Source of the DNA: a virus
IMG/VR virus record: IMGVR_UViG_3300035670_000030
Location: 62,001 to 126,000 of that record
DNA: 64,000 nt
Reading direction: 5' to 3' (one strand)
A model generated the notes under the pieces. That model worked only from the letters and a program-made list of their open reading frames with translations. It was not told the DNA's origin and ran no database searches. Below, piece after piece: positions 1 to 64,000 of this stretch. Within the stretch, counting starts at the first letter, position 1. The number at the start of each line of letters is the position of its first letter. The translations under genes and the position numbers were made by a program.

Positions 1-389
1 TTTATCCATTCTTGAGATAACAAGTGAATTTCATTTTCAAAAATTTCAATAACTTTAAAATTATTCATTTCTAACCAAGAGTACTTTTGTAGGTCTCTTT
101 TAACACTATTTTTAAATCCCGTTTTTGTTCTATGAAAATGTTTGACAAACTTATCATGTTGCAACCCATGTGTTTCTACGGCAATTTTTTTTGTAAAATT
201 AATAAGATCACATCTCATTCTTGTTCCAAATACTGGAAACTCTTCCACTACCACATGGGTACCCCAGTATGTTTCAAAAAATTTTTTTACATTAAATTGA
301 ACTTTACTTTTGCAAGCTTTGTCCCAATCAACTAAAAATTTGTTAATATTTTTATTAACTTCTTTCCCAAAGATATTTTTAAATTTCAT
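1..389 (-). CDS. Vsr/DUF559-like endonuclease, partial (cut by window edge)
   Basis: The gene begins at ATG 389 and runs off the left edge, leaving 129 N-terminal residues. The visible part has the order expected of the DUF559/very-short-patch-repair branch of the restriction-endonuclease fold: GTRMRCDL, then a hydrophobic strand ending AVETHG with a following QH, then a basic SVKRDLQKY helix, then NNFKVIEIFENEI. In this family the Asp of CDL, the Glu of AVE and the downstream His/Gln surround the metal. The start overlaps the last 11 bases of the upstream glycosyltransferase gene. A DNA nicking or cleaving role is inferred from the motif pattern; the C-terminus cannot be seen. Confidence 0.6.
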   Translation of the reverse strand, partial: MKFKNIFGKEVNKNINKFLVDWDKACKSKVQFNVKKFFETYWGTHVVVEEFPVFGTRMRCDLINFTKKIAVETHGLQHDKFVKHFHRTKTGFKNSVKRDLQKYSWLEMNNFKVIEIFENEIHLLSQEWI

Positions 390-1218
390 TTAAACTTTCG
401 ATTGATTTAATTATAAATTGAACTACACCAATTTTGGAGGTAATATTTTTAAAATAAGTATCTACATATTGTTTTTTAGTTTCATATTCAGAAATTAAGT
501 GTTGTATTAAATCATCATTGATGTCATTCCATGAATTTATTGCATAAGCCAAAGGATTTTGCTTTTCAAAGAAAAGAGAATGATAGTCATTTTTAGGATA
601 TATAGCAATGTTTCTACAATATAGAGATTCAAAATATCTATAAGATGTTGTATGCAAACCTCCAGCTGGACATAGCATAATTTTTGAATTTATGGCTATA
701 TTTAAATAGTCTTCTGGTGCTAAATCCTGTTCAAAAGATTGAAGGTTGTTTCCAGTTGTAAAATGAAAATAATTATTTCCATTTAATTTTTTAATAGCAT
801 TTACAAATTCAAATCTTGAAGGATGTATGAAACCAGCAAAAAAACAATCATACTTACGCTCATTAAATGGAATGAAATCTAATCCCTTTTTTATTGTTTT
901 ATTAACAAACTTATTTAGCCCCAATGGAAAAGGTAAATATCTTTTATCGGGAGAATTAATTAAAAAATTACTAAAACATAATAAAAAATTATCTGTATTT
1001 AATTTCGTTCTAGCTTCGCTACCACTTAAAAAAATAATGTTATTTTGTGTTTCTGGTTGAAAGTCGGTCTTATTGGTGACATAAAAATTATATTTTGAAT
1101 GAGAAAAATAGTCGGCAACAAATTCCACTATCTCTAATAGATAATCCATCTCATCTGGAATGATTGATCCGCCTCCAAGATAATCAGCATAATAATTATA
1201 TAAATTTGTTAATTTCAT
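379..1218 (-). CDS. Exostosin-like (GT47-type) glycosyltransferase
   Basis: 279 residues. The C-terminal half has the exostosin-type block: SKIMLCPAGGLHTTSYRYFESLYCRN followed by a hydrophobic strand (roughly residues 180-210), where the conserved R-x-F-E lies in the nucleotide-sugar site. An internal KYDCFFAGF strand with a basic follow-up (about 120-135) also fits. These enzymes transfer a sugar from a nucleotide donor, in the cytoplasm in bacteria. It is the last gene but one of the glycan island and lies 2 bases after a methyltransferase gene. No signal peptide or membrane segment is seen. Substrate unknown. Confidence 0.6.
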   Translation of the reverse strand: MKLTNLYNYYADYLGGGSIIPDEMDYLLEIVEFVADYFSHSKYNFYVTNKTDFQPETQNNIIFLSGSEARTKLNTDNFLLCFSNFLINSPDKRYLPFPLGLNKFVNKTIKKGLDFIPFNERKYDCFFAGFIHPSRFEFVNAIKKLNGNNYFHFTTGNNLQSFEQDLAPEDYLNIAINSKIMLCPAGGLHTTSYRYFESLYCRNIAIYPKNDYHSLFFEKQNPLAYAINSWNDINDDLIQHLISEYETKKQYVDTYFKNITSKIGVVQFIIKSIESLNEI

Positions 1219-1220
1219 TT

Positions 1221-1751
1221 TTATTTATAGAAAATTACGCTATTATATTCATTCTTGATCTTATCTCTTAAATCTATAATATTAAAATCTGAAAATTCTT
1301 GTTTTAATACTTCAAAAGCTTTTGAATATACATCTTCTAAGATTATAAGAGAATCTGAATCCTTTAACAATAACGGATAATTTTTTAAAAAAAATTGTTG
1401 GGTTTCTAAGGTGTGCGGTCCATCATCAATAATTATATCAAATTTTCCAAAAGCTTCTTGAACTTTATTAATAAATTCTAAAGAATATGCATTTCCAAAA
1501 ATAATCTTGACTCTTTCTCCGAAAGAGTGCTCAATAATATTTTGAATATCGATACCAAAAATTTCAGCATTTGGAAAATATTCTTCCCATAACTTAAGTG
1601 AATGCCCTTGTAAAATACCTATTTCTAATATTTTGATTTTTTTATCTTTGAAAGGTTTAAATTTTTCATTATAAAAATTTGAAATATAAGTATGTGTTCT
1701 CTCTTTATCAGAGTCATTTTTTGTTTTCCTATATAATTCTATTAAATCCAT
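1221..1751 (-). CDS. Class I SAM-dependent methyltransferase (Methyltransf_24-like)
   Basis: 176 residues. Motif I is ILEIGILQGHSLKLW (about residues 41-55), followed by an acidic strand FGIDIQ and by FDIIIDDGPHTLETQ (about 103-117). The IDDG-H signature is typical of the CmcI/Methyltransf_24 group that acts on sugars and secondary metabolites. It sits among glycosyltransferases, 5 bases after the FkbM-type gene, so methylation of a glycan is the simplest role. That is inference from context; a small-molecule substrate cannot be excluded. Confidence 0.75.
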   Translation of the reverse strand: MDLIELYRKTKNDSDKERTHTYISNFYNEKFKPFKDKKIKILEIGILQGHSLKLWEEYFPNAEIFGIDIQNIIEHSFGERVKIIFGNAYSLEFINKVQEAFGKFDIIIDDGPHTLETQQFFLKNYPLLLKDSDSLIILEDVYSKAFEVLKQEFSDFNIIDLRDKIKNEYNSVIFYK

Positions 1752-1756
1752 ATATT

Positions 1757-2323
1757 TTATTTTATTGCGATTTTATTGAACGGCAGGGAATTATATATTT
1801 TATATCCGTGAGATTCTAATTTTCTTTCCAATGCTTCTCCAATTGGTCCAAAATTATGAGTTCCGTCTGAATGAATATATTCATATTCTATAAAAGAAAT
1901 ATTAAATCTATTTAAATCCAAAGAATTTAAAATTTTACAATCTAATCCTTCAGTATCAATATACAATCTATCAAGATTAAATATCTGGTGTTTTTCTAAA
2001 AATTTATCTAACTTTATGGCGAGTATTTTTTTTGATATCATTTCTGTTTGAAAAAGTTTAGAATGATTTTTATTGATAGAAGATGTCTGTCCTTCTTGTA
2101 TATTTTTTGGGTAGAAAAATTCTACTTCATTGATATCATCATCGACAATTGCCATTTCATAAAATTTAACAAAATCTAACTTAGAATAAAGCTGTTTAGC
2201 CATAATTAAGGCTTCAGATAAAGGTTCTATTAAATAAAGTTCGGTAATTTTATCTTTATTTGATGATACATATTCATAAACATGATCATTGCCATCGTAA
2301 CATCCAATTTGTAATATTTTCAT
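1757..2323 (-). CDS. FkbM-family methyltransferase
   Basis: 188 residues, slightly short for the family. It shows ILQIGCYDGND (residues 3-13), LIEPL (31-35), the LDKFLEKH segment and then LYIDTEGLDCKIL (120-132), which is the FkbM signature, followed by SFIEYEYIH. FkbM enzymes O-methylate sugars or polyketides using S-adenosylmethionine. The 3-prime neighbour is another methyltransferase; the 5-prime neighbour is a GT32 gene that it overlaps by 4 bases (ATGA type). Probable role: methyl decoration of a phage-encoded glycan. Confidence 0.8.
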   Translation of the reverse strand: MKILQIGCYDGNDHVYEYVSSNKDKITELYLIEPLSEALIMAKQLYSKLDFVKFYEMAIVDDDINEVEFFYPKNIQEGQTSSINKNHSKLFQTEMISKKILAIKLDKFLEKHQIFNLDRLYIDTEGLDCKILNSLDLNRFNISFIEYEYIHSDGTHNFGPIGEALERKLESHGYKIYNSLPFNKIAIK

Positions 2324-3024
2324 AAAATTACAGATTTAATTGTTTGCTCTTCCATCCATGGTTTTTTGTTTTTGTAAAGTAAATAATAATATTGATGTTT
2401 AAATATAAATCCAGGATTATTAAAATCCATACCAATAAATCTCGCATAGTCTTGTGAATTTTGGTCTAGTTTAGAATTAATCATATCATCATTCGTATCA
2501 TATAATAAATTAAAACCTAAATAACTATACATTTTCTCAATGGCTTCTGACATCACAGGTGGGCCTGTAATATAATTTAATCTTTTTTCTGTATTATCTT
2601 GAATTTTTTTAATAACGTTTTCAATTGTATTTTTTAATATTGGATGTTCTTTAGTTATCATTAAACACCATTGAACAAATGAACCATGTGTCCCCTCTCT
2701 AGTTATAATTGCCTTATCTTCGGTGGTTAAAAAACTGTCGATATTAATATTAATATGAGAATCTATATCTAAATAAATACCTCCATATTTATATAAAACT
2801 AAATATCTCCAAAAATCAGCTTTAGCAGCTCCTATTTGTAACTTACAATAGGCTTCAAAAATTTCATTATTATAATAGGTTTTTATAAAATCAAGAATAT
2901 CTTCATCTGTATAAAAATGATATTGATATTCAGGATTAATGTCTAGCATTAGCTTAATAAGATAAATTACTTCTTCTGGTAATTTATTATTAATGAATGT
3001 TTGAAATATATTTTTTTCAATCAT
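2320..3024 (-). CDS. GT32/OCH1-like glycosyltransferase with DxD motif
   Basis: 234 residues. IEKNIFQTF at the start, HFYTDEDI near 36-43, then AAKADFWRYLVLYKYGGIYLDID (66-88) with the DxD metal/nucleotide-sugar site at D86 and D88. This is the Gly_transf_sug (capsular polysaccharide/OCH1, GT32) signature. The later GPPVMSEAIEK segment also fits. It would transfer a hexose from a nucleotide sugar to an unknown acceptor. Tightly packed with neighbours (4-base overlap downstream, 2-base gap upstream), so co-transcribed with the glycan island. Confidence 0.8.
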   Translation of the reverse strand: MIEKNIFQTFINNKLPEEVIYLIKLMLDINPEYQYHFYTDEDILDFIKTYYNNEIFEAYCKLQIGAAKADFWRYLVLYKYGGIYLDIDSHININIDSFLTTEDKAIITREGTHGSFVQWCLMITKEHPILKNTIENVIKKIQDNTEKRLNYITGPPVMSEAIEKMYSYLGFNLLYDTNDDMINSKLDQNSQDYARFIGMDFNNPGFIFKHQYYYLLYKNKKPWMEEQTIKSVIL

Positions 3025-3026
3025 AC

Positions 3027-3545
3027 TTATTTTTTAGTACCATAAATCATTAGATTTAAATTATGAGATCTCGGATTATGAATTAAAGCTTGGTCAATTT
3101 GATCATATTCAATATTATCTACTTTTATATTATTGAGTTGAAGAATTTGCGTTAATATAGAGGAATTATATGCACATTTATGAAAATCTTCGCATTTGGA
3201 TTCTTGGTTAATCCAACTTAATCCTGCAAAAATCATATGATTTAAATCTTCAATTGACCATATTCCTTTAATATATGCTTCTAATTGTTTATCGATATTA
3301 ATTGTTTGTATAAAAATTTTACCACCACTTTTTAAAACTCTGGACCATTCTCTTATAGCGTTTTTACCATCAATTAATGGCATATGTTCTAGCACATCTT
3401 TAGCATATATCTCATCTACAGATTCATCTTGTAAAAAAGATAGGTCACGAACATCTGATTTTTTTACTAATGGATGGTCATATAAATCTACATTAATATA
3501 ACCATCTTTAATATCTTGGGCACATCCTAAATTTAATTTTATCAT
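3027..3545 (-). CDS. Class I SAM-dependent methyltransferase (Methyltransf_11-like)
   Basis: 172 residues. LNLGCAQDIKDGYINVD (4-20) is motif I with the following acidic residue, DEIYAKDVLEHM (44-55) is the motif-II/III region, and VLKSGGKIFIQT is the post-motif III strand. LNLGC...G.INVD is common in methyltransferases encoded within polysaccharide clusters. Overlaps the GT4 gene by 4 bases and belongs to the same run. Substrate unknown; a sugar is likeliest from the neighbours. Confidence 0.75.
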   Translation of the reverse strand: MIKLNLGCAQDIKDGYINVDLYDHPLVKKSDVRDLSFLQDESVDEIYAKDVLEHMPLIDGKNAIREWSRVLKSGGKIFIQTINIDKQLEAYIKGIWSIEDLNHMIFAGLSWINQESKCEDFHKCAYNSSILTQILQLNNIKVDNIEYDQIDQALIHNPRSHNLNLMIYGTKK

Positions 3546-4546
3546 AAAACACTTTCTTTTAACATGGTTGATATTTCATTTTTAACATGAAATTTTTTGG
3601 ACATATTAAAAATAATATTAGAGTCAAATTTATATTCTAAATTTATATTAAGATTATTCAAATCTAATTTAAATCCATTAATTCCATTTTCAATTAATTC
3701 ATTTATTGAACCATAATTAGATCCATACACTGGAGTTCCTTTTGAATAACTTTCTAAAACTGTTCTACCCAATGCTTCTGGTAATCGTGTCGGCATAAAA
3801 AATCCACGCGCCTTTTGAAAAACATGCTTATGATTTTGACCTCTTTTTAAAGGACCTTTAAATTCAAAATTTGATATATTTAAATTATATAAATAATTTG
3901 CTAATTGATCATTGCCAGAACCATATGCTATAAATTTATGATTTTTATTACGTATTGCTGTTTCTATAAAAATATCTAAGCCTTTACTTTCTAAACCCCA
4001 CTGTAAGCCAGCACACCATAAAAAATAATCTTCTTTATTAACCTCTAGATCAAATTCTTTATCTTCTAAGCCTGTATAACAAAAAAAACTTTTTTCTTTT
4101 TCCCAGTCTTCTTTTACCCAATTATGAAATTGAAATTGTGAAATAAATCTATATTTTACGTTATCATAATTTTTCATCCAGCCGTACTGTTTATTACAGC
4201 TATCTTGAAATGTGCATATAATAGGTTTTTTAAATTGCAATAATGGCTCAATACTCCAATGGCTTTGAGTCCATATAACATCAAAATCTAAATTTTTTAA
4301 AATTTTAGCGACAGAATAGGCATAGAATGAGCTATTTCTTTTTGAAATTGATGTGGGTTCTTCTTCTGTTTCATAAACTTCAAATGGGTATTCTTTTGTA
4401 TTGACCCTTTTAGGACATACAACAAAAAAATTTTGTTTTTCATTATAAAGACCAGCTGCTAAATTTTCTACGCATGTTTCGATTCCACCATAGCCATCTA
4501 ATGGAAATTGTTGTAAATAATCATTTCCAATAACGGCAATTTTCAT
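3542..4546 (-). CDS. Glycosyltransferase family 4-like (GT-B)
   Basis: 334 residues. N-terminal GT4 donor-fold start: IAVIGNDYLQQ then GYGGIETCVENLAAGL (18-33). The C-terminal Rossmann half shows FFMPTRLPEALGRTVLESYSKGTPVYG followed by INELIENGINGFKLD, the classic GT4 block with the E-x7-E-type glutamates near the nucleotide-sugar pocket. It would be a retaining transferase. Overlaps both neighbours by 4 bases. Confidence 0.85.
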   Translation of the reverse strand: MKIAVIGNDYLQQFPLDGYGGIETCVENLAAGLYNEKQNFFVVCPKRVNTKEYPFEVYETEEEPTSISKRNSSFYAYSVAKILKNLDFDVIWTQSHWSIEPLLQFKKPIICTFQDSCNKQYGWMKNYDNVKYRFISQFQFHNWVKEDWEKEKSFFCYTGLEDKEFDLEVNKEDYFLWCAGLQWGLESKGLDIFIETAIRNKNHKFIAYGSGNDQLANYLYNLNISNFEFKGPLKRGQNHKHVFQKARGFFMPTRLPEALGRTVLESYSKGTPVYGSNYGSINELIENGINGFKLDLNNLNINLEYKFDSNIIFNMSKKFHVKNEISTMLKESVL

Positions 4547-5313
4547 ATACTCAGATTGTGTTCTTGATAATTTTCTTGAAAATCTTCTATAGATTTGTGA
4601 ACTTTATGTTTTGGGTCTTCCCCTCCAGATTCTACTTTCCAATGTTTTTCCCAGAAATTTTTATTTCTTAATATCCTGTTACTCAAATTCATATATCCAG
4701 TATGAATTACAAATGGATAATTTTTTGTTCTTAATGACTCTATATCAGAAGGCGTTTGAATAGAATAAACTAGATTACCATTTTCGTCGATTAATTCGCA
4801 TGTATCGCTTTTAGATGTATCTATAGTACCATCCAATTTTTTAGCAAAATTTACGGCACCACGGTACAATCCTTTTTTATGCATATACCATTTTGGAGTA
4901 ATTGAAAAATAATGATGGTTATCTTTATAAAGATTCACTGATGGAATCATTACAGATTTTGATGGAGAATATATTAATTGATTGCCAATATTTTCCCAAA
5001 TATGTCTTTGCCATAATGGTATATATTCATCCATATCAAGACCTATCTTTATGTCTTGTTTTGTGGCTTGTAAAGCTGCATTTTTTATTTTCCCATCAAG
5101 TAATGGATCATCATAACTAAAATTTGTTTCTAAAATATATACATTATCACAATTTTCAATTATAAAATCACGAACTTCATTTACAGAGTCATCTTCGCTT
5201 GTATTTATTGCAATAACAACTTCATCCGCAAATTGAGAAAAATTCTGGATATGGAATCTATAATTAAATTTGTTCTTAATTAAATTAAATGCAGATGTAT
5301 AAATTGAAAACAT
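4543..5313 (-). CDS. Glycosyltransferase family 2-like (GT-A)
   Basis: 256 residues. Starts FSIYTSAFNLIKNKF and then has FADEVVIAINTSEDDSVNEV (28-47), the N-terminal GT-A strand/loop, and IKIGLDMDEYIP (about 88-99) with a D-x-D-E in the place of the GT2 metal-binding DxD. The C-terminal half (FVIHTGYMNLSNRILRNKNFWEKHW) resembles the trailing region of polysaccharide GT2 enzymes. Its ATG shares a base with the stop of the recombinase gene, so translation is probably coupled to it. No membrane segment. Confidence 0.7.
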   Translation of the reverse strand: MFSIYTSAFNLIKNKFNYRFHIQNFSQFADEVVIAINTSEDDSVNEVRDFIIENCDNVYILETNFSYDDPLLDGKIKNAALQATKQDIKIGLDMDEYIPLWQRHIWENIGNQLIYSPSKSVMIPSVNLYKDNHHYFSITPKWYMHKKGLYRGAVNFAKKLDGTIDTSKSDTCELIDENGNLVYSIQTPSDIESLRTKNYPFVIHTGYMNLSNRILRNKNFWEKHWKVESGGEDPKHKVHKSIEDFQENYQEHNLSI

Positions 5314-6407
5314 TATTTAGCTAAAATTGTTTTAAATTTTGTAAAAAGATATTTACATATATCTTGATTATTTTCTAGAAATGTTCTTAATTGATCCATG
5401 CCTTGAATTTTTTCAGGAAAATCTTTATCAATATCTTCTTTAATATCTTTGATTAAACCACTATCAAAAGCAATCCATGCACCACTTTTTTTAGCGAACC
5501 CCCACTGAATAAGCATATCTGCGACTTCATATTCAGTCCAAACACTTTTGCCATCAATTCGACCATGGCGAATTGGATATGTAACTTCTACACCATCTTT
5601 TTCATTAGTAGTTTTACGAAGAAGAATTTTTGACCAATGTCCAATAATTTTATCTCCCTCCATGATTTGGTCAGATTTATATCTTGGCTGAAATTCAAAA
5701 ATCCAATCCGCATAGTGTTGTAAAGCATTTCCTCCAGAACTATTAGTAAGTTTAGGATCAGTTTTTGCATATGGATTAATTTGAACATTAGAACGAACTT
5801 GGGATATAAGTCCACAAATATGTCCAAATGTAGAAAGTGGCAACATAATCCTACGAAGAAAATTCGACGTAAGAACTGCTCCAGCAGCAACTTTAGCACT
5901 ATCCTCAAAACCCTTGCTTAAATCATTTTTCGAAATAAGCGCATCCATACTATCAATGAGAAAATAATAACGAGTATTTTCTGGGTTATTTTTGATAAGC
6001 TCTAATATAAGTGTAGCAATATTTTCATAAATATTAGAACGAAGTACAAAACATGTTCCAGCTTCCCATTTTTCTGGATCATCTACAAAGTTGACTCCAG
6101 ATATTTTTTTAACATTAGAATTAAGGCGTCCTTCGGCTTTAACTAAAAAGCCTTTCGAGTTAGGAACTGTCTTAAGAAAATTGTTCATGATAAGTAGTGC
6201 GGAACTTGTTTTTCCGCCACCACTTACTCCGGTAAAACGAACAATTGCCGGAACTTCGAGTGCACCACCAAGTTCTGAATCTAAAAGAAGAGAGCCAGTA
6301 GATACTTGGAAAATCTGCTCATCTTCGAAATTATAATGTGAATCTTTATTATCTTTAAGATGTGAAGATAATATACTTTTGCCTGTTAAAGTGTTTTCTT
6401 TTGCCAT
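5313..6407 (-). CDS. recA: RecA/UvsX-type recombinase
   Basis: 364 residues. Walker A GVSGGGKT at 60-67 (K66), the catalytic-Glu strand LVKAEG (E92, equivalent to the FIDAE segment of RecA), Walker B YYFLIDSMDAL (147-157), the L1 region ISQVRSNVQINP (201-212) and the L2 segment SSGGNALQHYAD (223-234). GGNAL..YA is a hallmark of RecA proteins. It should form ATP-dependent filaments on single-stranded DNA for strand exchange and recombination-dependent replication. Sits between a small unknown gene and the glycan genes. Length and lack of a RecA-type C-terminal domain fit a phage recombinase. Confidence 0.92.
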   Translation of the reverse strand: MAKENTLTGKSILSSHLKDNKDSHYNFEDEQIFQVSTGSLLLDSELGGALEVPAIVRFTGVSGGGKTSSALLIMNNFLKTVPNSKGFLVKAEGRLNSNVKKISGVNFVDDPEKWEAGTCFVLRSNIYENIATLILELIKNNPENTRYYFLIDSMDALISKNDLSKGFEDSAKVAAGAVLTSNFLRRIMLPLSTFGHICGLISQVRSNVQINPYAKTDPKLTNSSGGNALQHYADWIFEFQPRYKSDQIMEGDKIIGHWSKILLRKTTNEKDGVEVTYPIRHGRIDGKSVWTEYEVADMLIQWGFAKKSGAWIAFDSGLIKDIKEDIDKDFPEKIQGMDQLRTFLENNQDICKYLFTKFKTILAK

Positions 6408-6748
6408 AAGTTTAGAAATTCTCTTAAATTAAGAGCTTTATCTAAATCATATGCTTTTTTGTTTTCAAAAGCAATATTATTATTTTCTATTTGAAACTTT
6501 TTTACTTCTGGCAAATTTAAGTTAAATTTTTTATATTCTGTATTGAGAAATTTACGACCATCATCAGATAAAAACCAACATAAACTATTTAATTTAAAAT
6601 TTAATTCTAAAGTATTCCAAAAATCTTCATTTGGAAAAATTTTGAATAAACTTTTGACCATTTTCATTTCTTTTGGCCAAATAATATTCGAGGTATCTTT
6701 TAAAAATTTTTTTACAAAATTTTTTTTATTTAGATTGGTAGACTTCAC
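6386..6748 (-). CDS. Unknown small protein upstream of the recombinase
   Basis: I do not recognise the family. The conserved-looking core is IIWPKEMKMVKSLFKIFP..DFW followed by LNSLCWFLSDDGRKFL, a compact helical, aromatic-rich protein. The start is uncertain: I chose GTG at 6748 (120 residues, 23-base overlap with the upstream gene); TTG at 6778 and ATG at 6667 are alternatives. The 3-prime end overlaps the recombinase start by 22 bases, so the two are probably translationally coupled. A recombination accessory role is possible from position only. Confidence 0.5.
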   Translation of the reverse strand: MKSTNLNKKNFVKKFLKDTSNIIWPKEMKMVKSLFKIFPNEDFWNTLELNFKLNSLCWFLSDDGRKFLNTEYKKFNLNLPEVKKFQIENNNIAFENKKAYDLDKALNLREFLNLWQKKTL

Positions 6749-6929
6749 AATTTGCACAAATCTCTTCGGACACTTCAAAAATTTGACGTTCGTTACAATA
6801 AAATGCTGTTAATTGATAATCCCCGCCTCTACAAGAACACCTTTTTATAGTTTTTGTTATAGGTTCTTCTGATCTAAATTTACATGTATTAAATTTAGAA
6901 GGGGTTGGGGCTAATGGCTCTATGTTCAT
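6726..6929 (-). CDS. Small Cys-rich (zinc-binding?) protein
   Basis: 67 residues from ATG 6929. Six cysteines: C16, C31 and C33 (CSC), C45, and C58-x2-C61. The C-terminal CANC is a zinc-knuckle half-site, and the pattern suggests one structural zinc. A longer version from GTG 6944 would have to read through a TATAAT box, so the ATG is preferred. No catalytic motif. It leads the group zinc protein - unknown - recombinase. Confidence 0.6.
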   Translation of the reverse strand: MNIEPLAPTPSKFNTCKFRSEEPITKTIKRCSCRGGDYQLTAFYCNERQIFEVSEEICANCEVYQSK

Positions 6930-6935
6930 AATAAT

Positions 6936-6944
6936 ATTATACAC
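6936..6944 (-). promoter_or_regulatory. Candidate -10 box (GTG-TATAAT) 6 bases before ATG 6929
   Basis: On the minus strand a perfect TATAAT (6941 to 6936) is preceded directly by GTG and followed by 6 bases and the ATG. No good -35 is visible 17 bases upstream. If used, the mRNA would be nearly leaderless. Could equally be an AT-rich initiation region. Confidence 0.35.
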
Positions 6945-6950
6945 TATAAA

Positions 6951-7982
6951 TTAAATATTTTTCATATCAAAGCTTATCATTTCTTGAATTAGGCTGTCAA
7001 ATGAAATTTCTGGAAACCATCCCAATTTTTTTCTAGCTTTATCTGATTTTCCTAATAAAAGATCTACTTCAGCTGGCCTATAAAATAAAGGATTAATTTG
7101 TACTAAAATTCTATCTTTATAAATAAATTTTTCATTTATACCCTCTCCAGTCCAAAAACCTTGTATATCAATAAATTTAAAAGTTTTATCAATAAATTCT
7201 TTTACAGTATGTGTCTCGCCAGAAGATAAAATATATTCTATAGGTTTATCTTGATTTAACATCATCCATATTCCACGCACAAAATCTTTCGCATGACTCC
7301 AATCCCGTTTTGCATAAATATTACCTAATTCTAGTGGTTTAAATTCTTCATTATAATTTAATGCTTTATTTATTTTTGCGATCTCTTTGGTAATTTTTTT
7401 TGTGACGAATTCTTCTCCACGTCTAGGGCTTTCATGGTTGTATAATAAACCCTGAATTGCAAATAAATTATAACTTTCTCTATATACTTTTACTATATGT
7501 CTCGCGGCAGCTTTTGCGGCACCATATGGACTTCTAGGTTTTAATGGATGATTTTCGTCTTGAGGACTATAATCTACATCGCCTAACTCTTCTGAAGATC
7601 CAGCATTATAAAATCTACAATTAGGAACATGTTTTCTAATTGCTTCTAAACATCTAATTACACCCATTGAGCCAACATCAAAAGTTTGTTCTGGAATTTG
7701 CCACGAAGCGCCAACAAAACTTTGAGCAGCTAAGTTAATAAAATAATCTGGACCTATTTCTCTAACAATATTATCGATAGATTGAGAATCAGTAAGATCT
7801 CCAGTCACTAATTTAAATTTAGGGTTATTTAACAAATGCTTAATATTATGATGATTGTTAGTAGAGGCTCTTCTTACCATGCCATAAACTTCATGACCAG
7901 TATTATCTAATAAATAATCGGCCATGTAACTGCCATCCTGACCAGTTACCCCTGTTATTAAAATTTTTTTAGGCGTATTCAT
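6951..7982 (-). CDS. gmd: GDP-mannose 4,6-dehydratase
   Basis: Converts GDP-D-mannose to GDP-4-keto-6-deoxy-D-mannose, the branch point to GDP-fucose, GDP-rhamnose and perosamine. ATG 7982 gives 343 residues beginning MNTPKKILITG, the usual family length; ATGs at 7988 and 7997 lie upstream in frame. The NAD(P) motif is TGVTGQDGSY near the N-terminus, with MVRRAST after it, NLAAQSFV and GSMGVIRCLEAI in the middle, AGSSEELGD with the Ser/Glu of the active site, and SPYGAAKAAA with the catalytic Tyr-x3-Lys. The arrangement matches the T/S-x-E...Y-x3-K tetrad. It overlaps the upstream gene by 14 bases. No fucose synthase or GDP-rhamnose reductase is in the window, so the host or another phage gene would finish the sugar. 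Confidence 0.95.
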   Translation of the reverse strand: MNTPKKILITGVTGQDGSYMADYLLDNTGHEVYGMVRRASTNNHHNIKHLLNNPKFKLVTGDLTDSQSIDNIVREIGPDYFINLAAQSFVGASWQIPEQTFDVGSMGVIRCLEAIRKHVPNCRFYNAGSSEELGDVDYSPQDENHPLKPRSPYGAAKAAARHIVKVYRESYNLFAIQGLLYNHESPRRGEEFVTKKITKEIAKINKALNYNEEFKPLELGNIYAKRDWSHAKDFVRGIWMMLNQDKPIEYILSSGETHTVKEFIDKTFKFIDIQGFWTGEGINEKFIYKDRILVQINPLFYRPAEVDLLLGKSDKARKKLGWFPEISFDSLIQEMISFDMKNI

Positions 7983-8400
7983 CGTCATCTTCTTCATTGT
8001 TTGGTGGATTATAATTTTCTTTATTATCTAAGGTTTTAAGAAAAAATTGTTCTATTTGATTTAATATATTGTTATATTTTTCTTGATATATTTCTGTACT
8101 TTCTGTAATTTCATCACTATTTTGAAGTGCTGAGTAAAATATATTTTTTGGTGAATTTAATATCTCATTAATAATTTTTAAATCGGCACCAGCTATGTTT
8201 TTATGTGCAAATTTTTTCCAAGTTTTAATAAATTCTTTATGAACATATTTTTCTTGAAATTCATTTTCTTGATTTATATAGTTTGCTATATAATTAAAAC
8301 AAAAAAATAGCATTGACCATTGAAGATTCTGCATAAATTTTGTTTCCAATGTTTGATCCATTGAATCACGCAAATTTTTATGCAAATCTTTATCTTTCAT
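7969..8400 (-). CDS. Unknown protein with acidic C-terminal tail
   Basis: 143 residues, no recognised domain. Mostly helical with an aromatic stretch WSMLFFCFNYIANYI (about 28-42), too polar around it to be a convincing membrane segment, and a NEEDDDEYA acidic end. Its ATG overlaps the stop of the reductase gene (TAATG) and its end overlaps gmd, so it is co-translated with both. Function not inferred. Confidence 0.55.
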   Translation of the reverse strand: MKDKDLHKNLRDSMDQTLETKFMQNLQWSMLFFCFNYIANYINQENEFQEKYVHKEFIKTWKKFAHKNIAGADLKIINEILNSPKNIFYSALQNSDEITESTEIYQEKYNNILNQIEQFFLKTLDNKENYNPPNNEEDDDEYA

Positions 8401-10379
8401 TATTTAATAGGACATACTCCCCCCTCACATTCGATGCCTTCTAAAGTATCACTGCCTAAATTTTGATTTATGTTTAAAACTGGTTTAACTTTAGATTTTT
8501 TACTTTCATATTGTTCTTTGCTAATTTCTTCATATGGAGCTTGTTTAAAACCATGTTTTTGTCTTAATAAGAAACTAACAGATTTAATTCCATTTTCATA
8601 GTTTTTAGAAAGCCAATTTTTAAGATCTGAAAGTTCTGTTTCACTATAATAAGCAGTAACACTAACTGCGTTGTCAGACCAGATCTCCTGAAGTTTTTTC
8701 ACCATTTCCAATTGCTGAATTACTCCCATATCATCTGCAAACATTGCGCCATCTGGAGTTTCACATGGAAACTCTACAACTACAGTATCATGGTTTTCAG
8801 AACCATCAAAATTAACAACATATTCAGTATGATAACCCAAATCTCTACAGTAATTTACGAGAGGATCATTGCTTGCCATACGTATTCTTCTAATATAATA
8901 TTTAGAATAAGCAGGATGAACCCCTGGAGTTGCTCCAGCTAACAGGCTTAATGTTCCACTTGGCTTGACAGTCGTAAGTTTAATACTACGATTCCAACCA
9001 CGTTCTTTACTCCATTCTTTATCAAATTTACGAAGCTCTTTATAACATACATCAAGCCAATCAATTTTATCAAGAGACTGGCAAATACCTGTAACACCTA
9101 ATCCAAGACGCATATTTTTATGCACAATTTTATTTGTCTCCTCATGGATGAATGGAAGTGCCGCAATAGCTTTTTGAGTTTTATATAAAAGCTTCGCACA
9201 AAGAATAAGCTCTTCTTTAGAGTTTATATTATTTAAATATAGTTCAGAAAGATTACAGCATTCATAAGAAGCAAGACTAATTTCACCACAAGGATTTGTG
9301 CCCACAACGTTATCTTCATCAGTTGGATAAAGATTACTATCTTTCATCAGACCATCTTTTAAGCGGCCATATTTTTGAGAAAGGGGGAGGTTAAAAAATC
9401 CATAAGGCTCGCCCTTCGCAAATCCTGTTTGAGAATCTAATACATATCCATTACTCCAGATCTCATTAGAAATATGAGAAAAGTCATCTGCATAAATTGT
9501 GTTATTAGACATCGCTCTCCAGTTAGGAATATTACCTAATGACCAATTTTTAGCTCGAAGAAAAAGATAATCATCAGGATCTCCAATAGCAATTTGTGCG
9601 CTACGACGAACATTGCCAGAAACAACAATTCCACCAATAATATTACAAATATCAAGAACGTCAACAGAACGAAGTTTTTTACCTTCTCTAGATTGAAAAA
9701 TCTTGTTAATTTTTTCGATACCATCTAATAGAATTTGAGGGCCACTTGCAATACCACCAAAACCTCCAATTCTTTCACCAGCGCCGCGAATAAGAATTGT
9801 AGAATAATTAAAAGATTTACCATTAACAAAAAATGCCTCTAAAACTTTTTCTAAAAGACGAATCCATCCTTCACGACTATCAGGGACAATAAAATCAGCA
9901 TCTTTAGTATTTTTATGTGTTATATTTACTCCCTTTTTAATACGTGGTAACTCATGAATATCTTCTCTACGAATAGAGAACCCTACTCCACCACCTAACA
10001 TTAAATTTTCAAAAAGAAAAAGAAATGATTTAATACTATTCATTGAAACATTCCAACAATTCAAAAGCGAATTTGCCCCAAACCGATCAACAGTTGGTGT
10101 TCCAAGTTGCCATAGCATTCTTCCAGCAAAATTGCACTTAAGATTAAAAATCAAATCAAAAAGTTGTTCCGCTTCTTCTTGTGTATAATTTGCTCCAATT
10201 TTTTGAGCCCCATTAATACAACGACGAATTGTTTCGTGCCACTCTTCAGTCTTTCCATCTTCTTTAAGACGAGCATAAGTTCTTTTATAAACAATATACC
10301 CCAAACCATTAAAACCCCAATTAGGTTGTTTATCTGCGTATTTATTTGCGAATTTTTCTGAAATAATTTCTGTGTTCAT
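8400..10379 (-). CDS. nrdJ: Adenosylcobalamin-dependent ribonucleoside-triphosphate reductase (class II)
   Basis: 659 residues. Reduces ribonucleotides to deoxyribonucleotides using a coenzyme B12-derived radical, supplying phage DNA synthesis. Key residues are visible: C108 in LLNCWNVSM and C375 (SYECCNLSEL) as the redox pair, NPCGEI at 362-367 with thiyl-radical C364 and E366, the VKPSGTLSLLAGATPG loop, and a C-terminal C651-x4-C656 tail that re-reduces the active site. The layout is that of the monomeric Lactobacillus-type enzyme, but shorter than its roughly 740 residues. Preceded by its own promoter-like sequence. B12 dependence means the host must have or take up cobalamin. Confidence 0.93.
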   Translation of the reverse strand: MNTEIISEKFANKYADKQPNWGFNGLGYIVYKRTYARLKEDGKTEEWHETIRRCINGAQKIGANYTQEEAEQLFDLIFNLKCNFAGRMLWQLGTPTVDRFGANSLLNCWNVSMNSIKSFLFLFENLMLGGGVGFSIRREDIHELPRIKKGVNITHKNTKDADFIVPDSREGWIRLLEKVLEAFFVNGKSFNYSTILIRGAGERIGGFGGIASGPQILLDGIEKINKIFQSREGKKLRSVDVLDICNIIGGIVVSGNVRRSAQIAIGDPDDYLFLRAKNWSLGNIPNWRAMSNNTIYADDFSHISNEIWSNGYVLDSQTGFAKGEPYGFFNLPLSQKYGRLKDGLMKDSNLYPTDEDNVVGTNPCGEISLASYECCNLSELYLNNINSKEELILCAKLLYKTQKAIAALPFIHEETNKIVHKNMRLGLGVTGICQSLDKIDWLDVCYKELRKFDKEWSKERGWNRSIKLTTVKPSGTLSLLAGATPGVHPAYSKYYIRRIRMASNDPLVNYCRDLGYHTEYVVNFDGSENHDTVVVEFPCETPDGAMFADDMGVIQQLEMVKKLQEIWSDNAVSVTAYYSETELSDLKNWLSKNYENGIKSVSFLLRQKHGFKQAPYEEISKEQYESKKSKVKPVLNINQNLGSDTLEGIECEGGVCPIK

Positions 10380-10390
10380 TGTAATTATAA

Positions 10391-10419
10391 ATTATACATT
10401 AAGATGATTTAAAATGCAA
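10391..10419 (-). promoter_or_regulatory. Candidate sigma70-type promoter before nrdJ
   Basis: Minus strand: -35-like TTGCAT (10419 to 10414), 17-base spacer, consensus -10 TATAAT (10396 to 10391), 11 bases before the nrdJ ATG. The -10 is perfect, the -35 matches three of six positions. A second overlapping TATAAT lies 4 bases before the ATG. Supported by the 70-base gap, long for this genome. Confidence 0.5.
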
Positions 10420-10420
10420 A

Positions 10421-10446
10421 AAATAAAAAATTTTCAAATGAAAATT
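10421..10446 (-). terminator. Weak AT-rich hairpin with T-tract
   Basis: Inverted repeat AATTTTC / GAAAATT (10429-10435 and 10440-10446) with a 4-base loop. On the minus strand it is followed by a T-rich run (10421-10430). The stem is nearly all A-T, so any termination after the gene at 10450 would be partial. Confidence 0.35.
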
Positions 10447-10449
10447 GTT

Positions 10450-10788
10450 TTATTGAATAGCTTTTGGTGTATGTTTTAAATGCCTTTTTTCTTTCCAATC
10501 TTTTGAATATTCTTTTTTAATTGGATCATTTTTAATTCCACCACGTTTTTCACTTAACTCTTTTGAAAGATCCATCATTTCACCGAAGGTTCCAGCTTTA
10601 TTAGTTTTATCCATAAACGCTCGTTTTGAATATGGATCTATATTTGCATCAATACTGGCTTGCGGAACTACAAATTCACGATTCCATTTCAATCCATTTT
10701 CGTCTATATATACTTTTTCATCATTCATGTGAAAAAATATTTCACGAATTTCTTCGGTTTCTGGATGGCTAAATAAGTAATAAGGCAT
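10450..10788 (-). CDS. Small phage protein, FmdB-like N-terminus without zinc ligands
   Basis: 112 residues beginning MPYYLFSHPETEEIREIFFHM. This resembles the start of phage FmdB-type zinc-ribbon proteins (MPxYxF...G...E), but no cysteine is present, so no zinc site. The C-terminal third is basic and charged. An AAGGAT sequence overlapping the upstream stop lies just before the ATG and would act as ribosome-binding site. Function unknown. Confidence 0.55.
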   Translation of the reverse strand: MPYYLFSHPETEEIREIFFHMNDEKVYIDENGLKWNREFVVPQASIDANIDPYSKRAFMDKTNKAGTFGEMMDLSKELSEKRGGIKNDPIKKEYSKDWKEKRHLKHTPKAIQ

Positions 10789-10792
10789 ATCC

Positions 10793-10933
10793 TTATTTTA
10801 CTTGTTTTTTATTCATTTTTCTAATCTGAGACGCTTTAGGAGACATTCTACGTAATTCTCCATTTGGCATGCGCATATATTCAGTACCATCTTTAAATTT
10901 AAGTTTTTCTCCAATATTTGTAATTGTATCCAT
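10793..10933 (-). CDS. Small basic protein, 46 residues
   Basis: ATG 10933 to TAA 10793. The protein starts MDTITNIGEKLKFKDGTEYM, continues RMPNGELRRM and ends NKKQVK. It fills exactly the space between the GT4 gene (ending 10935) and the next gene (start 10788, 4-base gap), as expected for a real gene in this packed region. Net positive charge; no known domain. It could bind nucleic acid, but that is a guess. Confidence 0.6.
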   Translation of the reverse strand: MDTITNIGEKLKFKDGTEYMRMPNGELRRMSPKASQIRKMNKKQVK

Positions 10934-10934
10934 A

Positions 10935-12023
10935 TTAAATATTTTTCATAATGTCTAAAATAGAATCAACCATTTTAGAATAAGTAAATTGTTCTTGTAA
11001 TTTTAGACCTTGAATATTATTAGGATTTTCTTTATATCTTTTTTCAACTTTATCAAGACCGTCTAGAAAATCTTTTTCATTCCAATCGAAAATTTGACCC
11101 TGGTTAAATTCAAGACCCTCTTTAAAAAAGATATTATCATAACAAGGTATTTTGCCATTTGGTTCGATAAGAACTGAATTTTCTGGCGTCATCCAATCTT
11201 TGTACGCATGAGCATTTAATCCAAGACAATGCTTGCCAAGTGCTACCGTTTGAAATTCTGGAAGACCCCAGCCCTCTCCTCCACTCATGGCTAACACAAT
11301 ATCTGTATTATTTAATAAATCATTATACATCTCGTTAGATGGCATATAATTTAAAAAATTAATATTAAAATAATTTTGACCACCAAGAGCTTGGCTAATA
11401 ATTTGTGATTGAATTTGTGGCTCTAAGAAATGATTAAAAATAGCGCAATTTAAATTATAATTTGGATTATTTCCATATTTTTTTGCCCATAGAGCGATAG
11501 TTTTTAAATGTCTTTTTCTTTGTGGTTCTAATTTTCCAAAGAGTCCAAACTGAACTGCTTTAATATTGCGTTTCGTAGTTTGTTTAAAATGGGTATTATC
11601 AAAAGCTAGTGGGATAAAATCAACATTATTTACTCCCATTGACTTGAATAATGAGACTGTATAATTACTAGAAAATAATACTTTTTCATTATTTTTAATA
11701 ATATTTGTTTCTGTCTCCGTAGGAGAATCTACTTCATAAAATGAAAGTAAAACTTGTTTGTTCGAAAAGCTTTCTAAGCTACCATTTAGATGCCATAATT
11801 TAAATATAGGTACTGTTTTCTTGTGTTCTTTATAAGAAGAATTTATAGAATTTTGTATCCAAGAAACAAAATTATTATCTTGTTTTTGGGTGCTAATATC
11901 TATATTTCCAATAGGAAATAATCTAATATCTAGATTTCTTTGAAAAAGTTCTCTCAAAATAGAGAGTGAAACTTGTCCCAAAGATGTAGAATTTAATGGT
12001 AAATTAAATGCTAATTTATTCAC
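10935..12023 (-). CDS. Glycosyltransferase family 4-like (GT-B)
   Basis: 362 residues from a GTG start at 12023. The N-terminal half starts LAFNLPLNSTSLGQVSLSILREL. The C-terminal Rossmann half has AVQFGLFGKLEPQRKRHLKTIALW, then NTDIVLAMSGGEGWGLPEFQTVALGKHCLGL, where the GGEGWGLPE..ALG block is the GT4 nucleotide-sugar motif. It lies outside the main island, between a small gene and the SSB-like gene, with 1- and 2-base gaps. Acceptor unknown. Confidence 0.8.
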   Translation of the reverse strand: MNKLAFNLPLNSTSLGQVSLSILRELFQRNLDIRLFPIGNIDISTQKQDNNFVSWIQNSINSSYKEHKKTVPIFKLWHLNGSLESFSNKQVLLSFYEVDSPTETETNIIKNNEKVLFSSNYTVSLFKSMGVNNVDFIPLAFDNTHFKQTTKRNIKAVQFGLFGKLEPQRKRHLKTIALWAKKYGNNPNYNLNCAIFNHFLEPQIQSQIISQALGGQNYFNINFLNYMPSNEMYNDLLNNTDIVLAMSGGEGWGLPEFQTVALGKHCLGLNAHAYKDWMTPENSVLIEPNGKIPCYDNIFFKEGLEFNQGQIFDWNEKDFLDGLDKVEKRYKENPNNIQGLKLQEQFTYSKMVDSILDIMKNI

Positions 12024-12025
12024 AC

Positions 12026-12319
12026 TTAGAAAGGAATATCTTCAGTAGCTGGAGCTGATTTTGCTTCAGATTTTGGAGCGGCTTTAGTCGCTTCTTTTTT
12101 AACTGGAATATTTTCTTTTTTACTATTATTATCAAAATAAATTCGATAATCTGGTTGATTAGATCCTTCAGTTTTATATTTATTTTTGAAAACCATTACG
12201 CTAATTTCTTCACCAGATTTTGATTTGATTTTTCCAGTAAGGAATTGGTTACCAGTTTTAGAGGTTTTAATCCAAAAAGCGCCAGCTTCTTCGAGTTTAG
12301 TTTTATCATTATTATCCAT
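12026..12319 (-). CDS. Small SSB-like protein with EDIPF tail
   Basis: 97 residues. N-terminal 60 residues are strand-rich: GAFWIKTSKTGNQFLTGKI, ISVMVFKNKY, PDYRIYF, resembling small single-domain OB-like/DUF736-type proteins. A linker rich in Lys, Ala, Pro and Ser (about 67-92) leads to a terminal EDIPF. That tip matches the acidic DDDIPF end by which bacterial SSB recruits partner proteins. Single-stranded DNA binding is likely but inferred. The neighbour is the sigma-like gene (2-base gap). Confidence 0.6.
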   Translation of the reverse strand: MDNNDKTKLEEAGAFWIKTSKTGNQFLTGKIKSKSGEEISVMVFKNKYKTEGSNQPDYRIYFDNNSKKENIPVKKEATKAAPKSEAKSAPATEDIPF

Positions 12320-12321
12320 AG

Positions 12322-12912
12322 TTATACCATAATATCATTAATTTCTAATGATGTCAATTTTTTTTTAGCGAATTCTATAAATTTATTATGCCAATTCAGA
12401 ACTGTTTGCGGAGTTACGTTTAAAATCTGAGCTATTTCTGAATAGTTTAAGATTCTTTCTTTATTATAAAAATAACGATAGTAAATCGCATTTTTAGTAT
12501 TTGGGTCAGATATCTGATGAAATAAATCTATGATATTATTGATAGATTCTTTTTTATTTGAAAGATTTTCAAATTTATTAGAATTGTTAATAAAAAATTC
12601 TAAATGAGTATCTTCTGTTGGTACTAATTTTGAGTTTTTATTTTTAAAATTTAAGCAAAAAAATCTTACTTGATTTCCAAGCCATGTAGAAAACTTGCTT
12701 CCTTTTTTAGAATCAAAGGACTTTGCAGCATTAAAAATAATCCAGTATTTATTATCATTAAGTTCGTTAATATCTAAATTACAAGTACTACAATACTTTT
12801 TTCCAATATTGAATATCATTCCACTATGCCGATTAACTAACTCTTTCAAACTTTCATTACATTGGTCATTAATTATTCTTTTTATTAAAGTTTCATCTTT
12901 TAATTTTCTCAT
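12322..12912 (-). CDS. Sigma-70-like RNA polymerase sigma factor
   Basis: ATG 12912 gives 196 residues; a TTG six bases upstream is possible. Region 2 is seen as LKELVNRHSGMIFNIGKKYC, then FDSKKGSKFSTWLGNQVRFFCLN, matching the F-D...G.-.FSTW....R sigma2 core. Region 4 is LNYSEIAQILNVTPQTVLNWHNKF, a helix-turn-helix for the -35. Between them is a polar, Asn-rich stretch. It would redirect host RNA polymerase, plausibly to the phage late promoters. It stands at the head of the left arm, facing the divergent control region, and has its own promoter candidate. Confidence 0.75.
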   Translation of the reverse strand: MRKLKDETLIKRIINDQCNESLKELVNRHSGMIFNIGKKYCSTCNLDINELNDNKYWIIFNAAKSFDSKKGSKFSTWLGNQVRFFCLNFKNKNSKLVPTEDTHLEFFINNSNKFENLSNKKESINNIIDLFHQISDPNTKNAIYYRYFYNKERILNYSEIAQILNVTPQTVLNWHNKFIEFAKKKLTSLEINDIMV

Positions 12913-12918
12913 TATCAA

Positions 12919-13073
12919 TCATATAACAAATATTAATTTTAAAGTCAAATAAAAAAATTAGATTTTTTAAAAAATCATAATATTATCTTTGTGAGCAAAG
13001 CGAACAAATCGAAGCCGAACGAAGTGAGGTTTCGAAAAAGAAATGTTCCTTTACTTTAACTTTTTTTAAAGTA
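12919..13073. promoter_or_regulatory. Divergent control region between left arm and plus-strand block
   Basis: At 155 bases this is the longest non-coding stretch. It holds a perfect 16-base palindrome GATTTTTTAAAAAATC (12961-12976), a 10-base palindrome ATAATATTAT (12977-12986), a stem CGAAGCC/GGTTTCG with one G-T pair, and a 9-base perfect inverted repeat TTACTTTAA/TTAAAGTAA (13051-13059, 13066-13074) touching the plus-strand ATG. Transcription diverges from here, so operators or a regulatory RNA structure are likely. No conserved riboswitch was recognised. Confidence 0.6.
12920..12948 (-). promoter_or_regulatory. Candidate sigma70 promoter of the sigma-like gene
   Basis: Minus strand: TTGACT, 17-base spacer, TATATG (12925 to 12920). 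The ATG at 12912 lies only 7 bases after the -10, so the transcript would have almost no leader. The -35 matches five of six consensus bases. Confidence 0.45.
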
Positions 13074-13074
13074 A
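13051..13074 (+). repeat. 9-base inverted repeat at a start codon
   Basis: TTACTTTAA and TTAAAGTAA are perfect complements separated by CTTTTT, and the second arm includes the A of ATG 13074. In RNA it would hide the start codon; as DNA it could be an operator. A tiny open frame of eight codons (13043-13069) lies across its first arm. Confidence 0.5.
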
Positions 13075-13472
13075 TGTCAAGTTTATTTTTAATTTTACTC
13101 TGTTGTTTGGGCGCATTAATTATACATTTATGGTTTTATTCTGATTTTTTTGCTTATTATGCTAAGTCTATAAGATTTTTTATCCCTAAAAAAATATATT
13201 CATGGCTTTTAATTAACGAATATTTAGAAAATCAAGATCCGAATTTATTTTTTGATAGTTACATTGAGTATTTATTTGTCAAAAGATCTTTTACAAAATC
13301 TTTTAAAATACAATTTTTCTTAAAATTATTTTCTTGTATAACATGTTTTACAGTATGGGCTTCAATAATTATTTCTTTAATATATGGTAGTTTATTATAC
13401 GTGGGTTTAGTATTCATTATTTTAAGAATATTAGATTTTATTCTTAGATACATATTAAAAAAAGCTATATAA
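13074..13472 (+). CDS. Small membrane protein with CxxC-x3-W motif (DUF1360-like?)
   Basis: 132 residues. An N-terminal hydrophobic helix (about 4-25), a polar middle with FFDSYIEYLFVKRSF, and two further hydrophobic helices (about 84-126). The FSCITCFTVWASI segment carries C-x2-C-x4-W, reminiscent of the C..C...W signature of DUF1360-type small membrane proteins. Likely in the host inner membrane. First gene of the plus-strand block; role unknown. Confidence 0.6.
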   Translation: MSSLFLILLCCLGALIIHLWFYSDFFAYYAKSIRFFIPKKIYSWLLINEYLENQDPNLFFDSYIEYLFVKRSFTKSFKIQFFLKLFSCITCFTVWASIIISLIYGSLLYVGLVFIILRILDFILRYILKKAI

Positions 13473-13478
13473 TGAATT

Positions 13479-13913
13479 ATGAAAAAATTAGATTTTTGCA
13501 AACCTACTAAATCTGTAACTGGAGCATGGATTACTTTTGGATTAACTAAAGATCAAGAAGACCAAAAAAAGAATGGTTTTTATGTTAACGCTATTAGGCA
13601 AGCTGGATGGAATGACGAAACTAAAAATGGAACATTTAAAGAAAATGTCAATAATCCTGAAAAACATAAAAGAATTAAGCTTAGTGAAAATGATATTGCT
13701 GAAATGCTTCTTGTTTTACAATCTAACGGTTCAAAAAAATGGTCTACAGTCCATGCTGGTAAAACACCTATTTTTGTAGAACCTTTTATAAAAGAAGAAA
13801 AACATCTTGGATATTTAATTAAGCTTGGTGGTATTGGTATTGCTTTAAATTTTGCAGAAACCCTTCGTCTTCAAGAATATTTAAAATTGACATTACAACA
13901 AATGTATTTATAA
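13479..13913 (+). CDS. Unknown 144-residue protein, possibly nucleic-acid binding
   Basis: No family recognised. Order of elements: GAWITFGLTKD strand, GFYVNAIRQAGWND, a KRIKLSENDIAEMLLVLQ helix, STVHAGKTPIFVEPFI, GYLIKLGGIGIALNFAETLRLQEYL. Alternating strands followed by a long helix recall PC4/Whirly-type single-stranded DNA binders, a weak resemblance. TATAAT lies 5 bases before the ATG. Lies 6 bases after the membrane protein gene. Confidence 0.55.
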   Translation: MKKLDFCKPTKSVTGAWITFGLTKDQEDQKKNGFYVNAIRQAGWNDETKNGTFKENVNNPEKHKRIKLSENDIAEMLLVLQSNGSKKWSTVHAGKTPIFVEPFIKEEKHLGYLIKLGGIGIALNFAETLRLQEYLKLTLQQMYL

Positions 13914-13922
13914 TACATTAAT

Positions 13923-15842
13923 ATGCGTAAAAAAAGAGTCTTATTTTTAACAGATTACGCTGGAGCTTTTACTGGTTTTGGTAAACAATGTAAATTATTG
14001 TTAACTTATTTATATAAAACTGGTAAGTATGAAATTTTGAATGCAGCGCAAGGTACTCCAAAACATGGACCTCATACACAAAAATACCCTTGGCAAACAA
14101 TCGGTGTCCTTCCAGATGATCCTCAAAAAATTCAACAAATAAATCAAGATCCAAATCTCGCAAGAAATGCTGCATATGGAGCCTTAGAAATTAATAATAT
14201 TGTCAATAGTTTTAAACCAGATGTGGTCTTTTCAATTAATGATACATGGGGATCCCAATTTGTTATTGATATGCCATTTTTTAAAAAGATTCCGACAGTA
14301 TGCTGGAATACCTTTGATTCATTACCTTTACTCCCAGATACAATAGATAAAGCTAATAAAATCACTAATTATTGGACTTGGAGTGATTTTGCAAGAAAAG
14401 AATTCCATAAACTTGGTTTTAGTCATGTCAAAAATCAATACCCTTTAGTCAATACAAATAATTTCTATAAATTACCAGATAGCAAAATAGCAGAAATTAA
14501 AGCTAGATTTGGGTTACCACAAGATGCTTTTATTATTGGTTTCGTTTTTAGAAATCAACTACGTAAATTAGTCAATACTCAAATTGAAGCGTATTCTCTT
14601 TTTAAAAAACATAATCCAGAAATAAAAAATACATTTTTATATACACATACTCATTATGGAGAAGGATGGGATATTCATCGTTTGTGTCAACAGTATGGAG
14701 TAGATCCTAGAGAAGTCCTTTGTACGTATGTTTGCAAAGAAACTCGTCAATACTTTATCGCTCCATTTCATGGTCAAGATATTGAAAATCCAATTACTAA
14801 AAGAAAAACATTAGTAACCGCCAATGTTGGTGTGGGGGTCACAGATGAGCAGTTAAACGAAATATATAATATATTTTCTCTTTATTCTCACCCAGCTACA
14901 TCTGGCGCTTGTGAGTTACCGTGTGTAGAAGCAGCTTTAACAGAAAAAATAATCACAACTTGTCCATATTCATTTGGTGAAGATATTATTGAGTATAATA
15001 AAGGAAGCATCGCAATGAAGTTTACGTTTTATACAGAACATGGAACTCAATTCTTAAAATCACAACCGTCTCCATATGAACTTTCTAAGATCTTCAAAAA
15101 AGTATATGAAATGAAGCCACAAGTCAAATATAAAATGGAACAAGATTCTAGAAAATGGGCTTTAGATAATTATGCGATTGAAGTAAATGGAAAAAAAATT
15201 GAAGAATTTATTGACGCGCAGGAGTTACTAAACGACGAAGATTTTAATTTTAATCTAGTTTCTAATAATAATCCAAATCCAGATGCAAAAGTAGAAGATC
15301 ATTCAGATGACAAAGAATGGGTCAAATCTTTATATAAATTGATTTTAGACAGAGACGTATCTGATCAAGACGAAGGATTAATCCATTGGCTACAAAAAAT
15401 TGAACAAAAAGTGCCAAAAGATCAAATAGAAAACTATTTTAGACAAGTTGCGAAAGAGGAGTTATCAAAAAATACTCCGATTAATTTTGAAGATCTTTTA
15501 GATAAAGATGATTTTGGTCGAAGAGGTTTAATTGTTATGCCAGAAAGTATTGGAGATGTATTTATGGTAACAAGTCTTTTTGAATCTTTTAAAGAGGTTT
15601 ACCCAAATTATAATTTATATGTAGCAACAAAACAAGAATATTTTGATATATTGATCGGAAATCCACATATTCATAGAATTATTCCATACATACCCCAAAT
15701 GGATAATTTATTATGGTTAGAAGGTGCTGGCGATCATAAAGGCTTTTTTGAAGTTGCTTTTCTTCCACATATCGGAACGCAAAGAATACTTAATTATTTA
15801 CATAATGGTAAAGATATTATTCAATTTGAAATAAATAAATAA
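13923..15842 (+). CDS. GT4 - DUF4214 - GT9 (N-half) glycosyltransferase
   Basis: 639 residues. Residues 1-420 form a GT4-type transferase: VLFLTDYAGAFTGFGKQ at the start and LYSHPATSGACELPCVEAAL in the second Rossmann half. A DUF4214 module follows at about 460-520 (EWVKSLYKLILDRDVSDQDEG, HWL). From about 530 a GT9 (heptosyltransferase) N-terminal half begins, GLIVMPESIGDVFMVTSLF, equivalent to the iGDvl.tTP motif. The GT9 fold stops at TAA 15840-15842, and its missing half is encoded by the next gene. Cytoplasmic; adds sugars to an unknown acceptor. Confidence 0.8.
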   Translation: MRKKRVLFLTDYAGAFTGFGKQCKLLLTYLYKTGKYEILNAAQGTPKHGPHTQKYPWQTIGVLPDDPQKIQQINQDPNLARNAAYGALEINNIVNSFKPDVVFSINDTWGSQFVIDMPFFKKIPTVCWNTFDSLPLLPDTIDKANKITNYWTWSDFARKEFHKLGFSHVKNQYPLVNTNNFYKLPDSKIAEIKARFGLPQDAFIIGFVFRNQLRKLVNTQIEAYSLFKKHNPEIKNTFLYTHTHYGEGWDIHRLCQQYGVDPREVLCTYVCKETRQYFIAPFHGQDIENPITKRKTLVTANVGVGVTDEQLNEIYNIFSLYSHPATSGACELPCVEAALTEKIITTCPYSFGEDIIEYNKGSIAMKFTFYTEHGTQFLKSQPSPYELSKIFKKVYEMKPQVKYKMEQDSRKWALDNYAIEVNGKKIEEFIDAQELLNDEDFNFNLVSNNNPNPDAKVEDHSDDKEWVKSLYKLILDRDVSDQDEGLIHWLQKIEQKVPKDQIENYFRQVAKEELSKNTPINFEDLLDKDDFGRRGLIVMPESIGDVFMVTSLFESFKEVYPNYNLYVATKQEYFDILIGNPHIHRIIPYIPQMDNLLWLEGAGDHKGFFEVAFLPHIGTQRILNYLHNGKDIIQFEINK

Positions 15843-15843
15843 A

Positions 15844-17049
15844 ATGCATATATTAGAACAATACGCTTTAAATTGTGGTCTTAAAATTGGCAAACCATAT
15901 ATTCACGAGAAATATTTTCCATTGCCATTTGAAAAGTATATTACATTCAACCCATTTGGAAAATTTAATTCTAGAAAATATTCTTACTGGCAAGATGTTA
16001 TAGATTTAATATTTCCTATTTTATCTAAAGAAAATATTGGAATTGTTCAAATTGGTGGTCAAAATGAAATTGCCTATCAAAATTGTACTCCCTTAATGGG
16101 TCAAACAAATTTTAATCAAACAGCATATATTATTAATAATTCTTTACTTCATTTTGGTGTTGATAGTTTTCCTATACATATGGCATCTTATTTTGATAAA
16201 AAAATTGTAGCTTTATATTGTAATATGTACGCCCAACAATCTAAGCCTTATTGGTCAAGCCCTGAAAATATAAAATTAATACAGGCAGATCTTAATGGTA
16301 AAAAGCCGTCATATGCAGCAGAAGAAAATCCTAAAACAATTGATAATATTAAACCAGAAGAAATTGCTTCTTCAATCTTAAGTCTTCTTGGACTTGATAA
16401 AACAATTAATCAAAAAACAATTTTTATTGGAAATAAATACGGTGCTTTATTATTAGAAGCTATCCCGTCTGTAATCTTGCCTCCAAATTTATTTCCAAAT
16501 TTAATTTTAAATATTAGGTATGATTATATAAATGATATAAAAGAAGACGATTATATTTGTACTTTAAATAATTTAAATATAAGAAATTGTTCTATTATTA
16601 CAGATAAAGTTATAGATATTGAAAAATTAGTACAATTAAAAGATAAAATTACTAATTTGATTTACGATATTAGTTTTAATAATGTTAACACTACTTTTAT
16701 AAATAAAGTTAAGTCATTGGGAATCAAAATTGATTTAATTTTTCAAAAATCGGATGAAAATAATGAAACAATTTTAAACAATAAAAAGTTAGAACTTTTA
16801 GAGTATCAAGAACAAATTAATATTATAGAAAATAATTTAAATATTGATTTAATTAAAGATAGCAAATACTACAAAAGTAAAAAACTTTTATTTGCAAATA
16901 ATAATGTTTATCTAAGTAAAGCTGCTTATATAGAAAATAAACCTATAGAATTGACTGGCGATATAAATGTTTATCAAAAATTATCAGAAATTAACAATTT
17001 AAAATTACTTGTTAAAAATGACGCTGAATATTGTTTATTTTTTAAATAA
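15844..17049 (+). CDS. GT9 (C-half) glycosyltransferase continuation plus unknown domain
   Basis: 401 residues. Residues 1-190 look like the second half of a GT9 heptosyltransferase: EKYITFNPFGKFNSRKY, GIVQIGGQNE, and YIINNSLLHFGVDSFPIHMASYFDKKIVALY, equivalent to the GpDSGp.HlA motif. Residues 190-401 are an Asn/Ile-rich region I do not recognise. The ATG lies one base after the stop of the preceding gene, in a different frame (+1). Together the two products would reconstitute one GT9 domain. Either a natural two-subunit split with coupled translation, or a frameshift. Confidence 0.7.
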   Translation: MHILEQYALNCGLKIGKPYIHEKYFPLPFEKYITFNPFGKFNSRKYSYWQDVIDLIFPILSKENIGIVQIGGQNEIAYQNCTPLMGQTNFNQTAYIINNSLLHFGVDSFPIHMASYFDKKIVALYCNMYAQQSKPYWSSPENIKLIQADLNGKKPSYAAEENPKTIDNIKPEEIASSILSLLGLDKTINQKTIFIGNKYGALLLEAIPSVILPPNLFPNLILNIRYDYINDIKEDDYICTLNNLNIRNCSIITDKVIDIEKLVQLKDKITNLIYDISFNNVNTTFINKVKSLGIKIDLIFQKSDENNETILNNKKLELLEYQEQINIIENNLNIDLIKDSKYYKSKKLLFANNNVYLSKAAYIENKPIELTGDINVYQKLSEINNLKLLVKNDAEYCLFFK

Positions 17050-17052
17050 TGT

Positions 17053-17081
17053 TTGACATATAGATCAAATTTTGCAATACT
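17053..17081 (+). promoter_or_regulatory. Candidate sigma70 promoter
   Basis: Perfect -35 TTGACA (17053-17058), 17-base spacer, AATACT (17076-17081) as a weak -10. The ATG at 17088 follows after 6 bases, so the message would be nearly leaderless. Located in the only gap (38 bases) of the plus-strand block with such elements. Confidence 0.5.
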
Positions 17082-17087
17082 ATTTAA

Positions 17088-17846
17088 ATGTCAGATAAAA
17101 TTGTATATCGTTATAAAAATCAAGTCAGTAATTTTAAAAGAGACGTGAACGGTCTTTTAGAGTGCGTAGATTATATTTTTAATCCAGATAATACAATCAA
17201 CTGGAGAGCGATGATCAATAAAGAACATCTTGTTCCGAATCGTGATGCTTTTAAAAATCAAAAAGATATTAATTTAAAAGAAGTAGATGTATCTACATTA
17301 GCAGATAATCAATTGCTTATTCTTCTCGCTGGAATCAAAGAACTCGCCCAAATTAGAGGTTATAAAAATGTATCTTATGATGTCATTCAAGCACAGCCAG
17401 ATTATGTAGCAGTTAAATGTACAATTGATTGGCTTCCAAATTATGAAACAAATATGGAGCAAGTTTCATTTTCAGCCCTGGCTGATGCTCATTTAGATAA
17501 TACAAAAGATTTTGCTAAAAATTTCTTAATGGCCATAGCTGAAAACAGGGCTTTTATTCGTACCGTTCGTAGTTTTCTTAAAATTAATATTGTTGGTAAT
17601 GATGAAATGGGTAAAACAACACATGTTGATGTAGATTTAGAGCCTAATACTTCAATAACACAACCCGTAGCTCTTTTAGAAAAAACTATGGAAGAATATG
17701 CCATTTCTTTTGAACAGATCAAGGATAGAGCTATCCAGAAAAAAATGGAAGGTGCCGAAAATTGGTCTAGTATAAAAGATATATCTCCGTTATCGATGTT
17801 TACAATTATTAGCGGAATTAAAAATAAAAATAAAAAATCTATGTAA
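17088..17846 (+). CDS. Putative recombination/annealing protein
   Basis: 252 residues, no certain family. The core PDYVAVKCTIDWLP, then VSFSALADAHLDNT and FAKNFLMAIAENRAFIRTVRSFL resembles the A-x-ENRA-x-x-R-x-x-R-x-x-L helix of phage single-strand annealing and related proteins (Rad52/ERF-like). It is followed by INIVGNDEM. The fold is not proven. Last gene of the plus block; its 3-prime end overlaps the converging tail gene by 8 bases. It would fit with the recombinase and SSB-like protein. Confidence 0.45.
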   Translation: MSDKIVYRYKNQVSNFKRDVNGLLECVDYIFNPDNTINWRAMINKEHLVPNRDAFKNQKDINLKEVDVSTLADNQLLILLAGIKELAQIRGYKNVSYDVIQAQPDYVAVKCTIDWLPNYETNMEQVSFSALADAHLDNTKDFAKNFLMAIAENRAFIRTVRSFLKINIVGNDEMGKTTHVDVDLEPNTSITQPVALLEKTMEEYAISFEQIKDRAIQKKMEGAENWSSIKDISPLSMFTIISGIKNKNKKSM

Positions 17847-19680
17847 TTTTTGGTGGAAAGATATTATTTTTATCAAAATCATCTCTTTGCCACTCTAAGA
17901 GTTCAAAACTTGGCTGCTTAAGGTAACTAATTTTAAAAGTATTATTTATCTCTTTCTCAAAAGAGAGTTCTTTACAATCTTTATTGTCAAAGATAAATTC
18001 TTGTTCTTTTAGTCTAAATACTTCAATATCAAATGAATTATTAGATAATTTTATTTGACATTTAGTTTTTTCAAATTCTAATTCTTTTTCTTCTTCTGCA
18101 CAGTCACTAGTTTTATACTTTGGTGGATCAATCTGAATTGTATCACTAGTTGTTAAAATATAATTTATAGACATCGGATTAGTAGAACCTATTCTGTCAT
18201 AATTATCGTTTGTTGTTGCTAATATGCTTGCTGGACTCTCAGTATTTAGCATACTTACAATATCATCTTCTTCTAGTAATTTTAAAATATTCAACATTAA
18301 TTCAGCATTTTGACCAACTGTATAAGAAGAAGTTTGTGCGCTTGATGATGACGATGACGATGATGAACTACTTATATCTTCACATTCTGTATCTTCACAA
18401 TTTTTATCTTTATCTATAATAGATCCGTATAAATATATTTCATGGTAAAGCTCAAAAAAACACATATATATTTTTTTACTTCTGATATAAAATAAGTCAG
18501 AAATGTAAAAATCTAAATATTGGTAAGTAGAATCTACAATACTATTATTATTATTTATATTATATTTTGCAGATCCAAATTTAGTAAATTCTTTTTCAAA
18601 GTTTTTTTGTTTATCAACAATATCTGGTGTTAAAGGGGATACTCCGCCAAGGTCATAAGTATGTTTATTAATTACAGATAAAACATTATCAATATTTCCA
18701 AAAATATCTGAAAAAGGATTTTGCGATATAATGACAGGGTCATTTATAAATGTAGAGTTAAAATTAAATTTATTACTATTTTGAAAAATAGATTTAAATG
18801 CGTTTGAATCAAAAGCCCATTCATCTTTAAAGATCTTAGTATTTGAATTATAAAGTAATTCTTCTTTATTTTTATCTTCTTTAATATTAATAATGGTTTC
18901 ATAATTTACAGAGTCAGCGCCTAATCTTTTTTGAAGCTCTTGAAAATCAAAAATTTTTGTAGAATTAAAATTTATATTATGTTTAATTTTTTGATTATAT
19001 TCAATTGGTTTATACCATACTACTGTAGCTTCTATTCTAACATTTGCTCCTAATGTATCTACAGCTGTAAATGATAAGGTTGATAAAGGTGTTTTTGGAA
19101 TTAAGTTCTGATTAAATGCTGATGCAGCATTTCCATCTGTAATTTTTGTACCATTTAAATAGCCTATATCATCAGCCACACCAACTGCTTTAAAATATGT
19201 TGGACTACCATCTGGACTATTAAAAACTATAGGCCCAGCAGTATCTCCAGCTTCCGCTCCACCATCTTTAAAATCTCTTTTACATTCCGGACATTCTGGT
19301 GAAAAATTATTTCCTTTTGATTCTATTTCTATATCAGAATTAATTATAACACCTTTAATCATTTTATGAAATAGTCCTTTATATTTATAAAATTCTGTTT
19401 CTGGAATTATAAGATAATTTTTACAAAATTTATTTGGAAATTCTAATTTATCAAATAGTGTAGAACCATATTTATTTTTTTTATACCATTTAAAAACCTC
19501 TTCCTCAGTTTCAAATTCTTTCGGCTTTTCTACGCTTGAATCCGGATCTTTTTCTGCAAAAGACGCTCTAAAAAAATGAATTGGAACATCGCTTATACGC
19601 CTATCTATAGAAAATTCTGGACGATACCCAAAATTACTATAAATACCATGAAAAACATGTTTATTTATTTTTGTCGCCAT
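17839..19680 (-). CDS. Tail-associated structural protein with poly-Ser linker
   Basis: 613 residues. ECPECKRDFKDGGAEAGDTAGP near 130-150 contains a CxxC. A Ser tract of 11 residues lies at about 436-446, bracketed by CEDTECEDI and by the module TVGQNAELMLNILKLLE, which recurs at the C-terminus of the 952-residue protein at 21323-24181. The C-terminal 130 residues are acidic with several cysteines. Last gene of the tail block, so probably a tail-tip or fibre component; no enzymatic motif seen. The serine codons are mostly TCA/TCG. Confidence 0.6.
   Translation of the reverse strand: MATKINKHVFHGIYSNFGYRPEFSIDRRISDVPIHFFRASFAEKDPDSSVEKPKEFETEEEVFKWYKKNKYGSTLFDKLEFPNKFCKNYLIIPETEFYKYKGLFHKMIKGVIINSDIEIESKGNNFSPECPECKRDFKDGGAEAGDTAGPIVFNSPDGSPTYFKAVGVADDIGYLNGTKITDGNAASAFNQNLIPKTPLSTLSFTAVDTLGANVRIEATVVWYKPIEYNQKIKHNINFNSTKIFDFQELQKRLGADSVNYETIINIKEDKNKEELLYNSNTKIFKDEWAFDSNAFKSIFQNSNKFNFNSTFINDPVIISQNPFSDIFGNIDNVLSVINKHTYDLGGVSPLTPDIVDKQKNFEKEFTKFGSAKYNINNNNSIVDSTYQYLDFYISDLFYIRSKKIYMCFFELYHEIYLYGSIIDKDKNCEDTECEDISSSSSSSSSSSAQTSSYTVGQNAELMLNILKLLEEDDIVSMLNTESPASILATTNDNYDRIGSTNPMSINYILTTSDTIQIDPPKYKTSDCAEEEKELEFEKTKCQIKLSNNSFDIEVFRLKEQEFIFDNKDCKELSFEKEINNTFKISYLKQPSFELLEWQRDDFDKNNIFPPKIT
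18247..18331 (-). repeat. TVGQxAELMLNILKLLE module, copy 1
   Basis: Encodes the 17-residue segment TVGQNAELMLNILKLLE plus EDDIVSML, internal to the 613-residue protein. It is closely similar in both protein and DNA to copy 2 at about 21344-21416. Both follow a poly-Ser tract and SSYTVGQ. Confidence 0.8.
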
Positions 19681-19684
19681 TTTA

Positions 19685-20260
19685 TTAAAAATTCAATCTG
19701 CCACCAGCAAATGGAACTGGATAAATAACTGGAACTCCGTCAAATACCATGTTACACATTAATAAATTCGTGTTAATATTTTGCATAATATAAGCAGTAT
19801 TCACAGCACTTTCATTTCCAGGAAGACCAGCAACAGCTTCATCATCTGAGACAAAAACACCAATAATAATTCTTGCTTCAATTTGTCTTAAATTATCACC
19901 TGATTCAAAAGTTACTGGTTGTAGCTCGTTAACTGTTTTATCATCTGAAACCCAAATAATTCTGGCCTCTTGGGCTTGTAAATTATTAACAGATACTTTT
20001 AAAACACAATAATAATTTTCACCAGGAAAAGAACTTGGAACTTCTTGAGGAAAATCTAATCCTTCAATGGGAATTTTTAACCATTGTAAATATTTACTAG
20101 TTATTCCCATTCCAGTAAAAAGACGAGAATGGTAATTAACTGCCAATGTATAAATAGGAGTTCCGTCTGAACGCGTGCCCTGTTTACCAATATCAATTTT
20201 AAACGGATGTGTTTGTCCAGCTGTAGGTCTAGTAATACCAATTTTATTATAATTCGACAT
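19685..20260 (-). CDS. Unknown tail-region structural protein
   Basis: 191 residues, strand-rich: FKIDIGKQGTRSDGTPIYTLAVNYHSRLFTGMG, then YYCVLKVSVNNLQAQEARIIWVSDD, then ARIIIGVFVSDDEAVAGLPG. Two similar segments (EARIIWVSDD and EARIIIGVFVSDDE) suggest an internal duplication of a beta unit. Position among large fibre genes argues for a virion or fibre-attachment role. No family recognised. Confidence 0.5.
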   Translation of the reverse strand: MSNYNKIGITRPTAGQTHPFKIDIGKQGTRSDGTPIYTLAVNYHSRLFTGMGITSKYLQWLKIPIEGLDFPQEVPSSFPGENYYCVLKVSVNNLQAQEARIIWVSDDKTVNELQPVTFESGDNLRQIEARIIIGVFVSDDEAVAGLPGNESAVNTAYIMQNINTNLLMCNMVFDGVPVIYPVPFAGGRLNF

Positions 20261-20264
20261 AAAC

Positions 20265-21320
20265 TTATCCTTCTAAAATATCTGTGAAAAATATATTATT
20301 TCCACTAATAATATATTGGAATTTATTTCCAAAAATATTATATGGATTTGGTTTATATATTTCAATATTTAAGCCAGTATAGATTGTAGATTGATTTAAT
20401 GGTATAATACCAGATCCTGAAAATTGACTAATACCAGTATTAAAAGATATTGGAACGCCAGAATAATTTTGTGGGTTTCTCGGATCTTTAAACCCTGTTA
20501 ATATTGTATAATTTCCACTAAAACTATCTTCCCAAAGAATACCTGATATATTTTTAAATAACTCTATAGGCTCTACTTGTTTAGTATAAAAACCAGAATT
20601 TTCAACAGTAATATTAAAAACGCCTGAAAAAGAACCAATCCAAGAATTAGCTCTTGGTCTATAACTTTCTCCGCCAGTAAAATATCTATTGTGAATTTTA
20701 ATTGACTCTAAATTACTAGAGTCTCTATAAATTCTAAGATCATTGCCATTTTCTCCTTCTCGTAAATAAGAAAATAAAAATAGTTTATTGTCTATTTGAT
20801 AACCAGTAACCCCAACAATTGTTTGTAATAAAGTATATCCTTGATCATTAAATCCTCCTGTTGCTCCAGAATTTAAATTATTTAATAAATTTAAAGGAGA
20901 ACTAAATTGACCTGGATTATCTGCTCCAGTATTATAATAAAATAAGAAATCAGCTATACTTATATAATCTCCATTTTGAAGTCCAGACCCCGTATTATCT
21001 ATAAATTCTATGATATTTTGAGCTGATTTAAAACCTGTAACATAATTAAGATAAACTCTTGTTTGTTGACCTGGATGAGTTAATTGTAAGTTTTGCCAAG
21101 TATATGAACCACTTCCATCTCCAATATAACCATTTAAAACACCAGTTGTAAAATAAATAACTGGCTGTAATCCAGTTGGATTTAAAATAGTTCCAGTAAA
21201 AATTTGATTATCAAAAGAAGTAATATAACCATGCCCACGATATGAATTGATTGTTGTATTTATACGGTTATCAATGGTATGATAAAAATCTACTTTTTTT
21301 ATCCTAATAATCTCAGACAT
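20265..21320 (-). CDS. Unknown tail-region structural protein, Gly/Thr/Asn-rich
   Basis: 351 residues, rich in aromatic-Gly-Thr strands such as QIFTGTILNPTGLQPVIYFTTG, with repeated TG and SG turns like those of the neighbouring 959-residue protein. Probably beta-structured. It is 2 bases from the large gene upstream and 4 from the one downstream, in one operon. Role in the tail tip or fibres inferred from context. Confidence 0.5.
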   Translation of the reverse strand: MSEIIRIKKVDFYHTIDNRINTTINSYRGHGYITSFDNQIFTGTILNPTGLQPVIYFTTGVLNGYIGDGSGSYTWQNLQLTHPGQQTRVYLNYVTGFKSAQNIIEFIDNTGSGLQNGDYISIADFLFYYNTGADNPGQFSSPLNLLNNLNSGATGGFNDQGYTLLQTIVGVTGYQIDNKLFLFSYLREGENGNDLRIYRDSSNLESIKIHNRYFTGGESYRPRANSWIGSFSGVFNITVENSGFYTKQVEPIELFKNISGILWEDSFSGNYTILTGFKDPRNPQNYSGVPISFNTGISQFSGSGIIPLNQSTIYTGLNIEIYKPNPYNIFGNKFQYIISGNNIFFTDILEG

Positions 21321-21322
21321 AA

Positions 21323-24181
21323 TTATTTATTAGTCAAGTTAATAATTTCGTCATCTTCTAAGAGTTTCAAAATATTTAACATCAATTCAGCGCTTTGCCC
21401 TACTGTGTAAGAAGAAAAAGATGAAGGTTCTTGAATTGACGAAGACGAAGATGAAGATGAGGACGATTGACAACATGGATCTAATTGGCATGGGCATGTT
21501 GGCGGATCTGATACTTTAACACACTGATAACAAATATCATTACCTCCAGGACAATTAACAATTTGAGTTTGTGCTTTAAGATATCCTTTTTCAATAAATT
21601 TATCTAGTCTAAATGGAATTGGAGTTTTCCAAGCATTGACATCTGTACATTGTTTTGGATCACATACGAATAATTCAGCAGCCGGAAAGCTCATTTCTTC
21701 TTCGCAATTAAATGCTTGTTGCTGCCAACTAAATTCAGCTGGGTCAGCATCATTTGCGCAATTATAATTCAAACAACATACATCTCTATTATCATTAATT
21801 TCAGTACAGTCTGCATTTTTTTCTACATATTGCCAACAAGGATTTTTAAAAACTACGTCTGGCAATCCTACTTCTTTTAAATTTTCACAGCAATCACAAA
21901 TCGGGCATTTGCTCTCATTTTCTTTATAATATCTTCCACAAGATAGTTCTCTAAATGATTGCCATTCGGCTTCCATTGTGTAAGGTTCGCTAGATATGTT
22001 AAGTGTATAATTATTAAATTCTGACTGCCCATCTTGACAACTACTCAACCTACTATTAATAGTACCATTTAATTTAGCAACTATAGATGGATTCAATGAG
22101 CTAGCACAAATTGTTCTAATAAAATCATCTGAAACCTCAATATCTGCAGTATTTTCAAGTAACCCCTGATTAATTCTACCACCTTGTCCTTGATAAGTTT
22201 TACCTAAAAATACAAATGACATTGTTAGACTTGTATGGTCACATTCAATAGGACTACTTTTTCCAAGTACAGAAATTTTAACCTTATCTGTACTACAATA
22301 AGGAACTGCACTTACTATTTCTACAGTTGGGGGCATTTCACAACAACTATACTCTGGTGATGGTGTTGGGGTTGGAGTAGGTGTTGGGGTTGGAGTGGGT
22401 GTTGGGGTTGGAGTAGGTGTTGGGGTTGGAGTAGGTGTTGGGGAAGGTGACGGCGATGGTCCTGTAGTACAATCTGCTTGAGTAGTGCTATTATCAATAA
22501 CAAAATCATTTTGAACAAGTTCTTCAACTTGAGCGATCTCATTGACAATATTAAAATTAACTTTTGAATCTACAAATAAAGCACAATCTGGAACTATGCT
22601 TGTGCAATAACATTGTCTAATTATAACAGATGAAGTGCCTAATTGCGTTGGAGTTCCTTCTATTAAATTACTTTTTACTGTCGATAACGTTAATCCATTT
22701 GGTAAAGATCCACTTATAACACTCCAACTATTTGGTAACAACCCAAAACTTCTCCACAAATTTTCTTCTAAATCAATTCCATGATCCACAAGACAGCCTG
22801 GGGTATTGATACTATTCACAATTAATAAATTAGATGGAGTCCATCTAGGAGTATTTATTAAAAGATTTAATGTCTGTTCATTAGATAATCTTGCTAATGT
22901 TTGTAAATTAGGTGAGCTTGAACTAGAGCTCTCACCACCTCCACCGACACATTCAAATATTAATCTACTATTATCTACAGAATACAAATTTCCGGTAGAA
23001 GTAGGAGAATTTGTTATATTAATATTGACAAAAGAATCTCTATATATTAAGCATGGTGGATACAATCCAGTACAGTAACATTGACGTATTAATACTTTTC
23101 TACTTTCAGATTGTGTTGGTGTCCCTGTTATAAGCCCAAATGCGCCAGTTGATAATGTTAAACCAGCAGGCAGGGAACCAGAAATTATATTCCAAGTATT
23201 TGGAACAAGACCAGTAGTTTGCCATAAATTATTATTAGGAGCTATAAAACTAAAAAATACGTTACCAACTTGACCAGGTTGTAATACTGAAGGTAACTCA
23301 TTTACCAACATTGGTTGATTTAAGACACCGCTTAAAGTTTGCTCATTTGTCAAAACAGAAACAAATGTTTTTAATGGGTCTATACTAGAACTCGAACTTG
23401 AGCTCGAACCCAAGCTCGAACTTGAACTCGAGCTACTTGAGCAAGTAGGACATATATCATTCAGGCCCCATTTATTATTTAAATATTCACATAATTGTAA
23501 ACGTTCTTGACAAGTCATAGTTTTATTAAAAACCATTAACTCACCTAAATCATAACTATAACCTTCTTGAAAAATTCCCGATAAACCAATAGTACCACCA
23601 GGTTTTTGAGCATTAATTCTTTCATCATTAAGATATTGGAAATTATTTAAATTTTTTATCTGATTTAATTTTTTAAATGTGTTACCATTTCGGCCAAAGT
23701 AGTTGCTTCCACTATAAATCCATTGGTCAACAATAAAATTTTCAGTACCCGTAAGACTTCCATAAGAATCAACAGCGAAACTAGGGCCTATAACCTTGTT
23801 ACCAGAAGTATACATTCCTATAAAAACATTTGTTCCAGATCCGTTATCAATTGGCGTGTATACTGCTGCTAATTTTGATACGCCAGAAATACCAGAACAT
23901 GGTAAAGAAAATGGTATTAATGGAATATCATTTAATAGTTGAACATTATCCCATTTATGCACAAAAACTATATGTAATGGAATATTTAAATCAATTACTG
24001 GAAATTCTTCGTTAATTAATTCGCCACTAGAATTAATTCTAATAAAATCTATACCATTTCCAGAATAATAGCCAAATGATTGCGTGACACCAGCCATACC
24101 AGTTACGCCAGTCATTTTGAATAAGAAATTATTCTCAGATTTATCTCTAATTCCTGAAATTGTACCAATAAAATTAACCAT
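21323..24181 (-). CDS. Large tail adhesin: LamG-like, two putative Ig domains, PT linker, Cys-rich region, poly-Ser module
   Basis: 952 residues. About 1-245: concanavalin/LamG-like, ending MVFNKTMTCQERLQLCEYLNNKWG, the usual tail of such domains. Poly-Ser tracts follow at about 250-265. Two copies of a roughly 120-residue putative-Ig (He_PIG-like) unit carry ISGSLPAGLTLST/ISGSLPNGLTLST, GTPTQ and IIRQCYC. Next a Pro-Thr linker (about 585-610), a Cys-rich segment (about 615-905) with many CC and CxxC pairs, and a C-terminal poly-Ser tract with TVGQSAELMLNILKLLE. Likely a secreted-type surface adhesin on the tail. It has a GTGTAA box and AAGGA ribosome site. No catalytic motif seen. Confidence 0.65.
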   Translation of the reverse strand: MVNFIGTISGIRDKSENNFLFKMTGVTGMAGVTQSFGYYSGNGIDFIRINSSGELINEEFPVIDLNIPLHIVFVHKWDNVQLLNDIPLIPFSLPCSGISGVSKLAAVYTPIDNGSGTNVFIGMYTSGNKVIGPSFAVDSYGSLTGTENFIVDQWIYSGSNYFGRNGNTFKKLNQIKNLNNFQYLNDERINAQKPGGTIGLSGIFQEGYSYDLGELMVFNKTMTCQERLQLCEYLNNKWGLNDICPTCSSSSSSSSSLGSSSSSSSSIDPLKTFVSVLTNEQTLSGVLNQPMLVNELPSVLQPGQVGNVFFSFIAPNNNLWQTTGLVPNTWNIISGSLPAGLTLSTGAFGLITGTPTQSESRKVLIRQCYCTGLYPPCLIYRDSFVNINITNSPTSTGNLYSVDNSRLIFECVGGGGESSSSSSPNLQTLARLSNEQTLNLLINTPRWTPSNLLIVNSINTPGCLVDHGIDLEENLWRSFGLLPNSWSVISGSLPNGLTLSTVKSNLIEGTPTQLGTSSVIIRQCYCTSIVPDCALFVDSKVNFNIVNEIAQVEELVQNDFVIDNSTTQADCTTGPSPSPSPTPTPTPTPTPTPTPTPTPTPTPTPTPSPEYSCCEMPPTVEIVSAVPYCSTDKVKISVLGKSSPIECDHTSLTMSFVFLGKTYQGQGGRINQGLLENTADIEVSDDFIRTICASSLNPSIVAKLNGTINSRLSSCQDGQSEFNNYTLNISSEPYTMEAEWQSFRELSCGRYYKENESKCPICDCCENLKEVGLPDVVFKNPCWQYVEKNADCTEINDNRDVCCLNYNCANDADPAEFSWQQQAFNCEEEMSFPAAELFVCDPKQCTDVNAWKTPIPFRLDKFIEKGYLKAQTQIVNCPGGNDICYQCVKVSDPPTCPCQLDPCCQSSSSSSSSSSIQEPSSFSSYTVGQSAELMLNILKLLEDDEIINLTNK
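21344..21416 (-). repeat. TVGQxAELMLNILKLLE module, copy 2
   Basis: Encodes TVGQSAELMLNILKLLE plus DDEIINL at the extreme C-terminus of the 952-residue protein. Compared with copy 1 it has only a few conservative substitutions, and the DNA is still clearly alignable by eye. Confidence 0.8.
22360..22450 (-). repeat. 18-base minisatellite coding for a Pro-Thr linker; G-rich plus strand
   Basis: About four tandem copies of the 18-base unit GGTGTTGGGGTTGGAGTA (plus-strand view) differing by single bases, then degenerate ends coding Pro-Ser. Six residues (PTPTPT) per copy. The repeated GGGG and GG runs on the plus strand could fold into G-quadruplexes. Copy number is likely variable. Confidence 0.85.
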
Positions 24182-24204
24182 TTTTACCTTTTTCCTTATA
24201 TATG

Positions 24205-24210
24205 TTACAC
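24205..24210 (-). promoter_or_regulatory. GTGTAA late-promoter candidate
   Basis: Minus-strand TAAGTGTAACATATATA lies 23 bases before the ATG at 24181, with AAGGAAAAAGG as ribosome site between. It occurs in a 72-base gap. One of seven exact copies before late genes. Confidence 0.5.
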
Positions 24211-24253
24211 TTAAAAAATATTATTATATAATTTTAAAATTAAATATTTAATT

Positions 24254-27133
24254 TTATAAACTACTCGATGACGAAGTACTCGATAATGAGCTACTCGACG
24301 AATTTTCTAATATAATATCGTTATTTTCCGGATCTACCCATAAAGTATTTACGATTAAAGTCTCAGAACTTGACGAAGAACTACTCGATGACGAACTACT
24401 CGACAATGAACTGCTAGATGACGAACTACTCGAGGACGAACTAGAATTAAGATCTAAAAATAATATATTAGATGATCCTTCTGGATCTATCCATAAATTT
24501 GAACTAAATAATGATTCTGGTAAACTAGAACTACTACTACTACTACTTGGGAATCCTGCGCAAGTAAAATAACGATTGTCACATTCGCTATCCCATTCAA
24601 TTTCACAGCAAACAAAATCAGCATCAATAACCTCCTGATAACAAATATTATTAGTGTCAATATAACTAGGAGGAATTACCGTGCAACCAAAAGAAGAACT
24701 AGAACTAGACGTAATATTTTTATTAAATATAAATTTTAAAGATTTGCATCCAGTGATGATATCAAAATTTAAATTAAGATTACCAGTATTACTATAATTT
24801 TCATAAATTGTGTTATAATTATTATTATCTCTTGAAAATTGAAGTATTACTCCAGTTGGAATAAAACCACTCTCAAACTCAATATTAAACCCAGTAAAAT
24901 CAAAAAATTTATTAGTAACAGAGTAACCTAAAAATAAATCATTATTTATATCTCCAGATATTTCTCCATAAGGATAAATATTTTTATTTTCATTAAAAGC
25001 ATACCAAGCTGGATATGATAAAGAATCATTACTATAAAAAACTTCCCCAGAAAAAGAATTATTATTTAAAATTCCCCCTGAAGGATTATTATATCCAGTT
25101 AAATTTGGAGCAACAGGATAAACAGAAAAAAATTCTGAATTATTTATAGTAACTGGTATTCCTGTGTATAACTCAATTTTTCTAAATCCTATTCCACTAC
25201 TTGATTTTTGACCCGTAAAATTATGAGGCCAATTTTGTCCAGACTTAATTTCAATTCTAGCATAATTATAACTAGCATTATTATTAATTAATTGATCGGC
25301 ATTATTACATTCTAGTATTATTTGTTGTGGATATTCATAGAAATTTAAATCTTCACTTCTTAGAAAAAGCCCGTTACCAGACCGACTATCTATTGTTGTC
25401 CATGGGCCTTCTCTATTAATTGATAATTGTAAATCAAAATTATATGGATATTTTAAAGCATTAAAGTCTAACTCAAAAGAATAAAAAGATATTTTACTTT
25501 TTATTGATGGTTCATAAAATTTAAAGAATATTCCTATATCGCCAGTATTTCCAGTTAAATAAAAATATTCATTACCAATAAATGCTTTATCTGACAAAGA
25601 GTTATTTTCAGATGCAAATCCACTTCCACCATATATAAATAACCCCTCTTCTTGATTAATTATCGGATTTAACAAAACGCCAGTAGATTCGTTTATTATT
25701 ATATTGCCTAAATTAATCTCTCCAGAATTATTAGAAATTATATTTCCAAATAAAAGTCCTGTTAGTCCTACAATTTTATTTCCAGATCCAGTATAATTTA
25801 AACCAGTAATATTATTTGATTCCCAAAATAATTTTTTATTATATAAAAAATAATCTCCAGTATAATAACCAGAACCAGTTAAACTTTGTAGTCCTGTTTT
25901 AATATTTATACTATTAAAATAAAAACCTGTTAGATTAATATTTCTTGTTTCTGAAAATAACCCGTACCCATAGACAAAACCAGTTAAGGGTGAATTTAAG
26001 AATCCTGTAGCTGTAATTAAAGTTCCTTCTGGAGAATTTCCTGTTCCACTAGCCCCAAGTAATGGCAAACGATATTGGTAATTAAGTTCTCCCGTGGCAA
26101 ATTGTAGTTCTCTATAGCTTTCTGATAAAATGCCTGTCGGAAATTGGTTATAGTAATCTCTTTCTAAAAAAGAAGTGCCTAAACCTGTTAAAACGCCAGT
26201 AATATAATCAAAACCATATATAAATCCAGATGCGTTTCCACTTATAAAACCACTTGCGGCAAATTCTCCAAGAATTAATTCACCAGTATGCCCAGAAATA
26301 TTTTTTATTAATATTGTTACGTTTAGTGGGTCTGGATATATCGTTCTTAATTCAAAATTATAATATTGCCCAAAAGTAAAATTATCAATAAGACCTGTTC
26401 CGCCAGTATAGCCTGTAAATAAATCAATAAAATAAACTGGCCCTGGAATCGAATCAAAAGAGATAGTATTTTGAATATTCCCAAAATTAGTATTTAAAAA
26501 TAAAGTAGCTAAAGACGGAGTAACTTCATTAATACTAACTTGATCGTCAAATTCTGGTTTTAAAATTATTTGACCAGATTGATTTCCAGATATGATAAAT
26601 AATGGTAAACTTTGGATTTCATAATCTGTATTTTCATTAAATAAAGTGCCGCTAAAAATTCTAAAGGATTTTTGAGATTCATTTTCTAAATTCTTAATAA
26701 CTCCAGTTAAGTTTTGTCCAAAAAAACCACTTTTTGGAAAGATTATATTATAATTTGGCTTATCTCCTTGAATATAAAAATCGTATTCAATTTCAGAGCC
26801 AGTAGTTTTTACATAAAAATAATCATAGTATGAATTGTCCAATTTCGGAGAAAATAAACATACTGGATTTTGATTTATAAAATAATTAATATATCCAGAA
26901 CCAATATTTCCGGAAAAGCTTACTACTTCTCTTGGATTATAAGACCATACATATTTGTTATTAAAATCAAAAATATTTCCATCTTTAAAGGAGAAGATTT
27001 GTAATGTTTTTTCATCTCCTGAAAAACCAATTTCTGAAACACCAGAACAAGTAGAATTTGTAGCATTAAATGAAAAAGAAAATTCATTTTGTGCTGCAAA
27101 ATTTCTATACTGTATTCCAGAAGTAATAATCAT
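24254..27133 (-). CDS. Large Gly/Tyr/Thr-rich tail fibre protein with poly-Ser C-terminus
   Basis: 959 residues. Most of the length is beta-type with very frequent TG, SG and GY turns (for example LTGSGYYTGDYFLYNK), as in fibrous tail proteins. Near residue 840-865 is FVCCEIEWDSECDNRYFTC, a CC..WD..C motif known from surface proteins of Planctomycetes and Myxococcota. The C-terminus alternates long Ser tracts with two copies of a short unit, SNLWIDPEGSSNIL and NTLWVDPENNDIIL. Serine codons mix TCN and AGY. Starts 3 bases after the hub gene; probably a receptor-binding or fibre component. Confidence 0.6.
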   Translation of the reverse strand: MIITSGIQYRNFAAQNEFSFSFNATNSTCSGVSEIGFSGDEKTLQIFSFKDGNIFDFNNKYVWSYNPREVVSFSGNIGSGYINYFINQNPVCLFSPKLDNSYYDYFYVKTTGSEIEYDFYIQGDKPNYNIIFPKSGFFGQNLTGVIKNLENESQKSFRIFSGTLFNENTDYEIQSLPLFIISGNQSGQIILKPEFDDQVSINEVTPSLATLFLNTNFGNIQNTISFDSIPGPVYFIDLFTGYTGGTGLIDNFTFGQYYNFELRTIYPDPLNVTILIKNISGHTGELILGEFAASGFISGNASGFIYGFDYITGVLTGLGTSFLERDYYNQFPTGILSESYRELQFATGELNYQYRLPLLGASGTGNSPEGTLITATGFLNSPLTGFVYGYGLFSETRNINLTGFYFNSINIKTGLQSLTGSGYYTGDYFLYNKKLFWESNNITGLNYTGSGNKIVGLTGLLFGNIISNNSGEINLGNIIINESTGVLLNPIINQEEGLFIYGGSGFASENNSLSDKAFIGNEYFYLTGNTGDIGIFFKFYEPSIKSKISFYSFELDFNALKYPYNFDLQLSINREGPWTTIDSRSGNGLFLRSEDLNFYEYPQQIILECNNADQLINNNASYNYARIEIKSGQNWPHNFTGQKSSSGIGFRKIELYTGIPVTINNSEFFSVYPVAPNLTGYNNPSGGILNNNSFSGEVFYSNDSLSYPAWYAFNENKNIYPYGEISGDINNDLFLGYSVTNKFFDFTGFNIEFESGFIPTGVILQFSRDNNNYNTIYENYSNTGNLNLNFDIITGCKSLKFIFNKNITSSSSSSFGCTVIPPSYIDTNNICYQEVIDADFVCCEIEWDSECDNRYFTCAGFPSSSSSSSSLPESLFSSNLWIDPEGSSNILFLDLNSSSSSSSSSSSSSLSSSSSSSSSSSSSETLIVNTLWVDPENNDIILENSSSSSLSSTSSSSSL
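24262..24540 (-). repeat. Poly-Ser tracts with two LWxDPE units
   Basis: The C-terminal 90 residues of the 959-residue protein contain three Ser tracts (up to 13 in a row) and two copies of a (S/T)-L-W-(I/V)-D-P-E unit. At DNA level TCN and AGY codons alternate, so this is not a simple triplet expansion. Confidence 0.75.
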
Positions 27134-27135
27134 AT

Positions 27136-29541
27136 TTAGGATGCGTTATAAGACGCTCTGTTAAATTGCGATTGAACATATCTAACTGTATTATTAGCTT
27201 TTGATAATTTTGGTGGTTTAGTTGAAAAAGTTGCGGTAGTTGTAAAACCATCAGACGATAAACTTATATCTAAATTTGATAATCCATTTTGAGGGCTAAG
27301 CGTTATATTTGATGGTTCGCCAGCAAATGTATATTTAATTTCTTCTTGCGGTCTAGAACAAACCGCATCTGCTGGTTTAATTAAATTGCTAGGACGTCTC
27401 GATTGAAAAGAATCTTCGTCTGGATCTGTAATATTTTCATTATTAATTCTAATTTCTGCGACATCATTTGCCACACCAGGATTTCCAGCAGACCATAAAA
27501 ATTGTTCCGTTCCTACTGTACTAATTTTATTGATATTAATATTGTATCTGCATACAACCTGTAAACTTCCATCAGATGGAGCGAAAATTCTAAGAGAGCC
27601 GCCTTTAAGAGAAATACTACAAGATTTTGCTGTTTTTGTTATCAAACCACTAACATAATCATCAGGGTTAGTCGTATCATTCGTAGTTCCCCCCGCTGCC
27701 TCTATAGCCTTATCTCTTGCAATTTCTTCGGCAGCTTTACAGGAACCTTTTTCTAAACTTTCATCATATTGAGGGCAATTTTTTTTACCAGATTGAATAT
27801 TAGCATTTTTCTGATCATAATATGTTTGCTCAAGAGGGTTTAATCCCCTACTAGTTGAAGATCTAAATCCAATTTTATTTCTTACAAATTTTTCACTATT
27901 TGGAAAAATTATTAAAGTATTTACTTTTTTTGATTGTTCGCCAGTAAGTATTTTTGCAGTAACTAGCGCATCTGAGATTCCAGACTCTTTTAAATCAATA
28001 TGAATAGGCGCACAATTTTGAATTTCATTTGCTAAATTTTCATAACCAAGAGCTTCTTGCGCGCTAGTTTCGTCATGGCTCATGGTACCACCCCTATCGA
28101 TAATTCTTCTACCTGCAAAATTTTCACTACCTTGTTCTTGGACTTGCCCCTCTGGATCTACAGAAATTTCTACTTCTATTGTATAATTAGAATTACAATA
28201 AAAAAATGAACCAGAAGAATCTGAAGCTCGATAATATCTACCATGATATTGTAATAATTTTTGTTCAATTTCATGCCATTTATCAGCAATTGTCGGATCT
28301 CTGTTAATAAAATTAAAGTCATAGTTAGGAAGATCTTTTGCATCAAAAGCTTCTAAGTCAGAAATCATATCCTGAAAACCAAATTTTTTAAGAGCGCTTA
28401 TAATTTTTAGTTTATTAGTTGTAATACCACTATTTATTTTATATCCAAGAGCTTCCCAATGTTCATTTTGAAAACTGTATAAATCTCTTAAACTTCTTGA
28501 TACATAACCTAAGAAAGCTGCGTGAACAAAATTGTCTTGGTTTCTTTTCCCGCCCCATCTTCCTTTGTCTGCATTGATAGATTGGGGCGCACCAACTTTA
28601 TTTATAAAATAACTAATTGGATATGGAGATAACGAATATAAAACAACTCTCGATTTTGAAGCACTCAGAGCTTTAACTGCAGATCTCGGCATTGCCGTAT
28701 ATCCAATACCATATTGTCTAAATGTTCCCTGCATAGAAACAGATTTTTCTTTTGAAATAATGCTTGGGTGAGAAATATCTGGAATGGTAGCAACGCCAAC
28801 AGAAACATCAAAAAATCTAAGCGTATTTGTTGAAAAATCCCAATAATAATCAAAACCTAGATCTGAGCACCAACTACTTAAAACTTCTCTTAGAGTTCCT
28901 TCATGAGTTGCTTTCCATTCATTATTATTTGGTGCAGATGACATATTTACAGGAATTTGGCCTTTTAAATCATTAAAAGTATAATAAGTATCTGGTATAT
29001 CACATACAGAATTTGCGAATTTTTCATGCCCAACCAAAATAACATTTCCAACTTTTGTAGATCCCAAAGAATAAGATTTAGATGGAACTGTTATTCTACC
29101 TAATCTTTTCTCTACAAATTCCGTATAAGGAAAACCTGATAATTTTGTATTTCTTCTCGGTACTAATATAGACTCGTCACTAAAATCAAAAGTTTTATTT
29201 TTATTTTGCAGCGTCCCATTTTTTCCCAACAACCCGCGTTTCCATAATAAAACATAGTATCTATCTAATATTATACTATTATCAATAAGAGTTACTTGTA
29301 ATGTTTTTTCTCCAGCAGATTCTCGAAAATTATAAGACCAAACAATTCCATTAAATTTAAAATTTCCAAAAGTTACTGAAGTTTGAGAATTTAAAGCTGG
29401 AGTTGAATAAATACCATTTTCATTCACAATATCTATTGTTAATTTAGATGGTTCAGCAGAGTATCCAATACTCATATTTAGTCCATATATTACCCCGCCA
29501 TAATTTGGCCCTGATATTGTTGGTACATTTTTTATTGCCAT
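27136..29541 (-). CDS. Putative tail hub / tip protein
   Basis: 801 residues. The N-terminus (SAEPSKLTIDIVNENGIY, then TFGNFKFNGIVWSYNFRESAGEKTLQVTLID) resembles the first beta domain of phage hub proteins. About 200-245 has WCSDLGFDYYWDFSTNTLRFFD, typical of hub/late-control-type modules where a short peptidase- or ligand-binding groove is built. It has the expected position after the two distal tail proteins and before the fibres. Preceded by a GTGTAA box and AAAGGAAAAAGG. No lytic motif was found. Assignment rests on these motifs and gene order. Confidence 0.6.
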   Translation of the reverse strand: MAIKNVPTISGPNYGGVIYGLNMSIGYSAEPSKLTIDIVNENGIYSTPALNSQTSVTFGNFKFNGIVWSYNFRESAGEKTLQVTLIDNSIILDRYYVLLWKRGLLGKNGTLQNKNKTFDFSDESILVPRRNTKLSGFPYTEFVEKRLGRITVPSKSYSLGSTKVGNVILVGHEKFANSVCDIPDTYYTFNDLKGQIPVNMSSAPNNNEWKATHEGTLREVLSSWCSDLGFDYYWDFSTNTLRFFDVSVGVATIPDISHPSIISKEKSVSMQGTFRQYGIGYTAMPRSAVKALSASKSRVVLYSLSPYPISYFINKVGAPQSINADKGRWGGKRNQDNFVHAAFLGYVSRSLRDLYSFQNEHWEALGYKINSGITTNKLKIISALKKFGFQDMISDLEAFDAKDLPNYDFNFINRDPTIADKWHEIEQKLLQYHGRYYRASDSSGSFFYCNSNYTIEVEISVDPEGQVQEQGSENFAGRRIIDRGGTMSHDETSAQEALGYENLANEIQNCAPIHIDLKESGISDALVTAKILTGEQSKKVNTLIIFPNSEKFVRNKIGFRSSTSRGLNPLEQTYYDQKNANIQSGKKNCPQYDESLEKGSCKAAEEIARDKAIEAAGGTTNDTTNPDDYVSGLITKTAKSCSISLKGGSLRIFAPSDGSLQVVCRYNININKISTVGTEQFLWSAGNPGVANDVAEIRINNENITDPDEDSFQSRRPSNLIKPADAVCSRPQEEIKYTFAGEPSNITLSPQNGLSNLDISLSSDGFTTTATFSTKPPKLSKANNTVRYVQSQFNRASYNAS

Positions 29542-29570
29542 TTCCTTTTTCCTTTATATTCCTATTTAAT

Positions 29571-29576
29571 TTACAC
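29571..29576 (-). promoter_or_regulatory. GTGTAA late-promoter candidate
   Basis: Minus-strand TTTTGTGTAAATTAAATA lies 29 bases before the ATG at 29541; it includes the stop codon of the upstream gene. AAAGGAAAAAGG separates it from the ATG. Confidence 0.45.
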
Positions 29577-31538
29577 AAAAAAATCGTCTGTATTATTATA
29601 AATTACTTCTTTAAATACGCTTGGTTCTTTAAAAACTCCAGAAATTAAATCATAATTACTATTTTCAATATAATTGCTATTAATTTTTTGTTTAATACCA
29701 TTATAATAAACTTGCGAACAGCCATGATTAAATGGGTAATTAAATTTTAATGTTCCAGAATTTCCTGATACATAATTATTATAATGGTTTATTTCTCTAA
29801 CCATAAAATAATTTAAATCATTAGAAGGATTTACGTTTAGAAAATATAAATTCATACCAGTTTCAATCCTCTCAACTGAGTAGTCAATACCACTAATTAA
29901 TTTTTGACCATTTTTAAAAACAAAAGCATCAACACCACTGTTTGATGATTGATAAAAAATTTCTCCAAATATATTACCTGTTCTTTGTGAAAAACTTGAT
30001 TTTCCACTAAAGTAGTCGTAAAATAAAAAATCTTTTACACCAAAAAATTTATTTGTTTCAACTGTTGTCCCAGTTATAAAATAATCAAATTTTGGACTTC
30101 GTATTATTTCATATCCGCTTGGAATAAGTTCATAACCATCATCAATTAGCGCTTGTCCATTACCAAACATTAAAACTTCATTTGGGCCAAATTCTCTATC
30201 GATATAAAAATAATTTTCATTTAAAACATCGTATCCTAAATTTATATTATAATCTAAAACTTTACTTTGATTTTTTTCTGCATATATTTCTACTATATCA
30301 TTATCTATTGGCTCTACACTAGCAGGGCCAACCGCTGTTAATAAACTAATTTCTTTATAAGATAATGAGGCCAAGTAGTTATCATCATATGAGTACAAAA
30401 CATCGCCAGTGTTATTAAAATAAGAATCACATATTAAACCAGTTACAAACACATTTTCGATACCAGTGTCTATTCCTATTAATTCGATCTCTGTAAATCC
30501 TGTCACGTATGTAATTCCAGTTAATGGTACCGTCACTAAAACTTCGTTATATATTTCTCCAGATAAAGCAATTTGTTCTACAATATTAACACTGTTTCCA
30601 CAGTTATCAATGTAAGATCCCAAAAATTTACCACTATAGCCAGTAATACCAGTATATACATAACCAGAATTAATTTGTTGATATCCAGTGATACCAGTAA
30701 TACCACTTTCGAATCCTGAAACTAAAACCCCAGTAACAGTAGAATAAGAATACCCAGATCCAGATAAAAATCCTGTCGTATAACAATATTCTTCTAAATC
30801 GCCCTCAAAACCCGTAGGTTCTGAAAAAAATCCCCTAGCTAAAACATTTGCATAAACATAAGGTATATTATTAAATATATATAACCTATCCATATAACCA
30901 CTAAAATTTGAAGGATTATTAGAATCCCAAGCGTATCCATTTGGATTTCCTCCTACATATAAATTAGAACTATTTATGAAATTGTTTTGATAAATTTCAA
31001 ATTCTTGAGATGAAAATTGAAAATTATTATTATTAAAATGTCCTAGAGTAATAACAGAATTTGTTCGATTGATGACCAAAATATTTTTATCTGACAGTAT
31101 ACCAGTATATGTAAAAGTAAATGATCCTTCTATATTATTCCAATATTTTAGATATAATTTATTGGCATCATTAATTCCGATATTAAATCCAGAATAAGTA
31201 TTAAACGAATTTCCAGTGACTGAAGACAATAGAACTTCATTGCCCATTCTTAGTTTTTCATATGAAATCAAAATAGTAGATTCATTTAAAGAATAGTCTT
31301 TACTTAATTTAAAATAATTTGTCGTGTTAAAATTTCCACTCCCAGAATAATCAAAAAACCCATTCCCACCGATAGTGTTTAGAATCCCAGATGAAGCGCC
31401 AGTTGCCCACGGATCACCATATACTATATCAGTATTCGTTGTGGGGTTAGATCTGAATGAAAATGCTGTGACAATATCTGCGTAGTTTATGTTTAACGCA
31501 TCTACTAAAAAATTCATTCCTGAAATTATATTTACCAT
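29571..31538 (-). CDS. Tail protein with LamG-like N-terminal domain
   Basis: ATG 31538 gives 655 residues (start MVNIISGMNF) and leaves 4 bases after the upstream gene; a start at 31565 would overlap it. About 10-230 reads as a concanavalin/LamG-like domain: YFKLSKDYSLNESTILISYE, then NGYAWDSNNPSNFSGYMDRLYIFNN. The remainder is Gly/Thr-rich with TGITGYSGKFLG and similar repeats. Probably a tail-tip or fibre protein binding a surface glycan; function inferred. Confidence 0.6.
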   Translation of the reverse strand: MVNIISGMNFLVDALNINYADIVTAFSFRSNPTTNTDIVYGDPWATGASSGILNTIGGNGFFDYSGSGNFNTTNYFKLSKDYSLNESTILISYEKLRMGNEVLLSSVTGNSFNTYSGFNIGINDANKLYLKYWNNIEGSFTFTYTGILSDKNILVINRTNSVITLGHFNNNNFQFSSQEFEIYQNNFINSSNLYVGGNPNGYAWDSNNPSNFSGYMDRLYIFNNIPYVYANVLARGFFSEPTGFEGDLEEYCYTTGFLSGSGYSYSTVTGVLVSGFESGITGITGYQQINSGYVYTGITGYSGKFLGSYIDNCGNSVNIVEQIALSGEIYNEVLVTVPLTGITYVTGFTEIELIGIDTGIENVFVTGLICDSYFNNTGDVLYSYDDNYLASLSYKEISLLTAVGPASVEPIDNDIVEIYAEKNQSKVLDYNINLGYDVLNENYFYIDREFGPNEVLMFGNGQALIDDGYELIPSGYEIIRSPKFDYFITGTTVETNKFFGVKDFLFYDYFSGKSSFSQRTGNIFGEIFYQSSNSGVDAFVFKNGQKLISGIDYSVERIETGMNLYFLNVNPSNDLNYFMVREINHYNNYVSGNSGTLKFNYPFNHGCSQVYYNGIKQKINSNYIENSNYDLISGVFKEPSVFKEVIYNNTDDFFV

Positions 31539-31542
31539 ATTA

Positions 31543-33150
31543 TTATGAAATAAGTGGACCATCAAAAGTCCATGTCTCGTTTATTGTTACAGTTTTAATA
31601 TCATTATTCTTTGAAATATTTCTATCTTCTAATAATAAATTCGCTCTACCATTAGTATAGTTAGATTTCATTCTATTTACTTCACTAATTGCTGCGCTTT
31701 CCGCTGTAGAAATATTTTTATTCATCCTTGCGGTTGCTGTGACAGAAATTTGTATTCGGGACCTATTCGCGCATCTTAAATTTTGAACATTATGTTCTCT
31801 TGGCGTGAAAGCGGATGTATTTGGAACATGAATAAAAATAGACGGATTAAAAGTAATACTAGAACTGATATTTAAAATGTCAGCACTAAATACAACTGCT
31901 TTATTAGAATACTGGGCATTATAAGTAATTTGGGCATTAAATCTATCAAAACTTATAGATTCAGTTAAAGGAACAGGATTTAAATCAGAAGCTCCAAATT
32001 CTGATAAATATTCTTCTGATGCTAATGAGTATGGAAAGAATCTATTTTGATAAAATTCATTAACTTTTTGCCATTTCGTTGCTAAATCTCCATATTTACA
32101 AGAAATTGTAGAACTTAAATTAACCGTTCGGATACATTTTAAAGAATCTTCATTAATATCAACAGTATAATTATTAATTAATTGATCTGAAAAATCGTTA
32201 TTATATGAAGAACTAAAGCTTAATCTGTTTTCTTCCGATACCTCTTCTAATGATTGTGATATAGGACGATTAGAAATAGGTTCTTTAAAAACTCTACTAC
32301 AAATTTGACTTGCGATACTATATAAATCTAAACTGTTATAATCATTTCTTAACACAGTAAGATTATTGCCTTGTAAATCGCCATTAATATTTACAGTAAC
32401 AATACCATCATCAATTCCAGAATTTAAATCAACAGAATAATTTAAAATAGAATTGTTAGGATTTTCTAAGTTTGTTGATTTTTTGTAAGTTCCTTCCCAC
32501 GAATAAGTTCCATTAAATCTATCTACGACTTCTTGGGTTGAATATAAAAGAAATGGGCGAGATGCTACAGCATTTCTATTTTTTATTAAAATAGGTGAAA
32601 TTCCATTTATATTACCAGTTTTAGAGAGAACCCATTCTTTTGCATTTTCTATTGCATTTTTATTTTTAGCAATTATACCTTTTGCGGAAATAGAGTGGAT
32701 TACATTTAAAATATCCCCCTCTTCTTCATCAAAAGAAAAAGTTTCTTCTGGCTCAACAATGCCATAATAATCTTTAAATAAACCAGAATCATAAACAGTG
32801 ATATCTATAGAATAAGGTAATAAACCATACCAAGAAGACTGCTCAATATTAATTGAATTTATTACTGCATTAGCACCTGTATATAAACCAGACCCATTTT
32901 CAGTTATTAATAATGTTTTATAATTTTCATTAAAATTTTCATGTAATTTCTGGGCAGCTTCTGCTAATAAATTATAAGAATTAGAACCCAAAAATTTACC
33001 AGTTAATTGACCTTCTAAAGTAATATTAGTAACTTGATTCCATTTTGTTCCAAAATCAATATAGTCATTAGAAATAGAAACAAATGGCACTGTTGAGATA
33101 CCACTAAAAGCATCCTTATTGTTATATAAAATTTTTACATTGTCACTCAT
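31543..33150 (-). CDS. Distal tail structural protein (paralogue A)
   Basis: 535 residues. The segments TNITLEGQLTGKF, INSINIEQSSWYGLLPYSIDITVYDSG, and SFDRFNAQITYNAQYSN have counterparts in the neighbouring 545-residue protein (TISIRGYILDL, VKSFSVDSGNWVRYTQYEATIEV, VNKFNGTINFTITFDND). Thus the pair arose by duplication. Position just after the tape measure fits distal-tail or tip proteins. No enzyme motif. Confidence 0.6.
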   Translation of the reverse strand: MSDNVKILYNNKDAFSGISTVPFVSISNDYIDFGTKWNQVTNITLEGQLTGKFLGSNSYNLLAEAAQKLHENFNENYKTLLITENGSGLYTGANAVINSINIEQSSWYGLLPYSIDITVYDSGLFKDYYGIVEPEETFSFDEEEGDILNVIHSISAKGIIAKNKNAIENAKEWVLSKTGNINGISPILIKNRNAVASRPFLLYSTQEVVDRFNGTYSWEGTYKKSTNLENPNNSILNYSVDLNSGIDDGIVTVNINGDLQGNNLTVLRNDYNSLDLYSIASQICSRVFKEPISNRPISQSLEEVSEENRLSFSSSYNNDFSDQLINNYTVDINEDSLKCIRTVNLSSTISCKYGDLATKWQKVNEFYQNRFFPYSLASEEYLSEFGASDLNPVPLTESISFDRFNAQITYNAQYSNKAVVFSADILNISSSITFNPSIFIHVPNTSAFTPREHNVQNLRCANRSRIQISVTATARMNKNISTAESAAISEVNRMKSNYTNGRANLLLEDRNISKNNDIKTVTINETWTFDGPLIS

Positions 33151-33151
33151 T

Positions 33152-34789
33152 TTATGAATATTTATAAGTTGCTTCGTATGTTATTGTTTTGTCTGTTTCA
33201 TTTGATGAATAATTAATAGATTCTAAATATTCATCATTTCCTAATCCAGGTGTTCCACCAGCATAATTTTTAGCTTTTGTAAAATAATTCCAACTATTAA
33301 ATGTGCTAACTGTGCAACCAACTTCCATATTGACCTTAACAGTATATGTACCTTGTTTTTTTAGATCCCTATTTTGGTTTAAAGCAAATGTACGATTTGG
33401 TATAATAAAATCTTTAGTAATAGGTAGTAAACCCGTATCTGTTTTTTCTATATCTATTTTTTTAATTCCAGCGTCTGATCCATCTTTAACTGTTGGGTCA
33501 TCCGTATATGTAAAATTGTAATTAATAAAACCTTCATATTTATTACGGTTAATAGTTTTATTGATTTCCTTTAAGGTTCCTCCTATTTTATTTGTGGCTT
33601 CGTCATTGTAAAAACTAGTAACTCGACCGAATATTCCACCTTTAGCTGCATTCCATCCAATTTTAGCTTTATCATATTTATCATTTGAGCCAATTTTTCC
33701 ATTACCTTTAACAGAGCCATTCTCAGAAGCGCTCCATACTCCGTTTTCGCTTCTATCTAAATTACTTACATATTCCCAAATATAAGAAGAATTTATTTTT
33801 TTAGGGTCGTTATCAAAAGTTATCGTAAAATTTATAGTGCCATTAAACTTATTAACTTGAACAGATTTGCTAATAAATTGCTGGTTTAAGTCTGTGATAA
33901 TATTAAATTTTGTTTTATAGTTTTGGAATACGGCATTACATCTAGAATAAACACCAACTACTTGCTCGTCATATCCAGCCAGAGCATTTTCATATAGTGA
34001 TGGGACATCATATTCAGCTTTTATCGAACAATTTTCACTTGCTGTTGCGATACCATTTTCATCTATTTCAACCGAATGAGTTCTAACAAAAGAATAATTT
34101 TTATTATTATTTAATGTGCTATACGAAAACGTTCTTCTAAATCCACACTTACCAGTAATAGTATTATAATTTTCACTATTTAATACTTTGTAATTATTTC
34201 TAGTTGTGTAATTTCCTTCTGCAATATTAGAACTCGATGGGATTGTTTTTAATAGTTCTGTAGCTAAAGATTGTGCTAAACTAATTAAATTTATATTTTT
34301 ATTATCTGCATCATACTCTATATCAATAGAATGTTCTCCACCAAGCACTTTATTTTGAGTATCGAAATCTAAAGAAAAACTTTCTGAAAAACTTTTAATT
34401 AAATTAAAACTTTTATTATTAATATCAATCCCATCAAACTCTTTTGAATTCAAATCTGCAATTGGTACTTCCATCAAAACTTCAATAGTTGCTTCGTACT
34501 GTGTATAACGAACCCAATTTCCAGAATCAACAGAAAAAGATTTTACTTTTCCGACTCCGAAGTTTACACTATTAATTATTATTTCTTGAAATTCCTGCGT
34601 AAGTTTTATAATTTCTTTAGTATTTGTAAAAACGCCTTTAACACCATTATCATTTGTTAAATCTAGTATATAGCCACGAATAGATATAGTTCTTAAAGAT
34701 GAGTAAAATAAAGATCTTTCACCAAAAAAATTATTTTGATGATCATAGCCTAGAACTTCTACATTATTAAATAGTAGATTAGTTGCCAT
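33152..34789 (-). CDS. Distal tail structural protein (paralogue B)
   Basis: 545 residues, first gene after the tape measure, hence in the place of a distal-tail (Dit-like) protein. It shares architecture with paralogue A, and has internal repeats of a (K/R)-(F/Y)-x-G-x-I-N-x-x-x-T-(F/Y)-x-(D/N)-(D/N)-P strand pair (NKFNGTINFTITFDNDP and NKYEGFINYNFTYTDDP). Strand-rich. Lies 5 bases after the tape measure stop. Confidence 0.6.
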   Translation of the reverse strand: MATNLLFNNVEVLGYDHQNNFFGERSLFYSSLRTISIRGYILDLTNDNGVKGVFTNTKEIIKLTQEFQEIIINSVNFGVGKVKSFSVDSGNWVRYTQYEATIEVLMEVPIADLNSKEFDGIDINNKSFNLIKSFSESFSLDFDTQNKVLGGEHSIDIEYDADNKNINLISLAQSLATELLKTIPSSSNIAEGNYTTRNNYKVLNSENYNTITGKCGFRRTFSYSTLNNNKNYSFVRTHSVEIDENGIATASENCSIKAEYDVPSLYENALAGYDEQVVGVYSRCNAVFQNYKTKFNIITDLNQQFISKSVQVNKFNGTINFTITFDNDPKKINSSYIWEYVSNLDRSENGVWSASENGSVKGNGKIGSNDKYDKAKIGWNAAKGGIFGRVTSFYNDEATNKIGGTLKEINKTINRNKYEGFINYNFTYTDDPTVKDGSDAGIKKIDIEKTDTGLLPITKDFIIPNRTFALNQNRDLKKQGTYTVKVNMEVGCTVSTFNSWNYFTKAKNYAGGTPGLGNDEYLESINYSSNETDKTITYEATYKYS

Positions 34790-34794
34790 TTAAA

Positions 34795-37700
34795 TTAACC
34801 TCCCCTTGCCTCTCTTGGTGTTATATTTGACGAGGCTTTAGGTGGAACTTTTTGACCAAGAGCAACTCTAACTTTTTCAATAATAGTTGGAATTGCATTT
34901 TGAACGGCCTCACCAACAGCGGCAGCGATATCTCCACCACCCTGTGCTTGAACAGTTACATTTACTGGAGCGCTAGTTGTTGTTTGTATATTAGGTTGTG
35001 CACCAGTATTCGTATTTGCATTATTAGTTTGAGTTGCATTCGCAGTTTCAAAACTTGTTTGTAGATTAGCAATTATATTTCTTAAACTTTCAATTCCACC
35101 AGTTAAATTATTTAATGCTCCTGTATTAGTATTTAAAGCCGCTTCTTGTTGAGCGAACATTTCAGGTTTTTCTTGTACTGGTTTATTAATATTTCCTGTC
35201 GTTGTTTGAGGATTTTTATTAAATAACCTATCAAGGACAGCATCAACATCATTTGATCTTTTACCATTGATTCCTGGAGAAATTAATATGTCATTAAGTA
35301 TACTATTCGTAGTATTAATTGCTTCAACTGTCGGCTCATTACCTTCAGTTGTAATTCTTTCTCTAGCAAGTTTAGCAACTTCATCAAGAATTATTTTTGC
35401 TTCTGGTGTTTGAGCGCCCATCTGAACAGCTCTTTCTTTTAAAGCTTGTAAAACAGGGTCTTGATATTTTTTAGTAATAGCTTCAAACTGTGTTTCGTCT
35501 AAAGCCCCAGTTTGTCTAGCAACTTGTAATTGTGCAATAGTTTTAAGCCCACCAAGTTCTGGAATTGTTTGAAGTGCAGCATTAATTTCATCTCTAACAA
35601 TTTGAGGTGTTTCACTTGATTTTGCTACAGTCTGCAATTCTGTAACCTGTCTTCTTAAAAATTCTTCAACACCAGCAATCCCAGCTTGATATGCTTTACC
35701 TGTGGGGTCGGGAGTATACCCAGTAAAAGATTGTAAATTTCCGATAAGTTTTAAAGCTTCTCTACCAAATTCTGGAGCCATTTCTTGGCGCGCTCTTTGA
35801 GCCGCTCCATATTGATATCTAAAATCATTTGTCCCTTGTCTATAATCGAAACGAAAATCTACTTGTTGACCTTGAAATTGATCAAAAGCTTTTGTTGATT
35901 CTAGAACTTTATCAAAAACACCTTGTCCTGGTTCTTTTGGATTAAGAAATTCATCTATTCCCCCACCAAAAGCTTGTGCTTGACTTATTTTTTGTATTAA
36001 AATTCTTTGTAATTGCTCCTTAGCTAATTTCTTAAATGATTGAACAGATTCTTGTTTTAAAAGTTTAATTTCAGAATTAACTTTTGAAGATTCTTCTTTT
36101 AATTGTGTGCTAATTTTAGTTCTTGTTTCTGCATTAACATTCGCATCTGCTAATTTACTATCAATTTGTGCTAATAAAGTTTCTAAATTAATTGTACCAG
36201 AACTTTGTAGATATTGATTGAGAACAGATTGCACTTCTTTAAATGCTCGCGTCTGTTGAAAAGCTTGTACTGATAGTTGATCATTTGTTTTAGTTATATC
36301 TTTGGATGTTCCGTCTTGTCTTGCTCCACCAATTGTTTCTCCAGTAGCATCTTTAAAAGCATCATTAATAGAAGAATTGATTGTATCTACAAAACTAAAT
36401 TTAATATTTTCAATTCCTTCAATCTGAGATTGAGCGATACCCGCAATTTGCTCTCTCAATGCGAAAGCTTCTGCTAATGGGGCTTCCGGACCAACAATTG
36501 TAGCAGCTGTTTCAGTTTTTCTTGTAAACCTATCTGCAAAAATCTCTTGTCTAGCGAATTGTTCCCTAGATCTTGCTAATTTTCTTTCTGATTCTGCCGC
36601 GAATTGTGCGACTCTTATATTTCTTTCTAAGTTTTCTATAATTTTAGCGGTTGCTTCTGTAGCGGCTTTTTTCTTTACCGCTTCGTCTTGAGTTGCCGCT
36701 GCTAATTCATCAGCAGCTGTTTTAGCGTTTTTAGCTTTTTCTGTATTTTGTATAAAACTTTGTCCAAGATCACCTACCACATTTTGGAAATCTTGAGCAT
36801 TATTATTAGCCTGAGCAATAAACTGAGCAACAATATCAGCTTTGCCTTCTTGTTCGGGAATAACCTTATTTAATAATGCTTCTAATGCTCCAACATCTCC
36901 AGTTTGAATTTGATTAAGCTGTTTAACAAAATCTATACCACCAGCTTTTTGTAAAGCATCAATAGCATCCTGTCCAGTTCTTCCTTGTGTAACCGCTTGT
37001 CCAAAAACAGACATATTTGTTCTACTAGCTTGTGTTCCAACACCAGTCTCGCTTGGTAAATAATAATCTATATAATCTTGCAATGATGGGCCATTTAGAG
37101 CCTTTGAAAATTCACTAATTGCTCCAATACCAGTATAGTTTAATACACCAGCTGCATTTCTAAGAAAGTTTCTAGATTCTACATCTCCAGTTACTTGCCC
37201 TAAATCTGCAGCTGCTTCTCTTGATTGTAATTCAGCAGTTTTTTCTGCAAGAACTTTTGCATACTCTGTTTCTAATTGTCCTGTTTTTGCTGCCGCAGAT
37301 AAACGTTTTTGATCTTCGGCAGAAAGACCAGACAATATTTTAGCATATTCTTCTGAAGCTTTATTTATTACTTCTTGAGAAGTGCTTGGATCTTCAAGTC
37401 CTTGTTGTAATGTTTCAAAAGACGCTAATAATTTTGCCCCAGAATCACTAAATTTTGTTAATTCTTCTCCAGCTTTTTTTGCTGATTGTGATAATTCTGG
37501 AAAATCTGAAGCAAATGAAGATACAATTTTTGGTATTGTTAATAATGACCCAACTACAGTACCCACTGCAGCTCCAACTGGTCCAAATACAGCACCTGTT
37601 CCAGCAAAACCAGCTATCTCACCAGCAGCACTAACAACTTCTCCACCTCTTCTTGCTCCAGCTGTTTCTTGGCCAATTATATTTTTAAGTGTTTCAGCGA

Positions 37701-40700
37701 TAATGGGACCGCCAAGAGCAAGGGCGAAGCCTCCTGCTTGACCAGCAGCCCCTAATCTTTGCCCAGCTGTTCCTGCTTGAGCTTTTTTGACTTGATTTCT
37801 AGCGGCTCGAATTTCATCTGCACTTTGTTTTCTAGAAGCTCTAAAAGCTGCTGGAGAATCGTAATTAATATTGGCTTTTGCTTGTTCTCTAGCATTTGCT
37901 AAATTAACTTTCGCACTATTAACATTAGATCTTGTTAGTTCGGCTAAAGATTGTTTATACTGTTGACCAGCCCCTTGCAAACCAAAAGCTAGAAATCCTA
38001 ATTGTGTTACTACTGCTGTTACAGCCGTAGCTAAATCTGAACCTTGAACGTCTTGATCTGCAAGTGCGAAATTAGGAATATAACCACTAGCAAAACCTTT
38101 ACTACGCATTGCGCTTTTTCTTGCGCTTTTTGTTGGCTCATCACGTTTATTAAATACTCCAATACCCATTGGATTTACGCTTGTTAAGGCTTTTTCTTGT
38201 GCAAGATAAATTTGGTTTTTCGGAATACCAGCTGCTCGCTCTCGACTAACTGCGTCTTGAAGAGCCGCAAAATTTGGTATATAGCCAGAAGCTTTTCCAC
38301 GAAAGCCTCTTGTTAAACCACGCTCACGTAATTCTCTTCCAGTTAAACCTCTTTTTACTTTTGCTCCCCCAAACCCAAATTCTTCTCTTAATATTTTTTT
38401 TCTAAAACTTGTTACAGAATCTCCGCCAGTTGTTGCTTTAAAATCCGCTTTTACAATACCACCAATTCCAAATAAGCTTTGAATTTTTTCTATTCCTTTT
38501 CCAGCGCGAACATCAAAATCACCAGCTCCAGTATTAGATCTAGCAGCTTCATAACCTAGAGCTGTAGTTATTCCAACTTCAAAGGCCGCGCCAATTGCAC
38601 TTAAAATAGCACCTTTAGCGCCTTTAGCAGATTGAAATCCTTTTTCTAAATCAGATGGAGAAATTGGTTTTCCTGGGGGCGCTAATTTTTTAGTATAACT
38701 TGCGGTTCTATTTAAAACACTTTGATATATTTGATTTTCTAATTTATTACTAGCTTCAGCTTCTCCAATTAATTTTGGCCCATAAGCTGTTTGTGGTGGA
38801 AATATATATTTAATGTTATTTGCTGTATCAGTAACTACGCCACCAGGAATTGGCTTATCAGGTGTTGATAATCTACCAGGAGCAGTAGAAGGAATTAGAT
38901 ATCCATATTTTTTAGCTCCCGATACTATTACTTCTTTAGCAGTTTGAGTACCTTTTTGAAAATTAGGAATAAATCCTTTGCCGTAAGTTGGAATTACTGC
39001 CGAATCTCCGTTTTTACCAAAATTAGTAATCTCAATCTCACGATTGTTTTTTATAAACTTTTTACCATCAATCGTTCCTTTGCTCATTTGAGCTTTAGGA
39101 TTTTTTGCTCCTAAAGTTCTAGCTAATAGTTCTTCACGAGCAAAATCATCTTTGGCAAAATTTGGAATATAACCAGTAGCTCTTCCTGGTCTTCCAGTAG
39201 GTACAACTGGGACACCACCAGAAACACGAACGCCAGCTCCAGCAAAAGCTTTTGAAATTTGTGTTGCGATAACAGCTTGTTTTTGTAGTTCAACAGTTTG
39301 TTGTTGCAAATTAGCTAATAATTGATTAGCGGCAGCATTTAGACCTTTTTCACCTTGTAAAGCAAGCTGTAATAATTTGGGATTATTCGATAAAATTTGG
39401 TTAATACTTGCTTGTAAATCTCTTTGCTGTGTTGCCGCAGTGTTTAAACCTAAAAGTTGTTTAACACTTCCAGTAGCAAAACTTGCTAAATCTTTAAATA
39501 ATTTTAATAAAACGCCACCAATTAATACCAAACCTGGACCAGCAATAAATTGGCCTAATCCGTCTAGAATTCCTCTACCTAGTACAGTACCGAATCCTTG
39601 AGCATCACTTTCGTTAAATCCTGCAAGTAATTGATTTGTCCCCCCAACCAATCTTTCAATAGATGGCCCAAATAATCTTTCACCGCCAACGGCAGCCAAT
39701 TGTCTTGCATTTTCTTGAAGAGCATTTAATTGAGCCGCATAAGTTTTATTTAATTCTTCATTTCTTCTAACAGCTTGGTCTGTAGCATTCGCAGAAACAT
39801 TTAAGGCATTATTATAAATCGAATATTCTTTTCCTAAATCAGCTAAAGCAGCTTTTAAAATGTTAATTTGGAATACGCCACCGACCTGTTCTGCAACATA
39901 TGCTTGTTGTTGTGATCCAAGAGTATCATAGACTCTACCCAAATCTTGAAGAAGTTGAATTGTTGATTTTATTTGTCCTCCAGCACCAACAGTCTCAACA
40001 CCCAAACTTTCTAATAAGCTTACAACCTTAGTTCTTTGCAATCTAGTAAAAATTGTTTTAAAAGAGTTACCAATAACAGCACCGCCACGAGCAGTTGTTT
40101 GTTGTGCAGCTGTAACAATAGCTATTAATTCATTTAATGAGACTCCTGATTGAGCAGCGCTACTACCAACACGGGCAACTGCGTCCGCAAGATCTGCAGA
40201 ACTAACAGCGAAAGCTGCATCTACAGTTGCAAATTTATTGACAACCTCAGTCGCACTAACAGCTTGGCTAGCAAATGAATTTACTGCCGCAGTAAGAGCT
40301 TCAACACTCTTAACCGTATCCAAACCACTCAAACGTGATAAAATAAGCGCTTCACTTGTTCTCTTAAGAGTTTCTTCTACACCAAGACCTTGACGAGAGA
40401 ATTCTGTTGCAGCTTCTGCTACAGCTTGAAAAGTTTGTCCTGTATTTCTAGCAATATTAAAAAGTTCTCCACCAAATTTTTGCAACTCTTTTGTTGAAAC
40501 ATTAAGAATAACATTGATATCTTGTAAAGACTTTTGGACTTCAACGACTGAAGTTAAAAGTGCTGTAAAAGCTCTTTCTACTCCAAATATAATACCAGCA
40601 CTTGCTCCGAAGGCAATAACACGAGCATTTGAAGCATCTAATGATTTATTAAATTCATTAACCTGTCCTGTAATCCGACCAAGAGGTTGATCGCCCTTAG

Positions 40701-40797
40701 TTTTTAAATTAATATTATATACCTTATTGACAGTCTTTTGTATATCCCTGTCTAAACGCCTAGTATCTCCACCAATATCTAAATTAATAGCAGCCAT
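34795..40797 (-). CDS. Tail tape measure protein with GYIPNF repeats and nuclease-like insert
   Basis: 2000 residues. The N-terminal 350 residues are TP901-type tape measure: KSLQDINVILNV, ARGGAVIGNSFKTIFTRLQR (238-257), VAEQVGGVFQINILKAAL (301-318). Four GYIPNF-type repeats occur at 542, 608, 838 and 905. Between repeats 2 and 3 lies an insert with F-E740, GDFDV (759-763) and ADFK787, the order E...D...DxK of PD-(D/E)xK nucleases. Residues about 1085-1130 are Gly-rich and hydrophobic. Coiled-coil-like Gln/Ala-rich helices follow, with an Asn/Thr-rich tail. At about 1.5 angstrom per residue the tail would be near 300 nm. Preceded by a GTGTAA box and AAAGGA. Confidence 0.93.
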   Translation of the reverse strand: MAAINLDIGGDTRRLDRDIQKTVNKVYNINLKTKGDQPLGRITGQVNEFNKSLDASNARVIAFGASAGIIFGVERAFTALLTSVVEVQKSLQDINVILNVSTKELQKFGGELFNIARNTGQTFQAVAEAATEFSRQGLGVEETLKRTSEALILSRLSGLDTVKSVEALTAAVNSFASQAVSATEVVNKFATVDAAFAVSSADLADAVARVGSSAAQSGVSLNELIAIVTAAQQTTARGGAVIGNSFKTIFTRLQRTKVVSLLESLGVETVGAGGQIKSTIQLLQDLGRVYDTLGSQQQAYVAEQVGGVFQINILKAALADLGKEYSIYNNALNVSANATDQAVRRNEELNKTYAAQLNALQENARQLAAVGGERLFGPSIERLVGGTNQLLAGFNESDAQGFGTVLGRGILDGLGQFIAGPGLVLIGGVLLKLFKDLASFATGSVKQLLGLNTAATQQRDLQASINQILSNNPKLLQLALQGEKGLNAAANQLLANLQQQTVELQKQAVIATQISKAFAGAGVRVSGGVPVVPTGRPGRATGYIPNFAKDDFAREELLARTLGAKNPKAQMSKGTIDGKKFIKNNREIEITNFGKNGDSAVIPTYGKGFIPNFQKGTQTAKEVIVSGAKKYGYLIPSTAPGRLSTPDKPIPGGVVTDTANNIKYIFPPQTAYGPKLIGEAEASNKLENQIYQSVLNRTASYTKKLAPPGKPISPSDLEKGFQSAKGAKGAILSAIGAAFEVGITTALGYEAARSNTGAGDFDVRAGKGIEKIQSLFGIGGIVKADFKATTGGDSVTSFRKKILREEFGFGGAKVKRGLTGRELRERGLTRGFRGKASGYIPNFAALQDAVSRERAAGIPKNQIYLAQEKALTSVNPMGIGVFNKRDEPTKSARKSAMRSKGFASGYIPNFALADQDVQGSDLATAVTAVVTQLGFLAFGLQGAGQQYKQSLAELTRSNVNSAKVNLANAREQAKANINYDSPAAFRASRKQSADEIRAARNQVKKAQAGTAGQRLGAAGQAGGFALALGGPIIAETLKNIIGQETAGARRGGEVVSAAGEIAGFAGTGAVFGPVGAAVGTVVGSLLTIPKIVSSFASDFPELSQSAKKAGEELTKFSDSGAKLLASFETLQQGLEDPSTSQEVINKASEEYAKILSGLSAEDQKRLSAAAKTGQLETEYAKVLAEKTAELQSREAAADLGQVTGDVESRNFLRNAAGVLNYTGIGAISEFSKALNGPSLQDYIDYYLPSETGVGTQASRTNMSVFGQAVTQGRTGQDAIDALQKAGGIDFVKQLNQIQTGDVGALEALLNKVIPEQEGKADIVAQFIAQANNNAQDFQNVVGDLGQSFIQNTEKAKNAKTAADELAAATQDEAVKKKAATEATAKIIENLERNIRVAQFAAESERKLARSREQFARQEIFADRFTRKTETAATIVGPEAPLAEAFALREQIAGIAQSQIEGIENIKFSFVDTINSSINDAFKDATGETIGGARQDGTSKDITKTNDQLSVQAFQQTRAFKEVQSVLNQYLQSSGTINLETLLAQIDSKLADANVNAETRTKISTQLKEESSKVNSEIKLLKQESVQSFKKLAKEQLQRILIQKISQAQAFGGGIDEFLNPKEPGQGVFDKVLESTKAFDQFQGQQVDFRFDYRQGTNDFRYQYGAAQRARQEMAPEFGREALKLIGNLQSFTGYTPDPTGKAYQAGIAGVEEFLRRQVTELQTVAKSSETPQIVRDEINAALQTIPELGGLKTIAQLQVARQTGALDETQFEAITKKYQDPVLQALKERAVQMGAQTPEAKIILDEVAKLARERITTEGNEPTVEAINTTNSILNDILISPGINGKRSNDVDAVLDRLFNKNPQTTTGNINKPVQEKPEMFAQQEAALNTNTGALNNLTGGIESLRNIIANLQTSFETANATQTNNANTNTGAQPNIQTTTSAPVNVTVQAQGGGDIAAAVGEAVQNAIPTIIEKVRVALGQKVPPKASSNITPREARGG
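38068..39174 (-). repeat. Four GYIPNF repeats within the tape measure gene
   Basis: Copies at residues 542-547, 608-613 (GFIPNF), 838-843 and 905-910. Each is preceded by a small or basic residue and followed by Ala or Gln. The first two end a repeated unit with NNREIEITNFG and VIPTYGKGFIPNF. Such phrases recur in phage structural proteins without known function. Confidence 0.8.
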
Positions 40798-40827
40798 TAT
40801 ATTCCTTAATCCTTTATGTACAATTAA

Positions 40828-40833
40828 TTACAC
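40828..40833 (-). promoter_or_regulatory. GTGTAA late-promoter candidate
   Basis: Minus-strand AAATGTGTAATTAATTGT, 30 bases before the tape measure ATG, with AAAGGATTAAGG in between. It lies within the 39-base gap. Confidence 0.5.
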
Positions 40834-40836
40834 ATT

Positions 40837-41859
40837 TTAATTATTTTCGCGCGCTTTGAAATATTCTGATTTTTCAAGAACTCCACCTTTTTCTTTAGCT
40901 AGTTCTAATAGACTTTTACCATGTAATTTTTCGACTTTTACTCCAATTTTATCTAAATCATCTTTTGTTGCCCCGACAGGGCTTGTAACTAAATTGGAGC
41001 TACTAGTTTTAGACCTTTTATTTTTTGATTTAATACTTGTATCTTTTGATTGGTTATCAATCCACATTACAAGCTTTTCAGGATCATTTAATATATCATC
41101 GGGAACTGATTTTCCAGACTCATTGTAATTTTTTACAATATTCTTATACATTTTCCCATACAATAAAATATCTATTTGATATTTAGTACAACCAGTGGTT
41201 GCTTTGCCCCAAAAACTATAAGCGTCATCATTTAAATAAACTAAATTCTGAAAAAACCCTGTTGCAGCTACTTTCTTTATATTATCATGATTAAATATTT
41301 CTGAATACGTTTCAAAGGCATTTTTAATATTTTTTAAAGACTCCTCATTTAAATCATAATATTCATCCCTAGTAACGAAAAGCTTTTCAGTAAAAGTGGG
41401 ATTTTTATAAGTAAAAAATCTCAATAATTCTTCGGTCAATTTACTATTAGCATAATCTTCTAAAGAATAACCAACAATTTCTCGACGTTCTTTTGTATAA
41501 GTAATTAAAATAGATTCATTTTGTTTTATTTGTTTATCTATTTCTATTCTTTGAGATGGGTATAATAATTTATCTCTTGTTTTAAATAAATTTTGAATGG
41601 TCTTTTTAAGAAAATTTATTTTAGACTCGTTTTCTGATGACCACCAACCATTTTTAATGGCTTCATTTAATTTATCAGATTCTGATTCCAGACCTTTTTT
41701 ACGTCCTTCTGATAAAAAAATATCGTAACTTGAATAAGTAGAAAAATGCTCTGCTAACGTTGGGTGTTTAAAATAAATTATAGAATTATTAACTATAGAT
41801 TGTGAAAATCCTTTACATATTTCACTATATATTCTTCCATATTCAGATTGTTTGTCCAC
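40837..41859 (-). CDS. Tail assembly chaperone-region protein (extension-like)
   Basis: 340 residues from GTG 41859, which follows the stop of the previous gene after one base in another frame. Mostly helical and charged, no family recognised. The segment between the tail tube and the tape measure is where tail assembly chaperones (lambda G/GT type) lie, and the long form there is often made by frameshift. Here no obvious slippery heptamer is seen near 41863-41880. A simple reinitiation at the GTG is as likely. Confidence 0.5.
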   Translation of the reverse strand: MDKQSEYGRIYSEICKGFSQSIVNNSIIYFKHPTLAEHFSTYSSYDIFLSEGRKKGLESESDKLNEAIKNGWWSSENESKINFLKKTIQNLFKTRDKLLYPSQRIEIDKQIKQNESILITYTKERREIVGYSLEDYANSKLTEELLRFFTYKNPTFTEKLFVTRDEYYDLNEESLKNIKNAFETYSEIFNHDNIKKVAATGFFQNLVYLNDDAYSFWGKATTGCTKYQIDILLYGKMYKNIVKNYNESGKSVPDDILNDPEKLVMWIDNQSKDTSIKSKNKRSKTSSSNLVTSPVGATKDDLDKIGVKVEKLHGKSLLELAKEKGGVLEKSEYFKARENN

Positions 41860-41860
41860 A

Positions 41861-42667
41861 TTATTCGGATTTGATTTCTTCTATAATAGAAATTTTTTCT
41901 TCAACTTTAATTTCTTCTACTTCAGTTTTTTGTTCTTTTTTATCTTGTTCTTGCGGTTCAATTTTATTCTCTTTTATAAAATTTTCATCAAAGATTTTAA
42001 AATCATCTACAGAATCAGCGCGCCCCAAAAACCAAAGAGTAATAAGATACATGAATCTACGAACAACACCTAGTAAAAACTCATATTTATTTTCTTCTTC
42101 TTCAAAACTATCATATTGAATTAATTTTTCTTCAAATGATTCACCTTTAAAAATAGGACTATATTCTTCAGCATTTTTTTCATAAGCTAAGTTCATTACC
42201 CACCATAAAATGGCTCTATTACGAGCTTTTGCTTCTGCGGTATTTTCAAAAATAGCAATTTGAGATGCTTCGAAATTTTGAATATCTTTTCTAATTTCAT
42301 CTAATTGGTCAATTAATTCTTTTGAACGTAATTTTTCAGCTTCAGTCCTATCTCCATCTCCTTTAATCAAAATAGATTGTAATTCAAATGATGAATCCCT
42401 AAATTTCAAAAGTAATTTACCATATTCTTCACGCTCTTGATCGCTAATACTACCACCGCCATTAGATAAAATGGTTCCCCATGCTGCTTTTGGTAAAACA
42501 CCAGCTTTAGCAAATCTTGAAGTTTCAGCCGCATAGAAAAGTTCGCCATCTTCACGTAAGCGACGATTTGGTTTTAATATTGCAAATTTTTTTGTGAGAG
42601 TATCTTGTGATCCGTCATCTTTTTTTATAACATTTTTAGCATCAAATTCGTATAACCATTTATTCAT
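41861..42667 (-). CDS. Putative tail assembly chaperone
   Basis: 268 residues. WLYEFDAKNVIKKDDGS opens; KPNRRLREDGELFYAAETSRFAKAGVLPKAAWG (about 30-62) is the most distinctive block; a hydrophobic segment FLLGVVRRFMYLITLWFLGRA lies at about 196-216; the last 45 residues are highly acidic Lys/Glu. By position (between tube and tape measure) it should assist tape measure folding or tube polymerisation. Family not certain. Confidence 0.5.
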   Translation of the reverse strand: MNKWLYEFDAKNVIKKDDGSQDTLTKKFAILKPNRRLREDGELFYAAETSRFAKAGVLPKAAWGTILSNGGGSISDQEREEYGKLLLKFRDSSFELQSILIKGDGDRTEAEKLRSKELIDQLDEIRKDIQNFEASQIAIFENTAEAKARNRAILWWVMNLAYEKNAEEYSPIFKGESFEEKLIQYDSFEEEENKYEFLLGVVRRFMYLITLWFLGRADSVDDFKIFDENFIKENKIEPQEQDKKEQKTEVEEIKVEEKISIIEEIKSE

Positions 42668-42676
42668 ATATTTATA

Positions 42677-42901
42677 TTATTTATCCTTTAATTTAAAATC
42701 AAAATTATCTAGTTCTTGTTCTATATTTCTATAACAATTATTGCCATAATCAAGAACACGCTTTCTTAATCTTTGGAATTCATCTTCTGTAATTTTGTCT
42801 TCGCTTTTAAGGTCTTCAAGAGTATATAAAAAACTTAAATAGAGTTTTTTAACGTCTCTATAAACGAATCCTTTAACAAGATCATTTAAATCAATATTCA
42901 T
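42677..42901 (-). CDS. Small acidic/helical protein upstream of chaperone gene
   Basis: 74 residues, helical: DLNDLVKGFVYRDVKKLYLSFLYTLEDLKSE. Sits after the tail-tube terminator with its own GTGTAA box and AAAGGATG site. A chaperone-cassette member by position; no family recognised. Confidence 0.55.
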   Translation of the reverse strand: MNIDLNDLVKGFVYRDVKKLYLSFLYTLEDLKSEDKITEDEFQRLRKRVLDYGNNCYRNIEQELDNFDFKLKDK

Positions 42902-42929
42902 CCTTTACAAACCTTTTGCCTATTTTAAA

Positions 42930-42935
42930 TTACAC
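42930..42935 (-). promoter_or_regulatory. GTGTAA late-promoter candidate
   Basis: Minus-strand ATGAAGTGTAATTTAAAATA lies 28 bases before the ATG at 42901, immediately downstream of the tail-tube terminator. Its place right after a terminator strengthens the case that it restarts transcription. Confidence 0.6.
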
Positions 42936-42940
42936 TTCAT

Positions 42941-42970
42941 AAAAAAAATGGGCACCCGAAGGTGCCCATT
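42941..42970 (-). terminator. Strong rho-independent terminator after the tail tube gene
   Basis: Perfect 10-base stem AATGGGCACC / GGTGCCCATT with a 4-base loop, followed on the minus strand by eight T (42948 to 42941). It lies 24 bases after the tail-tube stop. GC-rich stem in an AT-rich genome. Confidence 0.9.
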
Positions 42971-42993
42971 AAGTTTTATTTTTAATAAAATAA

Positions 42994-44097
42994 TTAAGCG
43001 GTAATGCTACCAGAGATAAAGATACCTTTTTCGATATCTTGAGGTCCAGAAAGCTGAACTTCATATGTTGCTGTCATTGTAGCATTATCACCAATTGCGC
43101 TTGAGAAGCTTTGTGAAACTAATTTAGCGCCTTTGAAAACATAAGCAATTGCTGTTGGTTTATTTACAGAACAACCTGGCTCTTTCATAAGAATTGTGAA
43201 ATTCTTTAATGTTTCACTACAAAGGATATCGGCTAAGTTACCATTTTTAAGGTCTCCTACTTCGGCATTAACTTCTAAAGTTGCTGTAACTGGGAAGTCA
43301 ATTTCACGAGAAAACGCAAAACGGTTTCCAAGTTTTTGAAGCGGGGTACGAGCGAGATCGAAAGAAAGTGTAAAATCTTGAACTTTCAAATCTGTTTCTT
43401 GGAAACCAATTGTACTATCAGCTGGAAGATTAAATACAATATCTCCAGGTTGTAATGCCGTTGGGATTCCAGCCCCAGTAATTGCCGTAGCCTGTGGCAA
43501 TTTGAAAAAGCTTCCTGTAATATTTAAGCCATCAACTGGGTTTACTGCTGGAATTACTTCGTTACCAGTAGCATTACCATATATACGGATATTTAAACCT
43601 TCAATTTCGATATCTGCTGTAGCAATTTCACCAACAGCAGCATTGACACTATATGAAGTTAAGAATCCGTTTCCGACACCAATAACACCAGTATTTGCGC
43701 CAGCATATAGAGCTGCATCATTACCTTCATCAGCAATTAAAAGATAATAATTTTTTTCGTCAGTGGCTTTTGTAAGTAAACCAGAAATACAAGAACGAAG
43801 ATTTGCTTCGGCAGTACCACTTGGATATACGTTTAATCCTAAAAATTTTTCATTTTGACCATTAGTTACATAATAAGAAAAACTAGCTGTTACATCTGGA
43901 TTTTCTGTTTCAATACGGTCAATAGCAGCTAAGTTACCAAACTGGTTAACGTCCGTGAAATTACGTGTAAAATCTTCGTCAAAATTTTGAACACGAGAAA
44001 GTTGTTTTACATCGTTTACACCAGTTTGCATTCCAGTCGCAGAAACTTGGCTTGCATAAAGAGCTAATACTTGATAAATTGTTCTATTTCTTGCCAT
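42994..44097 (-). CDS. Major tail tube protein
   Basis: 367 residues. N-terminal MARNRTIYQVLALYASQVSATG and a balanced, Gly/Ala/Thr-rich beta composition with few Lys; DFTLSFDLARTPLQKLGNRFAFSREIDFPVTATLEVNAEVGDL (about 247-290) is a strand-rich core, and the end ATYEVQLSGPQDIEKGIFISGSITA looks like a tube-protein C-arm. Codon use is cleaner than that of neighbours and a strong terminator follows, as expected for an abundant protein. No sheath gene is beside it, hence siphovirus-like. Confidence 0.75.
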   Translation of the reverse strand: MARNRTIYQVLALYASQVSATGMQTGVNDVKQLSRVQNFDEDFTRNFTDVNQFGNLAAIDRIETENPDVTASFSYYVTNGQNEKFLGLNVYPSGTAEANLRSCISGLLTKATDEKNYYLLIADEGNDAALYAGANTGVIGVGNGFLTSYSVNAAVGEIATADIEIEGLNIRIYGNATGNEVIPAVNPVDGLNITGSFFKLPQATAITGAGIPTALQPGDIVFNLPADSTIGFQETDLKVQDFTLSFDLARTPLQKLGNRFAFSREIDFPVTATLEVNAEVGDLKNGNLADILCSETLKNFTILMKEPGCSVNKPTAIAYVFKGAKLVSQSFSSAIGDNATMTATYEVQLSGPQDIEKGIFISGSITA

Positions 44098-44148
44098 ACT
44101 TATAATTACAGCTCATTTTTATTAAAGACACTAGTTATTTATTATTAA

Positions 44149-45312
44149 TTAAATTATCTGATTAACTTTTGGAACAGGTAAATATTGACTATTAATAGTA
44201 TACCAATTATTTACCATCCAAGGATATAATACATCCTCTGGACTCCAATAAATTGCATCTAATCCATTTTCCGCAAAATCAAAAATATTCCATTGATTTT
44301 CAAACCATGCTATAAACCAGTTTCCATTTCCATCTTTATTATAATAAGGTTTTCCTTGGAATTCTGTAGTGTATACAAATGTTCCATTTAGATTTGGCCA
44401 TCCACCATTTTGAACATCAACGCTTGATAATAACCCAGGAACAATTTGTGCTGGTTCTTGATCATAAACTCTAGGATATCTTAAATCAGATAATTCAAAA
44501 TCAACGAGAGCCGCAACACATTTTTTATTAATTTTTGCATTATCGATTTCATCTAATTTTGAAACAGTAACTTTATCAATATAAACAAGACTATTTGATG
44601 GTTGATTTTTACATAAATTAATATAATTAAAATTATTACTTAATTTAAAATCACCAAAATAATTAAATGGAAAATCATCAGGATTCAAGACAGGAAAAAC
44701 TTTTCTTGCGCTATCACTTAAAATAGAAATAAGACCATCTAATGAAAAACTATTTGAGGCTAATACAATACAACGTACCATTGTTTCTGTAGAATCTTCC
44801 CCACCGAAAGCAAAAGGAACATTTTCTCCCATCCTATGCTTAATAAAAATACATGGATATGGTGTATCTAAATAACCTAAAGCACCTGTTACTTGTGTTA
44901 CTTTTGGAGTGACATTATAAGCTTTTTCAAAAAGTAATTTTTCCTCACGTTCATCAGTATAATAAATATTATATTCTTTAAAACTATAAGTTGCAGTGAC
45001 ATTATTAGAATTTAATCCACTATTTAAAATTGCACGTCCTTTATTAAAATCAATTTTTAGCCCACTTACCCCACGATCTATAAAATTACCATTAACAAAA
45101 ATCCCAGAAGAAATATTCGCATTAGGAACACTACTATCGTATACCCATTGACGGAATGGAGATCCATATATAGAATTATTTGGAAAATTTGGATCAGGAG
45201 AATTATAAAGTTTACCGCTATAATTTATAAAAGCCTCTCCCCTCGTTAGAATTTCATGATCTAACCATAAATAAAAACTGGACATTAGATTTGTAATATA
45301 ACTAGCTTTCAT
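44149..45312 (-). CDS. Neck/tail-completion region protein
   Basis: 387 residues, aromatic and beta-rich, starting KASYITNLMSSFYLWLDHEILTRGEAFINYSG. Later FIKHRMGENVPFAFGGEDSTETMVRCIVLASNSFSLDGLISILSDS is the most ordered block. Its ATG overlaps the stop of the gene upstream. The position between neck genes and tail tube suggests a tail-terminator or tail-completion role; not recognised by motif. Confidence 0.5.
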   Translation of the reverse strand: MKASYITNLMSSFYLWLDHEILTRGEAFINYSGKLYNSPDPNFPNNSIYGSPFRQWVYDSSVPNANISSGIFVNGNFIDRGVSGLKIDFNKGRAILNSGLNSNNVTATYSFKEYNIYYTDEREEKLLFEKAYNVTPKVTQVTGALGYLDTPYPCIFIKHRMGENVPFAFGGEDSTETMVRCIVLASNSFSLDGLISILSDSARKVFPVLNPDDFPFNYFGDFKLSNNFNYINLCKNQPSNSLVYIDKVTVSKLDEIDNAKINKKCVAALVDFELSDLRYPRVYDQEPAQIVPGLLSSVDVQNGGWPNLNGTFVYTTEFQGKPYYNKDGNGNWFIAWFENQWNIFDFAENGLDAIYWSPEDVLYPWMVNNWYTINSQYLPVPKVNQII

Positions 45313-45890
45313 TATATAACCCCCAATCTTTTAAGAAATTTTGTATACATAGGACTAAAATATTTTACAGGACGAAATATACGATTTGAATAATTATATT
45401 TTATTTGAATACCACCGCCAGAACGAGACCCACTAAAACGTCCATATAAAAAAGAACCTAAACCAGAAATTCCGCGTTCAACATCTAATAGCCAACTACG
45501 ACCACCTTCCCATGGTAATCTTGTGACAGCACCAAATTCTTCTTTAGAGGGGATATTAACTTTTATTTCGAAACCATTTTGCGTATCTTTAACTTTACGA
45601 TCTAATAAAATTTTTTGTATTAAACGTTTTACTGGTAATGTTGGATTCGATCCTTTATTAAAACCTAAAAATGAAAATAAATTACCATAACCGCCAAGTG
45701 TTCCAGATATATTAGATGCATTTTCTCCACCATCTAATTCTTGCGTAACAGGGTGTGATTCAAATTCTGCGCGAAATAAAGCCTTTTCTTTTTCTAGTTC
45801 TTGTTTAACTAAATTACGAACTAAAGTCTTTACGCTTTTACTTTGGAAGACCTCCTTTTTAATAAGTTTTTTATTAATTTTTCCAGCCAT
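45312..45890 (-). CDS. Conserved-looking neck protein
   Basis: 192 residues. Basic helical start (about 1-45), then SHPVTQELDGGENASNISGTLGGYGNLFSFLGF, a Gly-rich segment I associate with a conserved phage neck protein of unknown detail, and a basic C-terminus. Overlaps both neighbours by one base (TAATG type). Probably part of the head-to-tail connection. Confidence 0.55.
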   Translation of the reverse strand: MAGKINKKLIKKEVFQSKSVKTLVRNLVKQELEKEKALFRAEFESHPVTQELDGGENASNISGTLGGYGNLFSFLGFNKGSNPTLPVKRLIQKILLDRKVKDTQNGFEIKVNIPSKEEFGAVTRLPWEGGRSWLLDVERGISGLGSFLYGRFSGSRSGGGIQIKYNYSNRIFRPVKYFSPMYTKFLKRLGVI

Positions 45891-46321
45891 TATTCGCTCT
45901 CCCTAAAATATAAAGTATAAAAATCTATATTGAAAAGTCCGTGTGGACGATTAGTTCCCAATGATTGGACCGGACGACCATCAATTTCAATTTTTTCAGC
46001 ATCACTAATAAAATCTACAAAATCTTTTTTTGCTTTTATTCTGCAAATATTTCCACGTACTTCTTCACGAATTTCTGGCCAACCCATCATTTTAGATGGA
46101 TCTTGCCATTGAATTCGACAATCAAAAGTACCACTAATCGGAATATAAGTTACTTCTATAGACTCCTGATCGTTATATAAAAAATTATAATTTGGATCAC
46201 TAGATACGACTACACGTTCAGGTGTTTTCCATGCAGTAACAGGCCTTGCAAATGTATCATGTAAATTATTGAATTCATTTGCCCATGCTAATTTTTCTGC
46301 ATCTGAAACAAAACTTGGCAT
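45890..46321 (-). CDS. Neck / head completion protein (positional)
   Basis: 143 residues: ARPVTAWKTPERVVVSSDPNYNFLY, YIPISGTFDCRIQW, CRIKAKKDFVDFISDAEKIEIDGRPVQSLG. Small beta-rich protein following the connector-like gene, in the place of a head-closure protein. No specific motif. Confidence 0.5.
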   Translation of the reverse strand: MPSFVSDAEKLAWANEFNNLHDTFARPVTAWKTPERVVVSSDPNYNFLYNDQESIEVTYIPISGTFDCRIQWQDPSKMMGWPEIREEVRGNICRIKAKKDFVDFISDAEKIEIDGRPVQSLGTNRPHGLFNIDFYTLYFRESE

Positions 46322-46322
46322 A

Positions 46323-46856
46323 TTAATTTAATGTTCTTTGATATTCTTGAGTTATATAAATTGCAACACCTTCAGTATCATCTCCAACAACTTGATCAGG
46401 TATAGAATTATATTTAAGATACATTTTTACAGATTTATCTAATTCCGCTTTGCAGTCTTGAGCAAGACCTCTAAAATTTTTAGAAATTTCATTTTTATTA
46501 ATTTTAGTGATTGTACTGTCCCCTTCTCTTAAAGTTGTCCAATCATTACCAACAGTCATTGCACTAGATGCTGCGTTTCTGGCTTCATTTTTAAAATACT
46601 CACAATCAAATATCATTTTATAAATCGAATATTGATCAGAAGACGGCTCTGGTAATAAACCATAACCAGTAACGATTCCAGAAGAGTTTTGAAAACAAAC
46701 CCCAGAAATATGCGTGCCTATTAAATTATTTAATTTTCCAGCATTTGAATTATCCAAAAACCATCCAGATAAACGACTTGGAGGATAAGATGCAGGATTT
46801 CCTAAATCATTATATACACTATCTATAAATTGAGAAAAAGAATATGTACAGTTCAC
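46323..46856 (-). CDS. Head-tail connector-like protein (positional)
   Basis: 177 residues, GTG start at 46856 (no ATG near). Starts NCTYSFSQFIDSVYNDLG and has AWFLD-like aromatic turns, then mainly helices in the second half (YFKNEARNAASSAMTVG, LAQDCKAELDKSVKMYLKYN). Small helical proteins here usually form the ring under the portal. Preceded by a GTGTAA box 8 bases upstream of the GTG. Confidence 0.5.
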   Translation of the reverse strand: MNCTYSFSQFIDSVYNDLGNPASYPPSRLSGWFLDNSNAGKLNNLIGTHISGVCFQNSSGIVTGYGLLPEPSSDQYSIYKMIFDCEYFKNEARNAASSAMTVGNDWTTLREGDSTITKINKNEISKNFRGLAQDCKAELDKSVKMYLKYNSIPDQVVGDDTEGVAIYITQEYQRTLN

Positions 46857-46864
46857 ATACTATT

Positions 46865-46870
46865 TTACAC
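46865..46870 (-). promoter_or_regulatory. GTGTAA late-promoter candidate
   Basis: Minus-strand TTTTTGTGTAAAATAGTATG, only 8 bases before the GTG at 46856. The spacing is shorter than for the other copies. Confidence 0.4.
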
Positions 46871-46876
46871 AAAAAA

Positions 46877-47254
46877 TTAAGCACCTTCTCTTAAGATCTT
46901 TCGCGCTTTAGCGTCTAAATCATTAATTGATTTAACTTGACCTTCTGCAACATTACTACCATATCTAGAATTCCATTTTATAAATTCCTGAACTAAACGG
47001 TCTGTAAGAACTTTTCTATCTGGAGTTGGAACAAGACCAATTTTATATGCATGTGCTTGTAGATCCGTCATATTCATTTCAGCTAATTGTCCACGATATT
47101 GTTCAGAACTTGTTGCTGTGTATATTGAAAGAGTTTCGCCTAAAATTTCATCTAAAGAAGATGGCTGTTTAACAGTTTTTTCCTCTTTCCCGTGAATTTG
47201 TAACATATCTTTTTTTGATGGGCGACCTCTTTTCTTTTTAGTTTGAGTATTCAT
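46877..47254 (-). CDS. AT-hook-like plus SAP/Rho-N-like protein beside the capsid gene
   Basis: 125 residues. The N-terminus KKKRGRPSKKD is an AT-hook-type minor-groove motif (GRP core flanked by basic residues). MNMTDLQAHAYKIGLVPTPDRKVLTDRLVQEF (about 67-98) has the helix-turn-helix of SAP or Rho-N DNA/RNA-binding motifs. Such modules occur in phage head proteins. It may help package or hold DNA, or bind capsid mRNA; inferred only. Confidence 0.6.
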   Translation of the reverse strand: MNTQTKKKRGRPSKKDMLQIHGKEEKTVKQPSSLDEILGETLSIYTATSSEQYRGQLAEMNMTDLQAHAYKIGLVPTPDRKVLTDRLVQEFIKWNSRYGSNVAEGQVKSINDLDAKARKILREGA

Positions 47255-47300
47255 CTTAAATATTATTACATTTAATGTAAAAATAATCTAATTTTTTTAT

Positions 47301-47338
47301 AAAAAAAGGGCCACCCTTTCGGATGGCCCTAATTTTTT
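47301..47338 (-). terminator. Strong rho-independent terminator after the major capsid gene
   Basis: Stem of 10 pairs (one G-T) between 47307-47316 and 47321-47330 with a GAAA-type tetraloop on the minus strand, followed by a T-run (47307 to 47301). A T-run also follows on the plus strand, so it may be bidirectional. It lies 23 bases after the capsid stop. Confidence 0.9.
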
Positions 47339-47353
47339 AAACTATTTGTTTAA

Positions 47354-48478
47354 TTATACAATTAAACCAACAGCTGCGCGAGCGTCAACAGCTACGCGAC
47401 CTTCTTCTACGAAGCTGTAGAAGCCAACTTTTTGGCTACGAGCCAAGAATTGGTCGTCAGGAAGAACTCTGACTTGGCCACGGCTTTCGCTTTGGATTGC
47501 GACTGGGCGCAAGAAAGCGTTACGTGTAGCATCAACACCGATGATTAATTCATCAGTTGCGCTTGTGAATGTTGTTCCACCAGCTTGTCCGTATGTATTG
47601 AATTGTGTCGAACCAGCAAAGGTGTCGAACAAGTCATTGTATTTACGGCCTTCGCCAAGTTCAAGCAATTCATGAATTGTTACTCCGAAGATTTCATTAG
47701 TACCAGCAGCACGATAGATTTCTTCACGAACACTGTCAGGAAGAGGTACTGCAGTAGCACCACTTGTAGCAACAGCGCCAGAGCGTGTGTTCATTGGTTG
47801 ATAAGCAAATGCACGGATTTGTTCTTTGACTTCTGGGCTTACGAAGATGTCGGTTAAGCCACGGCTCTGAAGAGCTTGTGGTGTACCGCCAGTGTAAGCA
47901 GCGTTGAGTCTACGAACTAAAGTCCAGAGCTTGTTCATGTCGTCAAGTTGGAAAGTTCCAGCAGTACCAACACGGAAAACGTGTTTAGTGCTATTTGTGG
48001 AAGCTTCAGCTAAGAGTTTAAGGATAACAGCCCAAGCATTACGTTCTTGTTTTACAAGAATTTCATTGGCCATACGTTCCAAACCAGCAGCAACAACGTC
48101 GAGACGAGCCCTACGTACATAGCGTTTGTCCATGGAAATCGCACTATCAAGACGATAGGTATTGATTTTCATTTCTTGCATACCTTGTACGAAATTGGTT
48201 GGCAATCCGCCACCAACAGTTTGGCTCCATACGCTGATGTGCCCCTCATTAAGACCGTAGTAAAGATCAAGCGGAATCGAAGGAGAATCATCTTCATCAA
48301 ATTCTACGTCTCTGTAAATCATAGGAGCAGTACCAGCTTGTAAGAGAACTTGCTGAACAACTTCACTGATGAAAGCTGCGAAAGCTTCTTGAGCTTCCAT
48401 TGCTACAGTTTTATTGTCCGAAGCAAGAGCCTTGATAAGCTCGACTTGCTCTGGGTTTTTATCAAATTGAATTTTCAT
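47354..48478 (-). CDS. Major capsid protein (HK97 fold)
   Basis: 374 residues. N-terminal helical segment (1-45), MIYRDVEFDEDDSPSIPLDLYY, INTYRLDSAISMDKRYVRRARLDVVAAGLERMANEILVKQERNAWAVIL (spine-helix-like, about 105-155), DIFVSPEVKEQIRAFAY and ELIIGVDATRNAFLRPVAIQSE near the end. The order and the position after protease and decoration genes fit an HK97-type capsid. GC content and codon quality are visibly higher than in neighbours, and a strong terminator follows, as for the most abundant virion protein. Confidence 0.88.
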   Translation of the reverse strand: MKIQFDKNPEQVELIKALASDNKTVAMEAQEAFAAFISEVVQQVLLQAGTAPMIYRDVEFDEDDSPSIPLDLYYGLNEGHISVWSQTVGGGLPTNFVQGMQEMKINTYRLDSAISMDKRYVRRARLDVVAAGLERMANEILVKQERNAWAVILKLLAEASTNSTKHVFRVGTAGTFQLDDMNKLWTLVRRLNAAYTGGTPQALQSRGLTDIFVSPEVKEQIRAFAYQPMNTRSGAVATSGATAVPLPDSVREEIYRAAGTNEIFGVTIHELLELGEGRKYNDLFDTFAGSTQFNTYGQAGGTTFTSATDELIIGVDATRNAFLRPVAIQSESRGQVRVLPDDQFLARSQKVGFYSFVEEGRVAVDARAAVGLIV

Positions 48479-48502
48479 ATTTTTCTTTCTTTATTTATTT
48501 TA

Positions 48503-49039
48503 TTAGAGTTCTACCTTTAAGAGGGCATATCCTTCGTCATTTTTAGGACCGAGGAATTTGCCAACTGTTGCGCTAGCATAAGGTACAACTTTAAGATCTC
48601 CGTTACCAGCGTCGGAAACAGCTGCGCCGCTACCAACTCCTGGGGTTCCAACGATACCGCTAACAAGAACAAGCCCTTTTGTAAGAATTGGGCATGCTTG
48701 ACCACTGATGATGACATCCATCTCAGCTGCCTTGCGTGGGTTGTAAATTAATTGTTCGCCGTTCTCATCTACTTTACGAACATCTTTAAGCAATAATCCA
48801 ACGATTTGGCCTTTAGCGGCACCAGAAGGAGCGGCGCTAACAGTCCAAGGAACATTGAATTGTGCGGAAAGAGTGTTTCCGTATTGAGAAAGGTTGTCTA
48901 AACTAAGATTAGATTTGAGATCAACACCGTTTCCGTCTGCGACAACAACAGTTCCCTTATTTAAGGATTCTGCGTTAACAGCAAAAAGATTTACGACATC
49001 ATGCTCATCATAATCTCTGAATGGTTTTAAATTTGCCAT
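48503..49039 (-). CDS. Head decoration/stabilisation protein
   Basis: 178 residues, Gly/Ala/Val-rich with a beta pattern: AESLNKGTVVVADGNGVDLKS, VGLLLKDVRKVDENGEQLIYNP, ASATVGKFLGPKNDEGYALLKVEL. Small protein directly before the capsid gene with a similarly balanced composition, typical of decoration proteins. Shares an AGAAAGAAAAT-type upstream sequence with the capsid gene. Confidence 0.6.
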   Translation of the reverse strand: MANLKPFRDYDEHDVVNLFAVNAESLNKGTVVVADGNGVDLKSNLSLDNLSQYGNTLSAQFNVPWTVSAAPSGAAKGQIVGLLLKDVRKVDENGEQLIYNPRKAAEMDVIISGQACPILTKGLVLVSGIVGTPGVGSGAAVSDAGNGDLKVVPYASATVGKFLGPKNDEGYALLKVEL

Positions 49040-49058
49040 AATTTTATTTTCTTTCTAT

Positions 49059-50933
49059 TTATTTAATTTTTACGCTGTTTTTATTGAAAGCAGCACTGAT
49101 TTTTTCAACCAATGATACCTCTTGAGGAGAGGAAGCGTTCGGAAGGACTTCTTCCTTTACCTCTGCACTCGAAATTACTTCTTCTACAGTTTTTTCTTCG
49201 CTAGCTACGACTTCAGAAGGTTCAGAAGCTTTTTCTTCTTTCATTTCTTCTTTTTTCATTTCAGCTTCTTTCTTCATCATTTCAGCTTTAGCCATTTTTT
49301 TCTTAGCTGCGGCAAATGTAGAAAACTTTTTATACCATTTTTCGAATTGTTCATCATTCTCGATGGCATTTAAATCTTCTGCGATGATACTACGATCTTC
49401 ATCAGTAAGATCAAATTCTTCATCAAGCAAGGCCATACGGCGTTGGAAATTGGCTTCAATTTCTTTGGCTTTAAGATCTTCTTGAATTTTCGTGAATTCT
49501 TCTTTTACTTTTTCACTATCGGCTTTGATTGATTCAAGGCTGGTTTTTAATTCAGCGATTTGATCTTCAGCAGCTTTAAGTGCGGTTTCTTTTTCTTCAA
49601 CTTTTGATTGCCATTCTTTAGCTAGATCTGCGATACGGTTCGAAATAAAATCACGAACTTCACTTGCAGCAACTTCCTTAATGGAATCATCCGTAATATC
49701 ATCAATATTTTTTAGTTGCATAATATTTTTTACATTTTTATTTTCTTCTTGGACACTTTTTTTATTCATTTTAATTTCAGAAGATTCTACCTCACTATAT
49801 TTTTTATAATTTGATGAAGAGCATTGTGGACAAATTTCAGCATACATACCTTTATAACCACAACCAGTACAAACATATTGATTATCTTTCATTTCGTCAG
49901 ATTTTTTTTCATATTTGTCTGCATCTTCGTTCTCAACAATAGATAAAGTTTCTTCGGCGGCTGTTGACTCTTGATTTTCTTTTGGTTTATCATAAGAAAT
50001 AACAACACCACTAACTTCAGCAGCTGGGGTATTAGTAAAACCAATTCCTAGTGGAAGAACATTTCCCTGAAGATTTAAAAGAACTAATTCTCCATCTTCT
50101 GTAAACCCATTGCCTCCAAAAACTTTAAGACGATCTTTTAATTCTATAATTTCTTCTTCTTTTTCTATAATAGTTGCTTCAGCTAAATTTTTGCTTCCTT
50201 TCGCAACATTAAATTCATTAAACCCAAGTTCCCAACTTGCACTAACTGACAAGTATCTATCAGAAGACGGATCACTGCTAGTAACCAATTCAGCTGCAAA
50301 TTCTGGATTTACAATTTTCCATACGTAACCAGAAAGAACAACATTAAATGGGCCTTTCATTCCCTTTACTTCTTCTAAAGTCAAAGGTTTACTACTACCA
50401 AACTCACTAAATCCATAACCAGTACAAACACCAACAACCACTTTACGATTATGTTCAATATTAAATGGTTTATTAATAAAATTCTCAACCATTGCTAAAG
50501 CAACATCTGTGCTGATTATATGTCCATTTTTATTTCCACGATTAACAACGAAAGCATCAAAAGCAACTCCCATTAAATCACGATTAACATCAAGATCAAC
50601 ATTTTGTGGAAGATATTGTTTTAACTGGTCAATTGAAGCTACTGCTAAATATTTATCATCATCAAAAGGAACCATCGCTTGAACGATAATTCCATCAAAT
50701 TTAATTGAGTATTTAAAATCTTTCATTGTATCCATTTGTAAATTTACACTTTCTTCTTTTAATAGGGCAACATTTTTGAGTTTACTACCTACAATAATTT
50801 TATCTTGATTTGTTTTTGTTAATTCTAACGCGCACAATGATATTGGACGGGTAAATGAAATTGATAAATCTGATAAATCAAATCCTGTTTTTGGATCGAT
50901 ATTATTAATAACAGCTTCTTCGTATGTAGGCAT
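49059..50933 (-). CDS. Prohead protease - zinc ribbon - scaffold fusion
   Basis: 624 residues. Protease part 1-310: NKPFNIEHNRKVVVGVCTGYGF with H161 in the expected catalytic His place, and RYLSVSASWELGF with S229/S231. A rubredoxin-like zinc ribbon follows at 353-372: C355-x2-C358...C368-x2-C371. The C-terminal half (about 385-624) is a coiled coil rich in Lys and Glu, the scaffold. Internal ATGs at 49769 and 49721 could give a free scaffold. Cleavage by the protease would remove the scaffold during head maturation. It has a GTGTAA box and TATAAT just before the ATG. The protease class cannot be assigned with certainty. Confidence 0.7.
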   Translation of the reverse strand: MPTYEEAVINNIDPKTGFDLSDLSISFTRPISLCALELTKTNQDKIIVGSKLKNVALLKEESVNLQMDTMKDFKYSIKFDGIIVQAMVPFDDDKYLAVASIDQLKQYLPQNVDLDVNRDLMGVAFDAFVVNRGNKNGHIISTDVALAMVENFINKPFNIEHNRKVVVGVCTGYGFSEFGSSKPLTLEEVKGMKGPFNVVLSGYVWKIVNPEFAAELVTSSDPSSDRYLSVSASWELGFNEFNVAKGSKNLAEATIIEKEEEIIELKDRLKVFGGNGFTEDGELVLLNLQGNVLPLGIGFTNTPAAEVSGVVISYDKPKENQESTAAEETLSIVENEDADKYEKKSDEMKDNQYVCTGCGYKGMYAEICPQCSSSNYKKYSEVESSEIKMNKKSVQEENKNVKNIMQLKNIDDITDDSIKEVAASEVRDFISNRIADLAKEWQSKVEEKETALKAAEDQIAELKTSLESIKADSEKVKEEFTKIQEDLKAKEIEANFQRRMALLDEEFDLTDEDRSIIAEDLNAIENDEQFEKWYKKFSTFAAAKKKMAKAEMMKKEAEMKKEEMKEEKASEPSEVVASEEKTVEEVISSAEVKEEVLPNASSPQEVSLVEKISAAFNKNSVKIK

Positions 50934-50951
50934 TTTATTATTATAGATTAC

Positions 50952-50957
50952 TTACAC
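50952..50957 (-). promoter_or_regulatory. GTGTAA late-promoter candidate
   Basis: Minus-strand AATAAGTGTAAGTAATCTATAAT, then 6 bases, then ATG 50933. The GTGTAA and TATAAT boxes are 6 bases apart. Confidence 0.5.
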
Positions 50958-50976
50958 TTATTTTTATAATTTATTA

Positions 50977-51675
50977 TTATAATCTTGCAAATTGCCAATG
51001 TTGATAATCCATATTTCTATAACGACCTAAACTAATCCCGCCCTCTTCTTCGACAAATTTCCAATAGTTATTATAATCTGGATGGGCCATTTTTGCACGA
51101 TCTTTTCCCCATTTTAATTGATTTCGATCAGGATCGATATCTACAGCACATCCCCAGGAATGAGTGCTAAAAGCATTGCCGCCACGCATTTTTCTAACAT
51201 TCAAAATACCACCAAATAAATTTAAACCGAGCCTATCAATTTCTTTTTCTCCATATGTTTTTAATACTTTTTCAAAAACATTATAAAAACTTTTTGCGCA
51301 TTTTTCATGACATGTAAATTTTTTAATAGTTATATTTTTAGCCCAAGCAAGTTTCATGGGATATGGTATTTCTAAACTAGTTTGATTTTCTCCAACTGGG
51401 CCATAAAAATTAACCATACTATTATAGTCTTGTTTTGGCCAGCGTTGAGAAATCGGTGTATTTTCACTAACAGTAGTAATAAATTTCCAAGTTTTTGGAC
51501 CAACAATTCCATCAGGTTTAAGACCATTTTTAGTTTGAAATTTTAAAGTTTCTCTTTCTGTCATTGGGCCGAATGCTCCATCAACATATGGTATTTTATA
51601 ACCAGCGCTTTGTAAAAACAACTGCCATTGTTTTACATCTTGTCCAAAATCACCTTTTTTTAAAACTTTATTCAT
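50977..51675 (-). CDS. Endolysin: peptidoglycan-binding plus M15 peptidase
   Basis: 232 residues. Residues 1-66 are a PG_binding_1 domain (KKGDFGQDVKQWQLFLQSAGY, DGAFGPMTERETLKFQ, DGIVGPKTW). The catalytic half is VanY/M15-type: STHSWGCAVDIDPDRN with zinc ligands H172 and D179, and DYQHWQF with H226. It should cleave the peptide cross-bridge of peptidoglycan at lysis. No signal peptide, so it needs the holin. Overlaps the holin-like gene by 8 bases. Confidence 0.88.
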   Translation of the reverse strand: MNKVLKKGDFGQDVKQWQLFLQSAGYKIPYVDGAFGPMTERETLKFQTKNGLKPDGIVGPKTWKFITTVSENTPISQRWPKQDYNSMVNFYGPVGENQTSLEIPYPMKLAWAKNITIKKFTCHEKCAKSFYNVFEKVLKTYGEKEIDRLGLNLFGGILNVRKMRGGNAFSTHSWGCAVDIDPDRNQLKWGKDRAKMAHPDYNNYWKFVEEEGGISLGRYRNMDYQHWQFARL

Positions 51676-52138
51676 ATTTCATTACCCATTCAAGTGGGGC
51701 ATAAGATGGATCATTTTTATATTTTTCAGCATATACAATCGTTTCTTCATATATAATATTTTCTTCTCTTTGTTCTGATGTTAAAGTAGAATTTAAATTT
51801 GTATTAGAAGAGCTACCATATTTAAGATCAATAGCCGCTTGTACACCAATATAAGAGGCAACAATAATTGCTACAATTTCAATTGTCTTTGTAAAAATAG
51901 TAACATAACCAGAAATCAATTCATTTTTACTTGGTAATAAAAATAATATTGCTACTGACAATAAATAAAAAAATAGCAAACCAATAAAAGAAGAAAATGC
52001 TAGAAAAAATTTTTTTGATTTAAAGTGGTTTTCTTTTCTTAATGAATTTTGTAGCTCAATTGGCGTTCCAGGTGGTACGCGATTAGAACTTAAAAAAGAA
52101 GCGGCACTGCTTACAATATTTTTTAAATTAGTCCACAT
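51668..52138 (-). CDS. Putative holin (two membrane helices)
   Basis: 156 residues. Two hydrophobic segments: FFLAFSSFIGLLFFYLLSVAILFLL (about 43-67) and YVTIFTKTIEIVAIIVASYIGVQAAI (about 78-103), with an N-terminal cytoplasmic-looking basic region and a polar tail. Sits directly before the endolysin gene in the lysis cassette. Holin role inferred from topology and place. Confidence 0.6.
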   Translation of the reverse strand: MWTNLKNIVSSAASFLSSNRVPPGTPIELQNSLRKENHFKSKKFFLAFSSFIGLLFFYLLSVAILFLLPSKNELISGYVTIFTKTIEIVAIIVASYIGVQAAIDLKYGSSSNTNLNSTLTSEQREENIIYEETIVYAEKYKNDPSYAPLEWVMKYE

Positions 52139-52139
52139 A

Positions 52140-52655
52140 TTATAAAAAGATCCAAACTAATGATGCAAATAATCCAGCCCCACCAATTGGAGCTAATAAA
52201 TTATAAGGCGGTGGCACAAAACCCATAATTTGTAAACCTAGTAATACCCCACCAGCAGCTGCAATAATTGCAGCAATCCATTTTAAACGATGATAACGTT
52301 TAATTGCATTAGTATATTTTTCAAGCCATTTTTGAGCTTCTGCTTGTTGTACTATACCCCACTCTTTTAGAGTCTCAATATCTTTTTTAAGTTTATCTAT
52401 TTGAGTGAAACTGTCTTTCAAATTCATGTTTGCTTTGCTCAAATTATCTTTAAGTTTCACATTTTCAGATTTAGCAATTTTTAATTCTGATTGTAACTCT
52501 TTAACAATTTGTTTTGCATCTTGTATTGGGGCTTTTGGTGTTACAACTACAGCTGGCGTTGTATCTACTTTTGATTTTGATTTAAACCAGTTAAATTGAC
52601 TATACCCAGTATTTATAAAAATTAATAATAAAATAAATGGAATAAATTTTTTCAT
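52140..52655 (-). CDS. Lysis-cassette membrane protein with signal peptide, coiled coil and TM end (inner spanin-like)
   Basis: 171 residues. N-terminal KKFIPFILLLIFINTGYSQ reads as a cleavable signal peptide ending YSQ, which is common in Bacteroidota. A coiled coil spans about 45-100 (KQIVKELQSELKIAKSENVKLKDNL), and about 125-170 holds two hydrophobic segments. It could be a spanin-type or holin-type component. The neighbouring gene is a lipoprotein, the other half of a spanin pair. Confidence 0.55.
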   Translation of the reverse strand: MKKFIPFILLLIFINTGYSQFNWFKSKSKVDTTPAVVVTPKAPIQDAKQIVKELQSELKIAKSENVKLKDNLSKANMNLKDSFTQIDKLKKDIETLKEWGIVQQAEAQKWLEKYTNAIKRYHRLKWIAAIIAAAGGVLLGLQIMGFVPPPYNLLAPIGGAGLFASLVWIFL

Positions 52656-52927
52656 ATAATTGGTTCTTTAATTAATTTAGAATTAGATTCTTCTTCTATT
52701 TGTTCAAGAAGCCTCTCTAATCTATCTGCTAATGTTAAAGCTTTCTCAACTTTTTCTCCAACAATAGTATTTGATTCTCCAGCTTTATCTAATTCACTTT
52801 TTGTTTTTTCAAGTGACTGAATAACTTCTTCGGTATTTGCAATTGGTGGTCCAGATTTTTTATGCGCTGGATCTAAGCATACACATCCAGTAAAAAATAG
52901 AATAAATATTAACGATAAATACTTCAT
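52652..52927 (-). CDS. Small lipoprotein (outer-spanin-like)
   Basis: ATG 52927 gives 91 residues starting MKYLSLIFILFFTGC, a lipobox with Cys at position 15; a start at 52942 adds five residues without improving it. After the Cys comes a short polar linker and a helical, Glu-rich region. Overlaps the coiled-coil membrane gene by 4 bases. Together they resemble an o-spanin/i-spanin pair, which joins inner and outer membranes for lysis. Confidence 0.6.
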   Translation of the reverse strand: MKYLSLIFILFFTGCVCLDPAHKKSGPPIANTEEVIQSLEKTKSELDKAGESNTIVGEKVEKALTLADRLERLLEQIEEESNSKLIKEPII

Positions 52928-52960
52928 ATTATATATGTACACACAAAATAAATTATAAAA

Positions 52961-55177
52961 TTAATTTATCCACAATTGAGAAGGATAAGATTTTGTTTTT
53001 ATTGCGCCTTGGGCGCTTGCGCAACTATTAACACAAAGTATTACATAATATGTATGTAAGCCCTGTCCAATTCCACATTGTGCAAACGTTAAGCCTGGAA
53101 TAATTTGTCTTTCGCCTCCGCCAGCTAATAATGCTTTATAATAAGGTTTGCCAATATTAGCTAAACTTCCACACCTACTTGGATCAGCTAAATAAGAACC
53201 TTCAATTGCTGCACCACATAAAGAAGTTGGGTAAATCATATAACTACTTGGTGTATAGTTACAGTCGAAATTCGCAGGCACAATGTCACTACTATTAAAA
53301 GATAAATCTGGAACTCCAATACAAACCGTCCCACCGCCGTCGTTTATTAAAGTAGCAGTCCCACCACATTCAGGACATATAGCTAAGGTAGATTGAGTTA
53401 ATGTTGGTGAACTCCGACTAGGGCTACTAGTAACATTTGCGGATCTTACGCGTATATAATAAGTAGTGTTGGCAGATAACCCAGTTACAATTTCACTATT
53501 TGTATAGATAGCTTTATCATTATAGCCAACTACAAAATTTGTAAAGCTAGAATTCGTAGCAATATCAAGACGATATTGATTCGCATTTGGGACAACATTC
53601 CAACTTAATGTAAATCCATTAGAAGTGACATTAGAACTTGTTGGCTGATTAGGCATTGCAGTCGCAGTCACTCTACCAATATATTGTGAATTATTACTTA
53701 TACCATCTTCATTCGCCGCACGAACTCTTATCCAGTATGTTGTAAAAGCTGATAAATTATTTACAATTTGACTTGTTCCATTTACTGTAAGATTATTATA
53801 ACCAATCACATAATTTGTAAAATTATTATCCGTAGCTACATCAAGACGATAATTTATTGCTGTTGGAACGCTATTCCAATTTGCCGTAAAACTTATATCA
53901 TTTACATTAGTTGTTGTGGGTTGACTTGGGGCAGCTGGAATTGCAATACTTTTTCGACTAATCGCTATATCCATCCAATCTCTTAATGAATCTCTTTGTG
54001 ACCAAGTGTTTCCATAATCATTAGATCCGTATAATTCTGATACACCATTAGCGATTTGGTATTTTCCATCTCCATTCATAGCTATATTGTACCATTTTTT
54101 TGGAAAATCTAATATTGGACCTTTTGGAGCCCAAGAGTTTTGGAGACCATAATTATTTGAAACCCATATTCTTCCATTATCTGCTACATCAACAATACTT
54201 TGATATTTACCATCATTACTTACGGATACATCATGCATAGCTGAATTTGGTGAAATTGATAAAATATTAAAAGAAATACCTGAATTATTAGAAATAACAA
54301 CTCCTCCTTCGGTAAAGAAAGCGGATAAAGTTATGTATTTACCATCCGCGCTCATACCAACACTAGTATATGTGCCAGGTCCGATATTCGCGCCAGACCA
54401 TGTTTCCCCATAATCTTTTGAAATATATAATCCGGAAAATAACCCTTCAGAACCTGGGCCTCCAACATATGTATTTGTAACCTGAAATTTACCATCAGAA
54501 GAAACACAAAGATTTACTAAATTACCATTATTTGGTACTGAAAATTTTGGATTCCATGTTTCTCCATAATCATTAGAAACATAAATATTATTAGGAAGAA
54601 GATCTTCATATGTAAAATTATTCCTAGATACTATGGCTGTTTGGTATTTACCATTACTACTCATCGCTACACGATACCATGCTCTCGGAGTGCTTATTTT
54701 TTCAATAAAATTTTGACCAGAATTGTTAGATACAAATATACCACCACTATTAACAACAGCCGTTTGATATTTAGCATCATGACTAATAGCTACCCCACGC
54801 CACCCTGATACTTCTCCAGTCGCTACCCATGTCTGTCCATAATCTTTTGATAAATAAATTCTACTTTCAGCTTGTTTACTTGCTGCTATTTGGTATTTTC
54901 CATCATTCAATATATAATCATCATCTAATGGTCTCTCACCCCATGTGTAATTATAATTTGTATTAGAAACTATATTTGTACTTGAATTTGGCTCCCAATT
55001 AGCAATTACATTTCCACTTGTGTAAATAACTTTAAAATTTGATAAAGTTTTGCCAAAAGGATTATCAAAAAATTGCCAAAAATCCCCCCCAGGGAAAGGC
55101 CAAAGTAAGGTATTCCCCAAATATAAGCGGCTAACAATTCCAGTACCTAGATAAAAATTATCAGCTTCTTGCAACAT
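52961..55177 (-). CDS. Tail fibre: BNR/Asp-box repeats plus fibronectin III domains
   Basis: 738 residues. About 80-420 holds repeated SNDYGETW, SKDYGQTW, SNNSGQNF Asp-box units with SSDGKFQ/SNDGKYQ strands, a beta-propeller of the sialidase/BNR type. Two fibronectin III domains follow (about 425-515 and 515-600), with matching TTTNVNDISFTANWNSVP and TSSNVTSNGFTLSWNVVP starts. The end is Cys-rich (CPECGG). It likely binds surface carbohydrate; no catalytic residues are identifiable. Confidence 0.7.
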   Translation of the reverse strand: MLQEADNFYLGTGIVSRLYLGNTLLWPFPGGDFWQFFDNPFGKTLSNFKVIYTSGNVIANWEPNSSTNIVSNTNYNYTWGERPLDDDYILNDGKYQIAASKQAESRIYLSKDYGQTWVATGEVSGWRGVAISHDAKYQTAVVNSGGIFVSNNSGQNFIEKISTPRAWYRVAMSSNGKYQTAIVSRNNFTYEDLLPNNIYVSNDYGETWNPKFSVPNNGNLVNLCVSSDGKFQVTNTYVGGPGSEGLFSGLYISKDYGETWSGANIGPGTYTSVGMSADGKYITLSAFFTEGGVVISNNSGISFNILSISPNSAMHDVSVSNDGKYQSIVDVADNGRIWVSNNYGLQNSWAPKGPILDFPKKWYNIAMNGDGKYQIANGVSELYGSNDYGNTWSQRDSLRDWMDIAISRKSIAIPAAPSQPTTTNVNDISFTANWNSVPTAINYRLDVATDNNFTNYVIGYNNLTVNGTSQIVNNLSAFTTYWIRVRAANEDGISNNSQYIGRVTATAMPNQPTSSNVTSNGFTLSWNVVPNANQYRLDIATNSSFTNFVVGYNDKAIYTNSEIVTGLSANTTYYIRVRSANVTSSPSRSSPTLTQSTLAICPECGGTATLINDGGGTVCIGVPDLSFNSSDIVPANFDCNYTPSSYMIYPTSLCGAAIEGSYLADPSRCGSLANIGKPYYKALLAGGGERQIIPGLTFAQCGIGQGLHTYYVILCVNSCASAQGAIKTKSYPSQLWIN

Positions 55178-55178
55178 A

Positions 55179-57083
55179 TCAATCGACTATTACATAAAAA
55201 GTAGCTGGATCTTTTACTGATAGCGCATTATATTCAGCCTGTGTTAGCTTAATCATATTATTAATAGTACCGTTACTTCTAACTGCTTCACCGCTTAAAA
55301 GAACGCCAGTACCCTGAACATTTGGCCTATTTTCAAAAGAAACGGTTCCGAGTAGCGATACAAGCACGTTTGATGGTCCGAACTGGCTAAAATATACTAT
55401 TGGTTGATTATTACTAGCCTTTATCACCAAAGAATCTGTACCATCCTGGTTATCTTCTGAAGTAAAATATGGAACTGTATTAATCTCAAGCGATGGTATT
55501 ATCTGAATTCTTTCAAATGATTTAATACCACTAATATTTTGATCACCAGTCGTATAAACTACATTATTTAAAGATACATCCGCAGCTTCTCCCTGTAATA
55601 AAACACCAGTCCCATTAACAGTTGGACGAGAAATAAAATTTTTAGTACCACTAATAGTTTGTTCTCCAGTATTATATACTAAATTATTACCATAAAATTC
55701 TTCTGCAATAATATTACCTTCACTTTCAACATTACTTTGAGTGGTTAAAGATGCTTTTGATATATATATACCGAAATCGTTAACTCCTATGCATTGAACT
55801 CTACCATCACTAGACATGCCAACGCTATATGAAAGGCCTGCTGCTGGTAATGGTGAATTAATAATCGTGTCACCATAATTGTTGGAAGTATAAAGGCTAG
55901 AAAGGGCAGCAAATAATAAAATTTTACCATTAGATGAGTTTGCCATATCAAATGCGGAAGTAGTATTATTTATTATTTGCCAATTTTGCCCATAATCGAT
56001 AGATTTGGCAAATATACCTCCCACGGTTGTTACAGCTACTTGAATTCTACCATCATTAGACATTTTAATGGATCGCCAAGCTCTACTCGTGTCTTTATTA
56101 GTCCAAAAATTACCGTAATCATATGAAACAGCAAGTGACTGACTATCTCTACAAGCAGCTTGAATCCTTCCATCGCTAGACATGCTGATACCATTCCATT
56201 TAATAGATCCAATAGAGTCGAATGTTTTTTGAACCCATGTGTTTCCATAATCTGTGGATACATAAATATTGCCATTATATTGAACGGCGGTTTGAATTCT
56301 GCCATCACTAGACATAGATACGTAGGGAGCCCCAACTGAGAACGTGTTAAGACGATTTACCCATGTATTTCCATAATCTGTCGATACAAAAAGTCTACTT
56401 TCCGTAGGACTACTTAATACAGCTCCAATTGTTATAAATTTTCCATCAACTGACATTGCTATTGATAAAATATTTGGAGATCTAGTAGAACTTAAGCCTA
56501 GTTCGAATTTTGTAGACCATGTTTTCCCATAGTCTTCAGATATATTTATAATTGAGTTTTTAGAGATGCTGTTTTGAGTATATTGAATTGAAGTCGCTAT
56601 AAGATTACCTTTGCTAGATATTGCTATGGCATTATATATTTTATTTGTACCAGATGTATTTGCTGCAGGTAATGCTAGTTCCCATCCCGTTCCAATTGTT
56701 GATGTTTTTAAATCCCACGGATTTTCTTCAATTCGAGTTCTTCCTAAATATAAGCTATTATTATTTTGGCCTATTAAAATATTTCCAGCTGAAAATGAGC
56801 CACCACCTGAAGGCTCATTCGTTATATTTTTAATCCCACTAATTAATTGATTTCCAGTTGTATAAACAACATTACTTGGAGCAACAGAATTAAATTCAAC
56901 CCATTGATTACCAGTATTATAATAATAATGTTTATTTTCTCCAGTTACATATACAATTATTCCAGCATAAGCTTTATTACTTGTGACTAATGCATTTCGT
57001 TCAGTTTGATTAGAAACGACAATTCTTGAATCTAATGGTACTGATGATGCTAAATCAAAATTTGTAGATACTTGTATTCCCAT
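55179..57083 (-). CDS. Tail fibre: BNR/Asp-box propeller with TGNQxISGIK repeats
   Basis: 634 residues. The N-terminal STNFDLASSVPLDSRIVVSN region resembles a fibre base. VVYTTGNQLISGIK, VYNTGEQTISGTK and VVYTTGDQNISGIK are three copies of a phage-fibre repeat. Asp boxes (STDYGNTW, SYDYGNFW) with SSDGRIQ strands form a propeller. The C-terminus LTQAEYNALSVKDPATFYVIVD is a typical fibre/baseplate end. Two bases from its neighbour; likely host recognition. Confidence 0.7.
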   Translation of the reverse strand: MGIQVSTNFDLASSVPLDSRIVVSNQTERNALVTSNKAYAGIIVYVTGENKHYYYNTGNQWVEFNSVAPSNVVYTTGNQLISGIKNITNEPSGGGSFSAGNILIGQNNNSLYLGRTRIEENPWDLKTSTIGTGWELALPAANTSGTNKIYNAIAISSKGNLIATSIQYTQNSISKNSIINISEDYGKTWSTKFELGLSSTRSPNILSIAMSVDGKFITIGAVLSSPTESRLFVSTDYGNTWVNRLNTFSVGAPYVSMSSDGRIQTAVQYNGNIYVSTDYGNTWVQKTFDSIGSIKWNGISMSSDGRIQAACRDSQSLAVSYDYGNFWTNKDTSRAWRSIKMSNDGRIQVAVTTVGGIFAKSIDYGQNWQIINNTTSAFDMANSSNGKILLFAALSSLYTSNNYGDTIINSPLPAAGLSYSVGMSSDGRVQCIGVNDFGIYISKASLTTQSNVESEGNIIAEEFYGNNLVYNTGEQTISGTKNFISRPTVNGTGVLLQGEAADVSLNNVVYTTGDQNISGIKSFERIQIIPSLEINTVPYFTSEDNQDGTDSLVIKASNNQPIVYFSQFGPSNVLVSLLGTVSFENRPNVQGTGVLLSGEAVRSNGTINNMIKLTQAEYNALSVKDPATFYVIVD

Positions 57084-57086
57084 AAA

Positions 57087-58085
57087 TTAAAAATTAAATC
57101 TAATTTGAAAATTAGAGTTTGTTGAATTGACTAAAGATTTATATACTAAATATGGATGTGTAGACCCATTTACTAAATTTAATAACATTCCCGAACCAGT
57201 AAAACTAGATGTTATATTAAAATTATTTTGATCTATTATTGAAGTTAAAGGTCCCCATCCCGAAGGATACGCTAACCAAAAACGGCTATTAACTGTATTA
57301 TATGTTAATGTAATAGGGTTTGGTTTACTTGAAACAACTTTAGTTCTTGGTGCGCCAGTAATTTGAGAAGCTGTTAAATTATCTTGTCCAGAGCCCCAGT
57401 AATAAGGAGCTTCAAAAATAATACTTCGCGTGTTACTTTGTATTTCAATTGGGCTGTTATTTTGATTTACGCCGCTAGCTTTTATATAAACATTATTAGA
57501 TGTATTACTTAAATTTATACCAACTGACCAATTAAAATTTTGAACTACTGGAATAAGCAGCGGTAAACGTCCAACATTATTTACATAGCCCTCTACATTT
57601 GTAAATGTATTTAAATTTAAACTACCAGTATTAATTGTACCTACAAAATTTATATTAGTAACCGTTCTTCCCAATTCTTGTACAGCAAAACTATTTAGAG
57701 AAATAGATCCAGAAACAAATGGATAAAAAACATTGTTAAGGAAAGAAACAACATCATTGCCACCAGGCGTTATTCCTTGAAAACCCTGAACATCAGCAGT
57801 GATTTCCCTATTTCCATCGAATAATGTTGAACCACCTAATTCGCCAGTTGTGGCCAGGCCAGACCCATTAAAAAATGGTCTATTATCAAATGTTTTTATT
57901 CCACTAATTGTCTGATTACCAGTTGTGTAAACAACATTTTGTCCAGTTAATTCAACTTCTGGATTGAATTCACTTAATATAAAATCTAACTCACCAAATG
58001 TAACAAAATATCCAGAACCGTAGCCGCTAACTAAATCGCCTACGTCTGGATGTAATTGATTTTTTCTGATTAAACTTTTCGCCAT
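57087..58085 (-). CDS. Tail fibre protein with TGNQTISGIK repeat
   Basis: 332 residues. NVVYTTGNQTISGIKTFDNRPFFNGSGLATTGELGG shares the repeat of the adjacent fibre; the rest is beta-type and Asn/Ser-rich. Reads as a fibre or fibre-connector of the same cassette. Directly after the portal gene. Confidence 0.6.
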   Translation of the reverse strand: MAKSLIRKNQLHPDVGDLVSGYGSGYFVTFGELDFILSEFNPEVELTGQNVVYTTGNQTISGIKTFDNRPFFNGSGLATTGELGGSTLFDGNREITADVQGFQGITPGGNDVVSFLNNVFYPFVSGSISLNSFAVQELGRTVTNINFVGTINTGSLNLNTFTNVEGYVNNVGRLPLLIPVVQNFNWSVGINLSNTSNNVYIKASGVNQNNSPIEIQSNTRSIIFEAPYYWGSGQDNLTASQITGAPRTKVVSSKPNPITLTYNTVNSRFWLAYPSGWGPLTSIIDQNNFNITSSFTGSGMLLNLVNGSTHPYLVYKSLVNSTNSNFQIRFNF

Positions 58086-58086
58086 A

Positions 58087-59991
58087 TTAATCTAATTTGC
58101 TGTGATATAATAAAATTGCTGTTTTATAATCTAAACCATACTCAGCCGCAATTTCATTAATCTTTTCCATATTGACATTTAATTGAACTGGCGCATTAAG
58201 ATAATCATTAATTTTGTTAACCCAGTCTTTCGGATTTTCATTTGTAGCAATTGTTTCTGCAATTGTTTGAATTATTTCTTTTTGTTCTTTTGTTAATCTT
58301 TTACGATTATATTTTTCTTTTAAAGTGGTTTCTACGGCTTCAACTAAATTATCAAATTTAACTAAATTTTTTGCAACTAGATCAGCATTAATTTTAGGTT
58401 TAATTTCTGAAGCTTGAACAGTTGGAGCCGTTCTTGGTGCTTTTGTTGTTTGTGGCGTTCCAGTTCCAGTTGGACGACCAGATTGTTGCTGTTGAGGTTT
58501 ATTTAAAAGTGGTTGATATAAACCTTCTTCCTGTAATTGTTTAAAATCTTTTTGAGATTCTACACTTTCATCTGGAAGTGGTAAACGTCCGGTTTCAATT
58601 GCTGTAATACCTTCTTCTGGAGTTAATACGCCAAGCTCAATTAAACGAGAATAAATTCTTGTTAAATTCATATCATTTTTAAAGTCTGCATCTTTAAAAC
58701 GAGCTACTGGTAAATTTTTAAATCCAAGATTTTTACCAATTTTTTTCATTTCTGGTAAAAGAAAATCATTCATAAAAGTTTCTCTGGCATGTTTTAAACG
58801 AGAAAGAAATACTTCTATTTTAGTATTTGTATTTGCATATTTTTCTTCACCAAAGAGTACATTATTTAAACCATAACGAATATCACGATCTACAACTTCA
58901 TATTTCTTAGGATCTAGAATATTACTAATTTCCGGAATGATAAATTTAATATTAGTTGTATAGTCAGTAACAAGAATACGTCCAACACTTTCATTTTCAA
59001 AAATTTTTCTTAATGTACTGATTTGTTCTTTGGTTGGCATACCAACTTCATCATTTCCCATTGTAACCAAAAGGACTGCTTGCTGTATGGTACGACTAAT
59101 TGCCATATCCATATTTTTAAGTTCTTGCTTCCAGTTAATATCTTCGAGAACTGGGAAGCCCATTGGGACGCTAAATGGTTCATAATCTTGTTTTTTATAA
59201 AATACAGGAACAAATCTTTCAGGATCTAATTCAAATATCATATATTGATTAGATTGGGTAATATTACTTGATGTTTTTAAATCTTTTACATTCTTAACCC
59301 TTTCTGCAAGTTGCTGGTCTTGTTCATTAGTAGGATTAGTTAAAACTTGCATTTCAAAATCATTTAAAACTTTAACATATTGAGGGGTAATAAATGATGC
59401 AGAGCCAATAGCTTGAACATCTGCTGGATTTAAAATAATATATCTAACTGGAATTTCACCAGTACGAGCCTCTGTGGTAATTAAATCCGTAAGCACTCGC
59501 ATATCTTGTTTTGTAAATTGCGCATTTAATTTGTAAAGAAATACATTACCGCTACGGAAAAACTCACGGAAAAACATATCTTGTAATTTCCATAAATTAA
59601 CACGATCCCCCCAAGCTTGGAAGAATTTGCGAGATTGCTCATTGCCACCAGTAAAATATATAGGAGAGCAACTAAATTCGGTCATTAAATCAATGGTATT
59701 TCTAAAAATAGAAAAATTGTAATAAGCTTTTTGACACAAGATAATAGTATCTTTTATACTTATATTAGAAGTATATTTACCATAACCGCCACCATAAATA
59801 AAAGGAATAACGCCACCTTCAATATTTTTATATTTATCAGTTCTAGAAATTGTAGAAGCTCTATTCCTTCTTACGGAAGTATTGACTTCGCCGCGACTGG
59901 CCTTGACTTCTATATTATCTTTTGATTTTATAGATCCTTCAATTACCTGTGGCTCTGGGAATTTAATATTTTTATTATTATTTCGTGCCAT
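58087..59991 (-). CDS. Portal protein
   Basis: 634 residues. IYGGGYGKYTSNISIKDTIILCQKAYYNFSIFRNTIDLMTEF, WKLQDMFFREFFRSGNVFLYKL, and ILNPADVQAIGSASF are the wing and clip features of phage portals. VTMGNDEVGMPTKEQISTLRKIF, then NTNTKIEVFLSRLKHARETFMNDFLLPEMKKIG is the stem/clip part. A Gln/Pro/Thr linker (about 505-540) precedes a helical tail. It forms the dodecameric vertex through which DNA enters. Has a GTGTAA box. Confidence 0.85.
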   Translation of the reverse strand: MARNNNKNIKFPEPQVIEGSIKSKDNIEVKASRGEVNTSVRRNRASTISRTDKYKNIEGGVIPFIYGGGYGKYTSNISIKDTIILCQKAYYNFSIFRNTIDLMTEFSCSPIYFTGGNEQSRKFFQAWGDRVNLWKLQDMFFREFFRSGNVFLYKLNAQFTKQDMRVLTDLITTEARTGEIPVRYIILNPADVQAIGSASFITPQYVKVLNDFEMQVLTNPTNEQDQQLAERVKNVKDLKTSSNITQSNQYMIFELDPERFVPVFYKKQDYEPFSVPMGFPVLEDINWKQELKNMDMAISRTIQQAVLLVTMGNDEVGMPTKEQISTLRKIFENESVGRILVTDYTTNIKFIIPEISNILDPKKYEVVDRDIRYGLNNVLFGEEKYANTNTKIEVFLSRLKHARETFMNDFLLPEMKKIGKNLGFKNLPVARFKDADFKNDMNLTRIYSRLIELGVLTPEEGITAIETGRLPLPDESVESQKDFKQLQEEGLYQPLLNKPQQQQSGRPTGTGTPQTTKAPRTAPTVQASEIKPKINADLVAKNLVKFDNLVEAVETTLKEKYNRKRLTKEQKEIIQTIAETIATNENPKDWVNKINDYLNAPVQLNVNMEKINEIAAEYGLDYKTAILLYHSKLD

Positions 59992-60010
59992 AATTTATTA
60001 TAACAGTTTA

Positions 60011-60016
60011 TTACAC
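60011..60016 (-). promoter_or_regulatory. GTGTAA late-promoter candidate
   Basis: Minus-strand TTTTAGTGTAATAAACTG, then TATAAT, then ATG 59991. Lies 19 bases before the portal ATG, in a 41-base gap. Confidence 0.5.
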
Positions 60017-60032
60017 TAAAATCTGATATTTA

Positions 60033-61934
60033 TTAGATTAATTCTGCTACAAAGGTTGTATTCTTTTTTACAAAATTTTCTGGAGCCATTATATCAAAAT
60101 AAGCTTTAACACCCCAATTCCCTAACATAAGAGTAGTATAATTATCTTTTCTTGCCCTGTTTACACTTGTAGATTTTCTTAAATGTGATGGTAGGTCAAA
60201 ACTTTGGGTACCCCTAGATGTTGTAGTTACTTCTACATTCGCACATTGGTCTTTAGTATCTTGAATAATAAAATCTTGTTCTTCTATAAATTCTCTAACA
60301 GTTAATTTTTTAGTTTCAAATTCATTATCAGCTTTGTCACCAATGCCTCTAGGATAAATATACTCCATAGGAAGATTCATTGTAAAAATATTTTCTAAAA
60401 TATCAGGATGGTTGCTAGCGCGCGATGCAAACCATATCTTTTTATGATCAATACAAGTTTGTAAATAAGAATTGGCGCGACCCAAGAAGAAACTAGTAAA
60501 ATATTGTTTAATACATATATTCCCGAAATCTTTATTATACTGACGAGCACAATCTTTTAACATCTTACTATAATCTTCATTTTCTTTATCAGATTCAAAA
60601 TCGACAAATCCAATTTTGCGATTCATGTCTTTAAAAAATTGAGAATTATTAACCGCATCAATAAATGTATCTGCACCCGCATGGTCAATTATAATTAAAG
60701 CAATATTAAAATTTTTATACAAATAATAAAAATACTTAATATGGTCTTGTAATGAAGACCCCGCAGCTTGATAACCATGAACAAGAACCCCTTGTTTTTT
60801 TTCTTCATCTAGTTCAATAAGACTCATAGCAAAATAGTCAGCAACCTTAGATGATGAAAAGTTCGGGTCAATTGCTAAAATATATTTTTTATCGCTATCG
60901 CCAATGACTTTAGTAGTAGGATATTCTCCATCTGGAATAGTACATTCATGCATTTTTTTGGGTGAGAAATAACTATCTCCACCATCAATAAAACGCGCGC
61001 AATATTCTCGTAAAAACGAATGATGTGAACTTCCGCCACTTTTAGCTACTTGAATTGCGGCTTGATCCACCATATGAGAAGGCAATGCTTCATAACCTAA
61101 TTGCGAAACAAAATAAGTTCCAGGCAATTCTCCTTCTTTAGTTTCTTGTTCTTCTGGATGTTCGATTAAATGCGACCATTGTTGGTAAACACGAAATAAA
61201 TGTTCAAATGTATAACTTGCAGAACTAAGAGCTAACATCTGAGAAGTATTCTCAAATATTTGTTTATTATCAGGATGTAACAATCCTTTTTTTATTAATT
61301 CATCTTCTAATTTTCTAATACGAATTCTTTCTCCTACGTCACGAGGAGAGCTTAAGAACGGAATGAGAACATTATCAATAATATCAGGAGGTAATAATAA
61401 AAACTCATCAAGAATTAGTACGTTAGCACGAATACCACGAATCTTTTCTCCAGTTAATGGAATAGCTGTAATACTTCCACCATTAACTTCCCATTCGTAT
61501 TGGTCATTACGCTTACTTTTTAAACCAAAACATTGACGTGCTAAAGCTGCTTGTGGAGAGCTTAAAAATTTTTCAATTTCATTAAAAACACGGCGACTCG
61601 TACGAAAGTTAATAGAAGCGATAAGAATTTTAGTTCCAGGTTCGAATATACATTTTAAAATACAATAAATTGCAGCACAAAAACTTTTTGCACATCCACG
61701 ACCCCAAACAAGCATACAATAATTTCTATTGAAAAAAGAATTTATTGTTAATTCTTGATATGATTCTAAATTTAAACCTAGAGCTAAGTCTGTTGTAAAT
61801 CCAAGATTATAACGAAGAAATTTCGCAAGGGAAATCCTTGCCTCTTGATCCGTTAAATCTCCTTTTAATTTTAAAAGTTCTTGATTAACAGGAACAATAG
61901 ATTTTTTATTTTGACTACCAACTATAAGGGCCAT
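60033..61934 (-). CDS. terL: Terminase large subunit
   Basis: 633 residues. Walker A WGRGCAKS at 77-84 (Cys at the place of the usual Ser/Gly), the coupling block ASINFRTSRRVFNEIEKFL, Walker B NVLILDEF with D176/E177, and an RNase H-type nuclease half: YILAIDPNFSS (D356), LIIIDHAGAD (D417, D422). It packages DNA into the prohead by ATP hydrolysis and cuts the concatemer. Overlaps the ERCC4 nuclease gene by 13 bases. Confidence 0.92.
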   Translation of the reverse strand: MALIVGSQNKKSIVPVNQELLKLKGDLTDQEARISLAKFLRYNLGFTTDLALGLNLESYQELTINSFFNRNYCMLVWGRGCAKSFCAAIYCILKCIFEPGTKILIASINFRTSRRVFNEIEKFLSSPQAALARQCFGLKSKRNDQYEWEVNGGSITAIPLTGEKIRGIRANVLILDEFLLLPPDIIDNVLIPFLSSPRDVGERIRIRKLEDELIKKGLLHPDNKQIFENTSQMLALSSASYTFEHLFRVYQQWSHLIEHPEEQETKEGELPGTYFVSQLGYEALPSHMVDQAAIQVAKSGGSSHHSFLREYCARFIDGGDSYFSPKKMHECTIPDGEYPTTKVIGDSDKKYILAIDPNFSSSKVADYFAMSLIELDEEKKQGVLVHGYQAAGSSLQDHIKYFYYLYKNFNIALIIIDHAGADTFIDAVNNSQFFKDMNRKIGFVDFESDKENEDYSKMLKDCARQYNKDFGNICIKQYFTSFFLGRANSYLQTCIDHKKIWFASRASNHPDILENIFTMNLPMEYIYPRGIGDKADNEFETKKLTVREFIEEQDFIIQDTKDQCANVEVTTTSRGTQSFDLPSHLRKSTSVNRARKDNYTTLMLGNWGVKAYFDIMAPENFVKKNTTFVAELI

Positions 61935-62854
61935 TTTGTATCAAAGTAATATTGTAAATCTATTTTACAGGCTTCATTGTCCATTTTTAAAATATATAAA
62001 GTTTTGTCTCTAGCTTCTTCACGCCCATCACAAAAAACAAATTGTAAATTATCATATTTTCTTAATAGTTGTCTCATATTATGGGCTATAAATTCACCAG
62101 ATGCTTTACCAAATTTTTGTTTTTGATACATCATATTATTTAAGGTAGACTCAACTACAACCACAATATAACCTTCTAATTTTTTAGCTTTTTGGATCTC
62201 ACGTTCGAATCTTTCACGACCACCACTTAAAGTTCCATATAAATCAGATAAACTTTTTCTTTCTATAGCTAATTTGTTATTAGGGTGAAGTGAGTAATCT
62301 CCATACTCTAATTTTGATTCAATTAAAGTAAGCTCTTCAAAATGAAATGGCTTTTGTTCACGACTATCTACAATAATTTGCGGAGTAGGGGTGAATTGAA
62401 TTTCTTCAGGAATTTGATAATTAAATCTGGAATGCAATCCAATTTTTTTACATAAATTATTGTAATCCATTCCAGAAAAAACTTCTATTGTGCTTACTGG
62501 TAATAAACAATTTATACTTTGAGCTTCTACTTGACCAGGAGCACTTTCTAAGTTTTTTAAATCGCAATATTGTTTTAATTTACTTTTAAAGTAATCAGCG
62601 CACTCTTCTTTAGAAAGCGTCTTCAACCAATTTTTATAGTTTTTCTTATCAACAAAATCACAAGTAATATATTGATCAAAGGACTTATATTCTAGTTTTT
62701 TACCATCAAAACGATCAATACGTTTCCAATAAGTTTCAAAATAAGTCTTACAAGAAAGTTTATGATAACTTCTTAAATGCTTTTGTAACTCAGCGAAATA
62801 ATTAAATTCTTCGCCACAAACTTTACATTTTAAGTATATTTTGTTATTATTCAT
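61922..62854 (-). CDS. C2H2 zinc finger - ERCC4 nuclease
   Basis: 310 residues. N-terminal zinc finger with C10, C13, H26 and H31. The nuclease core is IVDSREQKPF (D163, R165, E166), LEYGDYSL (D186) and LAIERKSLSDL (E198-R-K200), followed by GGRERFEREI and VVVVEST, the XPF/Mus81/ERCC4 set (D...GDY...ERK...D). It should cut branched or flapped DNA. Its place between the putative small terminase and TerL suggests processing of packaging or replication intermediates. Confidence 0.85.
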   Translation of the reverse strand: MNNNKIYLKCKVCGEEFNYFAELQKHLRSYHKLSCKTYFETYWKRIDRFDGKKLEYKSFDQYITCDFVDKKNYKNWLKTLSKEECADYFKSKLKQYCDLKNLESAPGQVEAQSINCLLPVSTIEVFSGMDYNNLCKKIGLHSRFNYQIPEEIQFTPTPQIIVDSREQKPFHFEELTLIESKLEYGDYSLHPNNKLAIERKSLSDLYGTLSGGRERFEREIQKAKKLEGYIVVVVESTLNNMMYQKQKFGKASGEFIAHNMRQLLRKYDNLQFVFCDGREEARDKTLYILKMDNEACKIDLQYYFDTKWPL

Positions 62855-62865
62855 AATATATTATA

Positions 62866-63978
62866 TTAGCCTTGCACCATTTCATCAATATCAATTCCAC
62901 GAATTACTGCTTTTAATTCATCCATAGAAGATAAACGTTTAGCCTCTTCTTCGAGATTCTGCTTCTGAGCTTCAGCCAAATTGATAATACTTTTTCGACG
63001 TTCTTCGTCTTTCCATGCTTGCACTAAATTAAGAATACTTGCGTTTTCTTGTTTTCTTTCTTGTAATTTTTTAGAACGATCATCTACGAGAGATTTATAT
63101 AATTTATTTTGTCTTGTGCGACATTGATTATATTCTGTTTGCAAACTACTAATAGCTTCATTCAAGCTCATTTTAATATTGCGGCCCTCATCCTCTTCAG
63201 ATGCTTGTCTTAATAATTGACGCAAGTCTTCTACTTGCTGTAAAATAGTGGAAGCCGTTACAACTTCTGTACAAAGGGTAATAAATTGGTCTAATTCTTC
63301 TTGTGTCAAATCATCTTTATCATAAGTATAACGAATAAAAGCATCTTCAAAGAGTTTTCTATCATCTTCACGACGATACGTATTAATTTGGTAACAAAAA
63401 CTAAAAGTATTTAAATATCTTTGAAGCATTTCCACTTGTTTGAGTTGCATTGCTTTGAGTTTCTTTTCCTCCCAACCCAAATTAAGATATTTATTAATTC
63501 TATATAAAGTTTGATCCATACGACGCGGCGGGAAATATTCCCCAAGAGGACTTGGGGTGGTATTCTCTGTTTCTTTTGGGGTGTAAACTGTCATGTCCAA
63601 ATATGTAGGATCTGCTTTTTGTAGTTTATTAACATATTTGTTGACTTCACGAGATTCGAGACTTAAATGCGTTAAATTATTATTTTTAAATAAAATTTTT
63701 GCCATATCAAGATAGTGCTGATTTTTATAATTATTTTTTATAAATTCTTCTTGATCTTTTGTAAGTGAAACGCGATCTCTTTGAAAAACAGAACGATTTT
63801 TATATTCAATATTATTGTCTAATAAATATTTTTTTAAAATTCGCCCTTCTTTGCTACGACTATCTATATTTTCATTATTATACGTATAAGCTGTAATTTC
63901 TGTAAGAGTTGCTTCTGGATTTTTTTGTAAAATTTCTGTTAATCGATTTTTTTGTTCTAATGTTAAAATATCATCCAT
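62866..63978 (-). CDS. Putative terminase small subunit (N-terminal helix-turn-helix)
   Basis: 370 residues, long for a small terminase. The first 60 residues, LEQKNRLTEILQKNPEATLTEITAYTYN, look like a DNA-binding HTH; a long charged coiled-coil (about 215-355) follows. Assignment rests on position directly before the ERCC4 nuclease and TerL. It has the window's strongest ribosome site. Could alternatively be a head protein. Confidence 0.45.
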   Translation of the reverse strand: MDDILTLEQKNRLTEILQKNPEATLTEITAYTYNNENIDSRSKEGRILKKYLLDNNIEYKNRSVFQRDRVSLTKDQEEFIKNNYKNQHYLDMAKILFKNNNLTHLSLESREVNKYVNKLQKADPTYLDMTVYTPKETENTTPSPLGEYFPPRRMDQTLYRINKYLNLGWEEKKLKAMQLKQVEMLQRYLNTFSFCYQINTYRREDDRKLFEDAFIRYTYDKDDLTQEELDQFITLCTEVVTASTILQQVEDLRQLLRQASEEDEGRNIKMSLNEAISSLQTEYNQCRTRQNKLYKSLVDDRSKKLQERKQENASILNLVQAWKDEERRKSIINLAEAQKQNLEEEAKRLSSMDELKAVIRGIDIDEMVQG

Positions 63979-63984
63979 TATAAT

Positions 63985-63990
63985 ACCTCC
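63985..63990 (-). promoter_or_regulatory. Strong Shine-Dalgarno (GGAGGT)
   Basis: Perfect GGAGGT ending 6 bases before ATG 63978. Most other genes here have only AAGGA-like or no site, so this gene may be expressed with higher efficiency. Confidence 0.7.
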
Positions 63991-64000
63991 CTTACTACTT

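Follow-up and report, generated by a model that had tools for sequence, protein, structure and literature searches.

What does the hexamer GTGTAA do in front of the late genes of this virus, and which protein reads it? The DNA analysed here, referred to as the window, is a stretch of 64,000 nucleotides from a virus record of 143,730 bases, in which it spans positions 62001-126000. For record-wide analysis, the remainder of the record was joined with the window. The source is a tailed phage with a terminase large subunit and an endolysin; for most virion proteins, a PHROG match is absent. IMG/VR contains hundreds of relatives, 360 of which were confirmed via terminase. No close relative was found in the deposited phage collection, and GTDB genomes, queried with sigA (see below) and TerL in search of a host, gave no match. 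The record carries eleven tRNA genes, none of them inside the window. Its right end (~137000-143730) consists of small ORFs separated by long gaps and includes GC-rich stretches, e.g. CGGCGGGGCGCGCC, compared to 30% GC elsewhere.

The original prediction placed exact TTACAC, i.e. GTGTAA on the minus strand, 8-30 nt before seven gene starts, and the near-matches CTGTAA, ATGTAA and GTGTAC before three others. Both sets of sites are present (Table 1). Counting both strands, the window holds 25 GTGTAA copies; six of them reach into its 1,092 intergenic bases, where 0.33 would be expected from the coding rate. This means, the box is not equally frequent inside genes (P=1.3e-6). The copy at 29571 shares bases with the TAA stop codon of the preceding ORF and is therefore missed by a strict intergenic count. 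Upstream of the genes of the whole record, GTGTAA was found 21 times in sense orientation versus 0.51 expected (P ~8e-27) and five times in antisense orientation, and ranks first of all hexamers. It also ranks first in 80 relatives (264 versus 4.6 expected) and in 1,000 distinct upstream regions (251 versus 8.5 expected), counts that come from related phages and not from independent events. In two deep relatives, G007 and G009, it is the first or second most enriched upstream hexamer. The 1,000 distinct upstream regions revealed that A or C is mildly tolerated at the first position and T at the last, with ATGTAA as a minor variant. Not every copy belongs to this class: The one at record position 24109 is no promoter but part of a tRNA gene.

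Table 1. Boxes, terminators and genes discussed in the text (window coordinates unless marked as record; distances refer to the gene start)
Feature	Position	Strand	Remarks
sigA, sigma-70 family, 198 aa as called	12322..12918	-	PHROG 351, E=2.9e-10
sigA early promoter, host-sigma70 type	12919..12948	-	TTGACT-N17-TATATG, 7 nt before ATG
GTGTAA box	24205..24210	-	23 nt before 24181; distance of 23 kept in one relative
GTGTAA box	29571..29576	-	29 nt before 29541; kept in 2/5 orthologs
GTGTAA box	40828..40833	-	30 nt before 40797; kept in 5/6 orthologs
GTGTAA box	42930..42935	-	28 nt before 42901; kept in 7/7 orthologs
Intrinsic terminator	42947..42970	-	directly upstream of the 42930 box
CTGTAA variant box	44106..44111	-	8 nt before 44097
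GTGTAA box	46865..46870	-	8 nt before 46856; kept in 8/8 distinct upstreams
ATGTAA variant (weak)	47266..47271	-	11 nt before 47254, after terminator
Intrinsic terminator	47307..47330	-	upstream of the ATGTAA variant
GTGTAA box	50952..50957	-	18 nt before 50933; kept in 6/8 distinct upstreams
Endolysin	50977-51675		
GTGTAC variant box	52937..52942	-	9 nt before 52927
GTGTAA box	60011..60016	-	19 nt before 59991; kept in 24/36 distinct upstreams
Terminase large subunit	60033..61934	-	operon starts with the box at record 127120
sigB 3' end	63978..64000	-	remainder beyond window
sigB, sigma-70 family, 236 aa	record 125978-126688	-	PHROG 1740, E=2.3e-5

Could chance or the composition of A/T-rich intergenic DNA account for these numbers? 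The GC content of the record is only 30.6%. However, the word contains two G, outranks all A/T-only hexamers, is strand-specific and persists as its flanks change. The enrichment in the record and in the 80 relatives together with the conservation at orthologs refutes this reading, to which we assign practically no weight.

In four whole relatives, orthologous genes are preceded by the box with an unchanged or almost unchanged spacing. The gene at record positions 120087-121991 has a box 19 nt upstream in all four (67-94% identity), the gene at 108323-108856 has one 8 nt upstream, likewise in four of four (50-88% identity). In general, spacing is retained where orthologs share 50-94% identity and in some cases of 43-49%, and the box stays while the surrounding sequence changes. 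In G007 and G009, whose orthologs of window gene 42677-42901 are 43-49% identical, GTGTAA precedes these genes shortly after a T-tract. Among the boxes in the window, the one at 40828 precedes the start of a gene for a 2000 aa protein. The variants were also traced. In three relatives, the CTGTAA site persists as NTGTAAT, located 8-9 nt ahead of ATG. The 12 distinct upstream regions compared at the GTGTAC site all show GTGTA followed by C, T or A, and one distant relative carries exact GTGTAA there. The ATGTAA site is the weakest-supported of the three near-matches.

Which genes are concerned was determined by sorting promoter classes according to gene function, with PhoH and one protease left unassigned. 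On both strands, units with a GTGTAA box comprise those of terminase, tail, endolysin and further virion genes. Units with host-type TTGAC...TAnnnT promoters comprise DNA polymerase, primase, exonuclease, RNR and UvsX. Such host-type early promoters occur in upstream regions throughout the record and also in four relatives (G001-G004). The box-free upstream regions yielded no third promoter class but only TTGACA/TTGACT as well as tRNA and GC-rich words. The GTGTAC variant at 52937 heads a gene run whose last member is endolysin. It is likely the head of the endolysin unit, as is the box at record 127120 for the terminase unit; the closest 'early' hit to terminase and the closest 'late' hit to endolysin are both ORF-internal and probably arose by chance. 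Directly before terminase and in a common operon with it, the window encodes an ERCC4-type nuclease (61922-62854) with an N-terminal C2H2-zinc-finger-like stretch. At record 26397-26428, two divergent GTGTAA boxes are located within a 32-bp gap between oppositely directed genes.

Together, the position of the box, the function of the downstream genes and the conservation at orthologs strongly support the predicted phage late promoter, where 'late' is defined by gene function. Further support comes from the near-exclusion with host-type promoters and from the location after terminators: Both terminators in Table 1 are followed by a box or a variant. The first had been described as a tail-tube terminator. 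The terminator itself is present, whereas the 'tail tube' identity of the preceding gene found no backing in PHROGs or Pfam. The proposed scope of seven late genes proved too narrow. Those sites hold, but the box is used on both strands, throughout the record and also in phages that are far more distant. GTGTAA very probably marks late-gene starts in this phage and in many distant uncultivated relatives.

The box consists of a near-strict TGTA core followed by A/T, and the next two bases are A/T as well, mostly T. Position-by-position composition around 175 distinct box sites displayed no conserved -35 block. The box precedes 4% of the genes with a same-strand gap below 12 nt compared to 20-25% of those with a larger gap. 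Its distance from the start codon varies from 8 to more than 30 nt between genes and is fixed at each ortholog. In five whole records, the distance from the end of GTGTAA plus one A/T to ATG is 7 nt or more with a single exception and peaks at 7-9 nt; a second group of boxes is located 15-33 nt before the start codon. Gene starts were called mechanically, and some spacings are blurred as a result. For the early promoter (TTGACN, 17-nt spacer, TAnnnT), the same five records contain 37 cases in which exactly 6 nt separate its end from ATG. This is the distance expected if the A of ATG is the first transcribed base, and judging from their promoters, early mRNAs look leaderless. The sharp lower limit at boxes about 8 nt from the start implies that these late mRNAs should be leaderless or nearly so. 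By analogy with the start sites of phage phiEco32 (see below), their leaders would comprise about 0-3 nt. The box at 46865 has a spacing of this presumably leaderless type.

The proximity to start codons and the overall scarcity of SD-like sequences in these phages might also suggest that the box acts in translation, either as start-codon context or as ribosome site. Yet it is nearly absent before operon-internal genes, it follows terminators, and its distance from the start differs between genes but is constant for each ortholog. Based on placement at unit starts and on this spacing, the ribosome-site reading was rejected; a role in translation is very improbable.

If the box is a late promoter, who reads it? 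The phage encodes two divergent sigma-70-family proteins, sigA and sigB. The ATG start of sigA is likely at 12912. A sigA profile matches SigA region 2 (E=6e-5), and the protein combines region 2 similarity with weak region 4 similarity; Pfam Sigma70_r2 and r4 remained below cut-off. A TTGAC element is located upstream of sigA in 12 of 12 close relatives. The sigB gene is situated behind the GTGTAA box at record 127120 in the operon leading to terminase. Between its region-2-like and C-terminal parts, sigB contains four invariant cysteines (92, 95, 104 and 114), possibly a zinc site. Relatives of sigA with 29-39% identity accompany GTGTAA (106 versus 4.2 expected). Relatives of sigB with 46-51% identity accompany GTGTAA, GTGTAT or, before one gene, GTGTAG. 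In a more distant sigB clade, few boxes are found at many loci, and sigB is not clearly behind a box. Furthermore, five records with a distant sigA have a length of at least 118 kb, and all five encode sigB as well. An attempt to separate both proteins by co-occurrence failed, as both are encoded in every long record; the reverse test with sigB contigs used short fragments. Their joint occurrence in related phages suggests that the box is linked to the sigA/sigB pair and not to one member. The predicted sigma-like reader is plausible in that both families accompany the box in distant phages, although with two such proteins the box can be assigned to neither. If a phage sigma reads it, sigB may be the main reader, sigA is a somewhat weaker candidate for this role, and a share of both appears less likely.

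A virus-made sigma is most likely the reader of the late box. The box, its enrichment, position and conservation, the gene partition and the two sigma genes were all read from the DNA. From these, we infer promoter activity, start site, timing and the sigma involved, and the following mechanism is proposed. Host sigma70 would first read the TTGAC-type early promoters, among them that of sigA. The core of host RNA polymerase with a phage sigma (sigA, sigB or both) would then melt GTGTAA as a single -10-like element of the late promoters without -35 contact. RNA would start ~6-8 nt after the box, so that a start codon 8-11 nt away would result in a leader of about 0-5 nt and a start codon 15-33 nt away in a short leader, sometimes with the SD-like GGAAAAAGG. 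The promoters opened in this way would include the head of the sigB-terminase operon, thereby creating a forward or self-amplifying loop. We assign a probability of about 0.78 to the reading that GTGTAA is a one-element late promoter used by a phage sigma on host core polymerase. Several observations count against it: A single phage-specific box class was found for two phage sigmas, sigA has region-4-like sequence whereas the late promoters lack a -35, and boxes are few at many loci of the more distant sigB clade.

Alternatively, a phage activator or a modified host holoenzyme of the MotA/AsiA type might act at the box, with host sigma70 melting the DNA and the phage sigmas acting elsewhere. 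TGTAAT differs by one base from the sigma70 -10 box TATAAT, T4 middle promoters use such a switch, and the assignment of the box to sigma factors is based on co-occurrence. T4 middle promoters, however, retain their -10 and carry a separate upstream activator box, whereas here the -10-like position itself is altered and no upstream block is conserved. In addition, the box is tracked by distant families of both phage sigmas. This reading is considered unlikely. With a phage sigma as the preferred reader, an undescribed two-sigma cascade can tentatively be envisaged for deep, widespread uncultivated phages: sigA, expressed from an early promoter, and sigB, expressed from a GTGTAA promoter, would act on one common -10 box that contains G, and most mRNAs of either class, early or late, would start at or a few nt from the start codon.

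The box offers a promoter code that can be read from DNA for a large phage group known solely from sequence. From DNA alone, early units can be distinguished from late ones, which provides hints on the role of genes without family match. As a compact in vitro system, the box plus both sigma genes lends itself to two questions: do two sigmas serve one box, and how does a sigma read a G in a -10 element? Furthermore, the spacing predicts widespread leaderless translation, which constrains the possible hosts.

In the literature searched, most subscription journals being outside its scope, nothing relevant was found on GTGTAA as phage promoter. The closest likeness is to phiEco32 (Kuravirus), whose middle and late promoters contain tAATGTAtA read by the phage sigma gp36, with transcription starting 6-8 bp downstream of the element (PMC8948821). 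Both phages share a single element with a TGTA core and without -35, located before middle and late genes in phiEco32, and host sigma70 for early genes. They differ in the bases flanking the core, are unrelated, and two sigmas are encoded here. Neither sigA nor sigB matched gp36 above shuffled controls, so that homology could at best be remote. With no such match and only the TGTA core in common, placement of the phage in the gp36 system was rejected.

A second parallel is T4, with a late box of TATAAATA. T4 late promoters likewise have one -10-like A/T-rich element without -35 conservation before virion genes and use a small divergent phage sigma. They depend on gp55, gp33 and gp45 (PMC2988020). 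In contrast to gp55 (PHROG 234), sigA and sigB match other PHROGs, and neither matched gp55 above shuffled controls, which leaves room for very remote homology. A gp55 homolog that would place the phage in the T4 late system was not found. A bacterial beta clamp is absent from the record, and a search for the T4-type sliding clamp gp45 (PF02916), the activator in that system, was run without a working control and gave no match.

Phage 7-11 also employs a phage sigma (SaPh711_gp47) for late genes, but its late promoter is bipartite (GTAAtg-(16)-aCTA). The cultured Synechococcus phage S-CBWM1 (139 kb) is similarly large, and two sigma factors are annotated in it. Its gp055 shows remote similarity to the sigA family, whereas gp045 does not match the sigB profile. 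GTGTAA is not enriched in S-CBWM1, where GG(G)TAAAAT leads the upstream words (GGTAAAA 13 versus 0.8), perhaps an unreported phage-specific promoter. With only a remote sigma and a different motif, S-CBWM1 was rejected as cultured relative. AR9 and phiKZ are large phages with short phage-specific late motifs as well, but these motifs (AACA-(6N)-TA/G and TATG) are read by phage-encoded multisubunit polymerases, and AR9 leaders comprise 26-491 nt. Like phage-sigma, single-element late promoters as a functional class, the box has one element without -35, precedes virion but not replication units and occurs in a phage that encodes a sigma. Judged by its sequence features, it would represent a phage-sigma late promoter with a box of its own and with sigmas that are unrelated or very remotely related to gp36 and gp55.

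Follow-up and report, generated by a model that had tools for sequence, protein, structure and literature searches.

Peptide motifs bound exchangeable cassettes, one of them nuclease-like, in tape measure proteins of uncultured phages

The tape measure protein encoded in the analysed window (64,000 nt, positions 62,001 to 126,000 of IMG/VR virus record IMGVR_UViG_3300035670_000030) is divided into modules by four copies of a short peptide motif, and among related proteins the domains between such motifs are swapped as whole units from phage to phage. The largest module of the window protein is, by its active-site signature, nuclease-like, and this catalytic signature is conserved throughout a large and otherwise divergent family.

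Homology to PhageMin_Tail and to PHROG tape measure families, the length of the protein and its location in a tail gene block, further along which a gene matches a major tail protein PHROG, identify the open reading frame as a tape measure gene (Table 1). A previous sequence-only reading had proposed a PD-(D/E)xK nuclease-like insert at residues 614–837 (window 38287–38958), between the second and third of four GYIPNF motifs. These coordinates are exact and four motif copies are indeed present, although copy 2 reads GFIPNF, the one variant among them. A pattern search of the whole 143,730-base record returned these four G[YF]IPNF-encoding sites only, and they divide this part of the protein into one large and two small cassettes. 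The four copies are written in different codons, so that the repeat is conserved as a peptide and not as DNA. We also considered whether the motif acts at the DNA level, as a repeat or a site of recombination, and rejected this; codon agreement between copies within one protein lies slightly above expectation (57% vs. 52%), and the signal is mainly at the protein level.

Table 1. Features of the tape measure gene, with positions in the window
Feature	Position	Strand	Basis
Tape measure protein, 2000 aa	34795..40797	(-)	ORF; Pfam PhageMin_Tail E 1e-24; PHROG tape measure families to 8e-52
PhageMin_Tail core, residues 116–307	39877..40452	(-)	Pfam match
Motif copy 1, GYIPNF, residues 542–547	39157..39174	(-)	
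Small cassette, residues 548–607; recurrent 58–125 aa class	38977..39156	(-)	Clustering
Motif copy 2, GFIPNF, residues 608–613	38959..38976	(-)	
Nuclease-like cassette, residues 614–837	38287..38958	(-)	Family alignments A1, A3, A4; 157 members by profile
E740, conserved acid in helix; E in 152, D in 5 of 157	38578..38580	(-)	
D762, invariant acid, 157/157	38512..38514	(-)	
D785-F-K787, (D/E)xK element; D/E in 155/157, K in 152/157	38437..38445	(-)	
K801, conserved K/Q in next helix; K in 56, Q in 16 of 72	38395..38397	(-)	
Motif copy 3, GYIPNF, residues 838–843	38269..38286	(-)	
Small cassette, residues 844–904; class of first small cassette	38086..38268	(-)	Single-linkage clustering
Motif copy 4, GYIPNF, residues 905–910	38068..38085	(-)	

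Across IMG/VR, GYIPNFA is a marker of tape measures and of the cassette boundaries within them. The heptapeptide occurs in 369 stretches and its variant GFIPNFA in at least 120; the extended consensus of 689 instances reads A-[AS]-x-G-[YF]-[IV]-P-N-F-A, outside which conservation is low. Among the matches listed, 189 of 218 ORFs with either heptapeptide contained at least two motif copies. Searching 257 Gb of GTDB genomes revealed GYIPNFA in 107 stretches, only four of which lay in multi-copy, tape-measure-like ORFs. These four are located on contigs from MAGs carrying the labels Verrucomicrobiales, Flavobacteriaceae (two) and Woesebacteria, and the contigs may come from phages and have been binned with those genomes; together with the IMG/VR matches listed, they make up the loci analysed here. 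The cassettes are absent from deposited phages, where the N-terminal tape measure core alone finds matches, and the string GYIPNF appears in no open-access PMC paper.

The layout follows a simple scheme, with n cassettes held within n+1 motifs and one motif common to adjacent cassettes. Cassettes fall into two classes, namely recurrent small ones (58–125 aa) and large ones (≥160 aa). Small cassettes flank the large one in the window and in many other tape measures; 81 cassettes of 58–125 aa were clustered, the conserved wording being GKKFIKNN.EIEI.NFG.NGDSAVIP and NP.G.GV.N..DEP, and no function was found for the class. The motif-selected set comprised 228 distinct large cassettes among the matches listed, 129 of which belong to the family of the window cassette according to a profile built without the motif ends. 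The others form dozens of clusters, many without recognisable function. Those that could be named in relatives' tape measures include an SNase domain (L099_438, Pfam E 2.3e-9, 38 bits vs. a cut-off of 21), GNAT acetyltransferases (E 7e-5 and 2e-4, the former above the cut-off), a HIGH_NTase1_ass domain (E 6e-8, above the cut-off), a GHKL ATPase (HATPase, E 4e-5, just under the cut-off), a ParB-like domain (E 0.0075, under the cut-off) and P-loop-like cassettes with 19 members (best Pfam AAA match, E 0.007). Some relatives combine three to six cassettes from different families in one tape measure.

Several further cassettes caught our attention by their size or wording. The very large cassette L262:4142-6166:- starts P-loop-like and continues with a HIGH-type nucleotidyltransferase match (E 6e-8), and an equally designated very large cassette, L256:5309-7057:+, has a GHKL/Hsp90-type ATPase match (E 4e-5). 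At the start of L294:496-1284:-, L102:657-1352:- and L255:7900-8568:-, the wording (N/T)LYRG(Q/T/M)S is, by eye, reminiscent of ADP-ribosyltransferases. Readings of certain cassettes as ADP-ribosyltransferase, kinase or HAD were derived from motifs by eye, without Pfam support, and are not claimed. L011:789-1907:+ and L280:3750-5318:+ contain a possible metalloprotease-like element (ANEATHVNQG in L011) with no Pfam match; no peptidase family was among the Pfam matches of the window tape measure or of the cassettes.

Comparison of tape measures revealed how these domains change. In 890 pairs with N-terminal parts 50–97% identical, mean identity was 69% there vs. 30% in the largest cassette, and the cargo diverged more than the N-terminal part in 98% of pairs. 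Taken alone, this divergence could be explained by domains that evolve fast in place, without exchange. However, proteins otherwise 95–100% identical show step changes exactly at the motif. In six pairs, both 100-aa flanks are at least 85% identical, while the cargo is unrelated or 24–36% identical. For instance, L351 and L355 share 100% identity over 543 aa upstream and the first small cassette, 27–30% in the cargo and 95% in the last small cassette; the corresponding values before, within and after the cargo are 98%, 27–28% and 96% for L266/L291, and 99%, 24% and 99% for L092/L123. L078/L357 form a further swap pair. In the other two, formed by L238 with L293 and L312, an SNase-like domain stands in place of an unrelated one (the SNase match of L293 is itself weak, E 0.018; its cassette clusters with L099_438, E 2e-9). 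Measured in ten-residue windows, identity drops from 10/10 to 0–5/10 just inside the motif and recovers at the next motif. Replacement across families, SNase for an unrelated domain, lies beyond point mutation, leaving fast evolution in place barely tenable and indeed refuted unless the contigs are misassembled. Misassembly of metagenomic contigs could fake a swap, but is unlikely as a general cause because all six pairs switch at the motif.

The window protein fits this picture. Its identity with L074 is 84–85% for the N-terminal part and for the two small cassettes vs. 43% for the nuclease-like cassette; with L071, it is 93% for the N-terminal part vs. 34% for the cassette. The notion of a repeat-bracketed cargo, as put forward in the sequence-only reading, is strongly supported, both by the large number of other cassettes and by the clean exchanges that occur at the motif. 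Close relatives (L071 and the window, L048 and L052) differ in cassette content by hundreds of residues, a difference that would alter tail length if cassettes counted towards it; the rule relating tape measure and tail length may not count cassettes.

Within the window cassette, E740, GDFDV (residues 759–763) and ADFK787 are present exactly at the positions previously given. The pattern recurring in the family is E..D..(D/E)xK..K/Q, corresponding to E740, D762, D785-x-K787 and K801 in the window. With membership defined by profile, 151 of 157 members possess the complete E/D, D and (D/E)xK set. An alignment of 72 members clustered without reference to the triad gave the same picture, D762 and K787 being invariant in all 72, E740 being E or D in all 72, with D/E at position 785 in 71 members and K/Q at position 801 in every one. 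Across 99 diverse members, mean column identity is ~14%, and the only invariant columns outside the boundary motif are a G, a D and a K; members of the close subfamily retain GDFDV and ADFK almost intact. A loose E-D-(D/E)xK regular expression matched 92% of the real family vs. ~3% of shuffled members, a comparison that is partly circular as the membership profile includes the triad columns, and it matched 1.6% of shuffles of the window cassette. The triad had been allowed to be a chance pattern; the shuffles and the 151 complete members argue against this. What did not hold was the choice of D760 as catalytic acid, which is found in 40 of 157 members, vs. all 157 for the second D of GDFDV. 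Retention of the triad in homologues, which had been set as a test, therefore stands for E740, D785 and K787, kept in close and distant members alike, with D762 replacing D760.

Such conservation also bears on whether cassettes are structural, i.e., globular spacers of variable sequence that adjust the length or rigidity of the tail, or chaperone contact, and are inactive in the host. Their location in the length-measuring protein, the total length of which differs by hundreds of residues among close relatives with different cassettes, would suit this explanation. Yet spacers would have no need of an invariant D and K at ~20% background identity, or of domains recognisable as SNase, GNAT and nucleotidyltransferase, and we consider this explanation improbable.

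Across homologues, the window family thus presents, in order, the E (or D), D and (D/E)xK of PD-(D/E)xK nucleases, with a K/Q of motif IV in the following helix at K801. The fold is a different matter. Two AlphaFold models were computed, one from 67 sequences with the window first (pLDDT 81.4, pTM 0.74) and the other from 99 sequences with L014 first (pLDDT 82.6, pTM 0.73). Both display an upstream beta-meander, the helix with E, an isolated bridge at D, a helix, the (D/E)xK strand and a helix; most strands come from upstream. The alpha-beta-beta-beta-alpha-beta core, by which the sequence-only reading had proposed to judge a PD-(D/E)xK fold, is absent from both of these predicted structures. 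Three Foldseek searches with the two models against PDB and BFVD gave no match, including none to PD-(D/E)xK structures; G-protein folds listed for the second model had a TM of ~0.2 and were rejected.

Searches for distant homologues gave a similar result. Searches of Pfam, PHROG and PDB sequences with residues 614–837, a check likewise proposed in advance, yielded nothing above chance for any member, whether the cassette was used alone or as profiles. In hhalign comparisons with reversed controls, the family matched a self-built Mrr_cat profile (21 sequences gathered from genomes) at a probability below 1%, which is not significant, the aligned part being the FE helix. Compared by hhalign with a set of cassettes of tighter PD-(D/E)xK-like pattern, the family aligned at the GYIPNF ends alone. 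With the window cassette as query, a single near-identical contig was found, and nothing in 50,697 deposited phages. PADLOC restriction-enzyme matches of single members (E 0.006–0.04) are at chance level and were discarded, as was ribosomal protein eS1, a recurring weak PDB match of profiles A1, A3 and A4 in the E-to-D stretch (E 0.02–0.2) that is probably due to chance.

The family hence resembles PD-(D/E)xK nucleases (Mrr, Hjc and restriction-enzyme types) in the E of a G-x-x-F-E helix, the D, the (D/E)xK and the helix with K/Q, but differs from them in a predicted fold that lacks the core, in the helix that parts D from the DxK strand, and in the insignificant similarity to Mrr_cat. Since the canonical core was looked for and is missing, we do not file the cassette as a PD-(D/E)xK member; by its active-site signature it is nuclease-like, with membership of the superfamily not confirmed. 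A domain with another fold, whether an enzyme or a ligand binder and perhaps no nuclease at all, in which these residues make up a metal or substrate site of a different kind, would leave the cargo-bay architecture standing. The three- or four-stranded beta-meander followed by helices and one strand at DxK, the missing structural match and the Mrr comparison that yields the FE helix and nothing more are all in line with such a domain. On the other hand, the order and types of the residues, the G-x-x-F-E helix and the following K/Q helix equal motifs I–IV of PD-(D/E)xK, and L242_257, L087_27, L099_639 and L300_987 occupy the same slot with a tighter, superfamily-typical E..D..ExK. We therefore rate another fold as the less likely explanation.

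Nuclease-like, exchangeable and fixed in their place in the gene, the nuclease cassettes might alternatively be selfish elements invading tape measure genes in the manner of homing endonucleases or inteins. However, we saw no splicing elements; the cassette lies in frame, and differing codons encode the copies of its flanking peptide motif; moreover, many cassettes are not nucleases, and several may stand in series in one protein. This origin is accordingly very improbable.

On balance, we think it probable that residues 542–910 form a cargo bay and that 614–837 are most likely a metal-dependent nuclease, delivered with the tape measure and acting on DNA. The bay would be delimited by A-[AS]-x-G-[YF]-[IV]-P-N-F-A at each boundary, and the nuclease would have a PD-(D/E)xK-type site composed of E740, D762, D785-x-K787 and K801. 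Tape measures fill the tail tube, from which they exit at infection, and make contact with the inner membrane (PMC13190303, PMC10770324); a cassette lying between the N-terminal core and the remainder of the protein would consequently travel in the tail and enter too. From ejection onward, we infer that the cassette would reach the host envelope or cytoplasm and might act on DNA, be it the host chromosome, plasmids or the genomes of competing phages, ahead of phage gene expression. The motif could be either a cleavage signal freeing each domain or a docking element keeping cargo in register in the tube.

Cytoplasm-type enzymes, kept active sites and frequent replacement suggest effectors directed at functions or defences of the host. 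With slightly less assurance, we lean towards a general payload system in many uncultured phages, whose plug-in slots would allow domains to be exchanged without disturbing tail assembly and to be delivered before gene expression, the effectors probably serving counter-defence or takeover and the motif being a release or docking signal. That hundreds of uncultured phages swap enzymes in this slot suggests a set of tools injected for use as infection begins.

Tape measures carrying peptidoglycan hydrolase or peptidase domains, e.g. that of mycobacteriophage TM4, act on the cell wall. The proteins described here share the presence of an enzymatic domain with them, but their cassettes (nuclease, GNAT, nucleotidyltransferase, P-loop) look intracellular. 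Another example is gp96 of Thermus phage P23-45, a tape measure fused to a virion RNA polymerase (PMC10770324), in which an enzyme domain within the tape measure is likewise thought to enter the cell and act early; in contrast to the present proteins, gp96 has one N-terminal RNA polymerase, with no interchangeable cassette series or GYIPNF described. Polyvalent proteins (Iyer et al. 2017, PMC5512222) similarly join many effector, nuclease and acetyltransferase-type domains in one polypeptide, as do the relatives with three to six cassettes of different families. They are predicted to enter with the DNA and to be separated later by internal metallopeptidase domains, whereas none was recognised in the cassettes; the main text of that study does not mention tape measure proteins. 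Sle1 and Tme of contractile injection systems also combine a tape-measure scaffold with an active globular part ejected from the tube, but belong to bacterial injection systems and have a C-terminal effector and no motif-delimited cassettes (PMC13277306).

Enzymes on tape measures are therefore known singly, and a motif-delimited, exchangeable slot was not found in the open-access PMC literature. Mosaic signals in tape measures were noted in a 2023 study on the shuffling of phage proteins, which confirmed no recent case (PMC10684548); L351/L355, L266/L291 and L238/L293 are recent cases of the kind that it could not confirm. The motif alone offers a route to early-acting phage effectors, as well as a testable handle on the passage of cargo through the narrow tail tube and, possibly, a natural rule for the sites at which a tape measure tolerates an inserted domain.

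Two other genes in the window are worth recording. One, at 8400–10379 (-), encodes a B12-dependent (class II) ribonucleotide reductase, with Pfam matches to RNR_Alpha, the barrel and class II insertion domains. The other, at 55179–57083 (-), encodes a candidate receptor-binding or tail protein of 634 aa, which has BNR/beta-propeller repeats, matches the baseplate family BppL_N and carries a phage tail tip domain at its C-terminus.
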